From the NCBI GenBank assembly GCA_944388805.1, contig CALXKE010000008.1, forward strand, positions 1 through 64,000: a DNA stretch of 64,000 nt, written 5' to 3'. Of this stretch, positions 1 through 64,000 are shown one piece after another (the stretch's first letter is position 1; each line of letters begins with the position of its first letter). The position numbers were made by a program, and so were the translations under genes. This DNA comes from an uncultured Clostridia bacterium. GTDB lineage: Bacteria; Bacillota; Clostridia; TANB77; CAG-508. Under the pieces are notes generated by a model, which was not told where the DNA came from, ran no database searches, and was given only the letters and a program-made list of their open reading frames with translations.

Positions 1-37
1 AAAAAAATATAGAATAAAAAATTTTAAAGAAAGGATA

Positions 38-69
38 CGTATAATGTTTTTCTATATATTCATTATACG
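38..69. repeat. 9-bp inverted repeat upstream of the HD-domain gene
   Basis: CGTATAATG at 38-46 and CATTATACG at 61-69 are perfect inverted repeats just before the GAGGA ribosome binding site of the first gene. They could be an operator or a leader hairpin. No U-tract follows, so it is not an obvious terminator. Confidence 0.4.
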
Positions 70-80
70 AGGAATAAAAA

Positions 81-653
81 ATGGAAAGAAAAGATGCAAT
101 GCAATTGTTAAAAAAATATAACAAGGAGGAATTCCATTTAAGACATGCATTAACAGTAGAAAGTGTTATGAGATATTTTGCCAAAGAAAATGGATACGAT
201 GAAGATTTCTGGGGATTAGTAGGATTATTACATGATGTTGACTTTGAACAATATCCAGAAGAACATTGTAAAAAAGCACCAGAACTATTGAAAGAAATCA
301 ATGCAAGTGAAGAATTTATACATGCAGTTTGTAGCCATGGATATGGTATTTGTTCAGACGTAAAACCAGAACATGAAATGGAAAAAATCTTATTTGCAAC
401 AGATGAATTAACAGGAATTATCTGGGCTGCTGCAAAGATGAGACCATCTAAAAGTACAAAGGATATGGAACTTTCAAGCTTAAAGAAAAAATTTAAAGAT
501 AAAAAATTTGCAGCTGGTTGTTCAAGAGATATTATTAGAACAGGAGCAGAACAATTAGGTTGGGAATTAGACACTTTATTAGATAAAACATTACAAGCAA
601 TGAAGGCTTGTGAAGATGAAATAGAAGAAGAAGTAAAGACAGAAATAGCATAG
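81..653 (+). CDS. HD-domain phosphohydrolase-like protein
   Basis: A 190-residue protein of the HD superfamily, metal-dependent phosphohydrolases that often act on nucleotides. Visible signatures are RHAL near residue 21, LLHDVDF (the HD doublet) near residue 52, and a later SHG and TDELTG that could supply further metal ligands. The C-terminal 20 residues are acidic. It has a GAGGA ribosome binding site about 8 nt before the ATG. It lies on the chromosomal side of the ICE junction, upstream of the rRNA methyltransferase gene, and shows no mobile-element features. The substrate cannot be told from the sequence. Confidence 0.8.
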   Translation: MERKDAMQLLKKYNKEEFHLRHALTVESVMRYFAKENGYDEDFWGLVGLLHDVDFEQYPEEHCKKAPELLKEINASEEFIHAVCSHGYGICSDVKPEHEMEKILFATDELTGIIWAAAKMRPSKSTKDMELSSLKKKFKDKKFAAGCSRDIIRTGAEQLGWELDTLLDKTLQAMKACEDEIEEEVKTEIA

Positions 654-766
654 GAAGTTTATTATATAGTTATCTTAAAAAAATAAGATTAGCAATTTGA
701 GAAAGAAATATAGGTAAAGATGAAAATTGTAAAGTGAAATGTATAATCAACTTGTGAGGAGTTAAA

Positions 767-2131
767 ATGGAAATACCAGTAAAAAAGAATCAAGAATATA
801 TTGTAGATATTATAGATAATGGATTTGAAGGAGAAGGTATCGCCAAAATTGATAATTTTACCATATTTATTCCGAATAGTATTAAAGGAGAAAAGGTAAA
901 AGTATTAATTGTGAAGGTGTTATCTTCTCATGCTTTTGGGAAAGTAATAGAAATCTTAAAAAAATCAGACAGTCGAACAGAAAGTGATTGTCATACATAT
1001 AAAAGATGTGGAGGTTGTAATTTAAGACATATTCAATATTCCGAAACACTAAATATGAAAAGAAATGCTGTTCAAAGTTTAGTCAACAAAACATTAGAAA
1101 CAAAGATTGAAGTAGAAGAAACTTTAGGAATGGAGCATCCATATCATTATAGAAATAAAGCACAATATCCAGTAGGCATAGGTAAAGAAGGAAAGCCAGT
1201 GATTGGTGTTTTTGCCAATCGAACACATGAGATTATTCCCATAGAAAATTGTCTTATTCAAGATGAAAAAACAGAAGAGATTGCAAAATATATTGTAAAT
1301 TATATTACAGAAAATCATATTTCTATATATAATGAAAAAACCAGAAAAGGATTAATAAGACATATTGTTACCAAAATAGGAAAAAGAACAAATGAAATAA
1401 TGGTCATTCTTGTTATCAATGGAAAAGAATTTCCAAATGAAAAGAAATTCGCAGAAACACTAATAAGCAAGTTTCCTAATATTAAAACGATTGTCAAAAA
1501 TATAAATGAGAAAAATACAAATGTGATATTAGGAGAGAAAAATATAACGATATATGGAGAAGGATATATAACAGACAAATTAGGAGAATTAACATTTAAA
1601 ATTTCACCATTATCTTTTTATCAGGTAAATCCAGTTCAAGCAGAAAAGTTATACATGATAGGTGTCAAATCAGCCAATATCACAAAAGAAGATACTGTCT
1701 TTGACTTATATTGTGGAATTGGAACCATTTCTTTATTTATGGCAAAATATGCGAAAAAAGTATATGGTATTGAAATTGTAAAACAAGCAGTAGAAGATGC
1801 TATAGAAAATGCAAAATTAAATGATATCCATAATACAGAATTTATTGCAGGAGATGTAGAAGAGGTATTAGATGATTTAATTAATAACAAGAAAATTATT
1901 CCAGATATCATTATGGTTGATCCTCCAAGAAGAGGACTTGATAAGACAAGTATTCAAAATATATTAAAGATAAAACCGAAAAAACTTGTTTATATTAGTT
2001 GTAATCCTGCAACTTTAGTAAGAGACCTAAAAGAGCTAGAGGAAAGCTATGATATAAAAAGCATAAAGCCGGTGGATATGTTTCCATTTACAAGCCATGT
2101 TGAGTGTGTAGCGTTACTATGTTTGAAATAG
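767..2131 (+). CDS. rlmD: 23S rRNA (uracil-5-)-methyltransferase RlmD/RumA family
   Basis: A 454-residue SAM-dependent methyltransferase that forms 5-methyluridine in 23S rRNA. An N-terminal TRAM-like domain (about 1-60) is followed by an iron-sulfur-type cysteine cluster (CHTYKRCGGC), the SAM site FDLYCGIGTISL, the motif DPPRRGLD and the catalytic-cysteine motif YISCNPATL. The length is normal. The gene ends in HVECVALLCLK, the conserved rumA 3' end used as an integration site by serine-recombinase ICEs in streptococci. Conjugation genes start about 500 bp downstream, so this gene probably overlaps the left attachment site and remains intact. RlmCD-type specificity cannot be excluded. Confidence 0.93.
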   Translation: MEIPVKKNQEYIVDIIDNGFEGEGIAKIDNFTIFIPNSIKGEKVKVLIVKVLSSHAFGKVIEILKKSDSRTESDCHTYKRCGGCNLRHIQYSETLNMKRNAVQSLVNKTLETKIEVEETLGMEHPYHYRNKAQYPVGIGKEGKPVIGVFANRTHEIIPIENCLIQDEKTEEIAKYIVNYITENHISIYNEKTRKGLIRHIVTKIGKRTNEIMVILVINGKEFPNEKKFAETLISKFPNIKTIVKNINEKNTNVILGEKNITIYGEGYITDKLGELTFKISPLSFYQVNPVQAEKLYMIGVKSANITKEDTVFDLYCGIGTISLFMAKYAKKVYGIEIVKQAVEDAIENAKLNDIHNTEFIAGDVEEVLDDLINNKKIIPDIIMVDPPRRGLDKTSIQNILKIKPKKLVYISCNPATLVRDLKELEESYDIKSIKPVDMFPFTSHVECVALLCLK

Positions 2132-2135
2132 AATC
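2090..2135. other. Candidate left ICE attachment region (rumA 3' end)
   Basis: The last codons of rlmD, around catgttgagtgtgtagc, correspond to the rumA 3' end that several ICEs target. The sequence changes from housekeeping genes to element genes just after it. The matching right copy is not in this window, so the exact crossover cannot be fixed. Confidence 0.45.
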
Positions 2136-2578
2136 TTCAAGTGTTGAAATCAATAAGGTTACAAAGATTTTATAAAAACTTAAAAAAGCACTCAAAAAGA
2201 GAAAAAAATGATAAAATTTTCCCAAAAAATCAATTTGAAATTGAAAGTAGTACAAGGAAACATGATTTAAAAAAGTAGAAAAAAGACTGAAAAACTTAGA
2301 GGCAGTAAGAAAAATGAATGGATATATCTACGGTATGAATACAAGAAACATTGAGTGCAAACCATGAATATATAAAAAATAGCTAAAACTCAATAAAAAA
2401 TAGACTTTTCAAAGTCCTACGTAGCCATAGACCTTATACAAGGCTAAAAATAGTTTATTTGTAAGTTTACTATCAATATATCTAATAATAAACAAAAATA
2501 AATAATATAAAAATGATACATTTCATTGACTATATGATATGTATTAAGAATGAAAATATAATAAAGAGGAAGGGACTC
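2132..2578. other. Non-coding ICE left end
   Basis: About 450 bp with no credible long gene. It is AT-rich with scattered short open frames. A possible -10 (TATAAT, 2557-2562) lies near its end but has no strong -35. In an ICE this position would normally hold attachment-site arms or the promoter of the first element gene. Confidence 0.5.
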
Positions 2579-2613
2579 TAAATAAAGTGTTATAACAGAC
2601 ACTTTATTTTTAT
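2579..2613 (+). terminator. Hairpin with U-run ahead of the first ICE gene
   Basis: AAATAAAGTGT and ACACTTTATTT form a stem of about 11 bp followed by TTTT, directly upstream of an AAAGGAGG ribosome binding site. Placed between a weak promoter and the gene, it could act as an attenuator. Confidence 0.5.
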
Positions 2614-2638
2614 ACTCAAAAAAGGAGGAATGCAGAAT

Positions 2639-3403
2639 GTGAGTGAAGAAAACACAATTGGATATTATGCAGTATTACCAGCAACTATATTATTCAATCC
2701 AGAATTAAAACCCAATGAAAAATTATTATATGCAATCATAACAGCACTAGCAAACAAAGAAGGATACTGTTTTGCATCAAATAATTATCTAGCAAAGTTG
2801 CTTGGAGTAAAAGCACATACAATATCCATATGGGTATCTAATTTAAGTAAAATGAAATTTGTATGTGTCGAATTAATCAAAAATGAAAAAAATGAGGTCA
2901 TACAAAGAAGAATCTATCCAAATGATAGTCCATATAATTTAATAAAACAACCCTATGTCACGAATATAACATACCCCTGTGTCATAAAAAAGACAGAGGG
3001 TATGTCACAAAAAAGACAATATAATAATATAAATATAAAGATAGATAGATTTTTTAATTTTATTATAAATAAAGAAAAGCAAAATCCAGAAAATTTTAAT
3101 AGAAGTCAAGAATTAGAGTTTTTTAAATTACTAGAAAAGCTAGAATTAAATTATACAGAAAATCTTTTAAAGATATTTACGAAAGAAAATGTAGAAAAGC
3201 TAAAAATAATTATTTTTGCATTAAAAGAAATATTTTTAAGCAATAAAAATCATTTACTAATCAAAGTAAAAAGAGAAGAACTAATAGAAATATATGAAAA
3301 TTGTAAAACAAAAGAAAAAGAATATAGAGGAACAGAAAAAGAAATAAGTAATTTTTTTGAATATTATTATAGAAGTTTAATAAGAAAATTAGAAAAAGCA
3401 TAA
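2639..3403 (+). CDS. Helix-turn-helix replication-initiator-like protein
   Basis: A 254-residue protein whose first 100 residues resemble the HTH_36/DnaD-type winged helix of plasmid and phage initiators: LNPNEKLLYAIITALANKEG-like segment, then NNYLAKLLGVKAHTISIWVSNL as the recognition region (described here only in outline). The C-terminal half is lysine/glutamate-rich and helical. A GTG start at 2639 is preferred because AAAGGAGG lies 10 nt upstream, whereas the ATG at 2630 would be only 1 nt from it. It is the first gene of the element, next to the transfer operon. A role in replication of the excised ICE or as a regulator is inferred. Confidence 0.55.
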   Translation: MSEENTIGYYAVLPATILFNPELKPNEKLLYAIITALANKEGYCFASNNYLAKLLGVKAHTISIWVSNLSKMKFVCVELIKNEKNEVIQRRIYPNDSPYNLIKQPYVTNITYPCVIKKTEGMSQKRQYNNINIKIDRFFNFIINKEKQNPENFNRSQELEFFKLLEKLELNYTENLLKIFTKENVEKLKIIIFALKEIFLSNKNHLLIKVKREELIEIYENCKTKEKEYRGTEKEISNFFEYYYRSLIRKLEKA

Positions 3404-3442
3404 TAGCTTTTATTTTTTTGCCTAAAAACAAGGAGGTCAAAG

Positions 3443-3695
3443 ATGATACCTACTTATAATATAGATAATTTAACAGGTAATTTAGATACAATGTTCCAAA
3501 ATGTTATGAAACTCGGATTTATAATATCACTTGTTCTTATAACAATATGGATTATTGTAAGTTTATTGATATGGTTATTTCGGAGCCAAAAAGAAATCCG
3601 AAAGAGCAATTAAGTTTGGAATAAAGAATTTTATAATAGCCTTAATTTTAATTATTATCGTACTAATAGTGCCAGTATTATTTACCATATTTTAA
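3443..3695 (+). pseudogene. Small two-TM membrane protein, apparently split by a +1 frameshift
   Basis: The frame starting at ATG 3443 (AGGAGG ribosome binding site) encodes 56 residues with one membrane segment (about 25-46) and stops at 3613. A second frame, one base later, runs open from about 3582 to 3695 and encodes a second strongly hydrophobic segment without its own start or ribosome binding site. A +1 shift near the ccaaaaag run at 3586-3593 would join them into a two-TM protein of about 84 residues, a plausible small T4SS membrane component just before the pilin gene. It may be a true mutation, a sequencing error or programmed frameshifting. The 56-residue product alone may also be functional. 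Confidence 0.45.
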
Positions 3696-3760
3696 GTTAA
3701 GGAAAAATGAGCATACAAGCTCCAGAAGGATTGTTCTAAGAGAATAATGGGAGGTAATGT

Positions 3761-4186
3761 ATGAGCAAGGTAAGAAAAAAAGGAAAATTAAAAGAAAACA
3801 TAAAAAAATTAATGTATAAAATAAAAAACAAGATTTGGATAGTACCACCTATATTAATGATGCTACCAAGTAAGGTATTTGCAGTTGAAGGAAGCATTAA
3901 TACAGCAGAAATAAATCAAGCAACAGAAAATATAAAAAACGCAGTTGTTAAGTTAGCGATGCCAATCGGTGGAATTTTAGTATTTGTCAGCATTGTCATT
4001 ATTGCTCTAAAAATGATAGTCAATTCTAACAATGCTAACAAAAGAAGTGAATCAATAGGGGCATTAGCTTGGGTATGTGCAGGAACAATGCTTTTAGGAT
4101 TATCACTAATTGTTGCAGGAATTATTATATCAATTGCTACAAATGGTGGTGGAGCATTAATACAAAGTACAGGAACAACAGCATAG
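3761..4186 (+). CDS. VirB2-like (TrbC-type) conjugative pilin/channel subunit
   Basis: A 141-residue membrane protein with a lysine-rich N-terminus, a signal-like hydrophobic stretch ending PSKVFAVEG, and two further membrane segments (about 60-80 and 105-130) separated by NSNNANKRSES. Size and three-helix layout fit the VirB2/TrbC pilin family of type IV secretion systems. Its place directly before prgI and virB4 supports this. The ribosome binding site is GGGAGG. The fold is inferred from topology because the family has few invariant residues. Confidence 0.65.
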   Translation: MSKVRKKGKLKENIKKLMYKIKNKIWIVPPILMMLPSKVFAVEGSINTAEINQATENIKNAVVKLAMPIGGILVFVSIVIIALKMIVNSNNANKRSESIGALAWVCAGTMLLGLSLIVAGIIISIATNGGGALIQSTGTTA

Positions 4187-4198
4187 GAGGAGATGTAG

Positions 4199-4483
4199 AT
4201 GAATATATACAAAGTACCATTTGATTTTGCACATGAAGAAAAAATATTTGGTGGTTATTTATCATTAAGACAAGCAATTTATGTGGTATTAGGAATATCG
4301 TCAGCAGGAATATTATTTATTCCACATATTCCTATGATATTCAAAGTAATTATATTTTTAACAACATTTATAGCATTTTTAATATTTGCATTTTTAAAGA
4401 TAAATGAGATATATGCAGATAGACATTTTTTAAACATTATAAAATACATATTTAGAAAGAAGATATATCTTTCGGAAAGGTAG
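4199..4483 (+). CDS. prgI: PrgI family protein (VirB3-like)
   Basis: A 94-residue protein opening with YKVPFDFAHEEKIFGG YLS-like residues typical of PrgI proteins, followed by two adjacent membrane helices (about 27-65) and a basic tail. PrgI/VirB3 proteins are inner-membrane subunits that work with VirB4. The gene starts 12 bp after the pilin gene and is followed 6 bp later by the next T4SS gene, so it is part of one operon. Confidence 0.8.
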   Translation: MNIYKVPFDFAHEEKIFGGYLSLRQAIYVVLGISSAGILFIPHIPMIFKVIIFLTTFIAFLIFAFLKINEIYADRHFLNIIKYIFRKKIYLSER

Positions 4484-4489
4484 TAAAAA

Positions 4490-5215
4490 ATGGTAATTGC
4501 AATTATATTTATATTAGCAGGGATTATCTTTATGATAGGAACTCTAATATATGTGAAAAATAAAAATAGTTTACAAGAGATTAGAAAAATAGATACAAAA
4601 GATACAAAAAAGGTACGAAAGACAATATGCAATTTATGGGGAATTAGTAATATAAAAGATAATATGATATGTGTTAATAAAAGACAGTATTCAATTATAT
4701 TAGAATTGGAAAGTATAGAATATAATTTATTACATAATCAAGAAAAAAATGCAGTTGATTTGGAGTTAATTAGAATATCACAAATGATAAAGTTTCCAGT
4801 ACAATTTCTAGAGATAAAACAAAAAGTAGATACGAGTGAAAGTATTGAAAAAATAGAATTAAATACAACAAATGCTAATTCTTACATAAAAGAGTATGGT
4901 CAAAATCTAATAAGAAAATTACAGGAAATTTCAAACAATGAAAATTTATTCAATAGGAAAAGTTATATGATTATAACAACATTTAACAAAGAAAAAGAAG
5001 CAAAGATAGAATTACTTGACTTTTACGATTTGCTAAAATATCACTTTGCAAACATAAAAATAGGAATTAGAATTTTAGGAAAAAATGAAGTAGAACAACT
5101 TATATATGACCAATTACATAAGGGGAGTAAAACAAGGGTAAACGAAATAATTGAGGAAGGAGGACTAGCATTATATGCAACACAAGAAAAAAGAAAAGAA
5201 AATCAAACCATATAA
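4490..5215 (+). CDS. TrsD-like conjugal transfer protein
   Basis: A 241-residue protein with one N-terminal membrane helix (about 1-22) and a soluble domain. Position between prgI and virB4, and segments such as IVLELESIEYNLL-like beta strands near residue 70, resemble TrsD/TraD-type proteins related to the N-terminal domain of VirB4 ATPases. It has no Walker motifs. It overlaps the virB4 gene by 41 nt, implying translational coupling. The exact role is unknown. It probably scaffolds the ATPase at the membrane. Confidence 0.55.
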   Translation: MVIAIIFILAGIIFMIGTLIYVKNKNSLQEIRKIDTKDTKKVRKTICNLWGISNIKDNMICVNKRQYSIILELESIEYNLLHNQEKNAVDLELIRISQMIKFPVQFLEIKQKVDTSESIEKIELNTTNANSYIKEYGQNLIRKLQEISNNENLFNRKSYMIITTFNKEKEAKIELLDFYDLLKYHFANIKIGIRILGKNEVEQLIYDQLHKGSKTRVNEIIEEGGLALYATQEKRKENQTI

Positions 5216-7010
5216 AAAAAGGAAGGCAAAAAAAGAGGAAAATTTATTAGATAATCAAAAAGATTTGATTTCACTACTAGCTCCAGAAGTTATCGAAGAA
5301 AAAAGAGATTATATTTATTTAGGTAGTGATAAATATGCAAGGATATTTTCATTAGTATTTTATCCTAATAAAATTTGGCTTGGATGGATAGATGAGATAT
5401 TAAATGAAATTGGAGATGTCGATATATCAGTACAAATTCAAGTAGCAGATGAAAGAAATGTCGAAAAATATCTAACGCATAAGATAACAAAGTTAAGGTC
5501 AGATAAATATTTGTTTATTAAACAAGGTAATATTGAAAATCTATATAAACTAGAGGAACAAATACAAGCATTAGAAGAAATGAGGAAAGACATACAAATA
5601 CATAATGATAAAATGTTTTTTGTAAAAATAGAGTTTAGAATTAATGCAGAAAGTATAAAAGAATTAAATGAAAAAAGCACTGTATTAAGAGATGAATTTT
5701 CAAATCGAGCTTGTGAAGTAAAACCTTTGTATTTTAAACAATTAGATGGACTAAAAGAAACATTACCAATAAATAATAACATCATAAGAGATAACACAAG
5801 AAATATGACATCAGAGGGATTAGCAACAATGTTTCCAATAGCAAGAACAAAGTCAGATTTATCAAAAGGAATTTATTTAGGTAGAGATTTATTTACTGGA
5901 CTACCTTTAAACTTAGAAACATTTTGTGAAGAATTATCTAACGCAAATATTGCAATTTTTGGAATACCAGGAGCAGGTAAATCTGTAGCAGTGAAAGTTA
6001 TATCTGGAAGAAATGTTGTAGAAGGTAGAAGAATGGCTACTATAGACATAGAAGGAGAATATGGAAATTTAACAGAAAAATTAGGTGGTAGAGTAATAAA
6101 AGTAAGACAGGGTATTCCAGTTGGAATAAATCTATTTGACATAGATATTGATGAAGATGAAAATTTTGTTGATATAGACACAAAAGTAACAGAAATACGA
6201 GCAATATTTTATGGAATTATAAATAAATATGAAAATAGATCACTTAAACCTTATGAAATTTCAGATATAGAAAAAGCAGTAAAAGAAGTGTATTTTGAAA
6301 AAGGAATAACAAAAGATAGAAATTCAATTTATGAAAAACAGGGTGGAAAAATAGATGGAAAAATTACATTAGGAAATGTAAAGAAAAGGATGCCAACACT
6401 TACCGATTTTCATAGAGTAATGAAAGACAAAATAGGAAATAAGGAACTTGCAACAACATTAAGTAATTTTCTTAGAGGAAATACTTTAGGAATTTTTGAT
6501 TGTCAAAGTACACTAAAAATAAATGACCAAGTTATATGTTTTGATATTTCAGAAATTCGTGATGAAATTATGAGATATTATGTATGTTTAGTTTTAACAA
6601 CTTGGATAACTAATAAATATATGGCAACCAAAGAAAAAAATCCACGATATGTAACAATCGATGAAGCATGGAATATTTTCAAAAATAAAGAAACATCTGA
6701 CTTTTTAGAAGATTTAGCGAGGCGTGCAAGAAAAAAGAAAGTGGCATTGATTTTAGCAACACAAAACTTAGGTGAGATGAGACAAAATAGACAAGCGGAA
6801 GCAATCGTAAATTGTTGTGATACGATTATACTATTTAAACAATCAGTAGGTAGTATTGATGAAGTTATGAAATTTTTCAAATTACCAAGTGGAGCAAGAG
6901 ATATTTTATTAAAAGCAAGACCGGGAGAATGTATTTTAATTAGAGCAGGAGAGGTGCGAGCAGTAAAAATCGAAATGACAGAATTTGAAAGTAAATTTGT
7001 TACAACATAG
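5175..7010 (+). CDS. virB4: VirB4/TrsE family conjugation ATPase
   Basis: A 611-residue T4SS ATPase. An N-terminal domain (about 30-230) precedes the motor domain, which has Walker A GIPGAGKS at about residues 263-270 and Walker B YVTIDEAW with the aspartate near 496. LATQNLGEM supplies a conserved downstream motor motif. VirB4 powers substrate transfer and pilus assembly at the cytoplasmic face. The first 25 residues are very basic. The chosen ATG lies inside the preceding gene, with GAAGGAGG about 11 nt upstream. The motifs are intact, so it should be active. Confidence 0.93.
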   Translation: MQHKKKEKKIKPYKKRKAKKEENLLDNQKDLISLLAPEVIEEKRDYIYLGSDKYARIFSLVFYPNKIWLGWIDEILNEIGDVDISVQIQVADERNVEKYLTHKITKLRSDKYLFIKQGNIENLYKLEEQIQALEEMRKDIQIHNDKMFFVKIEFRINAESIKELNEKSTVLRDEFSNRACEVKPLYFKQLDGLKETLPINNNIIRDNTRNMTSEGLATMFPIARTKSDLSKGIYLGRDLFTGLPLNLETFCEELSNANIAIFGIPGAGKSVAVKVISGRNVVEGRRMATIDIEGEYGNLTEKLGGRVIKVRQGIPVGINLFDIDIDEDENFVDIDTKVTEIRAIFYGIINKYENRSLKPYEISDIEKAVKEVYFEKGITKDRNSIYEKQGGKIDGKITLGNVKKRMPTLTDFHRVMKDKIGNKELATTLSNFLRGNTLGIFDCQSTLKINDQVICFDISEIRDEIMRYYVCLVLTTWITNKYMATKEKNPRYVTIDEAWNIFKNKETSDFLEDLARRARKKKVALILATQNLGEMRQNRQAEAIVNCCDTIILFKQSVGSIDEVMKFFKLPSGARDILLKARPGECILIRAGEVRAVKIEMTEFESKFVTT

Positions 7011-7033
7011 GATAGGTGGTGGAAGAATTGAAT

Positions 7034-8533
7034 ATGAAAAAAGTTTTGATAAGTATGTTTGTAATAATACTTATTTTTTTTAGCTTTACAAATTCAGTAA
7101 ATGCTAATTTTTTTACAGATGATGAAGAAGAGGAAAATGTTGAAGATATTATTGATGAAGACGAAGGCGGATTATTTGAAAAAATTATTGCTAAAATGAT
7201 AGGTGGCTTGGCAGAAACAGTATTTGACCTAACGACTAAAGAAGAATTTGGAGTAGGATTTAAGAACTATGATGAACTAATCTTTGGAAATAATCAAACA
7301 GACCTTTCACCATTTACAGAAGAAAATTGGAATTTAATGATGGATTGGTACTGGAGGATTGCAACAATAATAGGAGGACCAATTTTAATAGCAATTGTTG
7401 TACTTGCTTGGAAAATGATTGTTGCAGGTATGAGTGAAGATAAAAGAGTAGAGGCAAAGGATAATTTGTTAAGATTATTTTTTGGAGCAGCAGCAATAGG
7501 TATGGCTCCAATATTTGTGAAATTTGTACTTTTACTAAATAATTCCTTAGTAAAAATGTTAGTTGCATATACACATGGAAGTTTAGATGACCTTTTAGGT
7601 AATTCACTATTGACAAATATTAATACTGGAAATGCAATAGCAACAGCAATTGTAATTGCAATGTTTGCATATCTATTTGTGAAGATTAATATAAAGTTTA
7701 TCATTAGACAATTTACATTAATTGTTTTTACTATTTTCACACCGATTGTAGCAATATTTTGGATTTTAAATAAAAGAACAATAGCAAGTAGTATTTGGTT
7801 TGGACAGATAATTATAAATGCTTTTATGCAATTTGTTTATACATTTTTATTTTTAATCTATATGAGTTTTCTTCCAGAGAGTGCTGGTTGGGCAGTAAGT
7901 TTATTGTGGGCTATGATGATTCTTCCTCTAGCGGATGCTTTGCAAAATACAATGCAAAATCTTGTTAGTAGAATAGCAGGTGTAGATAATGAAGAGTTGG
8001 CTAACAGAGGTATAGGTATGGCATCAGCAATGGGATATACAGTAAGGTCTATTGCATATCAATTTAAAGGAAATACTGAAAATAGTGAAGATACTGGAAA
8101 TGCAGAAAACAAGGAAGAAGGGCAAGACTTTATTAGTAGAATCATTAATAGAAGTACAAAAACAACATCGAAACCATTAGAAGGAACTAGCTTAGCTGGT
8201 ACAAATTACGAAAGTAATTCTTATAACATAATGGGCAATTCAAAAGCTGAAAATATGAATAAAAATCAAGAATTAAATCAAGCAAATCAGAAACAAATAA
8301 ATCGTGAAAGCAAGTCAAGTACAGGTGGAAGTATAAAGAAAGCATATAATATTGGAAAAGAAGCAATGAATTTAGGAATGTATATGGCAGAGGGTAGAAA
8401 TTACAGAACAAATAACTATGAGCAAGATAGGAAATATCAAAGACATAATATCAATAATACAAGGAAAGAAGATTTACAAAATAATACCAATAAAATTATA
8501 ACAATAGAGGAAGAAACAGATGTTGAAGAATAA
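7034..8533 (+). CDS. VirB6/TrbL-like polytopic channel protein
   Basis: About 499 residues. A cleavable signal (MKKVLISMFVIILIFF...SVNA) leads into an acidic stretch, then at least six membrane segments between about residues 110 and 300. The hydrophilic C-terminal 200 residues are rich in asparagine, glutamine and serine. This is the usual layout of VirB6/TrbL channel subunits with a long tail. ATG 7034 is favoured over the upstream GTG codons because it begins the signal sequence and has GGAAG 8 nt upstream. It follows virB4 directly and overlaps the peptidase gene by 14 nt. Confidence 0.72.
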   Translation: MKKVLISMFVIILIFFSFTNSVNANFFTDDEEEENVEDIIDEDEGGLFEKIIAKMIGGLAETVFDLTTKEEFGVGFKNYDELIFGNNQTDLSPFTEENWNLMMDWYWRIATIIGGPILIAIVVLAWKMIVAGMSEDKRVEAKDNLLRLFFGAAAIGMAPIFVKFVLLLNNSLVKMLVAYTHGSLDDLLGNSLLTNINTGNAIATAIVIAMFAYLFVKINIKFIIRQFTLIVFTIFTPIVAIFWILNKRTIASSIWFGQIIINAFMQFVYTFLFLIYMSFLPESAGWAVSLLWAMMILPLADALQNTMQNLVSRIAGVDNEELANRGIGMASAMGYTVRSIAYQFKGNTENSEDTGNAENKEEGQDFISRIINRSTKTTSKPLEGTSLAGTNYESNSYNIMGNSKAENMNKNQELNQANQKQINRESKSSTGGSIKKAYNIGKEAMNLGMYMAEGRNYRTNNYEQDRKYQRHNINNTRKEDLQNNTNKIITIEEETDVEE

Positions 8534-9266
8534 GATAAAAAAAGCAGTTGTAAGTTTTGCAATTATGCTAATAAAACCATTTATTGTTCCAATTATTATG
8601 ATTGTAATATTATTGGCTATTGTTTGTAGTATAACAGATATATTATATATAGCTTTTAATCATGAAGAAGAAAGTAATATTAAAGAAGAGCTTGCTTATT
8701 ATGATACAGAATACAATAGAGATGAAGCAAAAAGCTTTTTTGACAGTGTTTGGGATTTCGTAGAAAAAATATTTGGTGGAGGAGAGATGGCAAAAGATGC
8801 AGATTGGCCAGTAGAAGGTCAATATACAATAACAAGTTATTTTGGAAAAAGAGATGCACCAACAACAGGAGCATCAACGACGCACTCTGGAATAGATATT
8901 GCAGCACCAGAAGGTAGCAAATTAGTTTGTATTATGGATGGAGAAGTAACATCTGTTGGTTGGGGAGGTGCAGGAGGTTATACAATTACCATAGAAAGTA
9001 CAGATGGTGTATATAAATTCTCATATTGCCATTGCTCTCCAGAATTTATTGTATCAGTAGGACAAACAGTAAAAAAAGGAGAGATTATAGGAAAAGTAGG
9101 ACCTAAAAATGTATATGGTGTTACAAACAATCCATATAAAGATTCGAATGGAAATCCAACAAATGGTGCTACAACAGGATGTCATTGCCATTTCACGATT
9201 AGAAAAAATGGTGAACTAATAGATCCATTAGAAATTTTAAAAGAAAGAGAGGTTTTAGTTGCATGA
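8520..9266 (+). CDS. M23 (LytM-type) peptidoglycan endopeptidase of the T4SS
   Basis: A 248-residue membrane-anchored protein: one helix at about 12-40, a linker, then an M23 peptidase domain (about 100-245). The zinc ligands are visible: HSGID (H122 and D126) and CHCHF (H222 and H224). Such enzymes open the cell wall for the conjugation channel, replacing the VirB1-type lytic transglycosylase or NlpC/P60 enzyme of other ICEs. It sits between the VirB6-like and receiver-like genes in the transfer operon and overlaps both neighbours. Catalytic residues look intact. Confidence 0.87.
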   Translation: MLKNKIKKAVVSFAIMLIKPFIVPIIMIVILLAIVCSITDILYIAFNHEEESNIKEELAYYDTEYNRDEAKSFFDSVWDFVEKIFGGGEMAKDADWPVEGQYTITSYFGKRDAPTTGASTTHSGIDIAAPEGSKLVCIMDGEVTSVGWGGAGGYTITIESTDGVYKFSYCHCSPEFIVSVGQTVKKGEIIGKVGPKNVYGVTNNPYKDSNGNPTNGATTGCHCHFTIRKNGELIDPLEILKEREVLVA

Positions 9267-9694
9267 CAGTAATATATACAGGTATTGAAGAAATAGACAA
9301 AGAAATTGCACAAGAAATAAGAGACTCTATTATTGCTCATTACAGTGATTATCTGATAGAAAATAATACATTTGAAAATCAAACAGTTATTATATCTCCC
9401 AATGGAATAGAGGGGGATATACACGAATTTTTATTTACATTAAAGCAAATGAATATGAGAGTCATTTTATTACTAAAAGATAAAAAACAAGAAGAATTGA
9501 AAATTGCTTTACAATTAGGAATTTATGACATTGTGTTTGGAAATTTTTATCCGAGTCAGATAAAAGCAATTATAGATAAACCTAGAAATTTTCAAGATAT
9601 TTCAATGATATATAAGAAAGTATTTAATTTAAAAACGAATAGAACTAAGAGAATTAGAAAAGAAAAATCTAATTCTTTTTTTAGTAGAAAGTAA
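9263..9694 (+). CDS. Atypical receiver-like protein (CpaE/TadZ N-terminal type)
   Basis: A 143-residue soluble protein. Alternating beta/alpha pattern (VIISPNG, MRVILLLKDK, LQLGIYDIVFGNF) resembles the degenerate receiver domains of CpaE/TadZ proteins that direct secretion machinery to its cellular position. No canonical phosphoacceptor aspartate cluster is visible. The C-terminus is strongly basic. It overlaps the peptidase gene and precedes the sortase gene. A localisation role in the transfer apparatus is inference. Confidence 0.4.
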   Translation: MTVIYTGIEEIDKEIAQEIRDSIIAHYSDYLIENNTFENQTVIISPNGIEGDIHEFLFTLKQMNMRVILLLKDKKQEELKIALQLGIYDIVFGNFYPSQIKAIIDKPRNFQDISMIYKKVFNLKTNRTKRIRKEKSNSFFSRK

Positions 9695-9706
9695 AGGTGA
9701 AAGTAA

Positions 9707-10255
9707 ATGAAGAAAATTATAAAATATATTTTAATTATTGTAACTGTAATAATAGCACTGTTTGTAGCAAAATTTTTATTGACTTTTATACCAGAAAATA
9801 ATGAGAAAGATAATCAAATAGTGGAAAATACAGTTATCGAAGATAAAGAAGATATAAAAGTACAATTTGCTGAAGATATATTAGGAAAGTTAAAAATACC
9901 AAAATTAAATATAGAAGCAGAAATAAAGGAAGGAACAGACTTAGATACACTTGCAAATTACATAGGACATTTTAAAAATACATCACTATGGAATGGTAAT
10001 GTAGCATTAGCAAGTCACAATAGAGGAAGTCAAGTTGTTCATTATTTTGAGGGGATACATCTCTTAACTGAGGGAGATGAAATTATATATATAACAAATT
10101 TAGGAGAGAGGAGGTATTCGGTTTATAATACAAAAGAAATAGAGAGTACAGATTGGTCTGTAACTACAGATACGGAAGAAAATATACTTACTTTGATTAC
10201 TTGTGTAGCAAATCAACCAGAAAAGCGTCTATGTGTTCAGGCTAGAGAGATTTAG
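9707..10255 (+). CDS. Sortase family transpeptidase
   Basis: A 182-residue sortase with an N-terminal membrane anchor (about 4-26) and a beta-barrel catalytic domain. The catalytic residues are visible: H104 in ALASHNRG, C166 in LITCV and R174 in EKRLCVQ. Sortases attach LPxTG-type proteins to the wall or to pili. The surface protein encoded about 0.9 kb downstream ends in LPKTG and is the obvious substrate. It is short and lacks a C-terminal TM, like class D or related sortases. The class is not certain. Confidence 0.88.
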   Translation: MKKIIKYILIIVTVIIALFVAKFLLTFIPENNEKDNQIVENTVIEDKEDIKVQFAEDILGKLKIPKLNIEAEIKEGTDLDTLANYIGHFKNTSLWNGNVALASHNRGSQVVHYFEGIHLLTEGDEIIYITNLGERRYSVYNTKEIESTDWSVTTDTEENILTLITCVANQPEKRLCVQAREI

Positions 10256-10357
10256 ATAGATTTTAAGAAAATTTTTTTTGAAATATACTTTTACCATATA
10301 AAATTGCTAAAATTTAAAATGTAAGGCAATAACCAATATTTTAAAGGAGGAGTTTAT

Positions 10358-11074
10358 ATGGTTAGAAAGATTATTATAATGAGTAGTGTTATTATCGTTG
10401 TATGTATTATAGGAAGTATATTTGTATTTAGGAAAGCGGAAAAAAACGATACAACAAATTCTATAAACACAGATATTACCAATCATACAAAAACAATGGA
10501 AGAGAATATAGAAAATGTAGTAGAAAGTTCAACAGAAGAAACAACTACACAAGAAAATAATCCAGTAGAAACAGTAGAAGATAATAAAATACAAGATAAA
10601 AATAATAAAATCGTAGGTAATTCAAGTAACAAAGAAAATCTGGAAAAATCAAATCCTATAAATGAAAATAAAGATATACAAGAAACAAACAATGATAATA
10701 AACAAAGTCAAGTAAATCAAAAGATAGAAGAAATACAAACAGAAGTTAAAGAAGAAAAACCAGTAGAGATAACAAAAGAAGAATATATCTATAATAGTAC
10801 AGAAACAAAAAGATTAATTGATGATATTGACGAAATTGCAAAAAGAAATTCTTCACTATGGAATAAAGATGGCAGTAAAAAATATGAAATAGAAATAGCT
10901 TCAAGTTTAGTTGGTGGCAACTATATGTATCCATATAGTAAAGCACAATTAGAAGGTATTGTTTTGAATGTTTTTTCTGTAAAATTTTTAGTATATGCAG
11001 TTGATTATCATAAAACTGGTTTCGCAACAGAAACAAGGTATTACATAGATATAGCAGAATATTCAAATAAATAA
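10358..11074 (+). CDS. Membrane-anchored low-complexity protein of unknown function
   Basis: A 238-residue protein with an N-terminal membrane anchor (about 4-25), a long asparagine/glutamate/lysine-rich extracellular linker (about 30-145) and a compact C-terminal domain (about 150-238) with KYEIEIASS and FATETRYYIDIAEY. I recognise no family. It lies between the sortase and the thioester/Cna-B surface protein, has a strong AAAGGAGG site, and is probably exposed on the surface as part of the mating apparatus. Confidence 0.6.
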   Translation: MVRKIIIMSSVIIVVCIIGSIFVFRKAEKNDTTNSINTDITNHTKTMEENIENVVESSTEETTTQENNPVETVEDNKIQDKNNKIVGNSSNKENLEKSNPINENKDIQETNNDNKQSQVNQKIEEIQTEVKEEKPVEITKEEYIYNSTETKRLIDDIDEIAKRNSSLWNKDGSKKYEIEIASSLVGGNYMYPYSKAQLEGIVLNVFSVKFLVYAVDYHKTGFATETRYYIDIAEYSNK

Positions 11075-11082
11075 TGGAAATG

Positions 11083-11114
11083 AAAGCATTGACATATTGC
11101 AATGCTTTTATTTA
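11083..11114 (+). terminator. Intrinsic terminator
   Basis: AAAGCATTG and CAATGCTTT form a 9-bp stem with a short loop, followed by TATTT. It sits between the linker-domain protein and the surface-protein gene and could reduce read-through into the latter. Confidence 0.65.
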
Positions 11115-11134
11115 ATGGAAGGAGAAATGTGAAC

Positions 11135-13711
11135 ATGAAAATAAATAAAAGTAAAAAAATAATTAGTTCATTAATTTTAATATTTATGATAGTTTCACAA
11201 TTAGGCGGAGTTTTTGCAGCTAGTATTGGTGAAACAAAAGACTTAGTATCATTAGGAGAATGTGCAAGACATTTAAAATATAGAAATTCACAAGGTGTAG
11301 ATACACTTATCATTACACATTATGTAGTTTATAATGAAAATGGCAAACAATACCCAGCATATTGTTTAAATGTTAATTTACCCGGTATCGAAGAATCAGA
11401 TTATGATGTGGTTGTAGAAGATATGAGTCAGATAGCCAATAATCAAATGGTGTGGAGAGTATTACTTAACGGATTTCCTTATAAAACTCCACAGGAAATG
11501 GGGTTACCAGATGAACAATCAGCCTTTGTAGTTACGAAACAAGCAATTTATGCTGTATTAGACGGAAGAGATACCAATAGATATAGTGGAGCAGATGAAA
11601 TAGGTAATGTTATGGCTAATAAAGTAAGAGAGCTTGTAGATATTGGTAGAAATGGAACACAGACATATCAAGATCCAGTGGTAACAACAAATGCAATAAC
11701 AGATGCAGGAGTGGACAATATAGATAATAAATATATTTCACAGACTTTTAATGTTACAGCACAAGTAAATATGAAAGATATAAAAATCATTTTAAATGGA
11801 CAATCAGCACCAGAAGGAACAAAAGTTACAGATGAAAACAATAATGAAAAAACAACTTTTAACAAAGGAGAAAATTTTAAAATATTAGTACCTAGAGAAA
11901 ATATAACCAGTGATATTAATGTTGAATTTAGTGTAAGTGGACAAGCTGAAACATATCCTATTCTATTTGGTAAAGCACCAAATTCAAGTGTGCAAAATTA
12001 TGTATTAACCACAGACCCATTTGTTTTAAGCACAACAAGAGGAACAATGTCATATACACCAAATTTTGATGTTGAGATTGAAAAGGTGTCTAATGGGAAA
12101 AGTGAAATAACAGGAAAAGAGGAAGGCTCAGCACTTGCAGGAGCAACTTTTAAGATAGTAGTAGATGGACAAGAAATGGAAAAAATATTAAAAACAGATG
12201 AAAATGGAAAGATTTATATAGAAGGATTACCTTTAAATACAGAAATAACAATAACAGAAGTAGAAGCACCAGATTACTATTTAAAAGGTAAAAATACTAC
12301 ATTTATAGTAGAAGGAAAGTATGATGGGGATAATAAAAAAGTAACAGTTGAAAATACACCTGTAGATATAGAAGTAACCGTAGATAAGAATGTTGATAAA
12401 GAAGAAGCACAAGGAAATGAAATTGTAACCTACGATATTGATAATATTCAAAATTTATCTAATGTTAAATTAGACGATTTTACATTAACAGATAACTTAC
12501 CAGAAGAAGTTAGAATACAAAAATTACAAACTGGTACATATAATGAAGATTTAAAATATAGAATCACTTATGATACAAACAAAAGACAAAATATAGAAAT
12601 AGCAAAAGATTTAAGTACAACAAAAAATAATACAATAGATTTTACAAAAGAAGAGTTAGGAGAAGAGGAATATGTAACTTCATACTCTTTACATTTTGGA
12701 ACAGTCAAGATAGGTTTTTCAAATACAAGTAAAATGTTTATAGAAACAAAAGTAATAGAAGGCTTAGTAGATAAATCAACCTTTATAAATAATGTGAGAG
12801 TATTTGGTCATTATTTAGAGGCAACAGCAGAGGATAAAGATGATGTACCTGTTGAAGTTTATGAAAATATATTAAAAGTTAGAAAAATAACAAAAGAATA
12901 TAACCAATATACAGAATTACCAGCAGGTTCAAGAATTAATGCAGTATTTGAACTATTAGATGAAAATAAAGAATATATTGCAACTTTAGATGTAAAAGAT
13001 ACAGAAGACTATATTTATAAATACTTAGAAACAGGTAAAACATACTATCTAAAAGAAATATCAGTTGATCCATATTATGTAATAAGCAATGAATTAGTAG
13101 AATTTAAGTTTGAAGAAAATGGTCAAGTAATCGAATTAGAAATTGCAAATGATAATGTAAATCTTGTTGTAGATGTGGAGAAAGAAGCACCAGCAGAGGC
13201 TCAAAGAGGAGAAGTAATTGATTATACATTTAACAACATAGGCAATTATTCAAATACAGAAGTAAGCAACTTTATTTGGGGAGATAAATTACCTAGACAA
13301 GTTAGAGTTCAAGAATTACAAACTGGAACATGGAATGAAGAGTTAGAATATGAAATCCAATTTATTACTAATAAAAATACAAACTGGAAAACTATTGGAG
13401 ATAAATATAATACACAAGAAAATTACACTATAGATTTAACAAGTGAAGCATTGGGGTTAGAAGAAGGTGAGTATGTAGAAGAATTTAGGCTAATATTTGT
13501 AAAAGTAAAAGCTGGATTTGAAGCAACTACTACACCAATCGTAAAAGCAAGAGTAAATGATGATGTGCAAAATAATAAAATATTTGTAAATAACACTTAT
13601 GTTACAGCAGATTATCAAGAAACAGAATTAAAAGCTGAAGATGAAGTACATACAATAGTTTATACAAAAACACCAGAAACGGAAAAAGAATTACCTAAAA
13701 CGGGCATGTAA
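11135..13711 (+). CDS. Surface protein with thioester domain and Cna-B/SpaA repeats, LPKTG terminus
   Basis: About 858 residues. A signal peptide ending GVFA is followed by a thioester domain (C77 in AYCLNV and the TKQAIYAV glutamine motif near 134-139) that could bind host or recipient cells covalently. A SpaA/Cna-B domain follows (about 330-430, with ENGKIYIEGLPL and ITEVEAP). Two related later blocks carry the shared phrase VQ/IQELQTGT. The protein ends ELPKTGM: the LPKTG sortase motif is present, but the hydrophobic segment and basic tail that normally follow are missing. The start is chosen for the signal peptide and the GGAAGGAG site. It is probably the mating adhesin of the ICE. Confidence 0.85.
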   Translation: MKINKSKKIISSLILIFMIVSQLGGVFAASIGETKDLVSLGECARHLKYRNSQGVDTLIITHYVVYNENGKQYPAYCLNVNLPGIEESDYDVVVEDMSQIANNQMVWRVLLNGFPYKTPQEMGLPDEQSAFVVTKQAIYAVLDGRDTNRYSGADEIGNVMANKVRELVDIGRNGTQTYQDPVVTTNAITDAGVDNIDNKYISQTFNVTAQVNMKDIKIILNGQSAPEGTKVTDENNNEKTTFNKGENFKILVPRENITSDINVEFSVSGQAETYPILFGKAPNSSVQNYVLTTDPFVLSTTRGTMSYTPNFDVEIEKVSNGKSEITGKEEGSALAGATFKIVVDGQEMEKILKTDENGKIYIEGLPLNTEITITEVEAPDYYLKGKNTTFIVEGKYDGDNKKVTVENTPVDIEVTVDKNVDKEEAQGNEIVTYDIDNIQNLSNVKLDDFTLTDNLPEEVRIQKLQTGTYNEDLKYRITYDTNKRQNIEIAKDLSTTKNNTIDFTKEELGEEEYVTSYSLHFGTVKIGFSNTSKMFIETKVIEGLVDKSTFINNVRVFGHYLEATAEDKDDVPVEVYENILKVRKITKEYNQYTELPAGSRINAVFELLDENKEYIATLDVKDTEDYIYKYLETGKTYYLKEISVDPYYVISNELVEFKFEENGQVIELEIANDNVNLVVDVEKEAPAEAQRGEVIDYTFNNIGNYSNTEVSNFIWGDKLPRQVRVQELQTGTWNEELEYEIQFITNKNTNWKTIGDKYNTQENYTIDLTSEALGLEEGEYVEEFRLIFVKVKAGFEATTTPIVKARVNDDVQNNKIFVNNTYVTADYQETELKAEDEVHTIVYTKTPETEKELPKTGM

Positions 13712-13732
13712 AATTAAGAAGGAGGGATATAT

Positions 13733-13996
13733 ATGTTAGAAATTACAGAAGTTAGAGTAAAAAAGATAAACAAAGGAGATTTACTTGCAGCAGCAAGTGT
13801 ATGTATCAATAACAGTTTTATTGTAAATGAAATCAAATTATTAAATGGAAAAAATGGAAGGTATATTAGTATGCCAAAGAGAAAAATAAAAAATAGAAAT
13901 TATAGACAAGACTTTTCATATCCTATCAATAACGAAACTAGAATCCAACTTTTAGATGCAATATCTGAAGCATATGATGATATAGTAGAAGAATAG
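13733..13996 (+). CDS. SpoVG family protein
   Basis: An 87-residue SpoVG homologue: the start LEITEVRVKKINKG, the central NSFIVNEIKLLNGKNGRYISMPKRK region and the terminal LLDAISEAYDD match the family. SpoVG proteins are small nucleic-acid-binding regulators linked to sporulation, septation and virulence gene control. Host copies usually sit elsewhere with purR/glmU. Here it lies in the ICE transfer region, 21 bp after the adhesin gene, with a strong AAGGAGGG site. An element-borne regulator is inferred. Confidence 0.88.
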   Translation: MLEITEVRVKKINKGDLLAAASVCINNSFIVNEIKLLNGKNGRYISMPKRKIKNRNYRQDFSYPINNETRIQLLDAISEAYDDIVEE

Positions 13997-14005
13997 TCTA
14001 CAGAT

Positions 14006-14046
14006 AGAGGAGGTATTATTTTTGTATCTCCTCTAATTTAATTTTT
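14006..14046 (+). terminator. Intrinsic terminator after the SpoVG-like gene
   Basis: AGAGGAG and CTCCTCT form the stem, followed by a T-rich stretch. It closes the transfer operon segment ending with the SpoVG-like gene. Confidence 0.7.
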
Positions 14047-14075
14047 GAATTATTATATACTTTTTGAAAGAAAAA

Positions 14076-14084
14076 TGGTATAAT
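14076..14084 (+). promoter_or_regulatory. Extended -10 promoter
   Basis: TGGTATAAT (TG-N-TATAAT) lies about 60 bp before the next start codon and just after the terminator. The -35 region is weak, as expected for an extended -10 promoter. Confidence 0.5.
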
Positions 14085-14142
14085 TCTTCAGTAAGTTGCT
14101 ATTCGCTTAAATAACAAGAGCTATATTGAGGAGGATAAATAT

Positions 14143-14487
14143 ATGAAATTTAATTTTGATATCAAAAATAAAAAAGCTGGATTTGAAGCGGATGTTGAGA
14201 AACTGGTAGAAAAAGGTATGGAACAACACGAAAAGGATTGGGGTTCAAAATTTAATTTGAAACAACAGGCAAAAAAAGAAATGAAAGAATTAAAACATAA
14301 ACAAAAAATTGACATGGAAGAAACTAAACAAAAAAGGTTAAATAGATATCAAAGAAAGCAAGAAGAACAAAGAAAAAATGAAGAATTGGAACATAAACAT
14401 TTTATGCAAGGTATGGCAATAATGATAGGTATAGCAATATGTTGTTTTATTATAGCTATTGTTGGTTCAATATTTGGACTTGGATAG
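14143..14487 (+). CDS. Coiled-coil tail-anchored membrane protein, unknown function
   Basis: A 114-residue protein with a highly charged, probably coiled-coil region (about 15-85, Lys/Glu/Gln-rich) and one C-terminal membrane helix (about 90-112). The orientation is that of a tail-anchored protein with a cytoplasmic N-terminus. It has a GAGGAGG site and its own promoter. I do not recognise the family. Confidence 0.6.
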   Translation: MKFNFDIKNKKAGFEADVEKLVEKGMEQHEKDWGSKFNLKQQAKKEMKELKHKQKIDMEETKQKRLNRYQRKQEEQRKNEELEHKHFMQGMAIMIGIAICCFIIAIVGSIFGLG

Positions 14488-14545
14488 TATTATTTCAAAT
14501 ATTAGTAATCTATATATTAGGAAAGTTAAAAAGGAGCAAATAAGA

Positions 14546-14965
14546 ATGGGAAGAAGAGAAATAAAACGAAAAGCAAAACTAATGACAGAAGAAATAAAAG
14601 AAAAAATGGACAATAAAATTTTCACATATTATGAAGCAGATAGATTAGTATTAGACATTATCAAAAGCCATTTAACAGGTGAAGATGATTGGGAATATAC
14701 TCGAGGAATTTTTGACATGGGAGTAGAATTTGACACTATTAATTTTGATTACAACAGCTCTTCTTTATCATATGAGATTGACGATATGATTTATCTAGGA
14801 GTAGGTTACGAGTTTATTGATTTACCAGAAGACTTAAAAGAAGAGGAAAAAGATAGAATCAAAAATTTAAAAGTGAAAATAAAATGGATTCAAAAACCAA
14901 CTAAACAAGATTTTGATGATAGAGATATCATTTATAAAGACGAAATGCTAGCAGAGGAAGAATAA
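14546..14965 (+). CDS. Hypothetical acidic protein
   Basis: A 139-residue soluble protein with a basic N-terminal 25 residues and an acidic rest (GEDDWEYTRGIFDMG, FDDRDIIYKDE). ATG 14546 is chosen because AAGGAG lies 9 nt upstream. A longer reading from 14459 would overlap the preceding gene without a ribosome binding site. No family recognised. Confidence 0.5.
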   Translation: MGRREIKRKAKLMTEEIKEKMDNKIFTYYEADRLVLDIIKSHLTGEDDWEYTRGIFDMGVEFDTINFDYNSSSLSYEIDDMIYLGVGYEFIDLPEDLKEEEKDRIKNLKVKIKWIQKPTKQDFDDRDIIYKDEMLAEEE

Positions 14966-14987
14966 TTTAATATTTTTATAAATAGGA

Positions 14988-15016
14988 TAGACATATTAGA
15001 AATAATAGTGTAAAAT
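14988..15016 (+). promoter_or_regulatory. Promoter of the type I toxin mRNA
   Basis: TAGACA (14988-14993) and TAAAAT (15011-15016) are separated by 17 bp. Transcription would start near 15023, just before the ATAGGAAATGA repeat. Confidence 0.6.
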
Positions 15017-15098
15017 ATTGGTCATAGGAAATGATAAGAGGCAGATGTGGTTTTGCCACCTGATTTTACGACATGTCGTAGGGAAGGTGGTGATGTTT

Positions 15099-15212
15099 AT
15101 GGTTAAAGTAATGCTAATTTTAGTAATATCATTAATGTTATCTTTAACATTAAACGTTGCCTTAGCAGCAGTTCTGTATAAGAACTGGGTTAACAAGCAA
15201 CTACATAAATAA
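15099..15212 (+). CDS. Type I toxin-like hydrophobic peptide
   Basis: A 37-residue peptide with one membrane helix (MLILVISLMLSLTLNVALA core) and a short polar tail YKNWVNKQLHK. Size, topology and locus design (converging promoters and a shared bidirectional terminator) fit Gram-positive type I toxins such as those of the Fst/TxpA kind, although the sequence itself is not obviously one of them. The start at 15099 has AAGGTGG about 8 nt upstream. An alternative ATG lies 6 nt earlier. The 14-bp palindrome TACGACATGTCGTA upstream may fold the leader and control translation. It probably stabilises the ICE. Confidence 0.65.
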   Translation: MVKVMLILVISLMLSLTLNVALAAVLYKNWVNKQLHK

Positions 15213-15257
15213 AAAAAGCTCACATCTGTACTTTGCTAGGTAGATGTGAGTTTTTCT
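15211..15257. terminator. Shared bidirectional terminator of the toxin-antitoxin pair
   Basis: CTCACATCT and AGATGTGAG form a 9-bp stem with A-runs on the left and T-runs on the right, so it can terminate both converging transcripts. Confidence 0.85.
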
Positions 15258-15298
15258 CTAATATCTGGCAAAACCACGTTTGTGGATTGTCATTTCCT
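15211..15298 (-). ncRNA. Candidate antisense antitoxin RNA
   Basis: On the minus strand, TTGACT (15329-15334) and TATAAT (15305-15310) with an 18-bp spacer form a good promoter. The RNA would start near 15298 and end at the shared terminator, giving about 88 nt. It overlaps the 3' end of the toxin mRNA on the opposite strand, so the two RNAs can pair. It has no coding potential. Confidence 0.6.
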
Positions 15299-15428
15299 AT
15301 ATTTATTATAGTCTATTTGATAGGAAAAAGTCAAGAAATATGATTAATTTTTTAAAATTCAAAGGGAGATATAAGGAATATACTTTATATCTTCTTTTTT
15401 ACATTAAGAAAAAGGAGGAAAGGAAACA

Positions 15429-16058
15429 GTGCAAAAAGAATTATTAACAGAATTAGAAGATTTAAGAGATGAAACAGAATTTATATTAAACAATGAAGAA
15501 ATCGTAGAAAATAAACATATAGAGAATTATTTAAGGAGTTTAGAAAGAATTAGATATAATATTTTTAACAAAATCAAATTAAGAGATAAATATGAAATCA
15601 ATGAAAGTGAAAAAATAAACTATTTAAACAAACAGTATAAAACAACACTTGAAAATGGAATATTGAAAATATTTATACCAGAGGTTATACCAAAATATAA
15701 AAATATCAATAATTATGCTTACAAAAATATCATGTTTAATGTTATGGAAAAAACAAAAGAATACAAAAAATTATTTAATACAGAATTGGTATGTGTCTTT
15801 ATAAATGTAGTAGAAAACCAAAGAAATATTGACATAGATAATAAATTTATAAAGCCTATCGTAGATGGACTAGTTGCATCTGGAGTAATCGCAGATGATA
15901 ATATTCATAATATGTTTTATACAGTATTAGGAACAACAGATAAAACTAAAAAGCCATATACAAATGTATATGTTTTTAAGGGAGAAAAACTACTAAACTG
16001 GATACAAAAAATGAATGAAGTGGACACATCCAATATATCCACTTTCGACAATTTTTAG
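15429..16058 (+). CDS. RusA-like Holliday junction resolvase family protein
   Basis: A 209-residue protein read from GTG with an AAAGGAGG site. The core DIDNKFIKPIVDGLVASGVIADDN (shortened here: DIDNKFIKPIVDGL then GVIADDN) matches the RusA signature D-x-DN...K...D.L...G...DD, with the acidic residues that bind metal in RusA nucleases. The N-terminal 70 residues are a charged helical extension not found in the short RusA enzymes. In an ICE it may process recombination or replication intermediates. It stands alone between the toxin-antitoxin locus and a long intergenic hairpin. Confidence 0.65.
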   Translation: MQKELLTELEDLRDETEFILNNEEIVENKHIENYLRSLERIRYNIFNKIKLRDKYEINESEKINYLNKQYKTTLENGILKIFIPEVIPKYKNINNYAYKNIMFNVMEKTKEYKKLFNTELVCVFINVVENQRNIDIDNKFIKPIVDGLVASGVIADDNIHNMFYTVLGTTDKTKKPYTNVYVFKGEKLLNWIQKMNEVDTSNISTFDNF

Positions 16059-16122
16059 AGATAAAGAAATGGATATGTTGAAATATATAAAATAATTGAA
16101 AAGTAGATAAATTTTAAAAAAA

Positions 16123-16155
16123 TGTTGTTTGAAGTTTAAAGGGTATCAAACAACA
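16123..16155. repeat. Perfect 10-bp inverted repeat, oriT candidate
   Basis: TGTTGTTTGA (16123-16132) and TCAAACAACA (16146-16155) are perfect inverted repeats with a 13-nt loop, located directly upstream of the winged-helix/VirD4 gene pair. It could be a transfer-origin hairpin. On the minus strand it also resembles a terminator (T-run following), but no minus-strand gene ends here. Confidence 0.45.
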
Positions 16156-16220
16156 AAAAAGAAAAAAGGTTTTACATATATTGTGCAGATAAAGTAAACA
16201 AGGAAGGAGGAAGAAAAAAT

Positions 16221-17144
16221 GTGAATCTGAGATTAAGTAAAAAAGATATCGAGTTATTGTCATTTTTAAAAAAATATAAAATTATGTTGGCATCAGAAAG
16301 TAAAAGGATATATCAGTCAAAAGGTTATCATTTCAAAAGACTTAAAATATTAGAACAAGAGAGATATATTCAAAGAGTAGATAGATATTACATAAGATTA
16401 GATATAAAAGGTACAAAATTGATGAAAGAAATGGGATATGAATATTATCGAATATGTAGAAGAAAAGATTACCAAGATAGAGTAAAAGAAATTGTAAAAG
16501 TAGCAACACTAACATTAGATAGTAATATTGAATTTATACCAAGTTGGGAAATAAAGAATAATAATATCTTTACAGATACAGCTAGAAAATTTGTTGGAGA
16601 ACTGATTTACCAACAAAAGAAGTATATTGCTTATTTTATTTCTAAAGGAAAAGAAACAGTTTATATTAGACAAGTTATTAATGATATACAAAAAACAGTG
16701 GGATATAATAATATAATTGTTTTCTTAGAAGATATGAAAGTATTAAGCAAAAGCAATCAATATTTTATATTTGGTAAAAGTTCGACACTTATTGTTAATG
16801 CTAATAAAAGGAATTTCGATAGAATGAGAAATTTTCAAAAAATAGATTTGTATGAGGTTATTAAAAATATATATCAAGAAGAAATATTACTATCAAATTG
16901 GAAAAAAGCAGATTATATGACACAAAGTAGACAATATATTTTACTGATGCCCTTTATTGATACGGAAAAATTGCATGAAATAAATATATTTTATAACAAT
17001 AACAAAATGTCAAATCGAAAAATTGATATAATAACATTAAAAGAAAATAAAGGAAAAATTAAAGAAATACTGACTAACAAAGTAAATATTATTGAAATAG
17101 ATAATTTGTTAGGAGGCATATATGGAGAAATTAAAAAGGTATAA
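16221..17144 (+). CDS. Winged-helix protein, replication-relaxation-like
   Basis: A 307-residue protein with an N-terminal winged helix (about 5-65: LSKKDIELLSFLKKYKI, FKRLKILEQERYIQRV) and a mixed alpha/beta domain (about 95-210) with FIPSWEIKNN and FVGELIYQQKKYIAYFI. This resembles the replication-relaxation family encoded beside VirD4 in many Firmicutes conjugative elements. No HUH or other relaxase motif is visible, so it is more likely an accessory DNA-processing or oriT-binding protein. It is read from GTG, just 3' of the possible oriT hairpin, and overlaps virD4 by 23 nt. Confidence 0.55.
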   Translation: MNLRLSKKDIELLSFLKKYKIMLASESKRIYQSKGYHFKRLKILEQERYIQRVDRYYIRLDIKGTKLMKEMGYEYYRICRRKDYQDRVKEIVKVATLTLDSNIEFIPSWEIKNNNIFTDTARKFVGELIYQQKKYIAYFISKGKETVYIRQVINDIQKTVGYNNIIVFLEDMKVLSKSNQYFIFGKSSTLIVNANKRNFDRMRNFQKIDLYEVIKNIYQEEILLSNWKKADYMTQSRQYILLMPFIDTEKLHEINIFYNNNKMSNRKIDIITLKENKGKIKEILTNKVNIIEIDNLLGGIYGEIKKV

Positions 17145-18858
17145 ATTACCTTTATTTTTTCTAATAATCAATATAATAACTGTTTTAATCATAAGTGTTT
17201 ATATACATATGATAAAAGATAACATGAAGATGCAAATATCAACTGGAACAGTTTTGGTAATATTGTTAATCATTGATGGAATTATCATATTAACTGTAAA
17301 AAGTATTATACTGACAAAAGCAAATGCAAAAATAGAGGTAGAAGGTATAAGACTAAAGAATAAAGATGGTACACATGGTACTGCGGACTGGGGAACGAAA
17401 GAAGAAATAAAAGAATACTTAAGTATAGGAAAAAGGGATGGTATCATACTTGGTCAAACAGATGAAGGTGAGTTAATCACATTACCATTAAATACATATC
17501 TAAATAAAAATATTGCTATATTTGGTGCATCAGGAAGTAAAAAATCTCGTGGATTTGCCATTCCAAATATAATCGAATTAGTTCAAGAACAATTACAACT
17601 TATAGTGGGAAGAAATATGAGTCTAGTTATCACAGACCCAAAGGGAGAATTATACAGAAAGACAGGAAAATATTTAGAAGAAGAAAAAGGATATGATGTT
17701 AAAGTATTTAATTTAGTCAATCCAGAATATTCAAATGGTTCAAGATTTATAGGATTTGTAGAAGATGAAACAGATGCACAAATTTTTTCACAGATTGTAA
17801 TTGAAGGAACACAATTAGATAGAAAATCTGGAGGAGATGAGTTCTGGAATAGAGGTGAACAAAATCTTTTAAAAGCATTACTCTTATATACAATTAATTA
17901 TGTTGAAAAAGAAGAAGAGCGTAATATGGGATTTATCTATGATTGCTTAGCAAGTGGAAATATAAAATCAATAGATAATCTGTTTTATAATACAGAAGGA
18001 CCAACAAGACTTGCATATAACATTTATGCACAATCTACAGATATTGTAAAACAAAGTATTGTAACAGGTTTAGCAACAAGACTACAAATTTTTCAAACAG
18101 ATAAAATTAGAAATATTACAAATAAAGATGAGATTAATTTTGAGAATATTGGAAAAAAGAAAACTTGTATATATGTTGTTACAAGCGATACAAATTCAGC
18201 GTTTGATTTTTTAAGTACGCTGTTTTTTTCATTTCTATTTATAAAGTTAATTAAATTTGCAGATAGTATGCCAGATGGCAGATTACCAGTAGAAACAACA
18301 CTTATACTTGAAGAGTTTCCGAATATAGGAAGGATATTAGACGTACAAAAGAAGATTAGTACAACTAGAAGCAGATTACTAAATATATGTGTCATATTTC
18401 AAAATATAGCCCAACTAAAAAACAGATATGATAATGATGTTTGGCAAGAAATATTAGGAAATTGTGATACAAAAATATGTATGGGATGTGGAGATATCCT
18501 AACAGCAGAATATATAAGTGAATATTTAGGTGTTGCAACAGTAGAAACAAATGCAATTAGAAAAGAAGCAGGTTTTGATGGAAATTTTACATATGGAATA
18601 GAAAATATTTCAACAAGCAAAAGAAATTTAATGAATCCAGATGAACTGTTAAAAATGGATCATGAAAAAGAAATTATTATGATAAGAGGAAAAGAACCAT
18701 TTATGTGTAAAAAGTTTGATTATAGTCATCATCCAGAAGCAGAAAAATTAAAAGATATTACACAAGAAGAACTGAAAGAAAAATTTAAAGATAACGTAGA
18801 GCAAAATCATAAATTTAAACAGGAAAAAAAGGTTAAATATTCATTTAAAGATTTTTAA
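17122..18858 (+). CDS. virD4: VirD4/TraG family type IV coupling protein
   Basis: A 578-residue coupling ATPase that links the relaxosome to the T4SS channel. Two membrane helices occupy about 8-60. The P-loop is GASGSKKS (from about residue 135), a variant with Lys in place of the usual Gly before the catalytic Lys. TDPKGELYRKTG and Walker B LILEEF (about 394-399) follow. C-terminal conserved NLMNPDEL is present. It overlaps the winged-helix gene, suggesting coupled translation. It should be membrane-bound and essential for transfer. Confidence 0.92.
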   Translation: MEKLKRYKLPLFFLIINIITVLIISVYIHMIKDNMKMQISTGTVLVILLIIDGIIILTVKSIILTKANAKIEVEGIRLKNKDGTHGTADWGTKEEIKEYLSIGKRDGIILGQTDEGELITLPLNTYLNKNIAIFGASGSKKSRGFAIPNIIELVQEQLQLIVGRNMSLVITDPKGELYRKTGKYLEEEKGYDVKVFNLVNPEYSNGSRFIGFVEDETDAQIFSQIVIEGTQLDRKSGGDEFWNRGEQNLLKALLLYTINYVEKEEERNMGFIYDCLASGNIKSIDNLFYNTEGPTRLAYNIYAQSTDIVKQSIVTGLATRLQIFQTDKIRNITNKDEINFENIGKKKTCIYVVTSDTNSAFDFLSTLFFSFLFIKLIKFADSMPDGRLPVETTLILEEFPNIGRILDVQKKISTTRSRLLNICVIFQNIAQLKNRYDNDVWQEILGNCDTKICMGCGDILTAEYISEYLGVATVETNAIRKEAGFDGNFTYGIENISTSKRNLMNPDELLKMDHEKEIIMIRGKEPFMCKKFDYSHHPEAEKLKDITQEELKEKFKDNVEQNHKFKQEKKVKYSFKDF

Positions 18859-18878
18859 AAAGAAAGAGGTGATATTTA

Positions 18879-19694
18879 ATGACAGGTGAGTTGCAAGAAA
18901 AAATAACTTGGCAAAATATCAATTCATCTAAAGAAAGAGGCAAAATCTTAACAGGAAATATAATTGCAATCGAAGTAGAAAAAATGAAAGAAGAAAATAT
19001 AACTTGTGCAATTGTGAATTTTAGAGGAATAAAAGTGTTAATTCCAGCTACAGAAGTAATCAAAGATGGTCAAAATAACAAAAAGATATTAAGAAATATG
19101 ATGGGAGCAGAAATTAAATTTATAATAGTAGAAGCAGATAGAGTAAGTGAAAAAGCAGTTGGCTCCAGAACAAAAGCAATGGAAAGACTAAAAGAAATGA
19201 ATATGAAAAAGCTAGAAGTAGGAGATAAAATATATGCTAAAGTTGTTGGTGTATGGAGAAAATATATAAGAATAGAATGTATAGGGATAGATTTTGTGGT
19301 AAAAGCACAAGATTTACAATATGGATATATAGAAGATGTATCAAAACTATATAAGGTAAATGAAGAAATTAAAGTGATAATTAAAGAAATAGATATGGAA
19401 AAGCAAAGTATAAAAATCTCTATTAAAGACTTATTAGAAGATCCATTTAAAAATATTCGAAAAGACTTTACAGAAAAAGGTGAATATTTAGCAGAGGTAA
19501 CAGGCTATACAGACAATGGAATATTTGCCAATATTGCACAAGGAGTTGATACGGTTTGCACATTACCTACTTGGCTAGATAGACCACCACTACCCAAAGA
19601 AAAAGTGATTGTAAAAATATATAAAATTGTACCAGAAAAAAGAAAAATTTATAGTTCGCTAGTAAAGATATTAGGAAGTGATGCAGATGAATGA
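18879..19694 (+). CDS. S1-domain RNA-binding protein
   Basis: A 271-residue protein with S1-type OB-fold segments. The clearest covers about 108-180 (EVGDKIYAKVVGVWRKYIRI, VKAQDLQYG, VNEEIKVIIKEIDMEKQSIK). The N-terminal part (about 20-75) and the C-terminal part (about 200-265) look like further, more divergent OB folds. Such proteins bind RNA, as in ribosomal protein bS1. It is cotranscribed with virD4, 20 bp downstream with an AAGAGGTGAT site. An RNA-binding protein in an ICE with many structured leaders is suggestive, but a link is speculation. Confidence 0.72.
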   Translation: MTGELQEKITWQNINSSKERGKILTGNIIAIEVEKMKEENITCAIVNFRGIKVLIPATEVIKDGQNNKKILRNMMGAEIKFIIVEADRVSEKAVGSRTKAMERLKEMNMKKLEVGDKIYAKVVGVWRKYIRIECIGIDFVVKAQDLQYGYIEDVSKLYKVNEEIKVIIKEIDMEKQSIKISIKDLLEDPFKNIRKDFTEKGEYLAEVTGYTDNGIFANIAQGVDTVCTLPTWLDRPPLPKEKVIVKIYKIVPEKRKIYSSLVKILGSDADE

Positions 19695-20166
19695 AACAAA
19701 AAATAAAATCGTAAAATTACTATGGGATTTTCAATCTCTAAGAGAAGAGCATATTGAGAAAATATGTAATTGTACGAGAAGTGATATAGATGTGTTAATT
19801 GCCAATAAAGTATTGGTAAGAGATAAGACTACTGGACTTATAAGACATAAGGCAAAACAAATGAATAATAGAAATGCTGTTGTATTTGATGTTGTGATGG
19901 AATATTTAGAAAGAAATCCAGAAATCAAAAAAGGAAAGCATCCTGTAAATGTAACTTTAAAAACAAGATATATTAGTTATGATATTATTGCAATAAAAGA
20001 AGAGGAAATGGATAAATTATTTAACGAAATAGATATCGTTTCAAAGTCAGATAAGATTATTATTATCATTGAAACGAAAAATTATATAAAAAGACCAATT
20101 AATACAACAAGAGAATGTTACATTTGCACATATCCACCAATTGATATTGTTGATAAATTAAATTAA
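19687..20166 (+). CDS. Hypothetical protein with winged-helix-like N-terminus
   Basis: A 159-residue protein overlapping the S1 gene by 8 nt. The first 60 residues (KIVKLLWDFQSLREEHIEKI...RSDIDVLIANKVLV) look like a winged helix. A central region is basic. The C-terminal 70 residues form an alpha/beta domain (DIVSKSDKIIIIIETKNYIKR). The ATG at 19687 is preferred with AGGAAG 8 nt upstream. It is the last gene of the transfer operon, followed by a terminator. No specific family recognised. Confidence 0.55.
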   Translation: MNETKNKIVKLLWDFQSLREEHIEKICNCTRSDIDVLIANKVLVRDKTTGLIRHKAKQMNNRNAVVFDVVMEYLERNPEIKKGKHPVNVTLKTRYISYDIIAIKEEEMDKLFNEIDIVSKSDKIIIIIETKNYIKRPINTTRECYICTYPPIDIVDKLN

Positions 20167-20178
20167 TAAAAAAATTTA

Positions 20179-20223
20179 AAACTTAGATAAAGCTTTAGAA
20201 ATAGCATTATCTAAGTTTTTTTA
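20179..20223 (+). terminator. Intrinsic terminator closing the transfer region
   Basis: AACTTAGATA and TATCTAAGTT form a 10-bp stem followed by seven T. It separates the transfer operon from the cargo that begins with the UlaG-like gene. Confidence 0.85.
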
Positions 20224-20326
20224 TGCTCAAAATTTAAAAACACTATGATTTTTAATTTTTTTGTGATAAAATGAAAATGATTTTTTAGAATGAAAATATC
20301 TGTAACAAATGGAAGGAGGATTTTTA

Positions 20327-20962
20327 ATGTTAGAAGGTATTGAAGTGTTATATCATAGTAGTATAAAAATAAATAAAGGAAAAATAATATATTTCGATCC
20401 TTTTAAAATAGCTCAAAACTATCATGATGCAGATATCATATTTTTAACACATGACCACTATGACCACTATTCGGAAAATGATATAGATAAAGTTATAAAA
20501 GATGACACAGTGATTATTGCACCTGAAGAACTATTAACCAAATTGTTAAGAAGAGGATATAAAAAAGATTACATTATCACAGTCGACCCAGAAGAAACAG
20601 ATATGGTAGAAGGAATTAGATTTGAAACAATACCAGCATATAATGTAAATAAGCAGTTTCATCCAAAAGAAAATGGATGGGTGGGATATATAATAGAATT
20701 AAATGGTATTCGTTATTATATTGCTGGAGATACAGATATCACAGAAGAAAATAAAAAAGTAAAATGTGATGTTGCATTTGTTCCTGTAGGTGGAACATAT
20801 ACAATGGACTTTAAAGAAGCTGCATATTTAGTAAATGAAATAAAACCTAAAATAGCAATTCCAATCCATTATGGAAGTGTAGTAGGAACAAAGCAAGATG
20901 CAACTGATTTTGCAAGATTGATACATCCAGAAATAAAATGCGAAATATTAATGAAAGAATAG
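20327..20962 (+). CDS. UlaG-like metallo-beta-lactamase-fold hydrolase
   Basis: A 211-residue metal-dependent hydrolase. THDHYDHYSENDI carries the metallo-beta-lactamase HxHxDH-type metal motif. YYIAGDTDIT and IPIHYGS provide later ligands. This matches the UlaG-like/UPF0173 family; the substrate is unknown. The ATG at 20327 follows GGAAGGAGG by 8 nt. It is the first gene of a cargo block that continues to lgt and lspA. Confidence 0.85.
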   Translation: MLEGIEVLYHSSIKINKGKIIYFDPFKIAQNYHDADIIFLTHDHYDHYSENDIDKVIKDDTVIIAPEELLTKLLRRGYKKDYIITVDPEETDMVEGIRFETIPAYNVNKQFHPKENGWVGYIIELNGIRYYIAGDTDITEENKKVKCDVAFVPVGGTYTMDFKEAAYLVNEIKPKIAIPIHYGSVVGTKQDATDFARLIHPEIKCEILMKE

Positions 20963-20972
20963 GAGAAAAACA

Positions 20973-21188
20973 ATGAATCCATATGAAATATTTACAAAAA
21001 ATGAAATAGATTTACTAGCAGGAGTGACTAAAATAGAAAATAGAGAATATACAAAAGAAGAAACAAAATTAATTCGAGGTAACATTTTTGATGAAATATT
21101 TTTAAAAAGTTTCAAGAATGGAGATATGGACAAAGCTAGAATAGAATTTACAGGAATTATAGAAAAATTAGATAGAAGCATAATATAA
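20973..21188 (+). CDS. Small hypothetical protein
   Basis: A 71-residue helical, charged protein (YEIFTKNEIDLLAGVTKIEN; FKNGDMDKARIEFTGIIEKL). It starts 10 bp after the hydrolase gene, with GGAGAAAA as ribosome binding site, so it belongs to the same operon. No family recognised. No membrane segment. Confidence 0.5.
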   Translation: MNPYEIFTKNEIDLLAGVTKIENREYTKEETKLIRGNIFDEIFLKSFKNGDMDKARIEFTGIIEKLDRSII

Positions 21189-21215
21189 AGAATATTAGAA
21201 GTGGAGTTTTTTAAA

Positions 21216-21396
21216 ATGCAACCAAAACAATTAAAAATCTTTGATGTAGTTGAATTAAAAGATGATACTAAAGGAATCGTAAAAGATATAAAAAATAGGA
21301 AAATAAAAGTTGAAATCATAGCTCAAAATCGGTACAAAAATGAAAATACAAGAAATAGACATAGATGATATTAAAAACATCATTTATAAACATTAA
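21216..21396 (+). pseudogene. Small basic protein gene with an internal frameshift
   Basis: From ATG 21216 the frame encodes KIFDVVELKDDTKGIVKDI and KVEIIA, then reads into QNRYKNENTRNRHR and stops. One base later a second frame continues KIGTKMKIQEIDIDDIKNII and stops at 21396. The second half completes a plausible small beta-rich domain of about 60 residues, so a +1 frameshift appears to break the gene. It could be a real mutation or a sequencing error. The ribosome binding site GTGGAG is weak. Confidence 0.45.
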
Positions 21397-21413
21397 GAGA
21401 AAAGGAAATAATA

Positions 21414-22220
21414 ATGAAAGAAATCATATTTTCAGGATTAGGATTAAAACTAAATGTGAATAGTGTAGCCATAAGTATTTTTGGAGTAGATATTTATTGG
21501 TATGCTATTTTGATTGTAAGTGCATTTGTTATCGCTATTATTTTATGCAAAAAAGATGATAAAAAATATGGAATAGATTTTGAGAATATATTAGAAGTAT
21601 TAATCATAGTAATTCCTATTTCTATCATTTGTGCGAGACTGTATTATGTCTTATTTGATTTATCATATTATACAAAAAATCCAATTGAAATTTTTAATAT
21701 AAGAAATGGTGGATTAGCAATTTATGGTGGAATTATAGGAGCGGTTATAACGATTATTATATATTGTCGAGCAAAGAAAATGAACATTCTAGATATGCTA
21801 GATTATGTTGTCCCATATTTAGCATTAGGACAAGCCATTGGAAGATGGGGAAATTTCTTCAATGGGGAAGCTCACGGAACAGTTACTAACAATATTTTCA
21901 GAATGGGTATCGTAGAAAATGGTCAATACATGGAAGTACACCCTACATTTTTATATGAATCTATTTGTAATTTCATTATATTTATCATTTTATTTTTATT
22001 AAGAAATAAAAGACAATATAAAGGACAAATAACATACATATATTTGAGTTTGTATGGATTTATTAGAGCAATCATTGAAGGATTAAGGACAGATAGCCTA
22101 ATGTTAGGTACTTTTAGAATATCACAAGTCTTGTCAATTATATTATGTGTTACATTTGGTATAATTGTGATATATAAGCAAATACAATGTAAAAAGGAAA
22201 AATGTAAGCATGAAACATAA
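21414..22220 (+). CDS. lgt: Prolipoprotein diacylglyceryl transferase Lgt
   Basis: A 268-residue polytopic membrane enzyme that transfers diacylglycerol from phosphatidylglycerol to the lipobox cysteine of prolipoproteins. Family signatures are intact: GGLAIYGGIIGAV, LGQAIGRWGNFFNGEAHG (with the essential Arg and Asn), HPTFLYES and the C-terminal GFIRAIIEGLRTDSL. It overlaps lspA by 11 nt, so the two maturation enzymes are translated together. It is followed within 1.5 kb by the first of 13 lipoprotein genes. Normally it is a single-copy chromosomal gene. Here it appears to be ICE cargo, which is unusual. Confidence 0.96.
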   Translation: MKEIIFSGLGLKLNVNSVAISIFGVDIYWYAILIVSAFVIAIILCKKDDKKYGIDFENILEVLIIVIPISIICARLYYVLFDLSYYTKNPIEIFNIRNGGLAIYGGIIGAVITIIIYCRAKKMNILDMLDYVVPYLALGQAIGRWGNFFNGEAHGTVTNNIFRMGIVENGQYMEVHPTFLYESICNFIIFIILFLLRNKRQYKGQITYIYLSLYGFIRAIIEGLRTDSLMLGTFRISQVLSIILCVTFGIIVIYKQIQCKKEKCKHET

Positions 22221-22674
22221 GAAAGTATGGTTAATCATATTAGGAATATGTATTATTTTATTAGATCAAATCACAAAAGTAATATTAATAGGAAAAAATA
22301 CAACAGTTATTCCGAATGTACTTAATTTTACATATACAGAAAATACTGGAGTAGCATTTGGAATAGGGGCAAATAACTTAATTTTAATCATTATAGTCAA
22401 TATTGTAGTTTTAGGAATTATTATAAAATTTATAAAAGAGAGAAAAGAACAAGTCAATTTTAGTATTTTAATTTCATTAATATTGATACTTTCTGGTGGA
22501 ATAGGAAATCTAATTGATAGGATTGTTAGAGGATATGTTATAGACTTTATAGATATTAATGTATTTAATTTTCCAAACTTTAATATTGCAGATATAAGTA
22601 TTAGTATTGGTATAATATCATTGATATTTATTCTTTGTAAGTCAATATTAAAAGAGAAAAAAGTAGAAGAATAA
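22210..22674 (+). CDS. lspA: Lipoprotein signal peptidase LspA
   Basis: A 154-residue signal peptidase II that cleaves the signal peptide from diacylglyceryl-modified prolipoproteins. Four membrane segments and the conserved boxes are visible: LDQITKVIL, TENTGVAFGI, GGIGNLIDRIVRGYVIDFID (catalytic Asp) and FNIADISISIG (catalytic Asp). It forms an operon with lgt, and the lipoprotein modules start about 15 bp later with leader 1. Both catalytic aspartates are present, so it should be active. Confidence 0.96.
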   Translation: MKHKKVWLIILGICIILLDQITKVILIGKNTTVIPNVLNFTYTENTGVAFGIGANNLILIIIVNIVVLGIIIKFIKERKEQVNFSILISLILILSGGIGNLIDRIVRGYVIDFIDINVFNFPNFNIADISISIGIISLIFILCKSILKEKKVEE

Positions 22675-22691
22675 AAAATATGATAAAAATG

Positions 22692-22720
22692 TTCACAAAT
22701 CAAAAATTTTTTGATATAAT
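22692..22720 (+). promoter_or_regulatory. Promoter of leader 1
   Basis: TTCACA (22692-22697) and TATAAT (22715-22720), 17-bp spacer with the shared caaaaattttttga tract. It is located immediately after lspA. Confidence 0.8.
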
Positions 22721-22726
22721 TTAAAA

Positions 22727-22931
22727 GTAAAATAAAAAATAGAGAAAGAAAGTAGGTATTAAAATGATAAAAAGCCTTGAAACCGTTGGGATAGTAACAC
22801 ACACACACACACAACCATTTTTAGATAACGAAATTGCTAGAAATAGCAAGGCTTTTAATGTACCTATAAATGAAAGAAGAAATCTAAAATTTAACTGTAT
22901 TTTAATGACAGTTATTTTAGGTTTCTTTTTG
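22727..22931 (+). ncRNA. CA-leader RNA, copy 1 (structured leader plus terminator)
   Basis: First of eight related leaders. Pairings: AGGTA (22754-22758) with TACCT (22861-22865); AAAAGCCTTG (22770-22779) with CAAGGCTTTT (22847-22856); CGTT of AACCGTTG with AACG; and hairpin TTGCTA-GAAA-TAGCAA (22834-22849) with a GNRA loop. The (CA) tract (22797-22812) has 8 units. A terminator hairpin (AGAAATCTAAAAT...ATTTTAGGTTTCT then TTTTT) ends at 22931, 23 bp before the next start codon. A 67-codon open frame crossing it is not conserved in other copies. Confidence 0.8.
22797..22812 (+). repeat. (CA)8 tract in leader 1
   Basis: Eight AC dinucleotides in the loop region of the leader. The other copies have 5 to 13 units, some interrupted. 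Confidence 0.9.
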
Positions 22932-22953
22932 TATTTAGGGAAAGGAGGGAAAA

Positions 22954-23616
22954 ATGGAAAAGTGTAAATATCATCAAAATGAAGAAGTAAAATATTCTTG
23001 TAAGAACTGCGGAAAAGGTATTTGTCAAAAATGTTATGATATTTTAGATGACATAGATAAACATACATATTTGCATAATATATTTATGGAAATACCAAAA
23101 AATACTTGTATGTCTTGTACCTTATTTAATCTTACTAATTATAAAGAAATTATAGATTTGGAGGAAAAAGAGATTGTTAATAAATATATATTTATACTAT
23201 TCTTATATGTGATTGGAATAATTGTATTTATTGTTTCTGCGATTTTAGAAAGTTTTTTTATAATATTGGGGTTTTTCTTATGTGGATATGGTGCATGGTA
23301 TTATTATGATGAAGGATTATTGACATTAAAGGAGAGGAAAGATTTAGGTGTTGAAAATTATGAAATTACAAAAGGAATTAGTGGATATAATATTAAACAA
23401 ACAGAACCAGATTCACTTGTTATAGTTGCTGTGTTTTTATGGTTAATAGGTATTATTTCGACACCAATATATCTTTTGATTAATATAAGAAAAGTGAAAA
23501 GAACTCATGATACTTATTTGTATATAAAGAATTTGATAGATAAGTTAGAAAAATTAACTCATAAAAAATATGTTTATGATAAAAAAAGGCAAAGATATAT
23601 AGAAACAAAAATTTAG
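22954..23616 (+). CDS. B-box-type zinc-finger membrane protein
   Basis: A 220-residue protein. An N-terminal zinc-binding domain (about 1-60: CKYHQNEEVKYSCKNCGKG, CQKCYD, HTYLHNI, CMSC) resembles the B-box zinc finger found in front of membrane domains in Clostridia. Three or four membrane segments follow (about 77-120 and 150-175), then a charged C-terminus. It is the first gene after leader 1 and has a GGAGGG site. A truncated remnant of the same start occurs after leader 5 (34821-34862). The function is unknown. Confidence 0.7.
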   Translation: MEKCKYHQNEEVKYSCKNCGKGICQKCYDILDDIDKHTYLHNIFMEIPKNTCMSCTLFNLTNYKEIIDLEEKEIVNKYIFILFLYVIGIIVFIVSAILESFFIILGFFLCGYGAWYYYDEGLLTLKERKDLGVENYEITKGISGYNIKQTEPDSLVIVAVFLWLIGIISTPIYLLINIRKVKRTHDTYLYIKNLIDKLEKLTHKKYVYDKKRQRYIETKI

Positions 23617-23678
23617 AATATTATTGATGAGTATTATAACCGAATTACATTATTGAGATAATGAAGGGAGTGTTTATA

Positions 23679-24671
23679 ATGAACAAAAAAATTATAATTG
23701 GAATACTATTAAGTTTATTATTAATGTTAGTTGTATTAACAGGGTGTGGAAATACTGAAAATATTCAATCAAGTAGTGAATCTGGAAATGTTAATAATAA
23801 TTCATCGGATGTCCAAATAGGTGATTATATTGCATATAATACTGGGACAGGAAATACATATACAGCTAAAGCAGAAACAACTGGTTACGATAAAGACCAA
23901 ATTTTTGAAACTACAGGAGAAGAAAAATGGAGAGTATTAAGTATTGAAGATGATGGAACTATAAATTTAATAAGTGCAAAGCCAATTACAACTAAATTTG
24001 AAAAAGGTTTTTTTCTAAAGGATAAACAAGGATTTGAAAATGGGGTAAAAGAATTAAACGCAATTTCAGAAATATATGGAAAAGGTGAGTTTGCAGAAAG
24101 TGCTAGAAGTATGAAAATGGAGGACATAAATCAGTATTTGGATGTGGATGAAGTAGGAAGATTCTATCAAAATGAATATGAAGTAGATTTATCTGAGTAT
24201 AGTGGACAAGATAAATGGAATAAAATTTATGAATTAATGAATGCAGATTATGGGAAAGAATATACACTTAATGGTTCAACTAGAAAAGTTAGTTTCGCAT
24301 TTGATTGGTATTCTAGGGAAAATATTGATTTAAGAGAGGTAATAAAAGACCAAAATGTAATTAATGTATTGCAAGTAAATGCAGATGAAGATAAACAAAA
24401 TAAAATTATATTAGCAGATGAAATAGTTAAGCTAGGAAAATATGCTCAAGAGCCAAGTTATTTTATATTAGGATTAGGATTTTATAGGGTAAGTGATTCA
24501 TCAAGCACATATGGTATGGAAACATTAGGAGATGAAAATAGTGAAGATGCACCTAATAATGTTGTATATAGAGCAAATGAAACTTTCATACGACCAGTAG
24601 TAACATTAAAAAATAATGTTAGAATTGATAGAGGAACTGGAACAGAGGAAGATCCATTTACATTAAAATAA
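23679..24671 (+). CDS. Lipoprotein with DUF6273-like domain (paralogue A)
   Basis: About 330 residues. The signal peptide ends in lipobox LTGC (C23), so the protein is lipidated. The mature part starts with a Ser/Asn linker, then VQIGDYIAYN and EKWRVLSIEDDGTINLIS, and ends RPVVTLKNNV...GTGTEEDPFTLK. This domain pattern (GDY, W-RVL, DG-LIS, RPVVTL) is shared with the lipoprotein at 35370, so the two are paralogues. ATG 23679 is chosen for the GAAGGGAG site and the signal peptide. It is probably surface-exposed; no enzymatic residues are evident. Confidence 0.8.
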   Translation: MNKKIIIGILLSLLLMLVVLTGCGNTENIQSSSESGNVNNNSSDVQIGDYIAYNTGTGNTYTAKAETTGYDKDQIFETTGEEKWRVLSIEDDGTINLISAKPITTKFEKGFFLKDKQGFENGVKELNAISEIYGKGEFAESARSMKMEDINQYLDVDEVGRFYQNEYEVDLSEYSGQDKWNKIYELMNADYGKEYTLNGSTRKVSFAFDWYSRENIDLREVIKDQNVINVLQVNADEDKQNKIILADEIVKLGKYAQEPSYFILGLGFYRVSDSSSTYGMETLGDENSEDAPNNVVYRANETFIRPVVTLKNNVRIDRGTGTEEDPFTLK

Positions 24672-24678
24672 ATTGATA

Positions 24679-24718
24679 AGATAGAGTTATTTGAAATGAA
24701 ATGACTCTATCTATTTTT
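24679..24718 (+). terminator. Module terminator (GATAGAG type) after module 1
   Basis: AGATAGAGT and ACTCTATCT form a 9-bp stem followed by a T-rich run. Related hairpins occur at 30969, 33119, 34509, 36432 and 40690. Confidence 0.8.
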
Positions 24719-24749
24719 ATAAATTCCTCTGTAAATTTGTTATAAAATG

Positions 24750-24778
24750 TTCACAAAATAAAATTTTTTTGCTATAAT
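24750..24778 (+). promoter_or_regulatory. Promoter of leader 2
   Basis: TTCACA (24750-24755) and TATAAT (24773-24778), 17-bp spacer with the same A/T tract as the other copies. Confidence 0.8.
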
Positions 24779-24784
24779 TTAAAA

Positions 24785-24992
24785 GTAAAATAAAAAATAG
24801 AGAAAGAAAGTAGGTATAAAAATGATAAAAAGCCTTGAAACCGTTGGGAGAGTAACACACACACACACACACACACAACCATTTTTAGATAACGGAATTG
24901 CTAGCAATAGCAAGACTTTTAACATACCTAAAAATATGAAGAACTTAAAATATAACTGTAGATAATTACAGGAATATTTTAAGTTCTTTTTG
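24785..24992 (+). ncRNA. CA-leader RNA, copy 2
   Basis: Same architecture as copy 1. Here the pairing CCGTT with AACGG is fully Watson-Crick, and the hairpin is TTGCTA-GCAA-TAGCAA. The helix AGCCTTG with CAAGACT has one C-A mismatch. The (CA) tract (24855-24876) has 11 units. The terminator AAGAACTTAAAAT...ATTTTAAGTTCTT with a T-run ends near 24992, and a GAGGGGG ribosome binding site follows. Confidence 0.8.
24855..24876 (+). repeat. (CA)11 tract in leader 2
   Basis: Eleven uninterrupted AC units within the leader loop. Confidence 0.9.
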
Positions 24993-25026
24993 CTTTCTAA
25001 AAAATTTATGAGGGGGAATTTTAAAA

Positions 25027-25683
25027 ATGAAAAAATCAAGTGGAAACAAAAAAAGCAATCTAATTATTTTAGCAATAGTAGGAGCAATTATCATAATATT
25101 TGCGGTATTATGTTTAATTGAATCAGGTAAAGAAGCCGAACCTAATTATGAAGGATGGAAAATGCAAACAAGAGAAGAAGTACAAGAGGAATTGGATAAT
25201 ATGGGAGCAATAGGAGGAGTTTTATTAGTTGTAGGTATAGGAATTGAAGTATTTGCATTTGTAAAAAATCAAGCTAATTCAAAATTGTCAACAGAAGAAT
25301 CAGAAACAATAGATCGTTATGAAAAGAGATTGAAAGAATTAAATAATGAATTAAAAGAAAATAAGATAACAAAAGAGGAATATGCAAATAAGAAAGCAAA
25401 AATTTTAAATAATATTGTATCAGAAGTAAATACATTAGATTTACTAAAAAAACGATTAAGAGAAATGACAATAGATGACTTAGTTACTGAAGAAGAAGTA
25501 AAGAATATAATTGAAAATATAAATACAGATAATAAAAAAACAAAAAATAAAAGAACAGCTACGATTTGTATAATTATCATTGTACTTTTTGTTGTTGGAA
25601 CTATTGTAGGAATTGCAAGTTCTAGTAAGAATGAAAAGAAATATGATTATAAATTTCCAAGTGATATAACAACATCAGAGTAG
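25027..25683 (+). CDS. Membrane protein with SHOCT-like segment
   Basis: A 218-residue protein with membrane helices at about 12-35, 58-78 and 180-200. Between them is a helical region containing RLKELNNELKENKITKEEY, a SHOCT-like short C-terminal-type motif. The end is polar (NEKKYDYKFPSDITTSE). It is the first gene after leader 2. SHOCT motifs recur in the proteins at 28009 and 28425. A role in oligomerisation of surface complexes is only inferred. Confidence 0.6.
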   Translation: MKKSSGNKKSNLIILAIVGAIIIIFAVLCLIESGKEAEPNYEGWKMQTREEVQEELDNMGAIGGVLLVVGIGIEVFAFVKNQANSKLSTEESETIDRYEKRLKELNNELKENKITKEEYANKKAKILNNIVSEVNTLDLLKKRLREMTIDDLVTEEEVKNIIENINTDNKKTKNKRTATICIIIIVLFVVGTIVGIASSSKNEKKYDYKFPSDITTSE

Positions 25684-25697
25684 AAAGGTGGCAAAAA

Positions 25698-26171
25698 ATG
25701 AAGAAAATTATAACATATATATCTGTCTGCATATTATTAATTATGACACTATTATTATTTACAGGATGTGAAAACTTAAATGAAAATAGTGAAAATCAAA
25801 TTAAAGAGGAAGGAAACGCAAATAATACAGTAACAAGTGAAAAGGAATCAAAAGGAATAGAAGTAGGAGATAATCTATTAAAATATGGAACATATGAAGG
25901 AATAGAGTTAGCAAAAGGAAGCAGTATTACTTTAAATGAAGATGGAACCTTTTTGTATAAAGATGAAGAAACATCAGGAGAAGGCACATATGAAGTGAAA
26001 AATCAAGAAATAGATGATATAGAAGGTAGTTATAACGCATGGGTGATAGAATTTGATTCAATAGAAAAAGTATCCAATGGAAAGATAACGGAAGATTTCT
26101 ATTGGTTGTTTACTCAAACAGGAGATATTTCACAAGAACAGGCTTCAATCAATTTTAATTATAAAGAATAA
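25698..26171 (+). CDS. Lipoprotein, small beta-rich domain (paralogous to 42089 product)
   Basis: A 157-residue lipoprotein with FTGC lipobox (C24). After a Glu/Asn linker the domain reads YGTYEGIELAKGSSITLNED (shortened) and GTYEVKNQEI, a pattern of a small lipocalin-like or META-like sheet also seen in the lipoproteins at 42089 and, loosely, 33197. It starts 14 bp after the SHOCT-like gene in the same module. The function is unknown. Confidence 0.72.
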   Translation: MKKIITYISVCILLIMTLLLFTGCENLNENSENQIKEEGNANNTVTSEKESKGIEVGDNLLKYGTYEGIELAKGSSITLNEDGTFLYKDEETSGEGTYEVKNQEIDDIEGSYNAWVIEFDSIEKVSNGKITEDFYWLFTQTGDISQEQASINFNYKE

Positions 26172-26190
26172 CAAAAAATTTCACAAAATG

Positions 26191-26219
26191 TTCACAAATC
26201 AAAAATTTTTTGATATAAT
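26191..26219 (+). promoter_or_regulatory. Promoter of leader 3
   Basis: TTCACA (26191-26196) and TATAAT (26214-26219), 17-bp spacer, almost identical to promoter 1. No terminator is seen between the preceding gene and this promoter. Confidence 0.8.
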
Positions 26220-26225
26220 TTAAAA

Positions 26226-26438
<213 letters not shown>

Positions 26439-26465
26439 CTTTCTGAAAAGGGGGAATTAGAAAAA

Positions 26466-27971
26466 ATGAAAAAGAAAACTCCATTGTTACATATTATATT
26501 AATTTTAATAGTTTTACTTTTTTTTATTACAGGATGTAGAAATAAAGAAGAAAATGTCCAAGGAGAAAATGTTCAAAATCAAAATATAGTTCAAGAAAAT
26601 GCAAATTTAAATCCTGAATTAAATGGAGTAGTGGGTTTTGCAGAAAAAATAGATGGAGAAAACAGTTCAAAAATAGTAGCATTAAAAAATGATGGAACTG
26701 AAATAGAGATTACAAAAGCAGATACAAATGAATATGATACCTTAACTTATTATGCAGGAAAAATCTATTTAAAGAGAAAGAAAAACTTTTATGAAGTTGA
26801 TTTAACCAATGGCGATGGTAATTATAAAGTATCTAAAATATTTGGATATCCTATGGACACCAATAATTATTATGATAGATATAACTTTAATTATATTTAT
26901 GTGTATGAAGGAAAATTATATTTTCTAAAAGATACGGATGAATTGATTGAATATGATTTAAAAACTAAAAAAGTTAATGAATTAATTAAAGATGTAGATT
27001 ATATTGATTTTAGAATGGATAAAGAAAATGGAATAATTTACTATGTAGAACAAAATTCCAAGTATGCACTTAAATCATATAACATAAAAACTAAAGAAAC
27101 TAAGCAAATTGAAGAAGGTGCAAGTAGAAGTTATCAGTATTCTTCTAAAAGTACTAATTTACCAATAGAATTTGTTGGTATAGGTGTAAATCAAGGTAAA
27201 ATTTTATATAGTAAAGGTGAGTTTGATGAAGAAGGAACTTCAATTTTTGATACATACTTATATGACATAAAAAGTGGGGAAAAAGAAAAAATTGATGATA
27301 TAAATACAGGAATTTATTCTGATGGCAAATTATATTATTCAGCAACTCTTCAAAGTAGTGAGCCATATCCACCTAAAGATTTAAAAGTATATGAAAATAG
27401 AAATATATCAGAAATTAGTGAATATCAAGAAAATGACTATACAAAGTTTTATGATTTAGGTAATGGTAAAATTCAAGCTGTAATGTATTGGGGACAAGAT
27501 ATATCAACATATGGTGAACAAGCATATACAATTGATAAGAAAACAAATGAAGTAATGAAATCAGATTTAAATTACAGCATGGTCTATTTAATTCAAAATG
27601 TAGATAATGCACCAAAAGTAGAAAGTAAAGAAACCGTAGAAAATAAAATAACGATTGAAAAAGCAGAAGAAATTATCAAAAATAAATGGGGTATAGAACC
27701 AGACAATAATAACCAAGCAATACCAGAAGCAAATAGTTATATACTTCAAGGTGGAAAACTTGATTTTACAATAAGAGATACTGATGGATTAGAATATTAT
27801 GTATTTTCTTATTATTCGAAAGTAGGAGAAACAAGTGGAGAATATCATAATACCCATATACAAACAATATTTATTTCAGTTGACGGAAAGAAATATAAAA
27901 TAAGATCATTAGGTGATAATTTTGAGGATAAAGATGTTGTCACACAATTTGATGAAGAAGGAGAAATTTAA
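26466..27971 (+). CDS. Large lipoprotein with beta-propeller-like (DUF5050-type) repeats
   Basis: A 501-residue lipoprotein with ITGC lipobox (C24). The central part (about 60-380) holds repeated short strands such as YYAGKIYLKRK, YEGKLYFLKDTDEL, GIIYYVEQNSK and DGKLYYSATLQ, typical of DUF5050/TolB-like propeller domains. The C-terminal 100 residues form a separate domain (ITIEKAEEIIKNKWGIE). ATG 26466 follows AGGGGGAATT, so it is the first gene after leader 3. It is probably a surface binding protein. Confidence 0.75.
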   Translation: MKKKTPLLHIILILIVLLFFITGCRNKEENVQGENVQNQNIVQENANLNPELNGVVGFAEKIDGENSSKIVALKNDGTEIEITKADTNEYDTLTYYAGKIYLKRKKNFYEVDLTNGDGNYKVSKIFGYPMDTNNYYDRYNFNYIYVYEGKLYFLKDTDELIEYDLKTKKVNELIKDVDYIDFRMDKENGIIYYVEQNSKYALKSYNIKTKETKQIEEGASRSYQYSSKSTNLPIEFVGIGVNQGKILYSKGEFDEEGTSIFDTYLYDIKSGEKEKIDDINTGIYSDGKLYYSATLQSSEPYPPKDLKVYENRNISEISEYQENDYTKFYDLGNGKIQAVMYWGQDISTYGEQAYTIDKKTNEVMKSDLNYSMVYLIQNVDNAPKVESKETVENKITIEKAEEIIKNKWGIEPDNNNQAIPEANSYILQGGKLDFTIRDTDGLEYYVFSYYSKVGETSGEYHNTHIQTIFISVDGKKYKIRSLGDNFEDKDVVTQFDEEGEI

Positions 27972-28008
27972 AGTTAAAAAAATAATTATAGAAGGGGGAA
28001 CATATAAA

Positions 28009-28410
28009 ATGAAAGAAAAAATGAAGTTAATACAAAGGAATTGTTTAATATTTGCGATAATAGGATTTGTACTAATTATTATAGGAATAGGATTTATAAC
28101 TAATAGCAGTAGCAGTGGAGGATCTTGGAGTGGTGGATGGTATAGCAATATAAAGAAACAAAGAGAACAAGAACAACAAACAGGAGTAATATGTATTGCT
28201 ATTGGTTTGGGAGTATATGTGTTCGATATCATATATTATAATCATGCAAAGGCTAATTTGAATAATAACTCTGGAAATCAAAAGAATATTAGTGTTTCAA
28301 ATGACGATAGTGCTTCAAAGCTAAGACAGTTAAAAGAAATGTATGATGATGGAATAATAAGTAAAGAAGAATTTGAACAGAAGAAACAAAAAATATTAAA
28401 TAATATGTAA
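28009..28410 (+). CDS. Small two-TM protein with C-terminal SHOCT domain
   Basis: A 133-residue protein with membrane helices at about 12-32 and 58-78 joined by a Gly/Ser-rich loop (SSSSGGSWSGGW). A SHOCT domain (LRQLKEMYDDGIISKEEFEQ, residues about 105-128) ends the protein. ATG 28009 has GAAGGGGG upstream. The SHOCT sequence is almost the same as that at the N-terminus of the next protein, hinting at duplication or interaction. Confidence 0.75.
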   Translation: MKEKMKLIQRNCLIFAIIGFVLIIIGIGFITNSSSSGGSWSGGWYSNIKKQREQEQQTGVICIAIGLGVYVFDIIYYNHAKANLNNNSGNQKNISVSNDDSASKLRQLKEMYDDGIISKEEFEQKKQKILNNM

Positions 28411-28424
28411 GGGAGAATAAATAT

Positions 28425-29819
28425 ATGAGTAATGAAAAATTATCACAATTAAAACAAATGTTAAGTGATGGAACTATAAGTAAGGAAGAATTTGAGCAAA
28501 AGAAAAAGGAATTGAATTTAAAAGAATCTAAACTAGAACAGGAAAAAAGGAATAATAAGAAAACCATTATTATTGTAGTAAGTATAATTATAATAATACT
28601 TATAGTTTGCTCTATAATAGCCACATCAAGCGAAAAGAGAAGGACTGATAGAATTTTAAATACTCTTAATATAACACAAGAAAAATCAGAAGAAAAAGAA
28701 ACAGGAGAAACGACAGCATATGAAGTGGTACAAAATTTTTCAGAAGATGGTTTATCATGGGTTTATACTGAGATAAAAGAAGATTTAAATTCAAATGACT
28801 ATTATATATGTATAAATAGAAATGGGGAGTCATTAATAAAGTATAAAGAATATGATTATGAATATGCACCGGATGGAATAAAAGAAGTTACAGGTTTTCA
28901 CAATGGTATTTGTATTATTACGGATGGAGAAAACAAAAAGAAGGTTATAGATAAAGAAGGAAATGTAATTATAGCAGAAGGTGATGAAGCTTGCACCAAA
29001 ATTATTTCTACTGATACAACGCTGGGGTATATTATAGTTGAAAAAATAGATGATTCATATAAAGGTACAAATACTTCATATGGTGTTGTAGATAACCAAG
29101 GAAATTTTGTAATACCATTGTCAGAGAATAATGCAGAAACTTTTGGACAAGGTGAGTTAGAAACGGTTGCAAAGGGAATATATAGAAAAGGAAAAGAAAT
29201 AGTAAATATAGAAACTGGAGCTAAAGTAGAAACTGGTAATGAATATGGAGATAAATTTATCAATGCTGAGGGAAAAATAATTTACTGTAATAAAAACTTA
29301 ATTAGTGACATTGTGGTATATTCTTCAAGTGATTTGAAGGAAACAGCACGTAAAAATGTTAGATCAATTAAAACAGTTGGAAATTATTCAGATGGAAAAT
29401 TTTATATAGAATATGAAGATGAAAATGAAAATAAAAAAAGAGTATTTTTAAATGATAATTTGGGAACAGTAGCTGATGTATCTGATTTAGAAATAACAAA
29501 TGTACCAGTATTTAAAGATGGATATGCAGGATTAGTAATTAGAGAAAAGTGGTATACAGTAATCGATGGGAATGGAAAAATGCAATTTGAACCAGCTGAT
29601 GGTACTGTATGTATAAATTTGGGTGATAAGAAATTTTATATAGAATCTAATAAAGTTTATACGATAAATGATGAAAAAAATAGTATTCTTACTCAATTAA
29701 AGGAACATATGAAAGTAGAAGATAAAAAATATTGGTATACTGATGGATATATTATTACTAATCTAGGATTATATATGGATACAAATGGTGAATATTTAAA
29801 AGTTAACTTAAAAAATTGA
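28425..29819 (+). CDS. Membrane-anchored protein with N-terminal SHOCT and WG-type repeats
   Basis: A 464-residue protein: SHOCT (about 4-30, LSQLKQMLSDGTISKEEFEQ), a helical segment, one membrane helix (about 46-66) and a large outer domain with degenerate WG/KWG-type repeats (KKKVIDKEGNVIIAEG, YGVVDNQGNFVIPLS, WYTVIDGNGKMQFEP). It starts 14 bp after the previous gene. A SHOCT inside and repeats outside suggest a membrane-spanning organiser; this is inference. Confidence 0.72.
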   Translation: MSNEKLSQLKQMLSDGTISKEEFEQKKKELNLKESKLEQEKRNNKKTIIIVVSIIIIILIVCSIIATSSEKRRTDRILNTLNITQEKSEEKETGETTAYEVVQNFSEDGLSWVYTEIKEDLNSNDYYICINRNGESLIKYKEYDYEYAPDGIKEVTGFHNGICIITDGENKKKVIDKEGNVIIAEGDEACTKIISTDTTLGYIIVEKIDDSYKGTNTSYGVVDNQGNFVIPLSENNAETFGQGELETVAKGIYRKGKEIVNIETGAKVETGNEYGDKFINAEGKIIYCNKNLISDIVVYSSSDLKETARKNVRSIKTVGNYSDGKFYIEYEDENENKKRVFLNDNLGTVADVSDLEITNVPVFKDGYAGLVIREKWYTVIDGNGKMQFEPADGTVCINLGDKKFYIESNKVYTINDEKNSILTQLKEHMKVEDKKYWYTDGYIITNLGLYMDTNGEYLKVNLKN

Positions 29820-29848
29820 TTATATTCAAGTAAAAGGAGAATTTATAA

Positions 29849-30877
29849 ATGAAAAAGAAAAATTTAATGTTTGTTACAATTTTAATAATGATTTTAATTA
29901 TAGTCTTAACAATATTAACAGGATGTGGAAATGAAGAGGTACAAAATATTGAACAGGAAAATAATGAAAATGGGGTAGCAGAAGCAAATCAGGTAAATTC
30001 GGAACAAAAAGTTAATGAACAGGGAGATTTAACATTGCGATTTGATAATACACATGAAGCTTTTTCTGATGGATTAGTAAGTATATATAAAGATGGAAAA
30101 TATGGTGTTATTGATAAAAAAGGTAATATTGTTATTAATTTTGAATATGATAATATAGGGGACTTTTCAGAAGATTTATTCTCCGCAGGGAAAGATAATA
30201 AGTATGGTTATATAGACAAGGAAGGAAATGTAGTAATTGATTTTCAATACAATTTTACAGGAGATTTCTCAGAAGGATTAGCAAGTGTAAAAAATAATAA
30301 TAATAAATACGGAGTTATAGATAAAAAAGGAAATATTGTAATAGACTTCGATTACAATTATATAGGAGAATTTTCTGATGGATTAGTTTGTGCATTGAAA
30401 GGAAATAAAATAGGGTATTTAGACAAAGAAGGGAATACAGTAATAGATTTTCAATATGAAAATGGAAAAGATTTTTCTGAAGGTCTAGCTTGTGTAATGA
30501 AAAACAATAAAATAGGATTTATTGATAAAACAGGAAATACAGTAATAGATTTTCAATATGATTATTTTGGGAGTTTTTCAAATGGTTTAGCAAGTGTATC
30601 AAAAAATGGAAAATATGGAGTTATAGATAATAAAGGAAATGTGGTAATAGATTTTCAATATGATTTTCTTGGACAATATGCTGATGGATTAATACCAGCA
30701 AGAAATGGAGAAAAATACGGATTTATAAATAAAGATGGAGAAGTAGTGATTGATTTTAAATATTATTTAGCTGGTAATTTTTCAGAAGGATTAGCATTTG
30801 TAAAAGATGAAAAACAAGGAAATGGTGGTTTTATAAATACAGATGGAAAAGTTATAATTGGTAGTATTGCAGAGTAA
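29849..30877 (+). CDS. WG-repeat lipoprotein
   Basis: A 342-residue lipoprotein with LTGC lipobox (C26). After residue 60 it consists of about eight tandem repeats of roughly 34 residues with the core KYGVIDKKGNIVIDFQYD and a linker FSEGLASV. Most copies have KYG or KIG in place of WG. WG repeats are known from many bacterial surface proteins, but their role is unclear. The repeats are alike at DNA level too, so copy number may vary by recombination. It is the last gene of module 3. Confidence 0.88.
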   Translation: MKKKNLMFVTILIMILIIVLTILTGCGNEEVQNIEQENNENGVAEANQVNSEQKVNEQGDLTLRFDNTHEAFSDGLVSIYKDGKYGVIDKKGNIVINFEYDNIGDFSEDLFSAGKDNKYGYIDKEGNVVIDFQYNFTGDFSEGLASVKNNNNKYGVIDKKGNIVIDFDYNYIGEFSDGLVCALKGNKIGYLDKEGNTVIDFQYENGKDFSEGLACVMKNNKIGFIDKTGNTVIDFQYDYFGSFSNGLASVSKNGKYGVIDNKGNVVIDFQYDFLGQYADGLIPARNGEKYGFINKDGEVVIDFKYYLAGNFSEGLAFVKDEKQGNGGFINTDGKVIIGSIAE

Positions 30878-30968
30878 AAAGAAAGATTGATTTAAATAAT
30901 AAATCAAAGTAACTAATACTAATATACTGAAAATACATGAATGAAAAACTGTGTATAGATAATCAGAG

Positions 30969-31001
30969 AGATAGAGTTTTTATGACTCTATCAATTTTTT
31001 T
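30969..31001 (+). terminator. Module terminator after module 3
   Basis: GATAGAGT and ACTCTATC form the stem, followed by seven T. Same family as the hairpin at 24679. Confidence 0.8.
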
Positions 31002-31050
31002 ACTTTTATTAATATATGAATAGTTATATAGAAAAAATTTTTTGAAAATG

Positions 31051-31079
31051 TTCACAAATCAAAAATTTTTTGATATAAT
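31051..31079 (+). promoter_or_regulatory. Promoter of leader 4
   Basis: TTCACA (31051-31056) and TATAAT (31074-31079) with 17-bp spacer. Confidence 0.8.
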
Positions 31080-31085
31080 TTAAAA

Positions 31086-31280
31086 GTAAAATAAAAAAAT
31101 AGAGAAAGAAAGTAGGTATAAAAAATGAAAAGCCTTAAAACCGTTGTGGCTGTAACATACACACAAGCATTTTTAGATAATGAAATTGCTAGCAATAGCA
31201 AGGCTTTTAGCATACTTAAAAATAGGAGGAACTTAAAATGTAGCTGTAATTGATACAGTTATATTTTGAGTTCTTTTTTG
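31086..31280 (+). ncRNA. CA-leader RNA, copy 4 (degenerate CA tract)
   Basis: The framework is kept (AGCCTT with AAGGCT, TTGCTA-GCAA-TAGCAA, terminator AGGAACTTAAAAT...ATTTTGAGTTCTT). The loop has diverged: CCGTTGTGGCTGTAAC replaces CCGTTGGGAGAGTAAC and the tract is ACATACACAC. CGTT pairs with AATG through a G-U wobble. This copy shows which parts tolerate change. Confidence 0.75.
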
Positions 31281-31304
31281 CTTTCTAATAAAAGGGGGGA
31301 GATT

Positions 31305-31838
31305 ATGGGAAAGGTCATTGTATATGGTTATACACAATTTTTTGCTGTAAATATGAAGGTACAAGTATATGCAAATGGAGTTTTAAAAGGAGAGGTATCT
31401 AAAGAAGATAAAATTGAATTTGACATAGATACTGATACAATGATTGAATTAAAATGTAGTTTTAGAAAAGCTAATATTATGGCATATAATAATAAAACGA
31501 ATCAAATTAAAATTTCTTTTGATAGATTAACAGGAGCAATAAAACCAAAAATGATACAAGAAAATGGCGAAAATTATGAGCAAAAAATTGAAAAAGTGCA
31601 AACTATTAATGCTAATGAAGTACCAGAAGGAAAAAAACTTGTCAACAAAGTTGCTTATTGTTTATTAGCGTTTTTTTTAGGAGGATTTGGCATTCATAAG
31701 TTTTATGCAGGAAAAATCGGTTTAGGAATTGTTTATATATTATTTTCATGGACAGTAGTTCCTTCAATAATTGCATTTATTGAAATGATTATAGCTTTAA
31801 CGAAGGATTCTGACGCAAATGGTAATATTATCATATAA
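31305..31838 (+). CDS. TM2-domain membrane protein
   Basis: A 177-residue protein. The N-terminal 100 residues form a beta-rich cytoplasmic domain (VYANGVLKGEVSKEDKIEF). The C-terminus is a TM2 domain: two helices joined by FLGGFGIHKFYAGKIGLGI, the family signature. ATG 31305 has AAGGGGGGAG upstream and is the first gene after leader 4. TM2 proteins are of unknown biochemical function. The N-terminal domain is reminiscent of proteins that sense small ligands, but I cannot support a specific role. Confidence 0.85.
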   Translation: MGKVIVYGYTQFFAVNMKVQVYANGVLKGEVSKEDKIEFDIDTDTMIELKCSFRKANIMAYNNKTNQIKISFDRLTGAIKPKMIQENGENYEQKIEKVQTINANEVPEGKKLVNKVAYCLLAFFLGGFGIHKFYAGKIGLGIVYILFSWTVVPSIIAFIEMIIALTKDSDANGNIII

Positions 31839-31863
31839 AAAGTGAAAGAAAGGAAGAGGATAA

Positions 31864-33111
31864 ATGAAAAAAAGAATTTTTATAGTTGGAATAATTTTTA
31901 TACTAATATCGATGTTAGTTATATTAACAGGATGTGGAGATAAAAAGAGTAACACTAATCAAAATCAAGAAGTAGAAAATGTTACATCAAATAATGAAAT
32001 TCAGGCTAATAAAACAGGAATTGAAATTAAAGAAATAGTGCAAAGATTTACGGATGGAATTGCAGTTGTAAAAGACAATAATTACAATCAATATGCAATC
32101 GATGAAAATGGAAATGTTATTGTAAAAAGTAAAGATTCAGATGAAAATGTTTATTACAGCAATGGATATATATCAGTAGGAAATTATATATATGATAGTG
32201 AGGGAAAAGAAATTACACATGATGAAAATAAAACATATGGTAATGTTAGTAAATCAGGATATGTATCAGTTGTAATAAAATCTGAAGATGTATCAGGAAA
32301 ACACTATATAGAGCAAATAGAAGATTTACAAGGAAATAAAATATCAGATGCATATACACTATATAGTACTGATTCTGATTTTGTATATTTATTTGAGGAT
32401 TTTTATCATGTTTATGATCGTGAGAATGAAGAGTATTTACTAATAAATGCTAAAAACAATGAAATTAAAAATCTAGAAGATGTTTTATGTAAAGATGGAG
32501 GAAGTTTATCTTATGCACCAGATAAAATTGAAAAATTTGGAAATTTGTATTTGATATATACTAGTGGGCATAATGCTTGGTGTGTAAATAGTGATTTTTC
32601 AAAAGTAACTTCAGCAGAACCGAGGTATAATAGATTTGGATATACAGTAAATAAGATTATATTAGATAAATATATGATTGGAGAAGGAAATCAAGGCGGA
32701 AATGCAGATGAAATAAGAGCTTTTGATTTAGATGGAAATATGGTTAAAGATTTTTCTGAGATTGGAAATGTTAAAGCAATAGAAGAATACAATAATATTA
32801 TTTATATAATTAGTGAAACAGGATACATTTATACAATGGATGAAAACTTTAATTATATTATACAACCTGAAAAAACGGAGTATGAAGGTTTACTAAAGTG
32901 CAAAGATGGAATTATAGCAACAAAAGATGTAGGTAGTGGAAATGTAAATATAATATTATTAGATGAAAATTTACAACCAGTTAAAGAATTGGCAACTATT
33001 TCTCACAGTTATACATCTTCTGATGGTGACAAATTTTTATATTATAATTCTGTTAATAGTTATAGTGTTTATAATTTGGAAACAAATAAAAAATTAGAAA
33101 TTTATGAGTAA
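31864..33111 (+). CDS. Lipoprotein with degenerate WG-like repeats
   Basis: A 415-residue lipoprotein with LTGC lipobox (C24). The outer part begins with IVQRFTDGIAVVKDN and YAIDENGNVIVKS, a WG-like unit, followed by propeller-like strands (YISVGNYIYDSEG, NIIYIISETGYIYTMDEN). It belongs to the same broad family as the repeat proteins at 28425 and 41016. It starts 25 bp after the TM2 gene. Its function is unknown. Confidence 0.75.
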   Translation: MKKRIFIVGIIFILISMLVILTGCGDKKSNTNQNQEVENVTSNNEIQANKTGIEIKEIVQRFTDGIAVVKDNNYNQYAIDENGNVIVKSKDSDENVYYSNGYISVGNYIYDSEGKEITHDENKTYGNVSKSGYVSVVIKSEDVSGKHYIEQIEDLQGNKISDAYTLYSTDSDFVYLFEDFYHVYDRENEEYLLINAKNNEIKNLEDVLCKDGGSLSYAPDKIEKFGNLYLIYTSGHNAWCVNSDFSKVTSAEPRYNRFGYTVNKIILDKYMIGEGNQGGNADEIRAFDLDGNMVKDFSEIGNVKAIEEYNNIIYIISETGYIYTMDENFNYIIQPEKTEYEGLLKCKDGIIATKDVGSGNVNIILLDENLQPVKELATISHSYTSSDGDKFLYYNSVNSYSVYNLETNKKLEIYE

Positions 33112-33118
33112 ATGAAGC

Positions 33119-33156
33119 AGATAGGGTTGTTTATTGTGGGAATGACTCTATCTTTC
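33119..33156 (+). terminator. GATAGAG-type terminator inside module 4
   Basis: AGATAGGGT and ACTCTATCT pair with one G-U wobble and a T-rich tail. No CA leader follows it, so the next two genes may have another promoter or depend on read-through. Confidence 0.65.
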
Positions 33157-33196
33157 TATAATATTTTGATTGCAAAATTCAAAGGGAGTAGATGAC

Positions 33197-33706
33197 ATGA
33201 AAAAAAGTATAAAAAGTATAGTTATGATAATGGTTTTATTTATATTGTTAGTCTTTTTAGTAGGTTGTGAAAATAGAAATCAAGAAAATACTGTTGTAGA
33301 AGAACAATTAAATAGTATAAATAATAATCTCGAAAGTAAAGCAATAGAAGAAAAAATCAATATCGAAGAGGGAAAATATAAGATTGTAGAAGAAAATCAA
33401 AGTGAAGAATTACCTGAAGAAGATATATATTTAGAAATTAATGCTAATGAATTGACACTTGTAGATGGATATGCCAGAATTACTCAAATTGGAACATTTG
33501 AAATAAAAAATAATAAATTAGTTGGAAAATATGGCAAAATAAAATATTTTGATCAAAATACAAATAGTATGTTGGAAAAAGAAATTAATGAAGAACTTGA
33601 ATTTGAAATTTTAGAAGATGGAATATTAAAAGACAATATCGGTTTTGGAATAATGTTTGGAGAAACTTTATATAAAGGGGAAGTATATAAATTAGAAATT
33701 GAATAA
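33197..33706 (+). CDS. Small lipoprotein
   Basis: A 169-residue lipoprotein with LVGC lipobox (C24). The mature part is acidic, then beta-rich (IEEGKYKIVEEN, YLEINANELTLVDGY, GTFEIKNNKLVGKYGKI), distantly like the lipoproteins at 25698 and 42089. ATG 33197 has GGGAG upstream. It is cotranscribed with the next membrane-protein gene, 18 bp away. Confidence 0.7.
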   Translation: MKKSIKSIVMIMVLFILLVFLVGCENRNQENTVVEEQLNSINNNLESKAIEEKINIEEGKYKIVEENQSEELPEEDIYLEINANELTLVDGYARITQIGTFEIKNNKLVGKYGKIKYFDQNTNSMLEKEINEELEFEILEDGILKDNIGFGIMFGETLYKGEVYKLEIE

Positions 33707-33724
33707 AAAAAACAGGAGAATAAG

Positions 33725-34501
33725 ATGGAAATAATAGAATTTATGAAAAATTTAGAAAAAATGAAATTTGAAATTGGTCAAAATATTCAAAATTTTGCAA
33801 TAAACTTTGCTATCAATATAAAAGATAGTGATTTTATAAAATATTTAAAAAACAATTTTACTGATCAACAGATAGTTGTAGGAGGGACAATTATTACATT
33901 TATCCTATTACTAGTATTTGTAATTTTATTTATAGTTATTATTTTTAAAGTAGGCAAAATATTAGAGAAAAAAGGAATAATAATAGATTTTTCATTAAAA
34001 GATTTTTTTGGTGCATGGGGAATAATATTTTTGATTATAGATATTCTATTTACCTATGAAATGATTAAAATAGGATTTGATGCAAGTGCTATTCCTGCAA
34101 TTATATTCATGCTTATTTTTGGGATATATGGAATATACCAACAAAAATCTAAAATAGAATTATATAAAAACTGTGGTTTTAAAGGATTAGGGATATTTTT
34201 AAGACTTATATTAAATTTTATATGTGGAATATTTTCAATATTTTTCTTATACATATTAATACCAATTGCTATGATAAAAGGTTTTATAAATTTCTTAAAT
34301 AGCCCTATATCAGAACAGGAAGTAAAAAAATATAATAAAGAAAATGAAAATCCAAAAAGAAGAGTGGAATTTAATTATTACACGGATGGAGATGGAAATA
34401 CAGGATTAGCAACTACATATCATCATACAGATAATTTTAGTAGCACAACTTATACAGATAAAAATGGTGAAAAGCATATTGTTTATAGGCATAAATATTA
34501 A
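33725..34501 (+). CDS. Polytopic membrane protein with hydrophilic C-terminal sheet
   Basis: A 258-residue protein with about four membrane helices between residues 55 and 195 and a polar C-terminal tail with YYTDGDGNTGLATTYHH and TTYTDKNGEKH. The tail resembles those of the proteins at 43212 and 44335 (short Asn/Gly/Thr-rich strands). It closes module 4. The family is not recognised. Confidence 0.6.
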   Translation: MEIIEFMKNLEKMKFEIGQNIQNFAINFAINIKDSDFIKYLKNNFTDQQIVVGGTIITFILLLVFVILFIVIIFKVGKILEKKGIIIDFSLKDFFGAWGIIFLIIDILFTYEMIKIGFDASAIPAIIFMLIFGIYGIYQQKSKIELYKNCGFKGLGIFLRLILNFICGIFSIFFLYILIPIAMIKGFINFLNSPISEQEVKKYNKENENPKRRVEFNYYTDGDGNTGLATTYHHTDNFSSTTYTDKNGEKHIVYRHKY

Positions 34502-34508
34502 AAAATAA

Positions 34509-34533
34509 AATAGAGTCAAGTACACTCTATTTT
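34509..34533 (+). terminator. Module terminator after module 4
   Basis: ATAGAGT and ACTCTAT form a short stem followed by TTTTC. It is a shorter member of the GATAGAG family. Confidence 0.65.
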
Positions 34534-34556
34534 CATAAAAAAAGTCTCACAAAATG

Positions 34557-34585
34557 TTCACAAAATCAAAAATTTTTGGTATAAT
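34557..34585 (+). promoter_or_regulatory. Promoter of leader 5
   Basis: TTCACA (34557-34562) and TATAAT (34580-34585), 17-bp spacer; TGG before the -10 gives an extended -10. Confidence 0.8.
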
Positions 34586-34591
34586 TTAAAA

Positions 34592-34795
34592 GTAAAATAA
34601 AAAAATAGAGAAAGAAAGTAGGTATAGAAAATGAAAAGTCTTGAAACCGTTGGGAGAGTAACACACACACACACACACACAAGCATTTTTAAATAATGTA
34701 ATTGCAAGTAATTGCAAGACTTTTGATGTATCTAAAAATAAAAAGGACTTAAATTATACTGTAATTAGTACAGTTATATTTTAAGTTCTTTTTTA
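34592..34795 (+). ncRNA. CA-leader RNA, copy 5 (strong compensatory changes)
   Basis: Compared with copy 1, AGCCTTG/CAAGGCT becomes AGTCTTG/CAAGACT, and the hairpin TTGCTA/TAGCAA becomes TTGCAA-GTAA-TTGCAA, both fully paired. AGGTA/TATCT keeps pairing with a wobble. The (CA) tract (34661-34680) has 10 units. The terminator AAGGACTTAAA...TTTAAGTTCTT plus T-run ends near 34795. These double changes are the best evidence that the RNA structure is selected. Confidence 0.85.
34661..34680 (+). repeat. (CA)10 tract in leader 5
   Basis: Ten uninterrupted AC units. Confidence 0.9.
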
Positions 34796-34820
34796 CTTTC
34801 TGAAAGATAAGGGGGGGAAA

Positions 34821-34862
34821 ATGAAAAAATGTATTTAGCACAAAAATAAAGAAATAATTAAA
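34821..34862 (+). pseudogene. Remnant of the B-box membrane-protein gene
   Basis: Directly after leader 5 and a GGGGGG site, ATG starts MKKCI-stop-HKNKEIIK, which lines up codon by codon with the start of the protein at 22954 (MEKCKYHQNEEVK). Codon 6 is a stop, and only about 14 codons remain before the next ribosome binding site. It indicates that modules 1 and 5 share ancestry and that module genes decay. Confidence 0.5.
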
Positions 34863-34875
34863 GGGGGAAATAACA

Positions 34876-35346
34876 ATGAAAATAATTTCAAATAAAATAA
34901 AATATATTTTATTAGTACTAGTTTTAATTAGTGGATTGTTAGTATTAACAGGATGTGGAAATGGTAATAATATTGTAAATCAATTAAATAATGCAATGCA
35001 ACAAGAGATTTCAGGATGGAAGGAGCAAGGATATGCAAGAACACTTACAATGGCATATTTACAAGGATGCTTAGATAGTAATTATGTTATTGTAGCATCA
35101 GGCGAAACAGAATTTACATCTTCGCCAGAAATTACAAAATATCAAGAAGGCGATGTGCCAAATTATGATGGAAGCAGTTATAGTATTACTAGGATGATGG
35201 AACAAGCATACAATGTAAATTATATGGTTGTTTTAGATAATACTACAGGAAAATATTACAACATTAAAATCAGTTATGAAAATACAGATTTAAACGGTAT
35301 AAAAAAAGAATATCCTATATTTAGTGATGCAAAAGAAATAAAATAG
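34876..35346 (+). CDS. Small lipoprotein
   Basis: A 156-residue lipoprotein with LTGC lipobox (C27). The mature part (WKEQGYARTLTMAYLQGC, YVIVASGETEFTSSPE) has weak resemblance to the lipoproteins at 42731 and 45091. AAGGGGGAAA is the ribosome binding site. It is the first intact gene of module 5. The function is unknown. Confidence 0.72.
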   Translation: MKIISNKIKYILLVLVLISGLLVLTGCGNGNNIVNQLNNAMQQEISGWKEQGYARTLTMAYLQGCLDSNYVIVASGETEFTSSPEITKYQEGDVPNYDGSSYSITRMMEQAYNVNYMVVLDNTTGKYYNIKISYENTDLNGIKKEYPIFSDAKEIK

Positions 35347-35369
35347 AAATATTAGAAGGAGTGAAGAGG

Positions 35370-36398
35370 TTGAAAAGAAAGATTTTAAAAATAGGAATAA
35401 TAATTAGTTTAATTTGTATGTTAATGGTATTAACAGGATGTGGAAATCAAAAACAAAATCAAAATGAAACCCAAGAAGTAGAAAAAAATAGTAAATTATC
35501 TGAAGTACAAGTGGGAGATTATGTATCATATAAAGCAGAAGTAGGAAAATCATATACTGCTAAAAGTGATAGGACAGGTTATAGTAAAGATCAAGAAGTT
35601 AAAGTTAAAGGAGATGAAAAATGGAGAGTATTTAAAGTAAATGATAATGGAACAGTTGATTTAATTTCAGCAAATGGAATAGGAACAAGTACAAGAGAAC
35701 AAATTCAATTTGTAGGAGAAAATGGATATAATAATGCTCAAAACGAGATAAACAATATGGTACAAATTTATGGTACAAATGAATTTGCCGAGAGTGTTAG
35801 AACAATGAACGAAGAAGATGTGAAATCATTAATAAATCTTAAAGATAATGTAGTTGCACTTGAAGAAGAATATAAGATAGATTTATCAGATTGCGAAACG
35901 GATGAAGATTTATGGAAAGCAATTAATCAAGCAGAAGATCAGAATTACCAAAAAGAATTTACAATAAATGGAGAAAATATTATTGACAATACTGGAATAG
36001 ATTCTGAGATTCTTAGAAGTTCTAAATTTGATAAAGTTAATTTGAATATAGATTCTACAGCAAAAAAAATTTTAGATTACAAAGAAGAAAGTGATGGTTA
36101 TCTAATTGGAGATATATGGTTAGGAGAACAAAAAACAAGAATTAGTGAAGTGGGATATAATGATGCAGATTATAAAGTAGAACAAGGAATTTCTTATTAC
36201 TATTATTCAGGAGACAATTCAATATCTTTAGGGATGTTTGAATTATATACTAAAAATTTTGGAAAAGATACTCAAAAGTTAGAAAATGAATATGATGGAA
36301 ATGGAAATGCATATATTAGACCAATTGTAACAATTAAAAAAGATGTAAAAATTGATGGTGGTACAGGAACAGAAACAGATCCATATATATTAAAATAA
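35370..36398 (+). CDS. Lipoprotein with DUF6273-like domain (paralogue B)
   Basis: About 342 residues with LTGC lipobox (C24). The domain VQVGDYVSYKAEVGKSYTAK (shortened), EKWRVFKVNDNGTVDLIS and the end RPIVTIKKDV...GTGTETDPYILK mirror the lipoprotein at 23679 over its whole length. A TTG start at 35370 fits AAGGAG 8-9 nt upstream better than the GTG at 35361, which lies against the ribosome binding site. Both copies are intact, consistent with module duplication. Confidence 0.8.
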   Translation: MKRKILKIGIIISLICMLMVLTGCGNQKQNQNETQEVEKNSKLSEVQVGDYVSYKAEVGKSYTAKSDRTGYSKDQEVKVKGDEKWRVFKVNDNGTVDLISANGIGTSTREQIQFVGENGYNNAQNEINNMVQIYGTNEFAESVRTMNEEDVKSLINLKDNVVALEEEYKIDLSDCETDEDLWKAINQAEDQNYQKEFTINGENIIDNTGIDSEILRSSKFDKVNLNIDSTAKKILDYKEESDGYLIGDIWLGEQKTRISEVGYNDADYKVEQGISYYYYSGDNSISLGMFELYTKNFGKDTQKLENEYDGNGNAYIRPIVTIKKDVKIDGGTGTETDPYILK

Positions 36399-36431
36399 AA
36401 AAGGCATAATCTCGTAAATTCCTAAATATAG

Positions 36432-36467
36432 TAGATAGAGTTACTTCAAAAAGTAGCTCTATTTTTT
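36432..36467 (+). terminator. Module terminator after module 5
   Basis: ATAGAGTTACTT and AAGTAGCTCTAT pair, followed by six T. Confidence 0.75.
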
Positions 36468-36486
36468 AAAAAATTATATAAAAATA

Positions 36487-36515
36487 TTCACAAAATTAGA
36501 TTTTTTTGGTATAAT
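36487..36515 (+). promoter_or_regulatory. Promoter of leader 6
   Basis: TTCACA (36487-36492) and TATAAT (36510-36515), 17-bp spacer, extended -10 TGG. Confidence 0.8.
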
Positions 36516-36521
36516 CTAAAA

Positions 36522-36721
36522 GAAAAAATAAAAAAAGAGAAAGGAAGTAGGTACAAAAATGATAAAAAGTCTTGAAACCGTTGCAGGAGTAACACACACA
36601 CACACAATCACTTTTAGATAACGAAATTGCTGGTAATAGCAAGACTTTTGGTGTACCTAAAAATAGAAGAAACCTTAAATATAATCGTATTTAATCACGA
36701 TTATGTTTTGGGTTTCTTTTT
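36522..36721 (+). ncRNA. CA-leader RNA, copy 6 (separated from its gene by an IS)
   Basis: AGTCTTG/CAAGACT, hairpin TTGCTG-GTAA-TAGCAA (one G-U pair), AGGTA/TACCT and (CA)7 at 36592-36605. The terminator uses a different but still fully paired sequence, AGAAACCTT with GGGTTTCT and ATCGT with ACGAT. The expected ribosome binding site does not follow, because the IS110 element has been inserted downstream. Confidence 0.82.
36592..36605 (+). repeat. (CA)7 tract in leader 6
   Basis: Seven AC units, the shortest uninterrupted tract of the family. Confidence 0.9.
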
Positions 36722-36773
36722 GCTTTCTAAAAATAATTTTTTAAGCATCCTGTAATAAATGAAAAATGAACTT

Positions 36774-36804
36774 TGACAACAAAATACCCCCTAATATATA
36801 ATTT
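36774..36804 (+). promoter_or_regulatory. Transposase promoter
   Basis: TTGACA and TATAAT separated by 18 bp lie about 60-90 bp before the transposase start. An ATAGAC/GTCTAT hairpin (about 36811-36834) follows, between promoter and ribosome binding site. Confidence 0.6.
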
Positions 36805-36860
36805 CAATATAGACAACAAACTCAAAAGTCTATGAAATTAATATATTGGAGGTAAGAATA

Positions 36861-38144
36861 ATGACTAAATCACAAAATTTAAAATTTGATGCTATTGAAA
36901 ACACAGATGCAATCGTAGGAATAGACATAGCAAAAAATGTACATTGGGCAGGAATAATCCTACCAAATGGGAAAGAAATAAAAAAATCTTTCTCTTTTAA
37001 TAATAACAAAATAGGTTTCAAAAGTCTAGTAGAAACAGTAAAAAATGTTTTAACAATGTTGAACTTTAAAAAAGTAATAATAGGAATGGAGCCAACAGGA
37101 CACTACTGGAAATGTTGTGCAAGGTACTTAAAGAAAATAGAATGGATAAAAGTAGTAACAGTAAATCCATACCATGTTAAGAATTCAAAAGAGTTTGATG
37201 ATAATTGCCAGACAAAGAGTGATAAAAAGGACTGTATGACAATAGCAAGACTAATAAAGGATGCAAGATATTTTGAACCATATCTACCAGAAGGAATATG
37301 GGCAGAATTAAGAAATTTATCAAATACAAGAGCAGAAATAGTAAGAAAACAAAATGCAGTAAAGAATAGACTAGTGGCAACAATGGACGAATATTTTCCA
37401 GAATACACAAAAGTATTCAAACAAATATTAAGTAGAACATCAGAAGAAATACTAAAAGAATGTCCATTTCCTGAAGACATAAAAAGCAAAGGAGAAGAGG
37501 ATTTACTAAAGCATATAAAGAAAACAGTTAAAAGAGGATATACAAAAAAACAAGTAGAAAAAATATACAAAGCAGCAGAAGAAAGTATAGGAACAGAAGA
37601 AGGAATCAACGGAGCTAAATTTCAAATAAAAATGTATATTGAAGAAGCAGAAATGTTAAAGAAACAAATAAAAATGACAGAGGAAGAATTAGAAAAGCAA
37701 CTAAAAGAAACAGGATTTTATGAAAGTATAATAAGCATAAAAGGAATAGGAGTAGTAAGTGCAGCAATGTTCATAGGAGAAATAGGAGACATCAATAGAT
37801 TTGATAGTTATGAGCAAATAAGAAGATATGCAGGATTAAATCTAGTAGAAAATAGTTCAGGAACACATAAAGGAAGAACAACAATATCGAAAAGAGGAAG
37901 AAGTCTGTTAAGAAGTATATTGTATAGAATGGCATTCACAATGGTTAATAAAAATGAGGAGATAAAAGAACTGTACAGATATTTAACTACAAGAAAAGAA
38001 AATCAACTAAAGAAGAAGCAAGCAATAGTAGCAGTAATAGGAAAGATATTACAAATCATATATGCAGTAGTAAGCAAAAATGAAGAATATAAGGCTACAA
38101 GAGTATTTACACAAAATAGATTAGCACAACTAAAAGTGGCATAA
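36861..38144 (+). CDS. IS110-family transposase (DEDD recombinase)
   Basis: A 427-residue transposase with the two IS110 domains. The N-terminal RuvC-like DEDD domain has D22 in VGIDIAKN, E in IGMEPTGHYW and the D residues of FDDNCQTKSDKKDC. The C-terminal Transposase_20 domain has IKGIGVVSAAMFIGEIGD, YAGLN and the serine region ENSSGTHKGR. The start at 36861 follows GGAGG. IS110 enzymes insert without target duplication under guidance of a bridge RNA encoded in the element ends. It appears intact and separates leader 6 from its lipoprotein gene. Confidence 0.95.
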   Translation: MTKSQNLKFDAIENTDAIVGIDIAKNVHWAGIILPNGKEIKKSFSFNNNKIGFKSLVETVKNVLTMLNFKKVIIGMEPTGHYWKCCARYLKKIEWIKVVTVNPYHVKNSKEFDDNCQTKSDKKDCMTIARLIKDARYFEPYLPEGIWAELRNLSNTRAEIVRKQNAVKNRLVATMDEYFPEYTKVFKQILSRTSEEILKECPFPEDIKSKGEEDLLKHIKKTVKRGYTKKQVEKIYKAAEESIGTEEGINGAKFQIKMYIEEAEMLKKQIKMTEEELEKQLKETGFYESIISIKGIGVVSAAMFIGEIGDINRFDSYEQIRRYAGLNLVENSSGTHKGRTTISKRGRSLLRSILYRMAFTMVNKNEEIKELYRYLTTRKENQLKKKQAIVAVIGKILQIIYAVVSKNEEYKATRVFTQNRLAQLKVA

Positions 38145-38161
38145 ATATATTTAATTTAGCT

Positions 38162-38245
38162 AGATAAAAGTGACATGAGGGAGGATTCCCCCATAAGGCC
38201 TTAAATGAGCCAGTTTTTAAGCAGTAATGCCATGTCACTTTATCT
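38162..38245 (+). ncRNA. Structured RNA candidate at the IS110 right side (possible bridge RNA)
   Basis: AGATAAAAGTGACATG (38162-38177) and CATGTCACTTTATCT (38231-38245) form a stem of about 15 bp enclosing two smaller stem-loops (GGGAGG...CCCCC and CTTAAA...TTTAAG). Directly downstream of an IS110-family transposase this is where IS1111-type bridge RNAs are found. Guide loops would lie between the inner stems. It could also be a terminator-like structure, but no T-run follows. Confidence 0.5.
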
Positions 38246-38481
38246 TTATACATTGAACGAAGGATGGTAAGGACTGATTTAAGCAGATCCAGAGAGAAAA
38301 GATAGGGTTAATGGTAAAGAAAGATTCTAGGTAAATTCAAATTAAATAAAATGATTAAAAGTACACTTTTTAGTGTGTCTATTAAAGATGTTATTAAATT
38401 TATTAAAATAAAATAAAAAACTAAGATAAATGAAGATATCGAGAGATAATTAATTCATTTATAGAGATAGGGGGAATTAAA
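38246..38481. other. IS110 right flank and module 6 remainder, no gene
   Basis: About 235 bp without a gene. It should contain the right end of the IS and the rest of the module 6 leader-to-gene spacer (AGGGGGAATT survives at its end). The IS boundary cannot be placed because IS110 elements leave no target duplication. Confidence 0.5.
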
Positions 38482-39693
38482 TTGAAAAAGAAAAAATTAA
38501 GTATTGGAGTGATAATAATAACAATAATAACATTATTATTGTTGACTGGATGCGAAAATGAAAATAATACGGAATTAAAAAACGAAGAGGGAACATCCGA
38601 AACTTTGGAAATAACAAACAATAATAATAAAAATCTATACTTAGTAACAGACGAAAATAATAAATATGGTTTTATTGATGAAAATGGAAACGTAATAATT
38701 GATCTTCAATATGATGAGGCATCACAGTTTGAAGAAGGATTTGCAGGAGTAAAAAAAGATGAAAAGTATGGTCTTATAGATAGTAGTGGAAATGAGATAA
38801 CTAATTTTGAATATGATGAAGTAAATACATTTTCTGATGGATTAGCAAGTGTAAAACAAGGAGAAAAATGGGGATTTATAGACAATCAAGGAAATGTGGT
38901 AATTGATTTTAAATATAGTAGAGGATCATATTTTTTAGATGGCTTAGCAGTAGTCATGGATGAAAATAGAAATACTGGTGTAATAGACAAACAGGGAAAC
39001 ACAGTTATAGATTTTGGAAAATACGAATATATTAGTGAATTCAGTAATGGCATGGCAATGATAGAAACTGATGGAAAAAGTGGATTCATAAATAAAGATG
39101 GAGAAGTAGTTATAGAATGTGAATATGATAGTGCAAGCGATTTTTACAACGGATTAGCAAGAGTTGGAAAGGTTAGCAATGGAGAAACAAAATATGGAGT
39201 AATAGATAAGCAAGGAAATATAGTAGCTAACTTAGAATATGATAATATTACAATTTCTAATAATTCAATAGCATTAGATGGATTGATAATTGCCGAAAAG
39301 AATGGAAAATATGGTTTTTTGGATGAAAAAGGAAATATTGGTATTGATTTTATTTATGACAATGTAAAATATTTTTCAGAAGATCTATCAGCGGTAGAAC
39401 AGAATGGAAAATGGGGATTTATTGATAGAAAAGGAAATACAGTTATTAAGTTTCAATATGATGATGCAGGATATTTTTCAGAAGATTTAGTAGCTGTAAA
39501 ACAAAATGATAAATGGGGATATATAAATAAAAATGGGGAAACAGTTATTGATTTTGGATATAAAGAAGCTAGTTCTTTTAAAGATGGGATATCAATAGTA
39601 TCTAGCCAAGATGAAAAGTATAAATTAATAGATAAAGAGGGAATAGATAGAAGTTCTGAATATAAATCTATAGCAAGACCAACAGACGAATAA
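38482..39693 (+). CDS. WG-repeat lipoprotein
   Basis: A 403-residue lipoprotein read from TTG with AGGGGGAATT 7 nt upstream and LTGC lipobox (C24). From about residue 55 it contains roughly ten WG-type repeats (KYGFIDENGNVIIDLQYD, KWGFIDNQGNVVIDFKYS, KWGYINKNGETVIDF), several with the canonical WG. It is closely related to the protein at 29849. The IS110 insertion upstream has cut it off from leader 6, so its expression may have changed. Confidence 0.88.
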   Translation: MKKKKLSIGVIIITIITLLLLTGCENENNTELKNEEGTSETLEITNNNNKNLYLVTDENNKYGFIDENGNVIIDLQYDEASQFEEGFAGVKKDEKYGLIDSSGNEITNFEYDEVNTFSDGLASVKQGEKWGFIDNQGNVVIDFKYSRGSYFLDGLAVVMDENRNTGVIDKQGNTVIDFGKYEYISEFSNGMAMIETDGKSGFINKDGEVVIECEYDSASDFYNGLARVGKVSNGETKYGVIDKQGNIVANLEYDNITISNNSIALDGLIIAEKNGKYGFLDEKGNIGIDFIYDNVKYFSEDLSAVEQNGKWGFIDRKGNTVIKFQYDDAGYFSEDLVAVKQNDKWGYINKNGETVIDFGYKEASSFKDGISIVSSQDEKYKLIDKEGIDRSSEYKSIARPTDE

Positions 39694-39767
39694 AAGAGAA
39701 ATATTTAATAAGTAAATTACAAAATCAGATATATAAATAAAAGACTAAATAATGTATGGAGGAAAAA

Positions 39768-40655
39768 ATGAGTATTTTAGAAGATATATTTTCTTCTTTT
39801 ATAGGAGGAATTGTTGCTTTTGCGGGAATAGTTATGTGGATATTGTTAATTCTTTTTGGTAACGGAATAATGGATCAAGCAATAGTTGTAGGAAATTTAA
39901 TTACAACATTCATTTTAGTTGGATTATGGATTCACACGATTGTAGAATGGATAATTGATTTAGTCAAAGATAAACAACAAAAAAATTCTAACAGAATTTT
40001 TACGATTATAAAAATCGTAATTATAATATTAATTTTTATTGGATTTTTTATATATGGATATACACATCCTTACAATAATTTGGTATTTCATTATTCATAT
40101 ATTCCAATATTTAGTGCAATACATACTATGTGGATTCCTGCATTAGTATTATTCTTAATCAATGGAGTTGTAGGAAAAGGAAAAGTTACAAATAAAATTT
40201 CAGGATTATTAGGAATTATTGGAATGTGGTTATTAGCAATATTGGTTTCATTTTTTATAGGACAAATAATAACAGGTTGCTTAGGATTTTTCTGGGGAAT
40301 AGATGAAACTAAAGGATTATACAATAATATTTGTTATTATGAAAATTTAGGAAATCCTTTTGCTAGAGAATATGACGAAGTTTTAGAAGATGCAAATGAG
40401 GCATTAGATAAATATAGGAGTGATTTGAAAAGTCAGAATCAAGATAATTCAATAGCAAATATTATTGAATTACTAATGGTAGATCCAGATTTTAAAGATG
40501 ATTATCTTTCAGAGTACAGGTTAACTTGTTGGGATTTTGAAAAACTAGAAAATGGAGATTTAAAATATATTATAAGAGATAATGAAGAAAAAGAACATAA
40601 ATGGACAGTATTATTAAAAAAGGACAGAGAAAATTTTGAGAAATTTGTAGAATGA
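39768..40655 (+). CDS. Polytopic membrane protein, unknown function
   Basis: A 295-residue protein with about five membrane helices in the first 180 residues and a soluble C-terminal domain (AREYDEVLEDANEALDKYRS, YRLTCWDFEKLENGDLKYII). ATG 39768 is chosen over 39756 because GGAGG lies just upstream. It is the last gene of module 6. No family is recognised. Confidence 0.6.
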   Translation: MSILEDIFSSFIGGIVAFAGIVMWILLILFGNGIMDQAIVVGNLITTFILVGLWIHTIVEWIIDLVKDKQQKNSNRIFTIIKIVIIILIFIGFFIYGYTHPYNNLVFHYSYIPIFSAIHTMWIPALVLFLINGVVGKGKVTNKISGLLGIIGMWLLAILVSFFIGQIITGCLGFFWGIDETKGLYNNICYYENLGNPFAREYDEVLEDANEALDKYRSDLKSQNQDNSIANIIELLMVDPDFKDDYLSEYRLTCWDFEKLENGDLKYIIRDNEEKEHKWTVLLKKDRENFEKFVE

Positions 40656-40689
40656 TATTATTGAAAAGTAAGAAATTTACTTGGTTAAA

Positions 40690-40731
40690 AAAGATAGAGT
40701 TCACTACAAAAGAGTTACTCTATCTTTTTTT
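40690..40731 (+). terminator. Module terminator after module 6
   Basis: AAGATAGAGT and ACTCTATCTT form a 10-bp stem followed by T's. Same family as 24679. Confidence 0.85.
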
Positions 40732-40750
40732 GCAATATTTGCACGATATC

Positions 40751-40779
40751 TTCACAAAAATATTTTTTTTTGCTATAAT
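40751..40779 (+). promoter_or_regulatory. Promoter of leader 7
   Basis: TTCACA (40751-40756) and TATAAT (40774-40779), 17-bp spacer. Confidence 0.8.
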
Positions 40780-40785
40780 ATAAAA

Positions 40786-40985
40786 GAACAAAAAAAGAAA
40801 GTAGGTATAGAAAATGTTTAAAAGTCTTGAAACCGTTGGGAGAGTAACACACACACACACACACAAGCATTTTTAGATAACGGAATTGCTAGAAATAGCA
40901 AGGCTTTTAGTGTACCTAAAAATATAAAGAACTTAGAATATAACTGTAATTAAAACAGGTGTATTTTAGGTTCTTTTTTGTTTTC
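40786..40985 (+). ncRNA. CA-leader RNA, copy 7
   Basis: CCGTT/AACGG fully paired, AGTCTTG/CAAGGCT paired with a G-U wobble, hairpin TTGCTA-GAAA-TAGCAA, (CA)9 at 40847-40864. The terminator AAGAACTTAGAAT...ATTTTAGGTTCTT plus six T is followed by AGGGGGAATT and the start codon at 41016. The 5' part is shorter than in the other copies. Confidence 0.8.
40847..40864 (+). repeat. (CA)9 tract in leader 7
   Basis: Nine uninterrupted AC units. Confidence 0.9.
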
Positions 40986-41015
40986 TAAAAACAGAATAAG
41001 GGGGAATTAGGAAAA

Positions 41016-42029
41016 ATGAAAAAGAAAATTTTAGGAGTATTAATTGTAATTATACTGATAATTACATTAATTAGTCTTACAGGATGTGGAAATGATTCGA
41101 ACGAACAAAACAGTGATAATGGAAAGAACACATCAAATATGGAAGATGTGGAATTGTATCCAGTAAAAGATGAGGAAACAGATATGTTTGGATATGTAGA
41201 CAATAAAGGAAAATGGGTAATCGAACCTAAATATGAATCAGCTTCTGGATTTGACCCAGAAACTGGTCTAGCATTGGTTTGGACTTCTAATGAAGGCTTT
41301 AATCATGGTTTCATCAATAAAAAAGGAGAAATGGTAATAGAAGACAAATATGGACGTGGTACAAGCTCATTTTATAATGGTTATGCAGTAGTAGAAACAG
41401 AAATCAAAGGAGGAAGTTCTAATACATATTATACGAAAATGTTAATTGATAAAGACCAAAATATAATTATTCCAGATGAAAAATATATTGAAATGACTGA
41501 TGTTTCTAAAAATGGATTAGTAGGAGTAGTTTATGATGCTGGAATGCAATATATTAAACTAGATGGTACATTAGCATTTGATAAAAAATTTGGTTCAAAT
41601 GGAACAGGTTTTAATGCAAATGGTATTGCAGCAGTTGAAACAGCAGTTTTATCTAATAGTTATATACTAATTGATGAACAAGGAAATCAAATTGGAGATA
41701 AAACATATGGCGAAATCACTAAATTGAATGATAACAACTATGGTTTTGCACATAATATCGATGGGTATGCAATAATTAATGGAAATGGAGAATTTTTATC
41801 AGAACACATTTATGAGTACACATCGGAATTTAATAATAGTAATATAGCGATGGTTAAAACTGAAAATAAAAATAAATGGCATTTAATTAATAACGAAGGT
41901 AAAGAGATAAATGATAATACTTATAAATTATATCAATTACTATTAGATGGCAAATGGGTTGTAACTTTAGAAGATGGAAAACATCAAATATTAAATGCTG
42001 ATGGAAGCATTTTAGTAGATACTTTTTAA
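41016..42029 (+). CDS. WG-like repeat lipoprotein
   Basis: A 337-residue lipoprotein with LTGC lipobox (C24). The outer part contains WG-like units (MFGYVDNKGKWVIEPKYES, NHGFINKKGEMVIEDKYG, YAIINGNGEFLSEHIYE) that are less regular than in the proteins at 29849 and 38482. It is the first gene after leader 7. Confidence 0.82.
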   Translation: MKKKILGVLIVIILIITLISLTGCGNDSNEQNSDNGKNTSNMEDVELYPVKDEETDMFGYVDNKGKWVIEPKYESASGFDPETGLALVWTSNEGFNHGFINKKGEMVIEDKYGRGTSSFYNGYAVVETEIKGGSSNTYYTKMLIDKDQNIIIPDEKYIEMTDVSKNGLVGVVYDAGMQYIKLDGTLAFDKKFGSNGTGFNANGIAAVETAVLSNSYILIDEQGNQIGDKTYGEITKLNDNNYGFAHNIDGYAIINGNGEFLSEHIYEYTSEFNNSNIAMVKTENKNKWHLINNEGKEINDNTYKLYQLLLDGKWVVTLEDGKHQILNADGSILVDTF

Positions 42030-42088
42030 TCAGTATCATAATAGTAATTACAAATAAAATTTTAGTTAAATGAAAAAAAGGTGAAAAA

Positions 42089-42700
42089 ATGAAAAAGATT
42101 ATTTTAACTATTGGAATGATTTTGATAATGGGAACATTGTTATGTATTCTTACAGGATGTAAAGAAAATCAAGAAGAGAATATAAAAAATACGAATGATA
42201 TGACAGAATCTAACATAAATAATGCAGGAAACAATATAGAAGATACTAATAATCATCAAGAAAATACAATAAAAAATGAAACGAATACATCTAACAATAT
42301 TCAAGCATCTAATTCAAAAGAAGATAAGAATACATCAAAAAATGATAATGAACAAACAAAAGAAAAGAATGAAACAACAACAAATACACCAAAGAAAACA
42401 ACATTTAATGTAGGAAAGTACACCCTACATTATGGGAAATACAAAGGTAGTGGTACTAAATTAATAGATACTAGTATAGTTAGTGCAACTATTATAGTTA
42501 ATTTAAAAGAAGATGGAACATATACATATACTTCAACAAATCAAAAAGTAAGTGAAGACCGTTCTGGAACATATGAAATTAAAAATAATAATGTAATAGT
42601 TCTTAATGCAGATGAGCCTTTGGAATATACAGTTATGGGAAATGATTATCTTATAGAAAGACAGTCAAGTGGATTTACATTTCACTATCAAGAAAATTAA
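42089..42700 (+). CDS. Lipoprotein with long Asn/Thr/Lys linker and small beta domain
   Basis: A 203-residue lipoprotein with LTGC lipobox (C24), a low-complexity linker (about 25-110) and a C-terminal domain (LHYGKYKGSGTKLID, NLKEDGTYTYTSTNQ, GTYEIKNNNVIVL) paralogous to that of the lipoprotein at 25698. The linker probably lifts the domain through the cell wall. The ribosome binding site is AAAAGGTGA. Confidence 0.75.
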   Translation: MKKIILTIGMILIMGTLLCILTGCKENQEENIKNTNDMTESNINNAGNNIEDTNNHQENTIKNETNTSNNIQASNSKEDKNTSKNDNEQTKEKNETTTNTPKKTTFNVGKYTLHYGKYKGSGTKLIDTSIVSATIIVNLKEDGTYTYTSTNQKVSEDRSGTYEIKNNNVIVLNADEPLEYTVMGNDYLIERQSSGFTFHYQEN

Positions 42701-42730
42701 ATATATGAAATGAAAATGGAGGAAAAAAGG

Positions 42731-43171
42731 ATGAAAAAGAAAATTTTAAGTGTAAGTATAATAATAGCATTATTAATGTCAATGTTAGTAATGTTAACAG
42801 GATGTGGTAGTGATACTGCTCAATATGATGAAAACGGAGAATATGCTCAATACATAGAAAAAATCAGAAATACGAAAAGTGTGACAAAGTATGGAATGCA
42901 TACTTATGGAGAATTATTTGATGCTATATTAAAAAATTCAAAATGGGATCATTATTCAAATTATTTAGGAAATGGAAGTGAAGTAGCCATTAGTGTAACA
43001 GGTGAAAATAAAAATACTGGAGATGACATTGAATTTGTATTTGTAACTCGTACAAATAGTGATACAGTAGGATTTGAAAGTGGTACAAAAAATGGCGAAA
43101 GTGTTGATGTATATGACTTAAGTGAAGAATTACTAGAGGTAGCATATGAAGAATTAGGAGGAGAAGAATAA
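42731..43171 (+). CDS. Small lipoprotein (paralogue of the 45091 product)
   Basis: A 146-residue lipoprotein with LTGC lipobox (C25). The mature domain (YGMHTYGELFDAILKNSKWD, VAISVTGENKNTGDDIEFVF) matches the lipoprotein at 45091 in order and spacing. ATG 42731 has GGAGG upstream. The function is unknown. Confidence 0.75.
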   Translation: MKKKILSVSIIIALLMSMLVMLTGCGSDTAQYDENGEYAQYIEKIRNTKSVTKYGMHTYGELFDAILKNSKWDHYSNYLGNGSEVAISVTGENKNTGDDIEFVFVTRTNSDTVGFESGTKNGESVDVYDLSEELLEVAYEELGGEE

Positions 43172-43211
43172 ATTAACAAGGGCATAAAATAAAATTTACA
43201 AGGAGAAATTT

Positions 43212-44003
43212 ATGGAAAAAATTGATTTTAAAGAACGTTTTCATGATTTAACAGATAAAATCAAGTTTGGGTTTATAAATAATAAATTTACAGCAATTTT
43301 AGGAATATGCACAATTATTCCCATTATTATTAGTTTAAATGTATGGGATGGTAATGCTATTATAGGACTTGCAGTAGTTCCAATTTTATATAGGATAATT
43401 TGTAATATTATTCTATGGATTATAAAGAAAAAAGGCAGACCAGAAAATACAAGACTATTTAACAATATAAGTAGAATATCAGTATTTATTGGATTTTTTA
43501 TTTTAGCATGTTTAAGTACAGCGTTAGGAAGAGAAGAAATGGGATTTATTGAAATGATACTCTTATGTATATGTATAGCTTATTTTGATAAATTACTAAT
43601 TCTTATATTTAAAGCTATTACTGGTGTAGCATTTAATGGAGTTATTTTTAGTTCAGATTCAAGTGTTGAGAGTGTAGATTCATTAATTAATGAAACAAAA
43701 ATTACTTTTGACAGAGCTGATGGTAGCAAAATTTATCAAGATGCAAATGGTAAAACGATTGGTATATCAAGATATAATAAAACAACAGGAGAAACGACTT
43801 ATTGGAATGAAAATATGCAGTATGTAGGAAAATCAGAAAAAGATAATAACGGTAATGAAAGATATTTTGATAGTAAGCTTAATTATAAAGGTCAAAGTGA
43901 AAAGAACAGTAATGGATATACAACATATTATGATGAAAAATTAAATTATAAAGGAAAATCCAGAAGTAATAGTAATGGAACAGATAGTTATTTAAAAAAA
44001 TAA
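43212..44003 (+). CDS. Membrane protein with C-terminal MORN-like short repeats
   Basis: A 263-residue protein with about four membrane helices (about 25-160) and a polar C-terminal part made of about four short repeats of roughly 20 residues: YQDANGKTIGISRYN, YWNENMQYVGKSEKD, YFDSKLNYKGQSEKN, YYDEKLNYKGKSRSN. They resemble MORN or YD-like surface repeats. It closes module 7 with an AAGGAGAAA site. Confidence 0.65.
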   Translation: MEKIDFKERFHDLTDKIKFGFINNKFTAILGICTIIPIIISLNVWDGNAIIGLAVVPILYRIICNIILWIIKKKGRPENTRLFNNISRISVFIGFFILACLSTALGREEMGFIEMILLCICIAYFDKLLILIFKAITGVAFNGVIFSSDSSVESVDSLINETKITFDRADGSKIYQDANGKTIGISRYNKTTGETTYWNENMQYVGKSEKDNNGNERYFDSKLNYKGQSEKNSNGYTTYYDEKLNYKGKSRSNSNGTDSYLKK

Positions 44004-44059
44004 ATCCAATATTCATTGTGTATAAGGAGGCTCTGTTTTTATGAATTTTTCCAAAATTA

Positions 44060-44088
44060 TATACAATTTAAAAATATTTTGCTATAAT
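44060..44088 (+). promoter_or_regulatory. Promoter of leader 8 (degenerate -35)
   Basis: TATACA (44060-44065) and TATAAT (44083-44088), 17-bp spacer. The -35 is the only one in the family that departs from TTCACA. Confidence 0.6.
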
Positions 44089-44094
44089 ATTAAA

Positions 44095-44287
44095 GAATAG
44101 AAAAGAGAAAGGAAGGTACAAAAAAATTAAAAGCCTTGAAACCGTTGGGAGAGTAACACACAAACACACACAAGCGTTTTTAAACAACCAAATTGCAAGT
44201 AATTGCAAGGCTTTTTGCGTACCTAAAAATAGAAGAAACCTTGAATATAATCGTATTTAATCACGATTATGTTTTGGGTTTCTTTTT
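44095..44287 (+). ncRNA. CA-leader RNA, copy 8
   Basis: AGCCTTG/CAAGGCT, hairpin TTGCAA-GTAA-TTGCAA, terminator AGAAACCTT/GGGTTTCT with ATCGT/ACGAT as in copy 6. The tract is interrupted (ACACACAAACACACAC), and the ATG present in other copies before AAAAG is missing, which argues against a conserved leader peptide. An AAAGGGGAG site follows the terminator. Confidence 0.8.
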
Positions 44288-44334
44288 ACTTTTTAAACAT
44301 ATTTAATAATCAAGGAAAGGGGAGTTAATAGTAT

Positions 44335-45030
44335 ATGAAAAAATTTATTAAAATAATAATATTTGCGATTTCGATTTTTTTAGGATATTTAGTTAATATT
44401 ATTGCACCACAATTTAATGTTGAATTTACTACATTCATAGGATTTTTCTTTGGGATAACTATTTCAGTTTATGGTATTTTAATACTTTTAGACATTATAT
44501 GTGATGATACTTTTTTAGATATAACACCTATAGTTGGTTTAATTTCAATAGCAATTGGAACATATTATTATGTAAGTGAAGGTTTTGAACATTGGGTAAT
44601 GGGACTGTTTACTATGTTATTTTTAGTATTTGAGGTAGCAATAATTACAATACCTTTAGCAATTATTTATATGCTTTTGGATAATATAAAATATAAAATT
44701 ACAATGAGTAAGTATAAAAATAGTGGTTATTCAGGTGACTATACATCAGATTATTCAAGTAGTTATTCTAAAAATAATACTAAAAAAAGCAATCCAATTT
44801 TTGGAGGAGTTTCAACAACCTTTTTCAAAAATGGTAATAAGGCAACATCTATGGATGTAGGAGGAACAATAAAAGAATATTCTGGAATTTCAAAAGTAGG
44901 AGAATTGAAAAATAGCAATGGAGAAAAAATAGGAACATCAACAACATATGATTTAGGTTTTGGAATAAGCAAAACTATATATAAAGACAAAGATGGAAAA
45001 GAAATAGATAGTACTACATATAAGTGGTAA
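44335..45030 (+). CDS. Membrane protein with polar C-terminal tail
   Basis: A 231-residue protein with four membrane helices in the first 120 residues and a Ser/Tyr/Gly-rich tail (YSGDYTSDYSSSYSK) leading to a small domain (KIGTSTTYDLGFGISKTIYK). The tail resembles those of the proteins at 33725 and 43212. It is the first gene after leader 8. The function is unknown. Confidence 0.62.
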   Translation: MKKFIKIIIFAISIFLGYLVNIIAPQFNVEFTTFIGFFFGITISVYGILILLDIICDDTFLDITPIVGLISIAIGTYYYVSEGFEHWVMGLFTMLFLVFEVAIITIPLAIIYMLLDNIKYKITMSKYKNSGYSGDYTSDYSSSYSKNNTKKSNPIFGGVSTTFFKNGNKATSMDVGGTIKEYSGISKVGELKNSNGEKIGTSTTYDLGFGISKTIYKDKDGKEIDSTTYKW

Positions 45031-45090
45031 CTTAAAGGAACAATACAATAGAATAATGATGAAAAATAATATTATGAAGGGGAGAAAAAA

Positions 45091-45468
45091 ATGAAAAATA
45101 AAATTTGGAGAGTAGTAATTGTAATGATTTTAGGAGCAATGTTACTCATTCTAACTGGTTGTGGAGATAGTGAATTTATTAAGGAGTTGAAACAATCTAA
45201 TTTTGTATATTTAGGAAAAGAAACAGAATATACATGGGATCAAGCAACTAAAGCTGTAATGAAAAACGTACAATGGTCAGAATATACAGAAAATAATTAT
45301 GATTATGTAATGATTGCGGGAACAGAAAAATCAACAGGAAAGCATATAGAAATAATTTACCAAGTACAGTCTGGAGGAAATTTGATGAGGTCAGCAATAA
45401 ATGTTGACGATAAAAAGCATTATGATACATATTTTGATGATTTGTTTAAAGATTTAGTAGAAGAATAG
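45091..45468 (+). CDS. Small lipoprotein (paralogue of the 42731 product)
   Basis: A 125-residue lipoprotein with LTGC lipobox (C24). The mature domain (YTWDQATKAVMKNVQWSEYT, VMIAGTEKSTGKHIEIIYQV) parallels the lipoprotein at 42731. The ribosome binding site is AAGGGGAG. The function is unknown. Confidence 0.75.
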   Translation: MKNKIWRVVIVMILGAMLLILTGCGDSEFIKELKQSNFVYLGKETEYTWDQATKAVMKNVQWSEYTENNYDYVMIAGTEKSTGKHIEIIYQVQSGGNLMRSAINVDDKKHYDTYFDDLFKDLVEE

Positions 45469-45481
45469 GGAGGAACTCATA

Positions 45482-45874
45482 ATGAATAATGAAGTAGATG
45501 TAAATAAAATAATAGAACCTATGAAAAAAGAAGTAAAAAGACCAGTAATGAAAGCACTATCTATGATTTTAATACCATTAAGTATATGCTTAATTCTAAT
45601 AATATCATGTATATATTTAAGTTACTATATGAAAATTTTTAAGGAAGCAACGCTTACAGAAGAAGATTGGAAAAAATATGAAGTTAATGAAGATAATGCA
45701 CTATATGGAGATCGTGCTGGATGTGGTAGTTACGAAGAGTATAAAGAAAAGGTATGGGAAGAGCAAGGGTATGCTGAAATTCCATTTATACCAATTATTT
45801 TGATAACAATAGGAATAGGTGCTTTTGGAATTATTGCTAGAAATTCATATAAAAAAGGTCAAGAGGAGGGGTAA
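45482..45874 (+). CDS. Two-TM membrane protein
   Basis: A 130-residue protein with membrane helices at about 20-46 and 100-120 and a polar loop containing RAGCGSYEEYKEKVWEEQG. It starts 13 bp after the lipoprotein gene and ends 3 bp before the zinc-ribbon gene, so the three are cotranscribed. No family recognised. Confidence 0.6.
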   Translation: MNNEVDVNKIIEPMKKEVKRPVMKALSMILIPLSICLILIISCIYLSYYMKIFKEATLTEEDWKKYEVNEDNALYGDRAGCGSYEEYKEKVWEEQGYAEIPFIPIILITIGIGAFGIIARNSYKKGQEEG

Positions 45875-45877
45875 GCA

Positions 45878-46072
45878 ATGAGTTATTTATCTTTAATGTT
45901 GATTGAAGTAATATTAGGTTGTTCTGCAGTAGGAGTAGGTATATATACAATAACTAATATTTATGAAGCTATTGTAAATTATAAACAACCAGAGCTATTT
46001 TGTGAAAAATGTGGAAGAAGATTAACAAAGAAAATGAAAAAATGTCCAAAATGCAAAGTTAAGTTAAAATAA
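45878..46072 (+). CDS. Small membrane protein with C-terminal zinc ribbon
   Basis: A 64-residue protein: one membrane helix (about 5-30) and a zinc ribbon FCEKCGRRLTKKMKKCPKCK with two CxxC knuckles. It has a GAGGAGGGG site. It is the last gene of module 8 and of the lipoprotein cargo. Confidence 0.7.
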   Translation: MSYLSLMLIEVILGCSAVGVGIYTITNIYEAIVNYKQPELFCEKCGRRLTKKMKKCPKCKVKLK

Positions 46073-46082
46073 ATATATAAAT

Positions 46083-46125
46083 AAAAAGTAATTGAGATAT
46101 ATACATTTCAATTACTTTTCTTTTC
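46083..46125. terminator. Bidirectional terminator between cargo and repressor genes
   Basis: AAAAGTAATTGA and TCAATTACTTTT form a 12-bp stem with A and T runs on opposite sides. It can end both the plus-strand cargo operon and the minus-strand XRE gene, whose stop codon lies in the stem. Confidence 0.85.
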
Positions 46126-46375
46126 TATTTTTCAACCAATCCTTTGCTTCAACATCTTTAAATCTTTTATCAGCAAAAAAATCAGATAAATTAGTACCTA
46201 AGCCTTCACAGATATAAAGTAGATTTTCTAATCGAATTGTTTTTGTCTTTCTATTAAGAAAAAGTGCAAGAGTAGAACTATATACACCAGAAAGACTTTC
46301 TAATTTATATATCGAAATATTTTTTTCATGCATTAATTCTTTAATCTTTAATGCCACTAAATCTGAAAATTCCAT
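46112..46375 (-). CDS. XRE-family transcriptional regulator
   Basis: An 87-residue protein that is essentially one Cro/C1-type helix-turn-helix: LVALKIKELMHEKNISIYKL, SGVYSSTLALFLNRKTKTIR, LENLLYICEGLGTNLSDFF. It is transcribed opposite to its surroundings and is probably an ICE repressor. The inverted repeat at 46424-46441 lies about 50 bp upstream and may be its operator. Confidence 0.88.
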   Translation of the reverse strand: MEFSDLVALKIKELMHEKNISIYKLESLSGVYSSTLALFLNRKTKTIRLENLLYICEGLGTNLSDFFADKRFKDVEAKDWLKNRKEK

Positions 46376-46423
46376 AACTTATTATCCTTTCGGAACAATT
46401 CTATCAAAATATATTCCAAAAAC

Positions 46424-46441
46424 CTCTCAATAAATTGAGAG
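46424..46441. repeat. 7-bp inverted repeat upstream of the XRE gene
   Basis: CTCTCAA-taaa-TTGAGAG. It is a candidate operator for the adjacent XRE protein. Confidence 0.45.
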
Positions 46442-46672
46442 AAAATGTAAAAAAATGGTTTAAAATTAAAAAGGATATGATATAATAAACAAAAATATGA
46501 AAAAATGAACGAACTAAAGAAATGGAACAAGAAATGTTATATTATATGAACAAACTAAAATGAAGGGGGGGAAATCATATAATGTAAAATGAATAAAATA
46601 GAATATGTGATAATTCACATATTCCAAAAATCAAAAATATATAATTAGTTTAAGTTGTAAAATAAGATATAA
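46442..46672. repeat. Intergenic region between two repressor genes, with palindrome
   Basis: No gene of useful length. It includes GAATATGTGA-taat-TCACATATTC (46601-46624), a perfect 10-bp inverted repeat, and a possible plus-strand -10 (TATAAT near 46480). The palindrome could be an operator or the terminator of the downstream minus-strand XRE gene. Confidence 0.5.
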
Positions 46673-46930
46673 CTAATCAAATAGGTTATCAGTATTTTCA
46701 AATAGTTGGTCAAAAGTTACACCTAAGACTTTAGCAAAAGCAACAATTTCAAAATCTTTTAATAGTAATTTTTCATTTTCAATTAAAGAAATATCTGAAT
46801 GGTAAATGTCGACACCTAATAATGCTATTTTGTCAGACAATTCTCTTTGTGATAAGTCATTTAGTATTCTATATTTTTTAATGTTCTTACCAATAACATT
46901 TGACCTACCATTTAATTTTTTTACTTGCAT
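46673..46930 (-). CDS. XRE-family transcriptional regulator
   Basis: An 85-residue Cro/C1-type helix-turn-helix protein: GKNIKKYRILNDLSQRELSD, HSDISLIENEKLLLKDFEIV, FAKVLGVTFDQLFE. It is divergent from the AbrB-like gene at 47040, so it may repress both itself and the replication/recombination block. ICE lysogeny-type control is inferred from this arrangement. Confidence 0.88.
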   Translation of the reverse strand: MQVKKLNGRSNVIGKNIKKYRILNDLSQRELSDKIALLGVDIYHSDISLIENEKLLLKDFEIVAFAKVLGVTFDQLFENTDNLFD

Positions 46931-47039
46931 GATACGAAATCCTTTCCATATTAGTTATTATGATATATTTTACAATATTTTATTCTAAAATTTGGTAGAC
47001 TATTTCTAGCAAAAAATAAAAAGATAGGAAAAGTAAAAG

Positions 47040-47792
47040 ATGGAAGAAAAAAGTAAAATAATTAAAGAAATATGTCAGAAACAGAATTTTGAAAAAATGT
47101 TATTAAGCATAAAAAGCATAAATAAAAATAACAGTATAAGTAAGACCCTTGAAAAATTAGAAGAAAGAAAAAACATAGATTCTAAATTAAAAAGAGAGAT
47201 TTATCAAGACATATTTGATTATATTGACTATATGAATACATGCTATAAAAAGGAAGTCAAAAATATTTTTATAAAAGGAATACAAGCTACAATTGCACAA
47301 TTATGTGAAAATCCTATATTAGATTCGATATCTAATATGAAAGATGAAATACAAATGAAAGAAGGAATAGAAATGAGTGAATTAGAACATTTAATAGAAA
47401 ACATTAAAACAGATGGAATAGATAGAGATTTGGATGAGTTGGGACGAATCGTTATACCATCTGATTATAGAAATGGAAAAGTAATAGAGGGAGAAACACC
47501 AGTAAAAATACATAATATAGGGAAATATGTTGTCATTGAGATATTAGAAGGTAAAGCAAAAAAGCATCAAAAGAAATTTGATGGTTTAGGTAGAGTGGTA
47601 GTACCAATTGAAATGAGGAATGACTTAAAATGGAAAACAAAGGATAAGATAAAAATATGGGATAGTGGAAAATATTTTATTTTACAAAAAGTAAGAAGAG
47701 AATGTATATTTTGTGGAGAAAGCAATAATCTTATAAAATATCGAAATGAGTTATTATGCAAAAAGTGTAAGCAGGAATTGAAAGCAATGTGA
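47040..47792 (+). CDS. Transcriptional regulator with two AbrB-type domains and a zinc ribbon
   Basis: A 250-residue protein. The N-terminal 125 residues are helical. Two SpoVT/AbrB-type DNA-binding units follow: DLDELGRIVIPSDYRN (about 133) and KFDGLGRVVVPIEMRNDLKW (about 179). The second is followed by RECIFCGESNNL and CKKC, the zinc-binding tail seen in some AbrB-like proteins. Two units in one chain are unusual because AbrB normally dimerises. It probably controls ICE genes according to growth phase. Confidence 0.8.
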   Translation: MEEKSKIIKEICQKQNFEKMLLSIKSINKNNSISKTLEKLEERKNIDSKLKREIYQDIFDYIDYMNTCYKKEVKNIFIKGIQATIAQLCENPILDSISNMKDEIQMKEGIEMSELEHLIENIKTDGIDRDLDELGRIVIPSDYRNGKVIEGETPVKIHNIGKYVVIEILEGKAKKHQKKFDGLGRVVVPIEMRNDLKWKTKDKIKIWDSGKYFILQKVRRECIFCGESNNLIKYRNELLCKKCKQELKAM

Positions 47793-47832
47793 TTAATGTT
47801 ACTATAAGCAGTGGCTAGGAGGGAATGACAGT

Positions 47833-48156
47833 ATGAGTTCTGATGATAACATTACTTTAGTAGATAAATTAATAAATTTCATAGAAAAAGATAAACTAAA
47901 TAAAGGACAAAAAAAGAGATTATTAAAAGTTATCTATAGTATTGAAAATGCTACCAAAATTCAAATAGATAGATTTGTATTGTTTTATGGATTGAAGCAG
48001 GATAGGCAAAAATTTACACAAATATCAAAAATATATAATTGTTCTTCGAGTGCAATTAGAGGGTCAGTTATTACTGTAAGGAATAAATTATCGAGATATG
48101 AACATGTAATGAAAGTAGTAGAAAAGATAGTCAAACAATGTGAAAAAATAGAATAA
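47833..48156 (+). CDS. Sigma-factor-like helix-turn-helix protein
   Basis: A 107-residue protein with a C-terminal helix-turn-helix of sigma-70 region 4 type (FTQISKIYNCSSSAIRGSVITVRNKL). It lacks region 2. It lies 40 bp after the AbrB-like gene with a GGAGGG site. It could be a positive regulator of element genes, but this is inference. Confidence 0.5.
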   Translation: MSSDDNITLVDKLINFIEKDKLNKGQKKRLLKVIYSIENATKIQIDRFVLFYGLKQDRQKFTQISKIYNCSSSAIRGSVITVRNKLSRYEHVMKVVEKIVKQCEKIE

Positions 48157-48244
48157 TTCATAAAATTTACATAAAATCAGAAAATCCTATTGTGAGAAGT
48201 AAAATAAAATGTTATACTATAAAAGCTTGAAAGGGTTGATTGTA

Positions 48245-48622
48245 ATGAACATAATTTATAATAGTAAAGAAGTAGATGAATTACCAAATGGAACAATCAC
48301 ATTATATGAAGATATGAATGAGAATTTAAGTATCATTTTAAAGGACAATCATATAGAAAATGTTAAAAGCATAGAATTATTTCATTTTTTAAAAGAGAAT
48401 AATGAAATTATCACGATAATTTTAAATGGGCAAAAAATATATCATGCAACTCTAGGAAGATATAAAGAAGATATAATGATTATTAAAAAACTAAAAAAGA
48501 TGAGAAAAGTAAATGTAATCGTCTGGGCAAAAGATAAAAGCATTTTTCCAGTCGTACTTGTGAAGTATAAAAAGATAAAAGAGAAAGATTTAAAAATAAT
48601 TATGGATACAATAAATTCATAA
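48245..48622 (+). CDS. Hypothetical protein
   Basis: A 125-residue soluble alpha/beta protein (ITLYEDMNENLSIILKDNHI, NVIVWAKDKSIFPVVLVKYK). The start at 48245 is the second candidate; an upstream start at 48209 would add 12 residues. No family recognised. Confidence 0.5.
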   Translation: MNIIYNSKEVDELPNGTITLYEDMNENLSIILKDNHIENVKSIELFHFLKENNEIITIILNGQKIYHATLGRYKEDIMIIKKLKKMRKVNVIVWAKDKSIFPVVLVKYKKIKEKDLKIIMDTINS

Positions 48623-48687
48623 AAGCATTGATATGTAAGCAATAGAAAAATTTTAGTGTATATATTTTTTTATTACAGAAATTGTAT

Positions 48688-48919
48688 TATAATTTGTATG
48701 TATTCAAAAATAGTTACTATAAAATCATTTATAGTAATACCTGTTATCAGGGTAAGCTGATTTATCAGCATAACTTTGCATTAAGCAAAGGTAAAGTAAG
48801 TAGCACTTTATTTATTATGCCACTTATAGTCTAATCACAGCTATAGGGGGAATTGTGCTTAAAATGAAATAGAGTAGAAAAATAGCAAGTAAGAGAAATC
48901 TTAACTTGTTATTTTTTTA
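48688..48919 (+). ncRNA. Structured leader/attenuator before the replication block
   Basis: A -10 TATAAT (48688-48693) precedes a series of hairpins: TTACTATAAA/TTTATAGTAA (48714-48737), GTTAT...GCTGA-ttta-TCAGC...ATAAC (48743-48774), CTTTGC/GCAAAG (48774-48790), and a terminator AATAGCAAGT...AACTTGTTATT with T-run (48881-48918). The 5' arm ACTATAA can also pair with TTATAGT near 48825, so two states are possible. It is unlike the CA leaders. No known riboswitch consensus was recognised. About 375 bp here are gene-free. Confidence 0.6.
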
Positions 48920-48947
48920 TCTAAAAAATGAAAGGAGGGTAGTTCAT

Positions 48948-49013
48948 TTGTTTTTGAATACAAATAATAGAAATTTAATAAAAAAGGAGGGAAAGTTATT
49001 TGAAAACATTTAA
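48948..49013 (+). CDS. Possible 21-residue leader peptide
   Basis: TTG start with AAAGGAGGG about 8 nt upstream, encoding LFLNTNNRNLIKKEGKLFENI (21 residues, listed as two parts: LFLNTNNRNL and IKKEGKLFENI). It ends by overlapping the start of the next gene, which has its own AAAGGAGGG. Translational coupling is possible, but the peptide may not be real. Confidence 0.25.
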   Translation: MFLNTNNRNLIKKEGKLFENI

Positions 49014-49359
49014 CTATGAATCTAATTGTGTAAAATACAAAGACTGTTTTTTTGATATGAACGAATATGAAAAAGGAAAAATAAGTTTAGCCATATATGG
49101 ATATGTAGAAAACAATCCAGATATATCGTATATTTCAAATTTAACAGTTAATGTAGCAGAAATATTGCCAAGTAATCAAGTTGTCATTGATAATGATGCT
49201 AATACAAATATCATTAGTTTTTTATTAGAATTAGGTATCGTCAAAAGAATAGTAAAAAGGATTGCTGTGAAATTTTTACTTTTACCAGTTGTAGAATTAG
49301 ATTTAGAAAAGCTAAAAGAATATTGTTATGATAAGGAGGAATTAAGATATGCTAGTTAG
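49000..49359 (+). CDS. DUF4313-like ICE protein (copy 1)
   Basis: A 119-residue protein read from TTG with AAAGGAGGG. The motif KYKDCFFDMNEYEKGKISLA (shortened) and FLLELGIVKRI matches the protein at 58614 in order (KYKNCFFEVGNY, FLEKLGIVEEI). Proteins of this type, similar to DUF4313, are common in conjugative elements of Clostridia. Their function is unknown. Confidence 0.6.
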   Translation: MKTFNYESNCVKYKDCFFDMNEYEKGKISLAIYGYVENNPDISYISNLTVNVAEILPSNQVVIDNDANTNIISFLLELGIVKRIVKRIAVKFLLLPVVELDLEKLKEYCYDKEELRYAS

Positions 49360-49585
49360 CCATTCTTGGTGTGAAGAAATTGCCAAAGAGATTATTGGAG
49401 AATTTGAAAAGCTACTATGTAATAATGATGTAAAAATCAATAATCGAAATCCAGAAGAAAATCAATTCAAAAGTGAAAGTTCATATATCAATAATAAAGA
49501 TTATGATGTGTTAAAAGAAAAAATTGTAAAAGAGTTATTGAATCTTGTAGATTATGCAGAGTACAACACAGAAAAAGTTGCATAA
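49349..49585 (+). CDS. Small hypothetical protein
   Basis: A 78-residue acidic helical protein overlapping the previous gene by 11 nt (ATAAGGAGG site). Ends LNLVDYAEYNTEKVA. No family recognised. Confidence 0.5.
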   Translation: MLVSHSWCEEIAKEIIGEFEKLLCNNDVKINNRNPEENQFKSESSYINNKDYDVLKEKIVKELLNLVDYAEYNTEKVA

Positions 49586-49601
49586 GAGAAAGGAGAAATT
49601 T

Positions 49602-50663
49602 ATGAAGATTGAAAATCTTGTAAGAGATAAAATTATTGCAAATATAAAGATTGGAACAAAAGGAGCAAACGGCTTACCTAAAAAATTACCATATTTTAAT
49701 GTAGAAAAGGATAAAGTTACATCAGGACAAATGGTAGAAATTTTTAAAAAATTATACCCAGATAAACCTACAAAGTTAAAAATAATGTTTACATCAGAAG
49801 ATCCATTTAATTTCAAATATAAAAGATATGTAAATGGAAAAGTGGTGTGTATAGGAAATGACAGTAAAGCAATTACCATAGGAAAAGATGAAAAAAATAG
49901 AAATACGCAAATAGAAATAGAATGTAATCAAAATTGTAAACAAAGAGTCATGGGAACTTGCAAGTTGGTTGGAAGTTTGAAATTTGTTTTAGTGGGAATT
50001 GATGCAGGAGGCTTATGGAAAATTACAACAAGTGGAGGATGGTCACTTTCTAATATAGCTACAGAAATTGTAAAATTAAAACAAGCAAATATTTCTATCA
50101 AAGGTGTTCCATTTGATTTAACATTATCAGAACATGAGAGTATTGGCTATGGAGTATATTATAGTTTAAATCTATCTATGTCAGATACTGTTCCTAAATT
50201 AACAGGAGATGTAGTAGAAGAAAAGCAGATAGAAGAAAAAGAACCTAAAAAACAATTGATAGAGGGAAAAGGTGAGGTAATTGTAGAACAAGAAGAAATG
50301 ACTCCTGAAGAAAATAATAAAACTATAAAAACAGAAAAAACATCAAATTCAAATGTGGAAGAAAAACCAAAAGAGGATTTTTCAAATTATTTGACACTAA
50401 AAAAATTTATGCCAACTATTATTGGTAAAGGAAAATTTATAAAGATTATATTTCAAGATATTAATTCACAAGATGTTGAATATATATTACATCCAAAAGC
50501 AAATCAAGAAATATTAAAATATGGCTCAGGCACTGTTGTAGAAATGAAAAATTCTAAAATTGAAATGGAAAGAAATATTCTTTGTGAATATGTAATTAAA
50601 AGTATAGTAGAGCCAGATGGTACACAAAAAAATATAGAAAATAAATTAAAAGAAGCAGTTTAA
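49602..50663 (+). CDS. gp3-type recombination directionality factor-like protein
   Basis: A 353-residue protein. The N-terminal two-thirds (LPKKLPYFNVEKDKV, KLKIMFTSEDPFNFKYKRY, a C-x3-C...C cluster, VLVGIDAGGLWKITTSGGWS) follows the layout of phage gp3/RDF-like proteins that let a serine integrase catalyse excision: a short N-terminal region, a beta domain interrupted by cysteines, then G-W-K-TS-G. The C-terminal 130 residues are a charged linker and a small domain. This fits an ICE integrated at rumA by a serine recombinase. ATG 49602 has AAAGGAGAAA. The assignment rests on pattern similarity. Confidence 0.5.
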   Translation: MKIENLVRDKIIANIKIGTKGANGLPKKLPYFNVEKDKVTSGQMVEIFKKLYPDKPTKLKIMFTSEDPFNFKYKRYVNGKVVCIGNDSKAITIGKDEKNRNTQIEIECNQNCKQRVMGTCKLVGSLKFVLVGIDAGGLWKITTSGGWSLSNIATEIVKLKQANISIKGVPFDLTLSEHESIGYGVYYSLNLSMSDTVPKLTGDVVEEKQIEEKEPKKQLIEGKGEVIVEQEEMTPEENNKTIKTEKTSNSNVEEKPKEDFSNYLTLKKFMPTIIGKGKFIKIIFQDINSQDVEYILHPKANQEILKYGSGTVVEMKNSKIEMERNILCEYVIKSIVEPDGTQKNIENKLKEAV

Positions 50664-50686
50664 TATGGAGATTAAACTACTTTTTT
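50656..50686 (+). terminator. Intrinsic terminator
   Basis: AGTTTAAT and ATTAAACT form a stem overlapping the stop codon, followed by TTTTTT. Confidence 0.7.
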
Positions 50687-50718
50687 CAATTTTGTAATAA
50701 TAAGAAAGGAATTTAAAA

Positions 50719-50886
50719 ATGTTAAAGTTAATAAAAAAATCCCTAATCATATTACTACTTTTATTTATAAACATTATAGTTTTATTATCTAAAAGTATAT
50801 ACAATTTTTATGAAAAAAACAAGACTAAAATAAAAAAATATGCAAAAAATTTTCACATTGCATTAAAGGAAGAATTAACTAAATGA
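50719..50886 (+). CDS. Small single-TM protein
   Basis: A 55-residue protein with an N-terminal membrane helix (about 8-27, LIILLLLFINIIVLL core) and a basic helical tail. The ribosome binding site is AGAAAGGAA. It lies 12 bp before the next gene. No family recognised. Confidence 0.5.
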   Translation: MLKLIKKSLIILLLLFINIIVLLSKSIYNFYEKNKTKIKKYAKNFHIALKEELTK

Positions 50887-50897
50887 GGATATAAGAT

Positions 50898-51467
50898 ATG
50901 AGAAATAAATATAACTATGATGAATTAGTGGTAGTAAATGGTATAGGAAAATTATATGGGAAAGTGAAAAATAAACTAGGATTTATTAAAGAGAAAGATC
51001 CATTTTTTCAAGATTACTATGTAGATTTAATATTTGGTAAAAAAGATTGGTTTAAAGAGAAAAATTTGAAAAGGGTATTAGGAACAAAGAAAAATAAAGT
51101 AGAAAAATATCAAATTAGATTATGTACGACTAAAGAGGGATATGAAATACTAGAAGCCAATATCAAAAAGCAAGAGCCAATTAATAATAATAAATTAAAA
51201 CAAATAAGTATTCATAGAAATTTTCAAAAAGATAATAAACAATACAAGATTTTAGGTTGGAACTCTGTATATTGGCCTGTTAGTAATAAAAGTGTTCTGA
51301 TTATAGAGAATACACTAAAAACATTTAGAAAGCTTAATATTCCTTACCAATATATGATATTAAATGAGGAAAATATCATTGACATAGAAATTTATCAATT
51401 TATTGAAAATGATAGTAATGTTGATATATTTTGGATTGAAAGAAAAATAAAAATGAAAAAGTTGTAA
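50898..51467 (+). CDS. Hypothetical basic protein
   Basis: A 189-residue lysine-rich protein (FIKEKDPFFQDYYVDLIFGK, KYKILGWNSVYWPVSNKSVL). It has a beta-rich N-terminal half and is probably a nucleic-acid-associated component of the replication block. I do not recognise the family. Ribosome binding site GAGGATATAAG. Confidence 0.5.
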   Translation: MRNKYNYDELVVVNGIGKLYGKVKNKLGFIKEKDPFFQDYYVDLIFGKKDWFKEKNLKRVLGTKKNKVEKYQIRLCTTKEGYEILEANIKKQEPINNNKLKQISIHRNFQKDNKQYKILGWNSVYWPVSNKSVLIIENTLKTFRKLNIPYQYMILNEENIIDIEIYQFIENDSNVDIFWIERKIKMKKL

Positions 51468-51501
51468 CCACTTAATAATAGTGGTAGAAAGGAAAAAGAT
51501 A

Positions 51502-52044
51502 ATGATTGCAAGTAAAATACTAAATGTAATGAATAAGATAGGACCTATCATAAAAGATAAGACAAATGAAGAAAAGGGATTTGATTATGCTTCACTTGCC
51601 AATATTGTTATTAAAGCTAGAGAAGCAATGATTGAAGAAAAAATAATTGTAATTCCATTAAAGGTAGAGCAAATTATGCAAAGAGAAAATAATATTGTAC
51701 TTAGCATGATATATAGATTTTATGATACGGAACCAAATGAAAAAGGAGAATGTGATTATATTGATGTCAATATGCCCGGAGAAGGAATGGATAAAGAAGG
51801 ATGGTCAATTTACAAAGCTCTTTCTGGAGCATATAAATATGCAATCACACAAACCTTTGCTATACCAACAATTGATGATGCAGAAAAATCGAAATTGGAT
51901 AATAATAATGAAAATGACTCAAATGAAAATGAAGAAAATACACCAATCATACCAAATGGGTCATTAGATGAAAACCAAGTAGAAGAAGTATTAGGAAGTC
52001 CAACTATTGAAAATTATAAGAGTATATTTAATTTGGAAGAATAA
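51502..52044 (+). CDS. ERF-family single-strand annealing protein
   Basis: A 180-residue ERF/Sak-like protein: GFDYASLANIVIKAREAM, a central beta region and DKEGWSIYKALSGAYKYAIT...IPTIDDAEKS. ERF proteins anneal complementary single strands in phage and ICE recombination. The C-terminus is acidic, Asn-rich. It is paired with the downstream SbcC-like ATPase. ATG 51502 has AAAGGAAAA upstream. Confidence 0.82.
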   Translation: MIASKILNVMNKIGPIIKDKTNEEKGFDYASLANIVIKAREAMIEEKIIVIPLKVEQIMQRENNIVLSMIYRFYDTEPNEKGECDYIDVNMPGEGMDKEGWSIYKALSGAYKYAITQTFAIPTIDDAEKSKLDNNNENDSNENEENTPIIPNGSLDENQVEEVLGSPTIENYKSIFNLEE

Positions 52045-52059
52045 TGAAAGGAGAATATC

Positions 52060-53727
52060 ATGCTTATAAAAAGTATTAATTATGTTGAAGGATATAAAGA
52101 TTTACCAGATGGATTTTGTGCAGAATTTGATGAAGATACAAATTATATTGTTGGAGCAAATTTTAAAGGTAAAACAACTGTTGGTAGTTTGTTTAGTTGG
52201 TGTTTGACTGGGACAAGCCTATATGGAAATGAAAAAGAACAAGTAGTGAATGATAGAAAAAATAAAGAACATGTACTTGTTGATATGACTTTTATAGACA
52301 ATTATGGAATTGAACATAGATTAATTAGAGATAAAGGAAAAAAGATAAATTTAATCTTAGATGGTAAAGAAATTAAACAAGAGATGTTAGCACAATATTA
52401 TCAAGATAAAGACATTTTTTTATCAGCTCATAACCCATATTATTTTGCTTCATTAGAACCAAAAGTCCAAAAAGCATTAATTCAAAAAATTATACCAGCA
52501 ATATCACCTACAGAAGCATTTAAACTTTTAACAGAAGAGGAACAAAAAATTATAGGTGGAGAAATTGAGATTATTGGTAGTTACATAGATAAAAGAAATG
52601 AGGCAATTACGGAATTAAAAAAAGAATATGATGAAAATACAGGTAAAATACAAGCTTATGAGAGAATTGTTTTACAAACTGTTGAAGAAAAAAAGACTTT
52701 TGATAAGGAAAAAGAATTAGAAGAATTAAAAGAAAAATATAATATTCTTTCATCAAATTTAGGAAATTCTAATTTAAGTGATTTACAAAAAAGTATTGAT
52801 AGATTAGATCAAAAATTAAAAGAAATAATAGAAGAAGACCTAGAAAGTTTAAGAAAAGAATATAGCAAAGAAAAGTCGAAATTGACAGAGATTCATAATA
52901 AAAAAGCTATTTGTACTACTTGTGGACAAGAGATAAAAAATGAGGAAAGAAAGGAATACTTAAAAACATTTTATCAAAAAGAACTTGCTAAATTGCAAGA
53001 AAAAGCAAATAAACTAAAGGAAGAAGCTAGTTATTATATAGAAGAAAAAAAGAAAAAGCAAACATTATTAGAACAACTAAAAACAGCAGATGCACAAAAA
53101 ATGCAAGAAGCAATGGAAGAAATAAAAGAAAAAATAAGCCAATTACAAGAAGAGCAAAATGCAATTCTCTTATATAATAATGGTGTAAAAGTAAAGGAAG
53201 AACAAATTACAAAAGCAAAACAAGATTTGGAATTATCTAAAAAAGTACAACTAGAAATTACAAAAGAATTGGAATTAAATGATAAACAGAAAAAAATAGC
53301 CAATAAATTAAGAAGATTAATTATAGAAAAGCAAAAAGAAAAAATTAATCAATATTTAGATAAGGTAGACTTGCAATTTTGTAGGGAAAATAAGACCAAT
53401 GATAACATCACAGAATGTTGTGATATATATTACGAAGGCAGAGAATTTAAAAAATTATCAAAATCACAACAAGCAAAGGCTTGCTTAGAAATAGCAAATT
53501 TATTTAATCATTTATCTGGTATGAAAGTACCAGTTTTTTTAGATGATGCAGAATCTATAACCAATATACCACATATAGAAAATACACAAATGCTGATATC
53601 TTTAGTAATGAAATATAATCCTTTAGAAATTATTTATGATTATTCTGAAGTATTAGAAAGGAAGAAAAAGTCAATTGAAAAAGAATATAAGGAAAAGGAT
53701 GAATTTATTTTACTAAAAGCAGCTTAA
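52060..53727 (+). CDS. SbcC/Rad50-like ATPase with zinc hook
   Basis: A 555-residue SMC-like ATPase. Walker A is GANFKGKTT near residue 31. Long coiled coils (about 165-440) flank a CTTC zinc-hook motif (about residue 287). The C-terminal signature region LSKSQQAKACLEIANLFN and Walker B VPVFLDDAES complete the nucleotide-binding head. It is smaller than chromosomal SbcC, like phage-encoded versions. Next to an ERF protein it probably acts in ICE recombination or end-processing; no SbcD nuclease partner is seen beside it. Confidence 0.82.
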   Translation: MLIKSINYVEGYKDLPDGFCAEFDEDTNYIVGANFKGKTTVGSLFSWCLTGTSLYGNEKEQVVNDRKNKEHVLVDMTFIDNYGIEHRLIRDKGKKINLILDGKEIKQEMLAQYYQDKDIFLSAHNPYYFASLEPKVQKALIQKIIPAISPTEAFKLLTEEEQKIIGGEIEIIGSYIDKRNEAITELKKEYDENTGKIQAYERIVLQTVEEKKTFDKEKELEELKEKYNILSSNLGNSNLSDLQKSIDRLDQKLKEIIEEDLESLRKEYSKEKSKLTEIHNKKAICTTCGQEIKNEERKEYLKTFYQKELAKLQEKANKLKEEASYYIEEKKKKQTLLEQLKTADAQKMQEAMEEIKEKISQLQEEQNAILLYNNGVKVKEEQITKAKQDLELSKKVQLEITKELELNDKQKKIANKLRRLIIEKQKEKINQYLDKVDLQFCRENKTNDNITECCDIYYEGREFKKLSKSQQAKACLEIANLFNHLSGMKVPVFLDDAESITNIPHIENTQMLISLVMKYNPLEIIYDYSEVLERKKKSIEKEYKEKDEFILLKAA

Positions 53728-53749
53728 AATAATAATATTTGTAAAATCG

Positions 53750-53773
53750 ATATAGAGAAATCTATATTTTTTT
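53750..53773 (+). terminator. Short hairpin terminator
   Basis: ATATAGA-gaaa-TCTATAT followed by TTTTTT. It separates the ATPase gene from the bS6-like gene. Confidence 0.7.
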
Positions 53774-53798
53774 ATTATTTAAGGAGGAATAAAAAGAT

Positions 53799-54101
53799 AT
53801 GAAAAAATATGAAAGTGTCATTATTATAACACCTGAATTGGTAAATGAAAAATTAGAAAAATTTATTGAAAAGGTAAATAAAAAATTATCTGAATACACA
53901 ATTATTACACAAACTAGTGAATTAGGACTAAAAAGATTAGCTTATACAGTTAAAGGAAAAAATGAGGGTTGGTATGTTTGCTATGAATTTGAAATTGCTG
54001 ATAAAGATGAAGAAAAAAGTAAAACTATTATAAAGGAAATAGAAAAATATTTTAAAATACAAGAACAAATATTGAAATCTATTGTAGTAGGAAGGGAGTA
54101 A
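53799..54101 (+). CDS. Ribosomal protein bS6-like protein
   Basis: A 100-residue protein with bS6 hallmarks: N-terminal KKYESVIIITPEL, the central motif GLKRLAYTVKGKNEGWYVCYEFE (in parts: LKRLAYTVKG and NEGWYVCYEFE) and the end ILKSIVVGRE. The length is right for bS6, and it is separated from ssb by only two small genes, echoing the chromosomal rpsF-ssb-rpsR cluster. No bS18 gene is present. It is most likely an element-borne paralogue that could bind RNA or join host ribosomes. It is read from ATG with AAGGAGGAA. Confidence 0.78.
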   Translation: MKKYESVIIITPELVNEKLEKFIEKVNKKLSEYTIITQTSELGLKRLAYTVKGKNEGWYVCYEFEIADKDEEKSKTIIKEIEKYFKIQEQILKSIVVGRE

Positions 54102-54102
54102 C

Positions 54103-54384
54103 ATGGTAATCTATATTATATATCAAAAATTTTATGCTGATTTTGAAACAGGAGAAGAGGATAAGACCTATATAGAATGTGGATACAAAAACAAAGGAAG
54201 AGCTACAAAAAAAGCCAAAGAATTATTGAGTAAAGCACAAAAATATTTTTACATAGATAATTATGTAAAAAATAAGAGAAATCCATTTAAAAATACAAAT
54301 TGTGTTGACTTGTATAAAGAAAAAGAAGAGCAAGAAAACAAAGTTACTAGTATTGTAATAGAAGAAATAAAATTGGTAGCATAG
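54103..54384 (+). CDS. Small hypothetical protein
   Basis: A 93-residue protein starting 1 bp after the bS6-like stop (coupled). Sequence is basic with a beta start (VIYIIYQKFYADF) and a helical lysine-rich centre. No family recognised. Confidence 0.5.
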   Translation: MVIYIIYQKFYADFETGEEDKTYIECGYKNKGRATKKAKELLSKAQKYFYIDNYVKNKRNPFKNTNCVDLYKEKEEQENKVTSIVIEEIKLVA

Positions 54385-54393
54385 GAGAATGAT

Positions 54394-54678
54394 ATGGGAG
54401 AAAATAAGAAAAAAATAGAACATTGTCAAAGATGTGGAAAGAGTCTATGTCCAGAACATACATATTTTTATGTAGATGGTAATAATAGAGCAATTACAGA
54501 AAGTTCTCCACATTTATGTAAAAAATGTTATGAAGAAAAATATAATGTGAAAATTAAAACAGAAGTAGAAAAATTTAAAGAACATCTAATCAAAATATTA
54601 ATCAATCTAAAACTACAAAATCACATAGATAGTGTAAAGATAGATAGATTAATTGATTATATAAATCAAGAAAAATAA
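54394..54678 (+). CDS. Zinc-ribbon protein
   Basis: A 94-residue protein with a treble-clef or zinc-ribbon domain: HCQRCGKSLC, CPEHTYFYVDG and LCKKCYEEKY. The C-terminal half is helical and charged. It lies between the bS6-like and ssb genes with a TAGGAGAA site. It probably binds nucleic acid or protein; specific role unknown. Confidence 0.6.
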   Translation: MGENKKKIEHCQRCGKSLCPEHTYFYVDGNNRAITESSPHLCKKCYEEKYNVKIKTEVEKFKEHLIKILINLKLQNHIDSVKIDRLIDYINQEK

Positions 54679-54692
54679 GGGAGGAATTGATT

Positions 54693-55085
54693 ATGAATAA
54701 AGTATGTTTAATAGGAAGGCTAACAAAAGATCCAGAAATAAGAGTTATTCCAACAAGTAATACAACAGTAACCAATTTTACAATTGCTGTGAGTCGTAAA
54801 TATGTAAAGGAAGGAGAAGAAAGACAAGCTGATTTTATTCCTATCATATCTTTTGGAAAAATAGCTGATTTTTGTTCAAAATACTTTCAAAAAGGACAAC
54901 AAGTTGGTATTACAGGGAGAATACAAACACGAAATTGGAATGACGAAAGTGGTCAAAAACATTTTGCAACTGATGTTATTGCTGAAGAAGTATTTTTTGC
55001 AGATAGTAAAAAAGATACAACATCAGTGAAAAGTGAAGCAACAGAATTTGAAGAAACATTAAATAATGATGACTTACCATTTTAA
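54693..55085 (+). CDS. ssb: Single-stranded DNA-binding protein
   Basis: A 130-residue SSB: OB fold about 1-105 (MNKVCLIGRLTKDPEIRVIP start, FTIAVSRKY, FIPIISFGKIADFCSKYFQK, GITGRIQTRNWND) and the acidic partner-binding tip DDLPF. It is ICE-encoded and protects the transferred strand. ATG 54693 has GGGAGGAA upstream. The N-terminal motif is intact. The gene follows the zinc-ribbon gene by 14 bp. Confidence 0.95.
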   Translation: MNKVCLIGRLTKDPEIRVIPTSNTTVTNFTIAVSRKYVKEGEERQADFIPIISFGKIADFCSKYFQKGQQVGITGRIQTRNWNDESGQKHFATDVIAEEVFFADSKKDTTSVKSEATEFEETLNNDDLPF

Positions 55086-55100
55086 GAAAAATAAAAATAT

Positions 55101-55137
55101 AAAAAGTGGATTGAGAAATATCCACTTTTTATAATGA
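55101..55137 (+). terminator. Intrinsic terminator after ssb
   Basis: AAAAAGTGGAT and ATCCACTTTTT form an 11-bp stem ending in T's. Confidence 0.85.
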
Positions 55138-55154
55138 AATATGGAGGATAAGAT

Positions 55155-55568
55155 ATGGAAAATTATCAGAAATATACAAAAAAAGAAATGAGAAAGGTCA
55201 TAAAAAATAAAGGATTTTTAATAGTAGAAACATCAAATGGAGATGTTTTTGGCATAGCTAAAGAAGATGTTCCAGATTTTATCATATTAGAAAATAAAAG
55301 ATGCAATTATCATGTGGATTTAGAATTTTATATACCGGGATTTAATATAGTGCCACTAGCAACAACTTATGGATGTTTTCTAAATAAAATAAATCAGAAA
55401 TTTAGAGTTGAAATCATAGAAAGATTGATAAAGCTACAAAGACAAGAAATACAAGCCAAACAGGTAAAAATATTTGATACTATAAAATTCTATGACATGA
55501 CTAAAAAATGGAAAGAATCTAATTTTTTAAATAAGATGTTTGAAAAGTTCTTTAGCAAATATTATTAA
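55155..55568 (+). CDS. Hypothetical protein
   Basis: A 137-residue protein with a beta-rich N-terminal half (GFLIVETSNGDVFGIAKEDV, FYIPGFNIVPLATTYGC) and a basic helical C-terminus. Ribosome binding site GGAGGA. No family recognised. Confidence 0.5.
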   Translation: MENYQKYTKKEMRKVIKNKGFLIVETSNGDVFGIAKEDVPDFIILENKRCNYHVDLEFYIPGFNIVPLATTYGCFLNKINQKFRVEIIERLIKLQRQEIQAKQVKIFDTIKFYDMTKKWKESNFLNKMFEKFFSKYY

Positions 55569-55585
55569 AGGAAAGGATAATAGAA

Positions 55586-56242
55586 ATGGAAGATAATAAA
55601 TATAATAACTTTTTAAAATTACTAAATTTTAAGCCAGAAAAATATTCACAAGAAAAGGTATTTGAAGATTTTATAGCAGTATTTGGAATTAGTCTTAGTA
55701 ATAAAGTAATTTTTAACAAGGAAAATAGTAATAGATATGAAGAAATTATACAAAAATATGATAAGGATGAGAAATATATATTTTATGCATTATCAACAGA
55801 ATTAACAAGGTTATTTTGTAATGAAACAAGTCCTTATGATATTTTAGGAGAAATATATCAAAAAATCACACAAAAAAGTTATTTGAAATTACTAACAAAT
55901 AATCATAATAAATTGCAGGAAGTAGGCAAAAGACTACAAGGAATTATCAATATTAATAGAAAAAATAGTAATGGAAGAATGATAGAAGTGAATTGTGGTT
56001 CTGGAGCAATGATTCTTGCTTATGCAAGTACCTTAAAAATGTTTAAATTAGATTATAAAAAAGACTTGCAAGTTACAGCAATAGATACAAATATCAATCA
56101 TATTTTTATGACATACATACAACTATATTTTTATGATATATCTGGGATTGTTATATTATTAAATGAAAAAGATAATAAAGAAATTATGAGATTATATACA
56201 CCAATAAATGAGAATGAAAATGAAAACAAGATGGTAGCATAG
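55586..56242 (+). CDS. SAM-binding DNA-methyltransferase-like protein lacking a catalytic motif
   Basis: A 218-residue protein. MIEVNCGSGAMILAYASTLK resembles the SAM-binding motif I of N6-adenine methylases, and LQVTAIDTNINHIFMTYIQL the motif II/III region. The NPPF/Y catalytic motif is not present, and the chain ends shortly after the place where it would occur. Short proteins of this type are frequent in conjugative elements near PcfJ/PcfK genes. It may be a non-catalytic or accessory protein. Confidence 0.6.
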   Translation: MEDNKYNNFLKLLNFKPEKYSQEKVFEDFIAVFGISLSNKVIFNKENSNRYEEIIQKYDKDEKYIFYALSTELTRLFCNETSPYDILGEIYQKITQKSYLKLLTNNHNKLQEVGKRLQGIININRKNSNGRMIEVNCGSGAMILAYASTLKMFKLDYKKDLQVTAIDTNINHIFMTYIQLYFYDISGIVILLNEKDNKEIMRLYTPINENENENKMVA

Positions 56243-56270
56243 TCATTGTGTGGAAGGAGAGATACAAAGG

Positions 56271-57344
56271 ATGCAAAATAATGTATTTGAATGTATTAAT
56301 ATTACAAATGTTATTAACAAGCTAGAATTAAAAAAGACAAATCAAATTGGAAATAATATATTTGTGTATTGTCCATTTTGTCAAAGTAAAAAAGAAAAAA
56401 ATGGGTATATGAAAATAAACATGCAAAATAATTGTTATATATGTGACAATTGCGAAGCAAGTGGTACATCAATAGAATTATATGCAAAATTAAAATATAT
56501 GACTAATAAAGAAGCATTTACACAATTATTGAGAGAAATTCCAGTATTAGACAATATGCCATATGTATATAATAATCCTATAAAAAATGAGTTATATAGA
56601 GATATTGTATATAATTCTTTTTTAGATATGCAAACTTTAAGGGATGAACATATGGAAAAATTACAAAAAATAGGATTAAGTAAAGACTATATTCAAAAAC
56701 ATAATTTTAAAAGTATTGAAACAAGAGAAAAGCAAAAAAAAGAGATATGTCTAAAAATGCAGGAACAAGGATTAAAACTTGATGGAATACCAGGATTTAT
56801 GCAAGATAAAGATTTTAAATGGACTTATAAATCTCACAAAGGCATTTTTATACCAGTATTTTTAGATAATAAGATACAAGGTTTAAGAATATTATTAGAT
56901 AAAGAATATAGAAATGATACGAAAAATATATGGTTTTCAAGTAATAACGCATATAATGGAACAAAAGCAAATAATTTTATTACAATATTAAAAAATGAAA
57001 ATTTTTCATGGGCTGATATGTATAATTCTAATCATAAGACAAGCATTATTATTGCAACAGAAATGATATTAGCACATAAGTTATTTTTTAGTACAAATAA
57101 AATTGTTATAGGTATTCCCAATAATGTAGATAAGGATATTATTATCAGTTTAATAAATAGAATGAAAGTAACAGAGGTTTTCTTGTATCATGATATATAT
57201 TCTATCAAACATACAAGTGTACGCATATATAAAAATGTTATGGAAACATTAGAAAATCTTGGAATAAAGGTACATTTTAGAATTATCACAAATTACTTTG
57301 AAGAAAATGTTAAACATAGAGAAATACAAACAAAGGTGGCTTAA
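56271..57344 (+). CDS. Primase-like protein with CHC2-type zinc finger
   Basis: A 357-residue protein. The N-terminal zinc domain (VYCPFCQSKKEKNGYMKIN, CYICDNCEASGTSIEL) is of the DnaG CHC2 type. The C-terminal half contains a Toprim-like region (IIIATEMILAHKLF, IVIGIPNNVDKDIIISLI, EVFLYHDIYS). The acidic Toprim residues are partly changed, so catalytic ability is uncertain. It may prime the complementary strand after conjugation. ATG 56271 has AAGGAGAG upstream. Confidence 0.65.
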   Translation: MQNNVFECINITNVINKLELKKTNQIGNNIFVYCPFCQSKKEKNGYMKINMQNNCYICDNCEASGTSIELYAKLKYMTNKEAFTQLLREIPVLDNMPYVYNNPIKNELYRDIVYNSFLDMQTLRDEHMEKLQKIGLSKDYIQKHNFKSIETREKQKKEICLKMQEQGLKLDGIPGFMQDKDFKWTYKSHKGIFIPVFLDNKIQGLRILLDKEYRNDTKNIWFSSNNAYNGTKANNFITILKNENFSWADMYNSNHKTSIIIATEMILAHKLFFSTNKIVIGIPNNVDKDIIISLINRMKVTEVFLYHDIYSIKHTSVRIYKNVMETLENLGIKVHFRIITNYFEENVKHREIQTKVA

Positions 57345-57358
57345 AGGAGGTTGACTTA

Positions 57359-57757
57359 TTGAACAAAAAACAGGAAATAAAGGTATCTAATAAAGTGATT
57401 CACATACTAAGCAATAAAGGTTTTAAAATTAACCGATATTATTCCAGAACAACTAGAAGTATATATTTAAAATTAGATTATGGTGTATGTGGAGCAATTC
57501 GCATAAGTGATCATGTAGGAAAGAAAAAATATAAATATAAGTTCAATTTAATAAGAAATTACAACGGTCCAAGAGAAGTTAAGGATGATGGTTGTTATAG
57601 AAAATATTATAGTTACCAGCATACAAATGAACTTATTGAAGATGTAGAAAAGGAAAAAAAGGTTAAAATTCAAAAATATGGGTTAAAAAATTATGAAGAA
57701 TATATGAAAGAAAATTCAAAAAGAGATTTGTATAAATCTTTTAAAAAAGTAGCATAG
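57359..57757 (+). CDS. Hypothetical basic protein
   Basis: A 132-residue, strongly basic protein read from TTG with AAAGGAGG. Core KINRYYSRTTRSIYLKLDYG and GAIRISDHVGKKKYKYKFNL indicate a beta-rich domain. It is probably nucleic-acid-binding. No family recognised. Confidence 0.5.
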   Translation: MNKKQEIKVSNKVIHILSNKGFKINRYYSRTTRSIYLKLDYGVCGAIRISDHVGKKKYKYKFNLIRNYNGPREVKDDGCYRKYYSYQHTNELIEDVEKEKKVKIQKYGLKNYEEYMKENSKRDLYKSFKKVA

Positions 57758-57758
57758 A

Positions 57759-57783
57759 AAAGAAGGGAAACCTTCTTTTTTAT
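57759..57783 (+). terminator. Intrinsic terminator
   Basis: AAAGAAGG-gaaa-CCTTCTTT followed by T's. Confidence 0.75.
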
Positions 57784-57813
57784 GCTTATAAACTTATTTT
57801 GGAGGTAATTGAA

Positions 57814-58599
57814 ATGGAAATAAGAAAATTAGATAAGAGCTTAATAGAGATAGCAAATAGTCATAGTTTTAATGGGAATAGAGGAGAATTAAGAGAAAAA
57901 GCATATAAAGAGTATGTAGAAATGATACTAAAATGGAATATAGCAGAAAACAAAAAACAGAAAATATTAGATAAATTATATACTAAAAATATGGAATTGC
58001 TGAATTATGAAGCACAACATGTTAGTCCTATGGTCGCAGGTCCTGCTAAATATAATGCAAAGAAATATGATAAAGGAGATAAAATATTAGAACTTAGTCA
58101 TAATCTTTGTGTATGGTTAGAAGAACTAGAAAAACAAATAAAAGAATTTTCAGAAGACACAAATACAGAAAGCGAAACAGCATATATTTTGTCTGGAATA
58201 GAAAGGCTTTATAATTTAAACTTAAATCCAACAAATGACATTATGAAATTAGCAACTGTAAATAATAAGGTATTTATTAAGACTTATGAAAAATATAATC
58301 CTGTTTTTAAATGGAGAAAAAATAGTAATATTTATAAATTATATCAAAAATCTTTAAATGGAGAGATACAAGAAACAAAAAAAGAAATATTTTTTCAAGA
58401 TGATAATTTGATAGCATATATCGAAGGGGATAGAGCTTATATTAAATTTATTATGAAACCACAAAGACAATTGATAGTTGCCTTGAAAAGTAGAAAGTGG
58501 TGGTGGAATACTTATAAAAACGCATGGAGTACATATTTATCCAGATTAAATAAAGAATGGATAACTACTATTAGTGAAAGATATGATAAATATATATAG
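57814..58599 (+). CDS. Hypothetical ICE protein
   Basis: A 261-residue protein. QHVSPMVAGPAKYNAKKYDK is a motif seen in large proteins of conjugative elements and phages. The C-terminus has FIMKPQRQLIVALKSRKWWW and NTYKNAWSTYLSR. ATG 57814 has GGAGG upstream. A role with the methyltransferase-like and PcfJ/K group is possible from the context only. Confidence 0.5.
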   Translation: MEIRKLDKSLIEIANSHSFNGNRGELREKAYKEYVEMILKWNIAENKKQKILDKLYTKNMELLNYEAQHVSPMVAGPAKYNAKKYDKGDKILELSHNLCVWLEELEKQIKEFSEDTNTESETAYILSGIERLYNLNLNPTNDIMKLATVNNKVFIKTYEKYNPVFKWRKNSNIYKLYQKSLNGEIQETKKEIFFQDDNLIAYIEGDRAYIKFIMKPQRQLIVALKSRKWWWNTYKNAWSTYLSRLNKEWITTISERYDKYI

Positions 58600-58613
58600 T
58601 GGAGGTAATGAAT

Positions 58614-58976
58614 ATGAATAATCAATATTTTAGATATAAAAAGTATAAAAACTGTTTTTTTGAAGTTGGAAATTATAAAAATAATCTTCAAGCTATGTCT
58701 ATTGTTTTAAAAAATGAAAGTGGGAGTTTGGAATTAATACTAACAGTTAATAAACCTAATTATTTGTATTATCCAGATACAGCTACAATAAAAAATTATT
58801 CGGAAAATGGCGGAATAACAGATTTTTTAGAAAAGTTAGGAATTGTAGAAGAAATTTATAGCAGAGTTAAAGCACATTCTCTAGCACTAAAAAGTGAAAC
58901 AATAGATTATTGTGCTATTAATATTGAAAAACTAAAACAATATAGTAAGAAATTCAAATATAAATGGGAATTTTAA
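58614..58976 (+). CDS. DUF4313-like ICE protein (copy 2)
   Basis: A 120-residue paralogue of the protein at 49000: KKYKNCFFEVGNYKN, MSIVLKNESGSLELIL, YSENGGITDFLEKLGIVEEI. ATG 58614 has GGAGG about 9 nt upstream. Two copies in one element, 9 kb apart, suggest duplication. Confidence 0.6.
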   Translation: MNNQYFRYKKYKNCFFEVGNYKNNLQAMSIVLKNESGSLELILTVNKPNYLYYPDTATIKNYSENGGITDFLEKLGIVEEIYSRVKAHSLALKSETIDYCAINIEKLKQYSKKFKYKWEF

Positions 58977-58995
58977 AATAAGAAAGGATTTTAGT

Positions 58996-59448
58996 ATGGA
59001 AGGAATAATGAGAATAAAACAAATGGCAGAAGGTCAGAAAGACTATGTATTACTTGAAATAGTGAAATATCTAATTAGTAGAACAGATATGAATGAAAAG
59101 TATTCGAATGAAGAGAAAACTTTAAAAGGTATGGCGGAATATATTCAAGGCGAGATTATAAAGGATTTTTGTAAAAAAATGAAAACTGACAATCCTCAAA
59201 AATATGCACAAAATATAAACTATGGAGAAAAAAATATAAATTGTTTAGCCATTGGAATGTCAGAAAAAAGAACATTTGAATTAGCCATACAGTATTTTAA
59301 TAAAAGTAATGAAGAATTAGGTATTCCTAAGAAAGAAAAAAAGGTTATTAAAAAAGAAAAAGATAAATTTGGATCTATTTTTGAGGATTTACCAAAAGAA
59401 GAGGAAAAGCAAGAGGAAATAGAACAAATATCATTATTTCAAATGTAG
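58996..59448 (+). CDS. PcfK-like protein
   Basis: A 150-residue protein with helical core (LKGMAEYIQGEIIKDFCKKM, CLAIGMSEKRTFELAIQYFN) and a charged tail ending EQISLFQM. This matches the PcfK family that precedes pcfJ in conjugative plasmids and ICEs. Some annotations also connect PcfK-like proteins with the AcrIIA9 anti-CRISPR family. The gene starts 19 bp after the previous one and lies 9 bp before pcfJ. Confidence 0.65.
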   Translation: MEGIMRIKQMAEGQKDYVLLEIVKYLISRTDMNEKYSNEEKTLKGMAEYIQGEIIKDFCKKMKTDNPQKYAQNINYGEKNINCLAIGMSEKRTFELAIQYFNKSNEELGIPKKEKKVIKKEKDKFGSIFEDLPKEEEKQEEIEQISLFQM

Positions 59449-59457
59449 GAGGGAAAA

Positions 59458-60879
59458 ATGTCGTATTTAAAGAAACAATATAGAGAAATAATAGAAAAAA
59501 TAGATAAAGAACTAAAATTACCTAAAAAATGGGATGAATTTGTGAAAAAGGAAGCAGAAAAAGATAATCTAATTATAAAAACACAAGGAATATGTCATTG
59601 CAAAAATTGTGGGACAAGTTTTAAATCTAACAAAAAGATAAATGAGATAGTAAAATGTCCTCATTGTAAGAATGAATATTTAATTAAAAGAAAAAATTAT
59701 CAGTGGCATAATTTTCAAAATAGGACTTTGGTATTATTGGATAAATTAGATTCCAATTGGATAATTCGATTATTTGTTATTCAAACAGTTTATGTAAGAG
59801 GAAATATAAGACATTCAAATGCAATAGAATATGGAAGAGTGGTTTTACCAGAAGATTTGAACTTTGTTAATAATAGACTTTATTGTCATATGTATGGAAC
59901 TGAAAAAGTATTTGGAAATCAAAAAATAAAAAGATGGAGGGAATATCATCATGGATATCATAGATTACCATGTGAGGGTAAGCTATTTCCATATAATTTA
60001 AAAAAATTATTTGCTAATACAGAATATCAATATTCACAATTGTGGACATTAGCCAAAAAAGAAGATTGTATAGATATCAGCTACTATTTAAATCATAATT
60101 TACCAAGCACAGAGCTTTTAATAAAAATGAAGCTATATAAATTAGCATTCTGTCCTAAAACTTTTAATATAAAAGGTAGTTTTGAAAAAAGATTTGGAAT
60201 AGATAAAAGCTATTATCCTTTTATGAAAAAGAATAATATAGATATTGAAGAATTGGATATATTGAAATTATTTAAGAGAAAAAATATAAAAGCCATTAGA
60301 TTTCTGAAGAAATATAGATTAGACCATTTAAAAATATTAGCTAAATATATGAATATGGATAAATTAATTAATTTTATAAAAAGAAATTCCAATTTTGATA
60401 TGGATTTATATATCGATTATATACGCTTTTTGGAAATTTTAAAGATAGATTTAAAAAATAAAAAGAATTTATTTCCAGACGATATAAAAGAGGAACATGA
60501 TAAATATGAAATGCAAGTACAAATATTAGAAGTGGGTGAAGATACTCGAAATCATATTAAACAGAGGTATAATGAGTTAGAAAAATATACATTTTCGCAT
60601 AATCAATATTTTATAGTTCCAGCAAAAAGTATGGAAGAATTAGTAGATGAAAGCAAACAACAGAGCCATTGTGTAAGAAATTATGCAAAATTATATGCCG
60701 AAGGAGAATGTGATTTATATTTTATGAGAGAAAAAGAAACACCTAAACAGTCGTTAGTAACTGTTGAAGTAAAAAATGGAAGAGTTGTTCAAAGTAGAGG
60801 AAGATTTAATAGTAATATTAATACGAAACAAAAAAGATTTTTAAATTTATGGCAAAAGAAAGTATTGAAAGTGGCTTAA
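59458..60879 (+). CDS. PcfJ-like protein
   Basis: A 473-residue protein. The N-terminus has a zinc ribbon (CHCKNCGTSF, KCPHCKNEY) and WHNFQNRTLVLLDKLDSNWI (shortened). The conserved PcfJ core is near the C-terminus: KSMEELVDESKQQSHCVRNY, YAEGECDLYFMR and SLVTVEVKNGRVVQSRGRFN. PcfJ proteins are common in conjugative elements; their biochemical function is not known. It is paired with the PcfK-like gene upstream. Confidence 0.82.
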   Translation: MSYLKKQYREIIEKIDKELKLPKKWDEFVKKEAEKDNLIIKTQGICHCKNCGTSFKSNKKINEIVKCPHCKNEYLIKRKNYQWHNFQNRTLVLLDKLDSNWIIRLFVIQTVYVRGNIRHSNAIEYGRVVLPEDLNFVNNRLYCHMYGTEKVFGNQKIKRWREYHHGYHRLPCEGKLFPYNLKKLFANTEYQYSQLWTLAKKEDCIDISYYLNHNLPSTELLIKMKLYKLAFCPKTFNIKGSFEKRFGIDKSYYPFMKKNNIDIEELDILKLFKRKNIKAIRFLKKYRLDHLKILAKYMNMDKLINFIKRNSNFDMDLYIDYIRFLEILKIDLKNKKNLFPDDIKEEHDKYEMQVQILEVGEDTRNHIKQRYNELEKYTFSHNQYFIVPAKSMEELVDESKQQSHCVRNYAKLYAEGECDLYFMREKETPKQSLVTVEVKNGRVVQSRGRFNSNINTKQKRFLNLWQKKVLKVA

Positions 60880-60885
60880 AATATG

Positions 60886-60911
60886 GAATAGGAGAAGATT
60901 TTCTCCTATTC
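60886..60911 (+). terminator. Intrinsic terminator after pcfJ
   Basis: GAATAGGAGAA and TTCTCCTATTC form an 11-bp stem with a short loop. The T-run is short. Confidence 0.7.
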
Positions 60912-60913
60912 TG

Positions 60914-60971
60914 CTAATAATAAGTATAAAAAAGTGCATCAAACAGTGCATTTCTCTATGCTTATTATTAG
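60914..60971. repeat. 11-bp inverted repeat with internal direct repeat
   Basis: CTAATAATAAG (60914-60924) and CTTATTATTAG (60961-60971) are perfect inverted repeats. The loop holds GTGCAT twice. It follows directly on the terminator and may be a second regulatory structure. Confidence 0.4.
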
Positions 60972-61055
60972 TAAAAATAAAATTTTTTTTGAAATAGAAT
61001 TTATAGAAGTTAAGCAGTACAATATGATTATAAAGATGAGTAAGGAGGATTTGTA

Positions 61056-61373
61056 ATGAAAAATATTAATTTTGTAGAAATCATAAAAGATATATTAGGT
61101 GAAGAAACTTATCTACAGTTATTAAAAGATATTTCTATGGAAAATATAGATAAAGATATTTCTTATGAAAAATTTTTTGACGAAATTGCCAATAAATATT
61201 GTTTTATTATTTTATTAATTGGTTTTTCTAAAAGAATTGACATAAATACATATTATATAGAGAAAGAAAAGCCAATAATAAAGTTTCAAGTAAGAGAGTT
61301 TGTCAATAGGTATAAAAAGTATATAAAGCAAGTAGAAAACAAGAAATTTGAAATCTTGAAAGATATGATATAA
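61056..61373 (+). CDS. Hypothetical protein
   Basis: A 105-residue helical protein (VEIIKDILGEETYLQLLKDI; YIKQVENKKFEILKDM). AAGGAGG site. No family recognised. It stands between the PcfJ block and the Spo0A-like regulator. Confidence 0.5.
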   Translation: MKNINFVEIIKDILGEETYLQLLKDISMENIDKDISYEKFFDEIANKYCFIILLIGFSKRIDINTYYIEKEKPIIKFQVREFVNRYKKYIKQVENKKFEILKDMI

Positions 61374-61394
61374 TTATAGAAAAAGATGTAAATA

Positions 61395-61403
61395 TTTGAC
61401 AAA
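61395..61403 (-). promoter_or_regulatory. 0A-box-like site
   Basis: Read on the minus strand, 61395-61403 is TTTGTCAAA, which fits the published Spo0A box TTTGTCRAA. It lies just upstream of the -35 of the spo0A-like gene. It also resembles a -35 element in the plus direction, so chance is possible. Confidence 0.4.
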
Positions 61404-61410
61404 AAAATGT

Positions 61411-61439
61411 TTTACATAAAACCTTAAAAGTGCTATAAT
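61411..61439 (+). promoter_or_regulatory. Promoter of the Spo0A-like gene
   Basis: TTTACA (61411-61416) and TATAAT (61434-61439) with a 17-bp spacer, about 40 bp before the start codon. Confidence 0.75.
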
Positions 61440-61477
61440 AACAGTGAAAAATATTTTATACAAAAGGGGGTAGCATA

Positions 61478-62176
61478 ATGATTAATGCTATTATAGCAGA
61501 TGATAACAAAGACTTATGTATGCTATTAGCAAATGAGCTTAATACTACTAAGGATATCAAGGTAATAGAGATGTTAAGTGATGGATCTCATATTATACAG
61601 GAGATAAAAAGGTTACACCCACAAATTATCATTTTAGATTTAAAACTACCAGGAAAGAATGGACTACAAATTATTGAGGAAATTGAAAATGATGATGAAA
61701 TAAAAACAAAGGTTATAGTATTATCTGGAGAAAATGCTTATGTTGCAAAATTGCGAGATTCCAGATGTGTTATTAGTTACATCGGAAAAGGAGATTTTAA
61801 AGAAATCAGTATGAAAATTAAGGAAATCTCACATCGAATGGATAAAAAGAGCATCAATCAATTGATATTGGACTATTTGCTAGATTTAGGTTTTTCAACT
61901 ACAAATTCTGGTACTGATTTGATGAAAGATTGTATAAGGGTATTTTTATTAAAAAGGAAGAAAGATATAAAGCTAAAAGAATTAATTAAGATAGTATCAA
62001 AAATTAATATTATAGAAAGTTATAAAGTGAAAAATAATATTCATACTTCAACAAAAGCAGCATGGAATACTGGTAATCAACAACATATTATTGAAAAATT
62101 GAAATTAGGAGCAACAGAAGCATTGTCACCTAAAAAAGTAATAACTATGTCTAGATATTATATTGATATAGATTAA
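61478..62176 (+). CDS. Spo0A-like response regulator
   Basis: A 232-residue response regulator. The receiver has acidic pocket D8-D9 (ADDN), phosphoacceptor D54 (IILDLKLPG), S in VLSGE and K in YIGKGD. The C-terminal domain resembles the Spo0A DNA-binding domain (LILDYLLDLGFSTTNSGTDL, IHTSTKAAWNTGNQQ), though the recognition helix differs from host Spo0A. It carries AAAGGGGG as ribosome binding site and a 0A-like box upstream. It may tie ICE behaviour to the host sporulation phosphorelay. This is inference. Confidence 0.8.
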   Translation: MINAIIADDNKDLCMLLANELNTTKDIKVIEMLSDGSHIIQEIKRLHPQIIILDLKLPGKNGLQIIEEIENDDEIKTKVIVLSGENAYVAKLRDSRCVISYIGKGDFKEISMKIKEISHRMDKKSINQLILDYLLDLGFSTTNSGTDLMKDCIRVFLLKRKKDIKLKELIKIVSKINIIESYKVKNNIHTSTKAAWNTGNQQHIIEKLKLGATEALSPKKVITMSRYYIDID

Positions 62177-62183
62177 AAAAGAA

Positions 62184-62216
62184 GAAAAGTTTTAACAACT
62201 AAGTTAAGACTTTTTC
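62184..62216. terminator. Bidirectional terminator
   Basis: AAAAGTTTTAAC and GTTAAGACTTTT pair, with A- and T-runs outside. It serves the Spo0A-like gene and the small minus-strand gene. Confidence 0.75.
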
Positions 62217-62338
62217 TTTTTAGAAATTTTATGAATTTCTTGAAAGACTTGATCTAAATTATATTTTAATTTGATATATGAATTTCGTTTTATAGCATCA
62301 ATAGCTTTTTCTGATTTTTTCTTATTATCTTTAGACAT
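62204..62338 (-). CDS. Small basic protein
   Basis: A 44-residue lysine-rich helical protein (MSKDNKKKSEKAIDAIKRNS, then FQEIHKISKKKKS) with AAGGTGAT as ribosome binding site about 4 nt from the ATG. It is convergent with the Spo0A-like gene. It could bind DNA or a protein partner. No family recognised. Confidence 0.5.
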   Translation of the reverse strand: MSKDNKKKSEKAIDAIKRNSYIKLKYNLDQVFQEIHKISKKKKS

Positions 62339-62470
62339 AGTATCACCTTGAAAGCATTGTAAATGCTATAAAGAGATTGTTGTTAAAAAGTGTAAAAACT
62401 TCTATTTTAGTAGAAAAAGTTCTACAAATAAATTAAAAAATATGAAAAAGTATAAAAAAGTATAAAAGCA

Positions 62471-62521
62471 TGAAAAAAGTCACAATATTGGGTATTGCAG
62501 ATTACCACTATTGTGACTTTA
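62471..62521 (-). terminator. Intrinsic terminator of the DUF6076-like gene
   Basis: On the minus strand AAAGTCACAATA and TATTGTGACTTT pair and are followed by T's. The stem includes the last codons and stop of the gene. Confidence 0.8.
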
Positions 62522-63521
62522 TCCAATTCATAAAATCTTCTTTAGAAATTTCTTTATCTTTATATTTCTTTAACTTTTTTCTACCAATAGTTTTAAAATG
62601 ATTATAATCAAGTTCATAACTAGAGATATCTTTATACCTAGTAGCTTTATAAGCTTTACTATTGTAAACTTTTTTGTATAGTATAAGTGCCTCATCATCT
62701 TGAAAAGATTGCGTATATTTATTATTTCTTGCAACTTGACGACAAGTTTTATCAGTATATTCTGGTGCAATATTGTCGCAGTATGTAATGTGTCTATTAG
62801 GAGCAATAAAATATTTATTGCAATAATTGCAGATTCTTAAAATAATATTATCTTTCACAATTTCTGTTAATTCGAAATTTAATAGTGATGCGATATCATT
62901 TGGTATATACAAAATGTTTGAATATGTTCGATGTTTTCCAGATTGTATTGATTTTATTAAGTAATCTTCATCGTATGTATCACTATCAATATCAGATATT
63001 GTGCTTAAATGAATGGTTTGCATTAAATTTTCCTGTAATAAACTTGGTGTATTAGGTAAATATTCCAGAATACATAATCGTTCAAATGGAGATAAATTGG
63101 CGGTTTTTTTATCTGGATTAAAAATGCAATAATCCAAGATAAATCTAATGTCTTTTTGATATCCAGACAAAATACGTCTATATTTGTTAAATGTCTTATC
63201 CATATAATTTTCATAATTAGCTGTTGAACAGTGACCATCAATAAATAATTTGTTGATTTTTTTATTTTCTAGTCCAAATAAAGAATATTTATTAAAAAAA
63301 TTGATAAATGTATCTTTATTTGAAAAATTTGTGTTTTGAAAATCAACAATAATAGTACCATATTCTTGGTAAAATATATTATATTCATCAGATAGCACAT
63401 AAACATTATTTTTTTTATCGTGAAAAATAGTATTATTGACAATAATTTCACTATTATCTTCAGGACTAATTGCAATACCTAAATTAGTTATAATGTTATG
63501 CAAATACTCATCTTTTAACAT
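62508..63521 (-). CDS. DUF6076-like protein with cysteine cluster
   Basis: A 337-residue soluble protein. The C-terminal third has ILRICNYCNKYFIAPNRHITYC...KTCRQVARNNKY, a C-x2-C...C...C pattern seen in DUF6076 proteins and reminiscent of CGNR-type zinc fingers. The N-terminal part is alpha/beta without known motifs. It is transcribed opposite to the ICE main direction. Its start is preceded by AAAGAGG. Function unknown; it could be a regulator or a defence/cargo gene. Confidence 0.65.
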   Translation of the reverse strand: MLKDEYLHNIITNLGIAISPEDNSEIIVNNTIFHDKKNNVYVLSDEYNIFYQEYGTIIVDFQNTNFSNKDTFINFFNKYSLFGLENKKINKLFIDGHCSTANYENYMDKTFNKYRRILSGYQKDIRFILDYCIFNPDKKTANLSPFERLCILEYLPNTPSLLQENLMQTIHLSTISDIDSDTYDEDYLIKSIQSGKHRTYSNILYIPNDIASLLNFELTEIVKDNIILRICNYCNKYFIAPNRHITYCDNIAPEYTDKTCRQVARNNKYTQSFQDDEALILYKKVYNSKAYKATRYKDISSYELDYNHFKTIGRKKLKKYKDKEISKEDFMNWIKSQ

Positions 63522-63856
63522 TTTTAATACCTCTTTTTACAAAGACGATTTTTTGAAATTATGAAAAAATCTGTCTTTTGCAATAATAAGCTTAATATAT
63601 TGACTTTGAAAGAGAGGGATTTTATAATTAGGACAAAGTTACAAATACATTTTTAGTCAGGAACTGTCTTTGTAATTTTAACATTTACATATAGTATAAT
63701 TATATGAATCCCCCTTTTTCATCTCCATAATTATACTATATGAAACTTTAAAAAGCAAGATATATAGGGATTTTTAGCAATTCCTATAAGAAACATCATG
63801 GAAAAAATACTGTAAACAGAATTTGAACTAAGATGGAAAGGAGGATATAGTATAGT
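63522..63856. other. Divergent intergenic region with long inverted repeat
   Basis: No gene is seen in about 335 bp. It contains the inverted repeat and facing -10 elements described separately, and no clear terminator. Confidence 0.5.
63688..63742. repeat. 16-bp inverted repeat with facing -10 elements
   Basis: CATATAGTATAATTAT (63688-63703) and ATAATTATACTATATG (63727-63742) are perfect inverted repeats. Each arm contains TATAAT (plus 63695-63700, minus 63730-63735), so two promoters would face each other across 29 bp. It is a good candidate for a repressor operator. Confidence 0.6.
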
Positions 63857-64000
63857 GTGGAAAAAAAGAAAAAAATTGAAGATTTATATTTTGAAGAAAA
63901 GATGTCCTTAACAGAAATTGCTAACCAATTAAATGTATCTATTAGTTACATTTCAAGAATATTAAGAGAAAATATTCATTATAAGACTGAACAAGAAAGA
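63857..64000 (+). CDS. Helix-turn-helix protein, truncated by window end
   Basis: GTG start with AAAGGAGG about 12 nt upstream. The 48 visible residues are KKKKIEDLYFEEKMSLTEIA and NQLNVSISYISRILRE, a helix-turn-helix of the resolvase or sigma-like kind (EKMSLTEIANQLNVSISYIS). The rest lies outside. It could be another ICE regulator. Confidence 0.65.
   Translation, partial: MEKKKKIEDLYFEEKMSLTEIANQLNVSISYISRILRENIHYKTEQER

Follow-up and report, generated by a model that had tools for sequence, protein, structure and literature searches.

The window (the whole stretch of DNA analysed, i.e. positions 1 to 64,000 of contig CALXKE010000008.1 from an uncultured Clostridia bacterium) contains eight leader regions, designated c1 to c8, each followed by a module of genes (Table 1). 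Thirteen proteins with a lipobox are encoded downstream of the leaders, in agreement with the preliminary description, which had counted at least 13 lipoproteins. It had also been stated that each leader heads a lipoprotein module; lipoproteins are indeed found in the modules, but no lipobox is encoded by the first gene behind c1, c2, c4 or c8, and the first gene after c6 is now that of an IS110 transposase, which sits between the leader and a WG-repeat lipoprotein.

Table 1. Features of the eight leaders and of the modules behind them (positions in the window)
Copy	Feature	Position	Strand	Remarks
c1	Promoter	22692..22720	+	TTCACA-17-TATAAT
c1	Leader ORF	22764..22967	+	67 aa, in frame, predicted ON, reads through terminator
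c1	CA tract	22797..22814	+
c1	Predicted terminator hairpin	22876..22928	+	-18.1 kcal/mol
c1	Module	22954..24671	+	Protein with sub-threshold B-box match; lipoprotein 23661-24671
c2	Promoter	24750..24778	+
c2	Leader ORF	24822..24965	+	47 aa, in frame, predicted ON, stop in terminator loop
c2	CA tract	24855..24878	+
c2	Predicted terminator hairpin	24938..24989	+	-22.5 kcal/mol
c2	Module	25027..26171	+	Hydrophobic-stretch protein, no Pfam match above cut-off; lipoprotein 25698-26171
c3	Promoter	26191..26219	+
c3	Folded region	26251..26375	+	P1: 26251-26257 (leader SD region) pairs with 26370-26375; P2 and P3 (GNRA hairpin) lie inside
c3	Leader ORF	26263..26337	+	Out of frame, predicted OFF; open-frame stop 26408-26410, terminator loop
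c3	CA tract	26296..26323	+
c3	Predicted terminator hairpin	26383..26433	+	-26.6 kcal/mol
c3	Module	26466..30877	+	Lipoprotein; two further ORFs, one (28425-29819) with SHOCT; WG-repeat lipoprotein 29849-30877
c4	Promoter	31051..31079	+
c4	Leader ORF	31125..31253	+	In frame
c4	Degenerate CA tract	31155..31166	+	Short and interrupted
c4	Predicted terminator hairpin	31226..31276	+	-26.3 kcal/mol
c4	Module	31305..34501	+	TM2 protein; lipoproteins 31864-33111 and 33170-33706; further ORF
c5	Promoter	34557..34585	+
c5	Leader ORF	34631..34696	+	Out of frame, predicted OFF; open-frame stop 34782-34784, 3' arm
c5	CA tract	34661..34682	+
c5	Predicted terminator hairpin	34741..34792	+	-18.6 kcal/mol
c5	Module	34876..36398	+	Two lipoproteins
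c6	Promoter	36487..36515	+
c6	Leader ORF	36559..36621	+	Out of frame, predicted OFF; open-frame stop 36692-36694, loop
c6	CA tract	36592..36607	+
c6	Predicted terminator hairpin	36666..36719	+	-24.1 kcal/mol
c6	Module	36846..40655	+	IS110 transposase 36846-38144; WG-repeat lipoprotein 38482-39693; further ORF
c7	Promoter	40751..40779	+
c7	Leader ORF	40814..40876	+	Out of frame, predicted OFF; open-frame stop 40951-40953, loop
c7	CA tract	40847..40866	+
c7	Predicted terminator hairpin	40926..40976	+	-20.3 kcal/mol
c7	Module	41016..44003	+	WG-repeat lipoprotein 41016-42029; two lipoproteins; further ORF
c8	Promoter-like site	44060..44088	+	TATACA-17-TATAAT
c8	Leader frame	44126..44260	+	In frame, starts ATT not ATG, stop in loop
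c8	Interrupted CA tract	44156..44173	+
c8	Predicted terminator hairpin	44232..44285	+	-24.5 kcal/mol
c8	Module	44335..45874	+	ORF without Pfam match; lipoprotein 45091-45468; further ORF

The leader family

The eight leaders are real, with a common promoter, a covarying RNA fold and a predicted intrinsic terminator. A pattern search returned eight exact matches, all inside the window, thus bearing out the eight-copy family proposed earlier, and two others with 2-3 mismatches, a level that a reversed control pattern reached 15 times. No ninth copy was found in the genome (assembly 83.5% complete), and a second listing likewise contained only the eight, on the + strand. The promoter TTCACA-17-TATAAT precedes seven leaders (c1-c7), as had been described, against a chance expectation of 0.28; an eighth match (45978-46006, - strand) is unrelated to the leaders, and the region has no excess of promoter-like sites in general (133, vs 149 in shuffles). 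The conserved core noted before is a 19-mer that is exact in five copies (chance 0.01), but has one mismatch in c1, three in c6 and more than three in c4.

The leader fold consists of P1 (GTAGGTA/TACCTA), P2 (AAAAGCC/GGCTTTT) and the hairpin P3. Covariation was evaluated on the eight window copies and four relatives, using 500 shuffles and slid helices as controls. In these 12 leaders, 98.2% of the cells are paired, a value reached in 0/500 shuffles (slid control helices pair in 28-53% of cells); 13 cells (0/500 shuffles) and five pairs (1/500) are changed on both sides, and 13 further pair types occur (39/500). The structured fold with compensatory changes claimed in the preliminary description is thus confirmed, with some corrections of detail. 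The P2 exchange AGCCTTG/CAAGGCT versus AGTCTTG/CAAGACT is less regular than described: c2 has a C-A mismatch there and c7 a U-G pair. The last three pairs assigned to P2 (TTG/CAA) compete with P3. The P3 loop, said to be always GNRA, is of this type in all eight copies, whereas two of the four relatives have another loop. That the leaders belong to no known class was also borne out, inasmuch as Rfam gave nothing at gathering score in the whole window; a relaxed search limited to 22600-27000 yielded only three matches, which were sub-threshold and fell in the c3 terminator region.

A dedicated hairpin search predicted a terminator in 8/8 copies (-18 to -27 kcal/mol), as had been claimed. The generic terminator scan, which demands three G-C pairs, flagged only c3 and c4 among the seven copies in its range.

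The CA tract within the leader reading frame

The CA tract lies within a short ORF, M-(I)-K-S-L-E-T-V-G-R-V-(T-H)n, starting with ATG in seven of the eight copies. This place inside a reading frame had been missed in the preliminary description. After the tract, two frames stop early, while the third is open in 8/8 copies and ends in or beyond the hairpin. In seven copies the closed-frame stops lie 45-52 nt ahead of the hairpin, and in c8 they lie 49 and 30 nt ahead of it; the open-frame stop falls in the terminator loop in six copies, in the 3' arm in c5 and past the hairpin in c1. The length of the CA tract selects the reading frame. The present assembly has c1, c2 and c4 in the predicted ON state, and c3, c5, c6 and c7 in the predicted OFF state. 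Copy c4, with its short and interrupted tract, is probably locked ON. Copy c8 is also in frame, but with ATT in place of ATG it is probably weak or dead.

Post-tract changes among the eight copies comprise 5 synonymous, 16 non-synonymous and 0 stop changes (5.0, 15.5 and 0.45 for random placement), so that amino-acid selection on the long leader peptide was not found in these copies; as there is no such constraint on the post-tract peptide, the 54 nt free of stops after the tract are not significant alone. The pre-tract codons are conserved at third positions, indicating that a nucleotide signal is present as well. Outside the leaders the repeat is absent from the genome, whose 22 overlapping matches to (AC)7.5 equal the number that six leaders must give.

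Public proteins provide variants of the tract. P0005, P0020 and P0007 have the exact peptides of c3, c6 and c7 before and after the tract, but in frame (at the protein level), and the c2 leader matches P0001 and P0002 are one Thr-His unit apart. It should be noted that tract lengths read from assemblies are those of consensus sequences, and no switching was observed inside a single strain. A second protein search, with a leader of another type (G033), gave 35 matches, of which P0035, P0036 and P0038 add little on allele variation, as their contigs have the same lengths as the G033 contigs C4 and C97.

CA-tract leaders across the order

The anchored tract was found in 147 of 385 sampled genomes of the order, with up to 50 per genome, and in 0/373 sampled genomes of other orders in the class. 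Viral contigs, plasmids and phages yielded no relative of the leader, and the only named relatives are CALXAV010000001 and CASEEU010000053. The order-wide set comprised 169 tracts from 54 genomes. The pure CA tracts measure 14-43 nt, and their repeat unit, not a multiple of three, is within an ORF; an in-frame ATG is present at most 60 nt upstream in 158/169, and all ATGs 9-60 nt upstream are distributed by phase as 213:41:14. In the three frames, post-tract stops occur at a median of 11, 18 and 82 nt.

A terminator was found for 123 tracts, the remaining 46 having none by the criteria used. Exactly one frame reaches it in 109/123 (29% of shuffles), or in 32/38 (32% of shuffles) if one tract per genome is considered; among the exceptions, no frame reaches the hairpin in 10 and two frames do in 4. 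For these 109 tracts, the open stop is in the 5' arm (20), the loop (44), the 3' arm (29) or after the hairpin (16), and the closed stops have a median of 44 nt before the hairpin. The tract is currently in the terminator-reaching frame in 15/109, i.e. under one third (p=5e-6, with copies that are not independent). In one genome (G078), the open stop lies 33 nt past the tract, ahead of the hairpins, which were placed at 55-87 nt; only 4/14 of its leaders show, in their fold, a longer stem that begins at 43-46 nt and has a T run behind it.

A prepilin-like ORF lies within 700 nt downstream of 96/165 tracts and upstream of 0/165, although 51 of the 96 cases come from four genomes, and the window's genome has 0/6. 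Other genes downstream in relatives encode acyl- or glycosyltransferases, type I specificity domains or a DNA methylase, and some, such as RimP and a transposon protein, are not surface genes. Some relatives have the tract inside the gene proper, in the frame that encodes an acyltransferase or a restriction specificity subunit; such loci would show phase variation of the usual coding-frame type.

Pairing of the leader SD region with post-tract sequence was evaluated in 40 leaders across the order, one per genome. It is absent in 27 and averages 0.17 (0.13 in shuffles), and a general SD-sequestering fold was rejected for this lack of an average signal, though nearly half or more of the SD region is paired in 10/40.

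Discussion

Each leader is very probably a phase-variable attenuator, in which the length of the CA tract sets the frame of the leader ORF and only one frame reaches the predicted terminator. The ORF, the tract within it, the stops in three frames, the hairpin with its T run, and the public proteins with another tract length are all seen in the sequence. The leader ORF would be translated, and CA units would be gained or lost by slipped-strand mispairing. The hairpin would terminate transcription unless a ribosome in the open frame blocked it, in which case transcription would go on into the surface-protein genes; in a closed frame, the leader ORF would end early, before the terminator, and the gene set would be off. 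Through repeat slippage, each gene set would thus likely be switched off and on at random. In the subfamily of the window, P1 pairs the SD region of the leader itself, and may close the leader to more ribosomes after the decision. Because the controller is likely to be repeat length together with the ribosome, the eight modules would switch independently.

The leaders had been regarded as a riboswitch or a protein-controlled attenuator. A structured attenuator before each module stands, but control by a ligand or protein is not the best reading, because what the order shares is a CA-repeat ORF with one open frame, and not the fold. A cis-regulatory RNA of this kind, with the CA tract as a loop spacer, would agree with the covarying three-helix fold of the 12 leaders, with the terminator adjoining it (z = -6.4 for c3, terminator included), and with the SD pairing in ten of the 40 leaders. 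It appears nonetheless very improbable, considering that Rfam has no match, that the SD pairing is missing from most of these 40 leaders, that no fold helix overlaps the terminator, and that the ATG phase and the single open frame would be left unexplained; most likely, the eight leaders are not riboswitches. The ATG phase, the single open frame and the stop in the hairpin would be equally unexplained if tract length tuned how well a trans-acting sRNA or an RNA-binding protein binds the mRNA leader, as repeat length does for sRNA binding in Helicobacter pylori RepG/tlpB, and so would the loci whose frame continues into a protein. Such tuning, which we consider very improbable, would fit the fact that the nucleotides directly preceding the tract are conserved at third codon positions as well.

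The runs of His and Thr codons in a leader ORF that precedes a terminator also recall amino-acid attenuation, with ribosomes stalling on these codons when the tRNAs are uncharged. Stalling in the tract would, however, leave the hairpin free, and no antiterminator pairing was noticed in the minimum-energy fold of c3. Moreover, the tract consists of an almost perfect dinucleotide repeat and not of mixed synonymous codons, its length is not kept in phase, and no gene for His/Thr biosynthesis, tRNA synthetases or transport was present among the proteins scanned (20 from the window and 61 proteins or pieces from relatives, one scan of the latter listing 25 of 40 families). This explanation is extremely improbable.

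The proposed phase-variable attenuator combines elements of known systems. In trp/his-type leader-peptide attenuators, a short ORF precedes a terminator and the position of the ribosome decides the outcome. The same would hold here, but no sensing codons would be used as such, and heritable tract length, not tRNA charging, would decide. In simple-sequence contingency genes (Neisseria opa, Haemophilus mod), the repeats are in the coding frame, as is the slippage-prone tract of the acyltransferase and type I specificity loci in relatives; the tracts of the window belong to a leader ORF of their own and would act via the terminator.

By architecture, the mechanism is likely slippage-driven phase variation of a leader peptide gating a terminator, as in Streptococcus gallolyticus pil1. 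According to Danne et al. (2014; PMC3894217), who deal with the pil1 and pil3 leaders (pil1 also in a close relative), the closed stop in pil1 lies 39-49 bp before the hairpin, and the open stop 4 bp before it or inside. Both systems have a repeat within a leader-peptide ORF, whose frame sets the stop before or in a stem-loop terminator, a closed stop some 40-50 nt before the hairpin, and surface genes (there, pilus genes) downstream. They differ in the repeat (a GCAGA pentamer there, the CA dinucleotide here), in number (two loci against the eight of the window and as many as 50 tracts in a relative), in the covarying fold on the leader SD and the pre-tract nucleotide motif found here, and in that the pil1/pil3 work is based on mutants and ours is a prediction from sequence. 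A literature search, with most subscription journals outside its reach, found no paper on this CA system, nor any slippage-driven leader-peptide attenuator beyond the two pilus operons of one streptococcus; in a 2025 review of phase variation (PMC11868660), the terms sought had no match. What appears new compared with the pil1 kind is the dinucleotide, the structured leader, the up to 50 tracts per genome and the uncultured clostridial order, in which pil1-type logic would be a recurrent device.

It is conceivable, though we hold it only tentatively, that these tracts form an order-wide contingency system, in which each genome has a portable cassette of start and CA tract ahead of dozens of genes (surface, glycan and restriction-modification), and output takes two forms, termination gated by the ribosome and the coding frame itself. 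If so, the leader-peptide attenuator of two pilus operons would extend to a genome-wide bet-hedging code, and the pre-tract motif, conserved at third codon positions, would set tract mutability or recruit a dedicated factor. The leaders also advise caution, in that what looks like a riboswitch, a family of folded, terminator-bearing leaders, may instead be a switch that is translated. Since the frame is readable from sequence, long-read metagenomes could allow the predicted state, on or off, of dozens of surface genes to be called directly, with no need for culture.

Leader copies in the window

The leader family has eight copies in the window (c1 to c8), each of about 260 nt and followed by a gene module; a ninth copy was not found in the genome to which the contig belongs (GCA_944388805.1, 83.5% complete). 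The sequence facts of the preliminary description, i.e. eight leaders, seven TTCACA-17-TATAAT promoters, terminators and 13 lipoproteins, hold on re-examination. All eight leaders end in a predicted terminator hairpin (-18 to -27 kcal/mol) with a run of 5-7 T behind it; a generic scan with a minimum of three G-C pairs picked out just c3 and c4 among the seven copies in its range. Of the proteins encoded after the leaders, 13 carry a lipobox near the N-terminus. Three of these contain WG repeats, which in two cases form arrays with a spacing of 102 nt (34 residues).

Leader copies and associated features in the window
Feature	Start	End	Strand
c1 leader	22689		+
c2 leader	24747		+
c3 leader	26188		+
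WG-repeat lipoprotein	29849	30877	
c4 leader	31048		+
c4 (short, interrupted tract)	31125	31253	
c5 leader	34554		+
c6 leader	36484		+
Region of the IS110-family transposase	36720	38470	
IS110-family transposase gene	36846	38144	
WG-repeat lipoprotein	38482	39693	
c7 leader	40748		+
WG-repeat lipoprotein	41016	42029	
c8 leader	44055		+
c8 (interrupted tract, ATT start, without TTCACA)	44126	44260	

Both c4 and c8 look like copies that no longer switch. The transposase gene lies directly 3' of the c6 terminator, before the lipoprotein gene. A CALXAV contig (L201) ends in the same flank as c6 after its leader, with the transposase absent from view, and this shared flank looks as if the c6-type spot were a target for insertion of the IS110 element.

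Reading frames of the leader and the terminator

Read from its ATG, the leader would encode a peptide M-(I)-K-S-L-E-T-V-G-R-V-(T-H)n, which varies slightly between copies. Two of the three post-tract frames stop early (45-52 nt upstream of the hairpin in c1-c7, 49 and 30 nt upstream in c8), and the remaining one stays open in every copy (QAFLDNEIASNSKAFSVPKNRRNLKYNCN and its variants). This open frame ends within the terminator loop in six copies (c2, c3, c4, c6, c7 and c8), within the 3' arm in c5 and beyond the hairpin in c1. Given the length of the tract, the ATG is in phase with the open frame in three of the eight copies (c1, c2 and c4; the same holds for c8, where ATT replaces the ATG) and with a closed frame in c3, c5, c6 and c7. 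Amino-acid constraint was not detected in the long peptide of the open frame across the eight copies, which fits a frame whose openness, rather than its product, matters, and which also takes away one line of proof for translation of the leader.

For a quantitative test of the frames, 208 distinct tracts of at least 12 nt were gathered from 59 genomes; 37 whose flanks were too short and 2 in an odd context were excluded, which gave a set of 169 tracts from 54 genomes, the six pure tracts of the window among them. The tract places are a hand-chosen subset of those listed, many obtained via an anchored pattern that selects the GTA/CTA context, not the ATG or the post-tract frames. An in-frame ATG is present at most 60 nt from the tract in 158 of the 169, and the ATGs located 9-60 nt upstream are distributed over the three phases as 213:41:14. 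The median distances to the stop in the three post-tract frames are 11, 18 and 82 nt. Of the 123 tracts with a predicted terminator, 109 have exactly one frame that reaches it, 10 have none and 4 have two, compared with 29% having exactly one such frame when the tract-to-hairpin stretch is shuffled; with one tract per genome the figures are 32 of 38 and 32%. Open-frame stops lie in the 5' arm (20), the loop (44), the 3' arm (29) or past the hairpin (16), and closed frames stop at a median of 44 nt upstream. One relative (G078) is either an exception or reveals a limit of the 75-nt hairpin search: it has its open-frame stop at 33 nt, its hairpins were located from 55-87 nt, and a longer stem from 43-46 nt with a T run is present in the fold of 4 of its 14 leaders. 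As assembled, only 15 of 109 tracts (36 genomes), less than one third, have a length that carries the leader frame to the terminator, as though the leaders were usually OFF; in the window, three of eight copies with an ATG do so.

The best reading of these leaders, which we regard as very probable, is slipped-strand phase variation in which a leader peptide gates an intrinsic terminator. The CA tract would gain or lose units by slipped-strand mispairing, thereby shifting the reading frame of the leader, and this frame would in turn gate the terminator upstream of the module genes. The same mechanism has been demonstrated genetically for pil1 of S. gallolyticus, where closed frames stop 39-49 bp upstream of the hairpin and open frames stop 4 bp upstream of it or within it (PMC3894217). 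The predicted stop-to-hairpin distances of the clostridial leaders agree with these.

Among public predicted proteins are the peptides of c3, c6 and c7 with both tract flanks identical and the tract in frame, from which length differences of 4, 8 and 10 nt follow for the tracts; a pair of c2-type proteins is one Thr-His unit apart. This apparent variation is between database entries, read at the protein level, and is not observed switching.

In the codons ahead of the tract, the third positions are conserved in a comparison of 47 genomes (GCT/CTT, GAA/GTA, GNG, GTA/CTA), and therefore a nucleotide signal is present there; at several of codons -8 to -1, conservation is higher at the third position than at the second.

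The RNA fold

The preliminary description had proposed a riboswitch or protein-controlled attenuator, and the fold on which it drew, made of helices P1, P2 and P3, is real. In the eight copies and four relatives, 98.2% of the cells of the three helices are paired, a value that is favoured by the fold having been drawn on the same sequences and that was reached by none of 500 shuffles; controls with slid partners gave 28-53%. Compensatory changes also exceed the shuffles, with 13 cells altered on both sides (0/500; 12 leaders) and 5 pairs with a double change (1/500); further pair types number 13 (39/500). The strongest covariation is at the closing pair of P1 (C-G, U-A and U-G, four each), whose 5' strand is the purine-rich stretch upstream of the leader ATG. 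The leaders had no Rfam match at the gathering score. Among 40 leaders taken one per genome, 27 lack pairing of the pre-ATG stretch with post-tract sequence, mean pairing is 0.17 versus 0.13 in shuffles, and 10, window-type leaders included, pair nearly half or more of the stretch; the fold therefore belongs mainly to a subfamily. Over these 40 leaders, the median folding z is -0.94. With the CA tract lying within a reading frame and the fold mainly in one subfamily, a riboswitch is unlikely.

Distribution in the order

The architecture of the leaders is found repeatedly in the order; the CA-tract family stands out by its scale, and its frames can be read from the sequence itself. With the c3 leader as DNA query, 39 of 94 genomes were matched (its own included), many over the AT-rich promoter part only; a plain (AC)7.5 tract is present in 38 of the 94. 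The 22 overlapping (AC)7.5 matches in the window's own genome are the number that six leaders alone give (17, 23, 27, 21, 15 and 19 nt), so that it holds no further such tract. Of 385 genomes sampled from the order, 147 (in 33 of 48 genera) contain the anchored pattern STACACACACACACACA, with a maximum of 50 per genome (G130, 11+39). In the class sample, nine of 391 genomes were positive, all from this order, and none of 373 sampled genomes of other orders. With this pattern the window's genome scores 0 because its tracts follow GTA-A, and window-type leaders are therefore not captured by the counts. Most genomes give almost no matches to the reversed control; in genus g37 its counts often come close to those of the pattern, so that the counts there are not clean and the CA tracts of this genus would have a different right flank. 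In three genomes (G065, G091, G097) several contigs start in or beside a CA tract, and the repeats may break short-read assemblies.

Downstream genes

In relatives, a motif search for prepilin-like ORFs (GITLIALVITIIVLLILAG and variants) located one in the 700 nt downstream of the tract for 96 of 165 tracts, and for none of them in the stretch of up to 700 nt upstream; 51 of the 96 come from four genomes (G033, G078, G059, G013), and the window's genome contributes 0 of 6. These proteins (G013, G033, G043, G078, G101 and others) form a large, diverse family with a common N-terminus, and those listed downstream of tracts have about 240-640 aa.

Usual targets of phase variation are surface proteins, glycan enzymes and restriction-modification genes. 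A first downstream ORF was obtainable for 90 of 171 tracts, and the scan covered 51 of the encoded proteins, with no more than three from any one genome. Among the 25 of 40 matched families that were listed are Ig-like and LRR domains, sugar and acyl transferases, type I specificity domains and a DNA methylase, as well as the non-surface RimP and a transposon protein. The open frame extends for at least 400 nt in 14 of 169 tracts (12 reach a stop, two the contig end), and one more leaves its contig after 200 nt; 12 of these 15 loci have a near in-frame ATG. The ten scanned gave two acyltransferases, two type I specificity domains, a DNA methylase, an ATP-grasp protein, one weak hexapeptide match and three without a match. 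The tract lies within the gene at L054 (type I specificity domain) and at the gene start at L225 (type I specificity domain) and L050 (DNA methylase), and species with such tracts may have phase-variable methylation. On contig C3 of G050, CA-tract genes are clustered (L123-L125, L062); their products include an acyltransferase and an ATP-grasp protein, and the cluster may be a phase-variable locus for a surface glycan.
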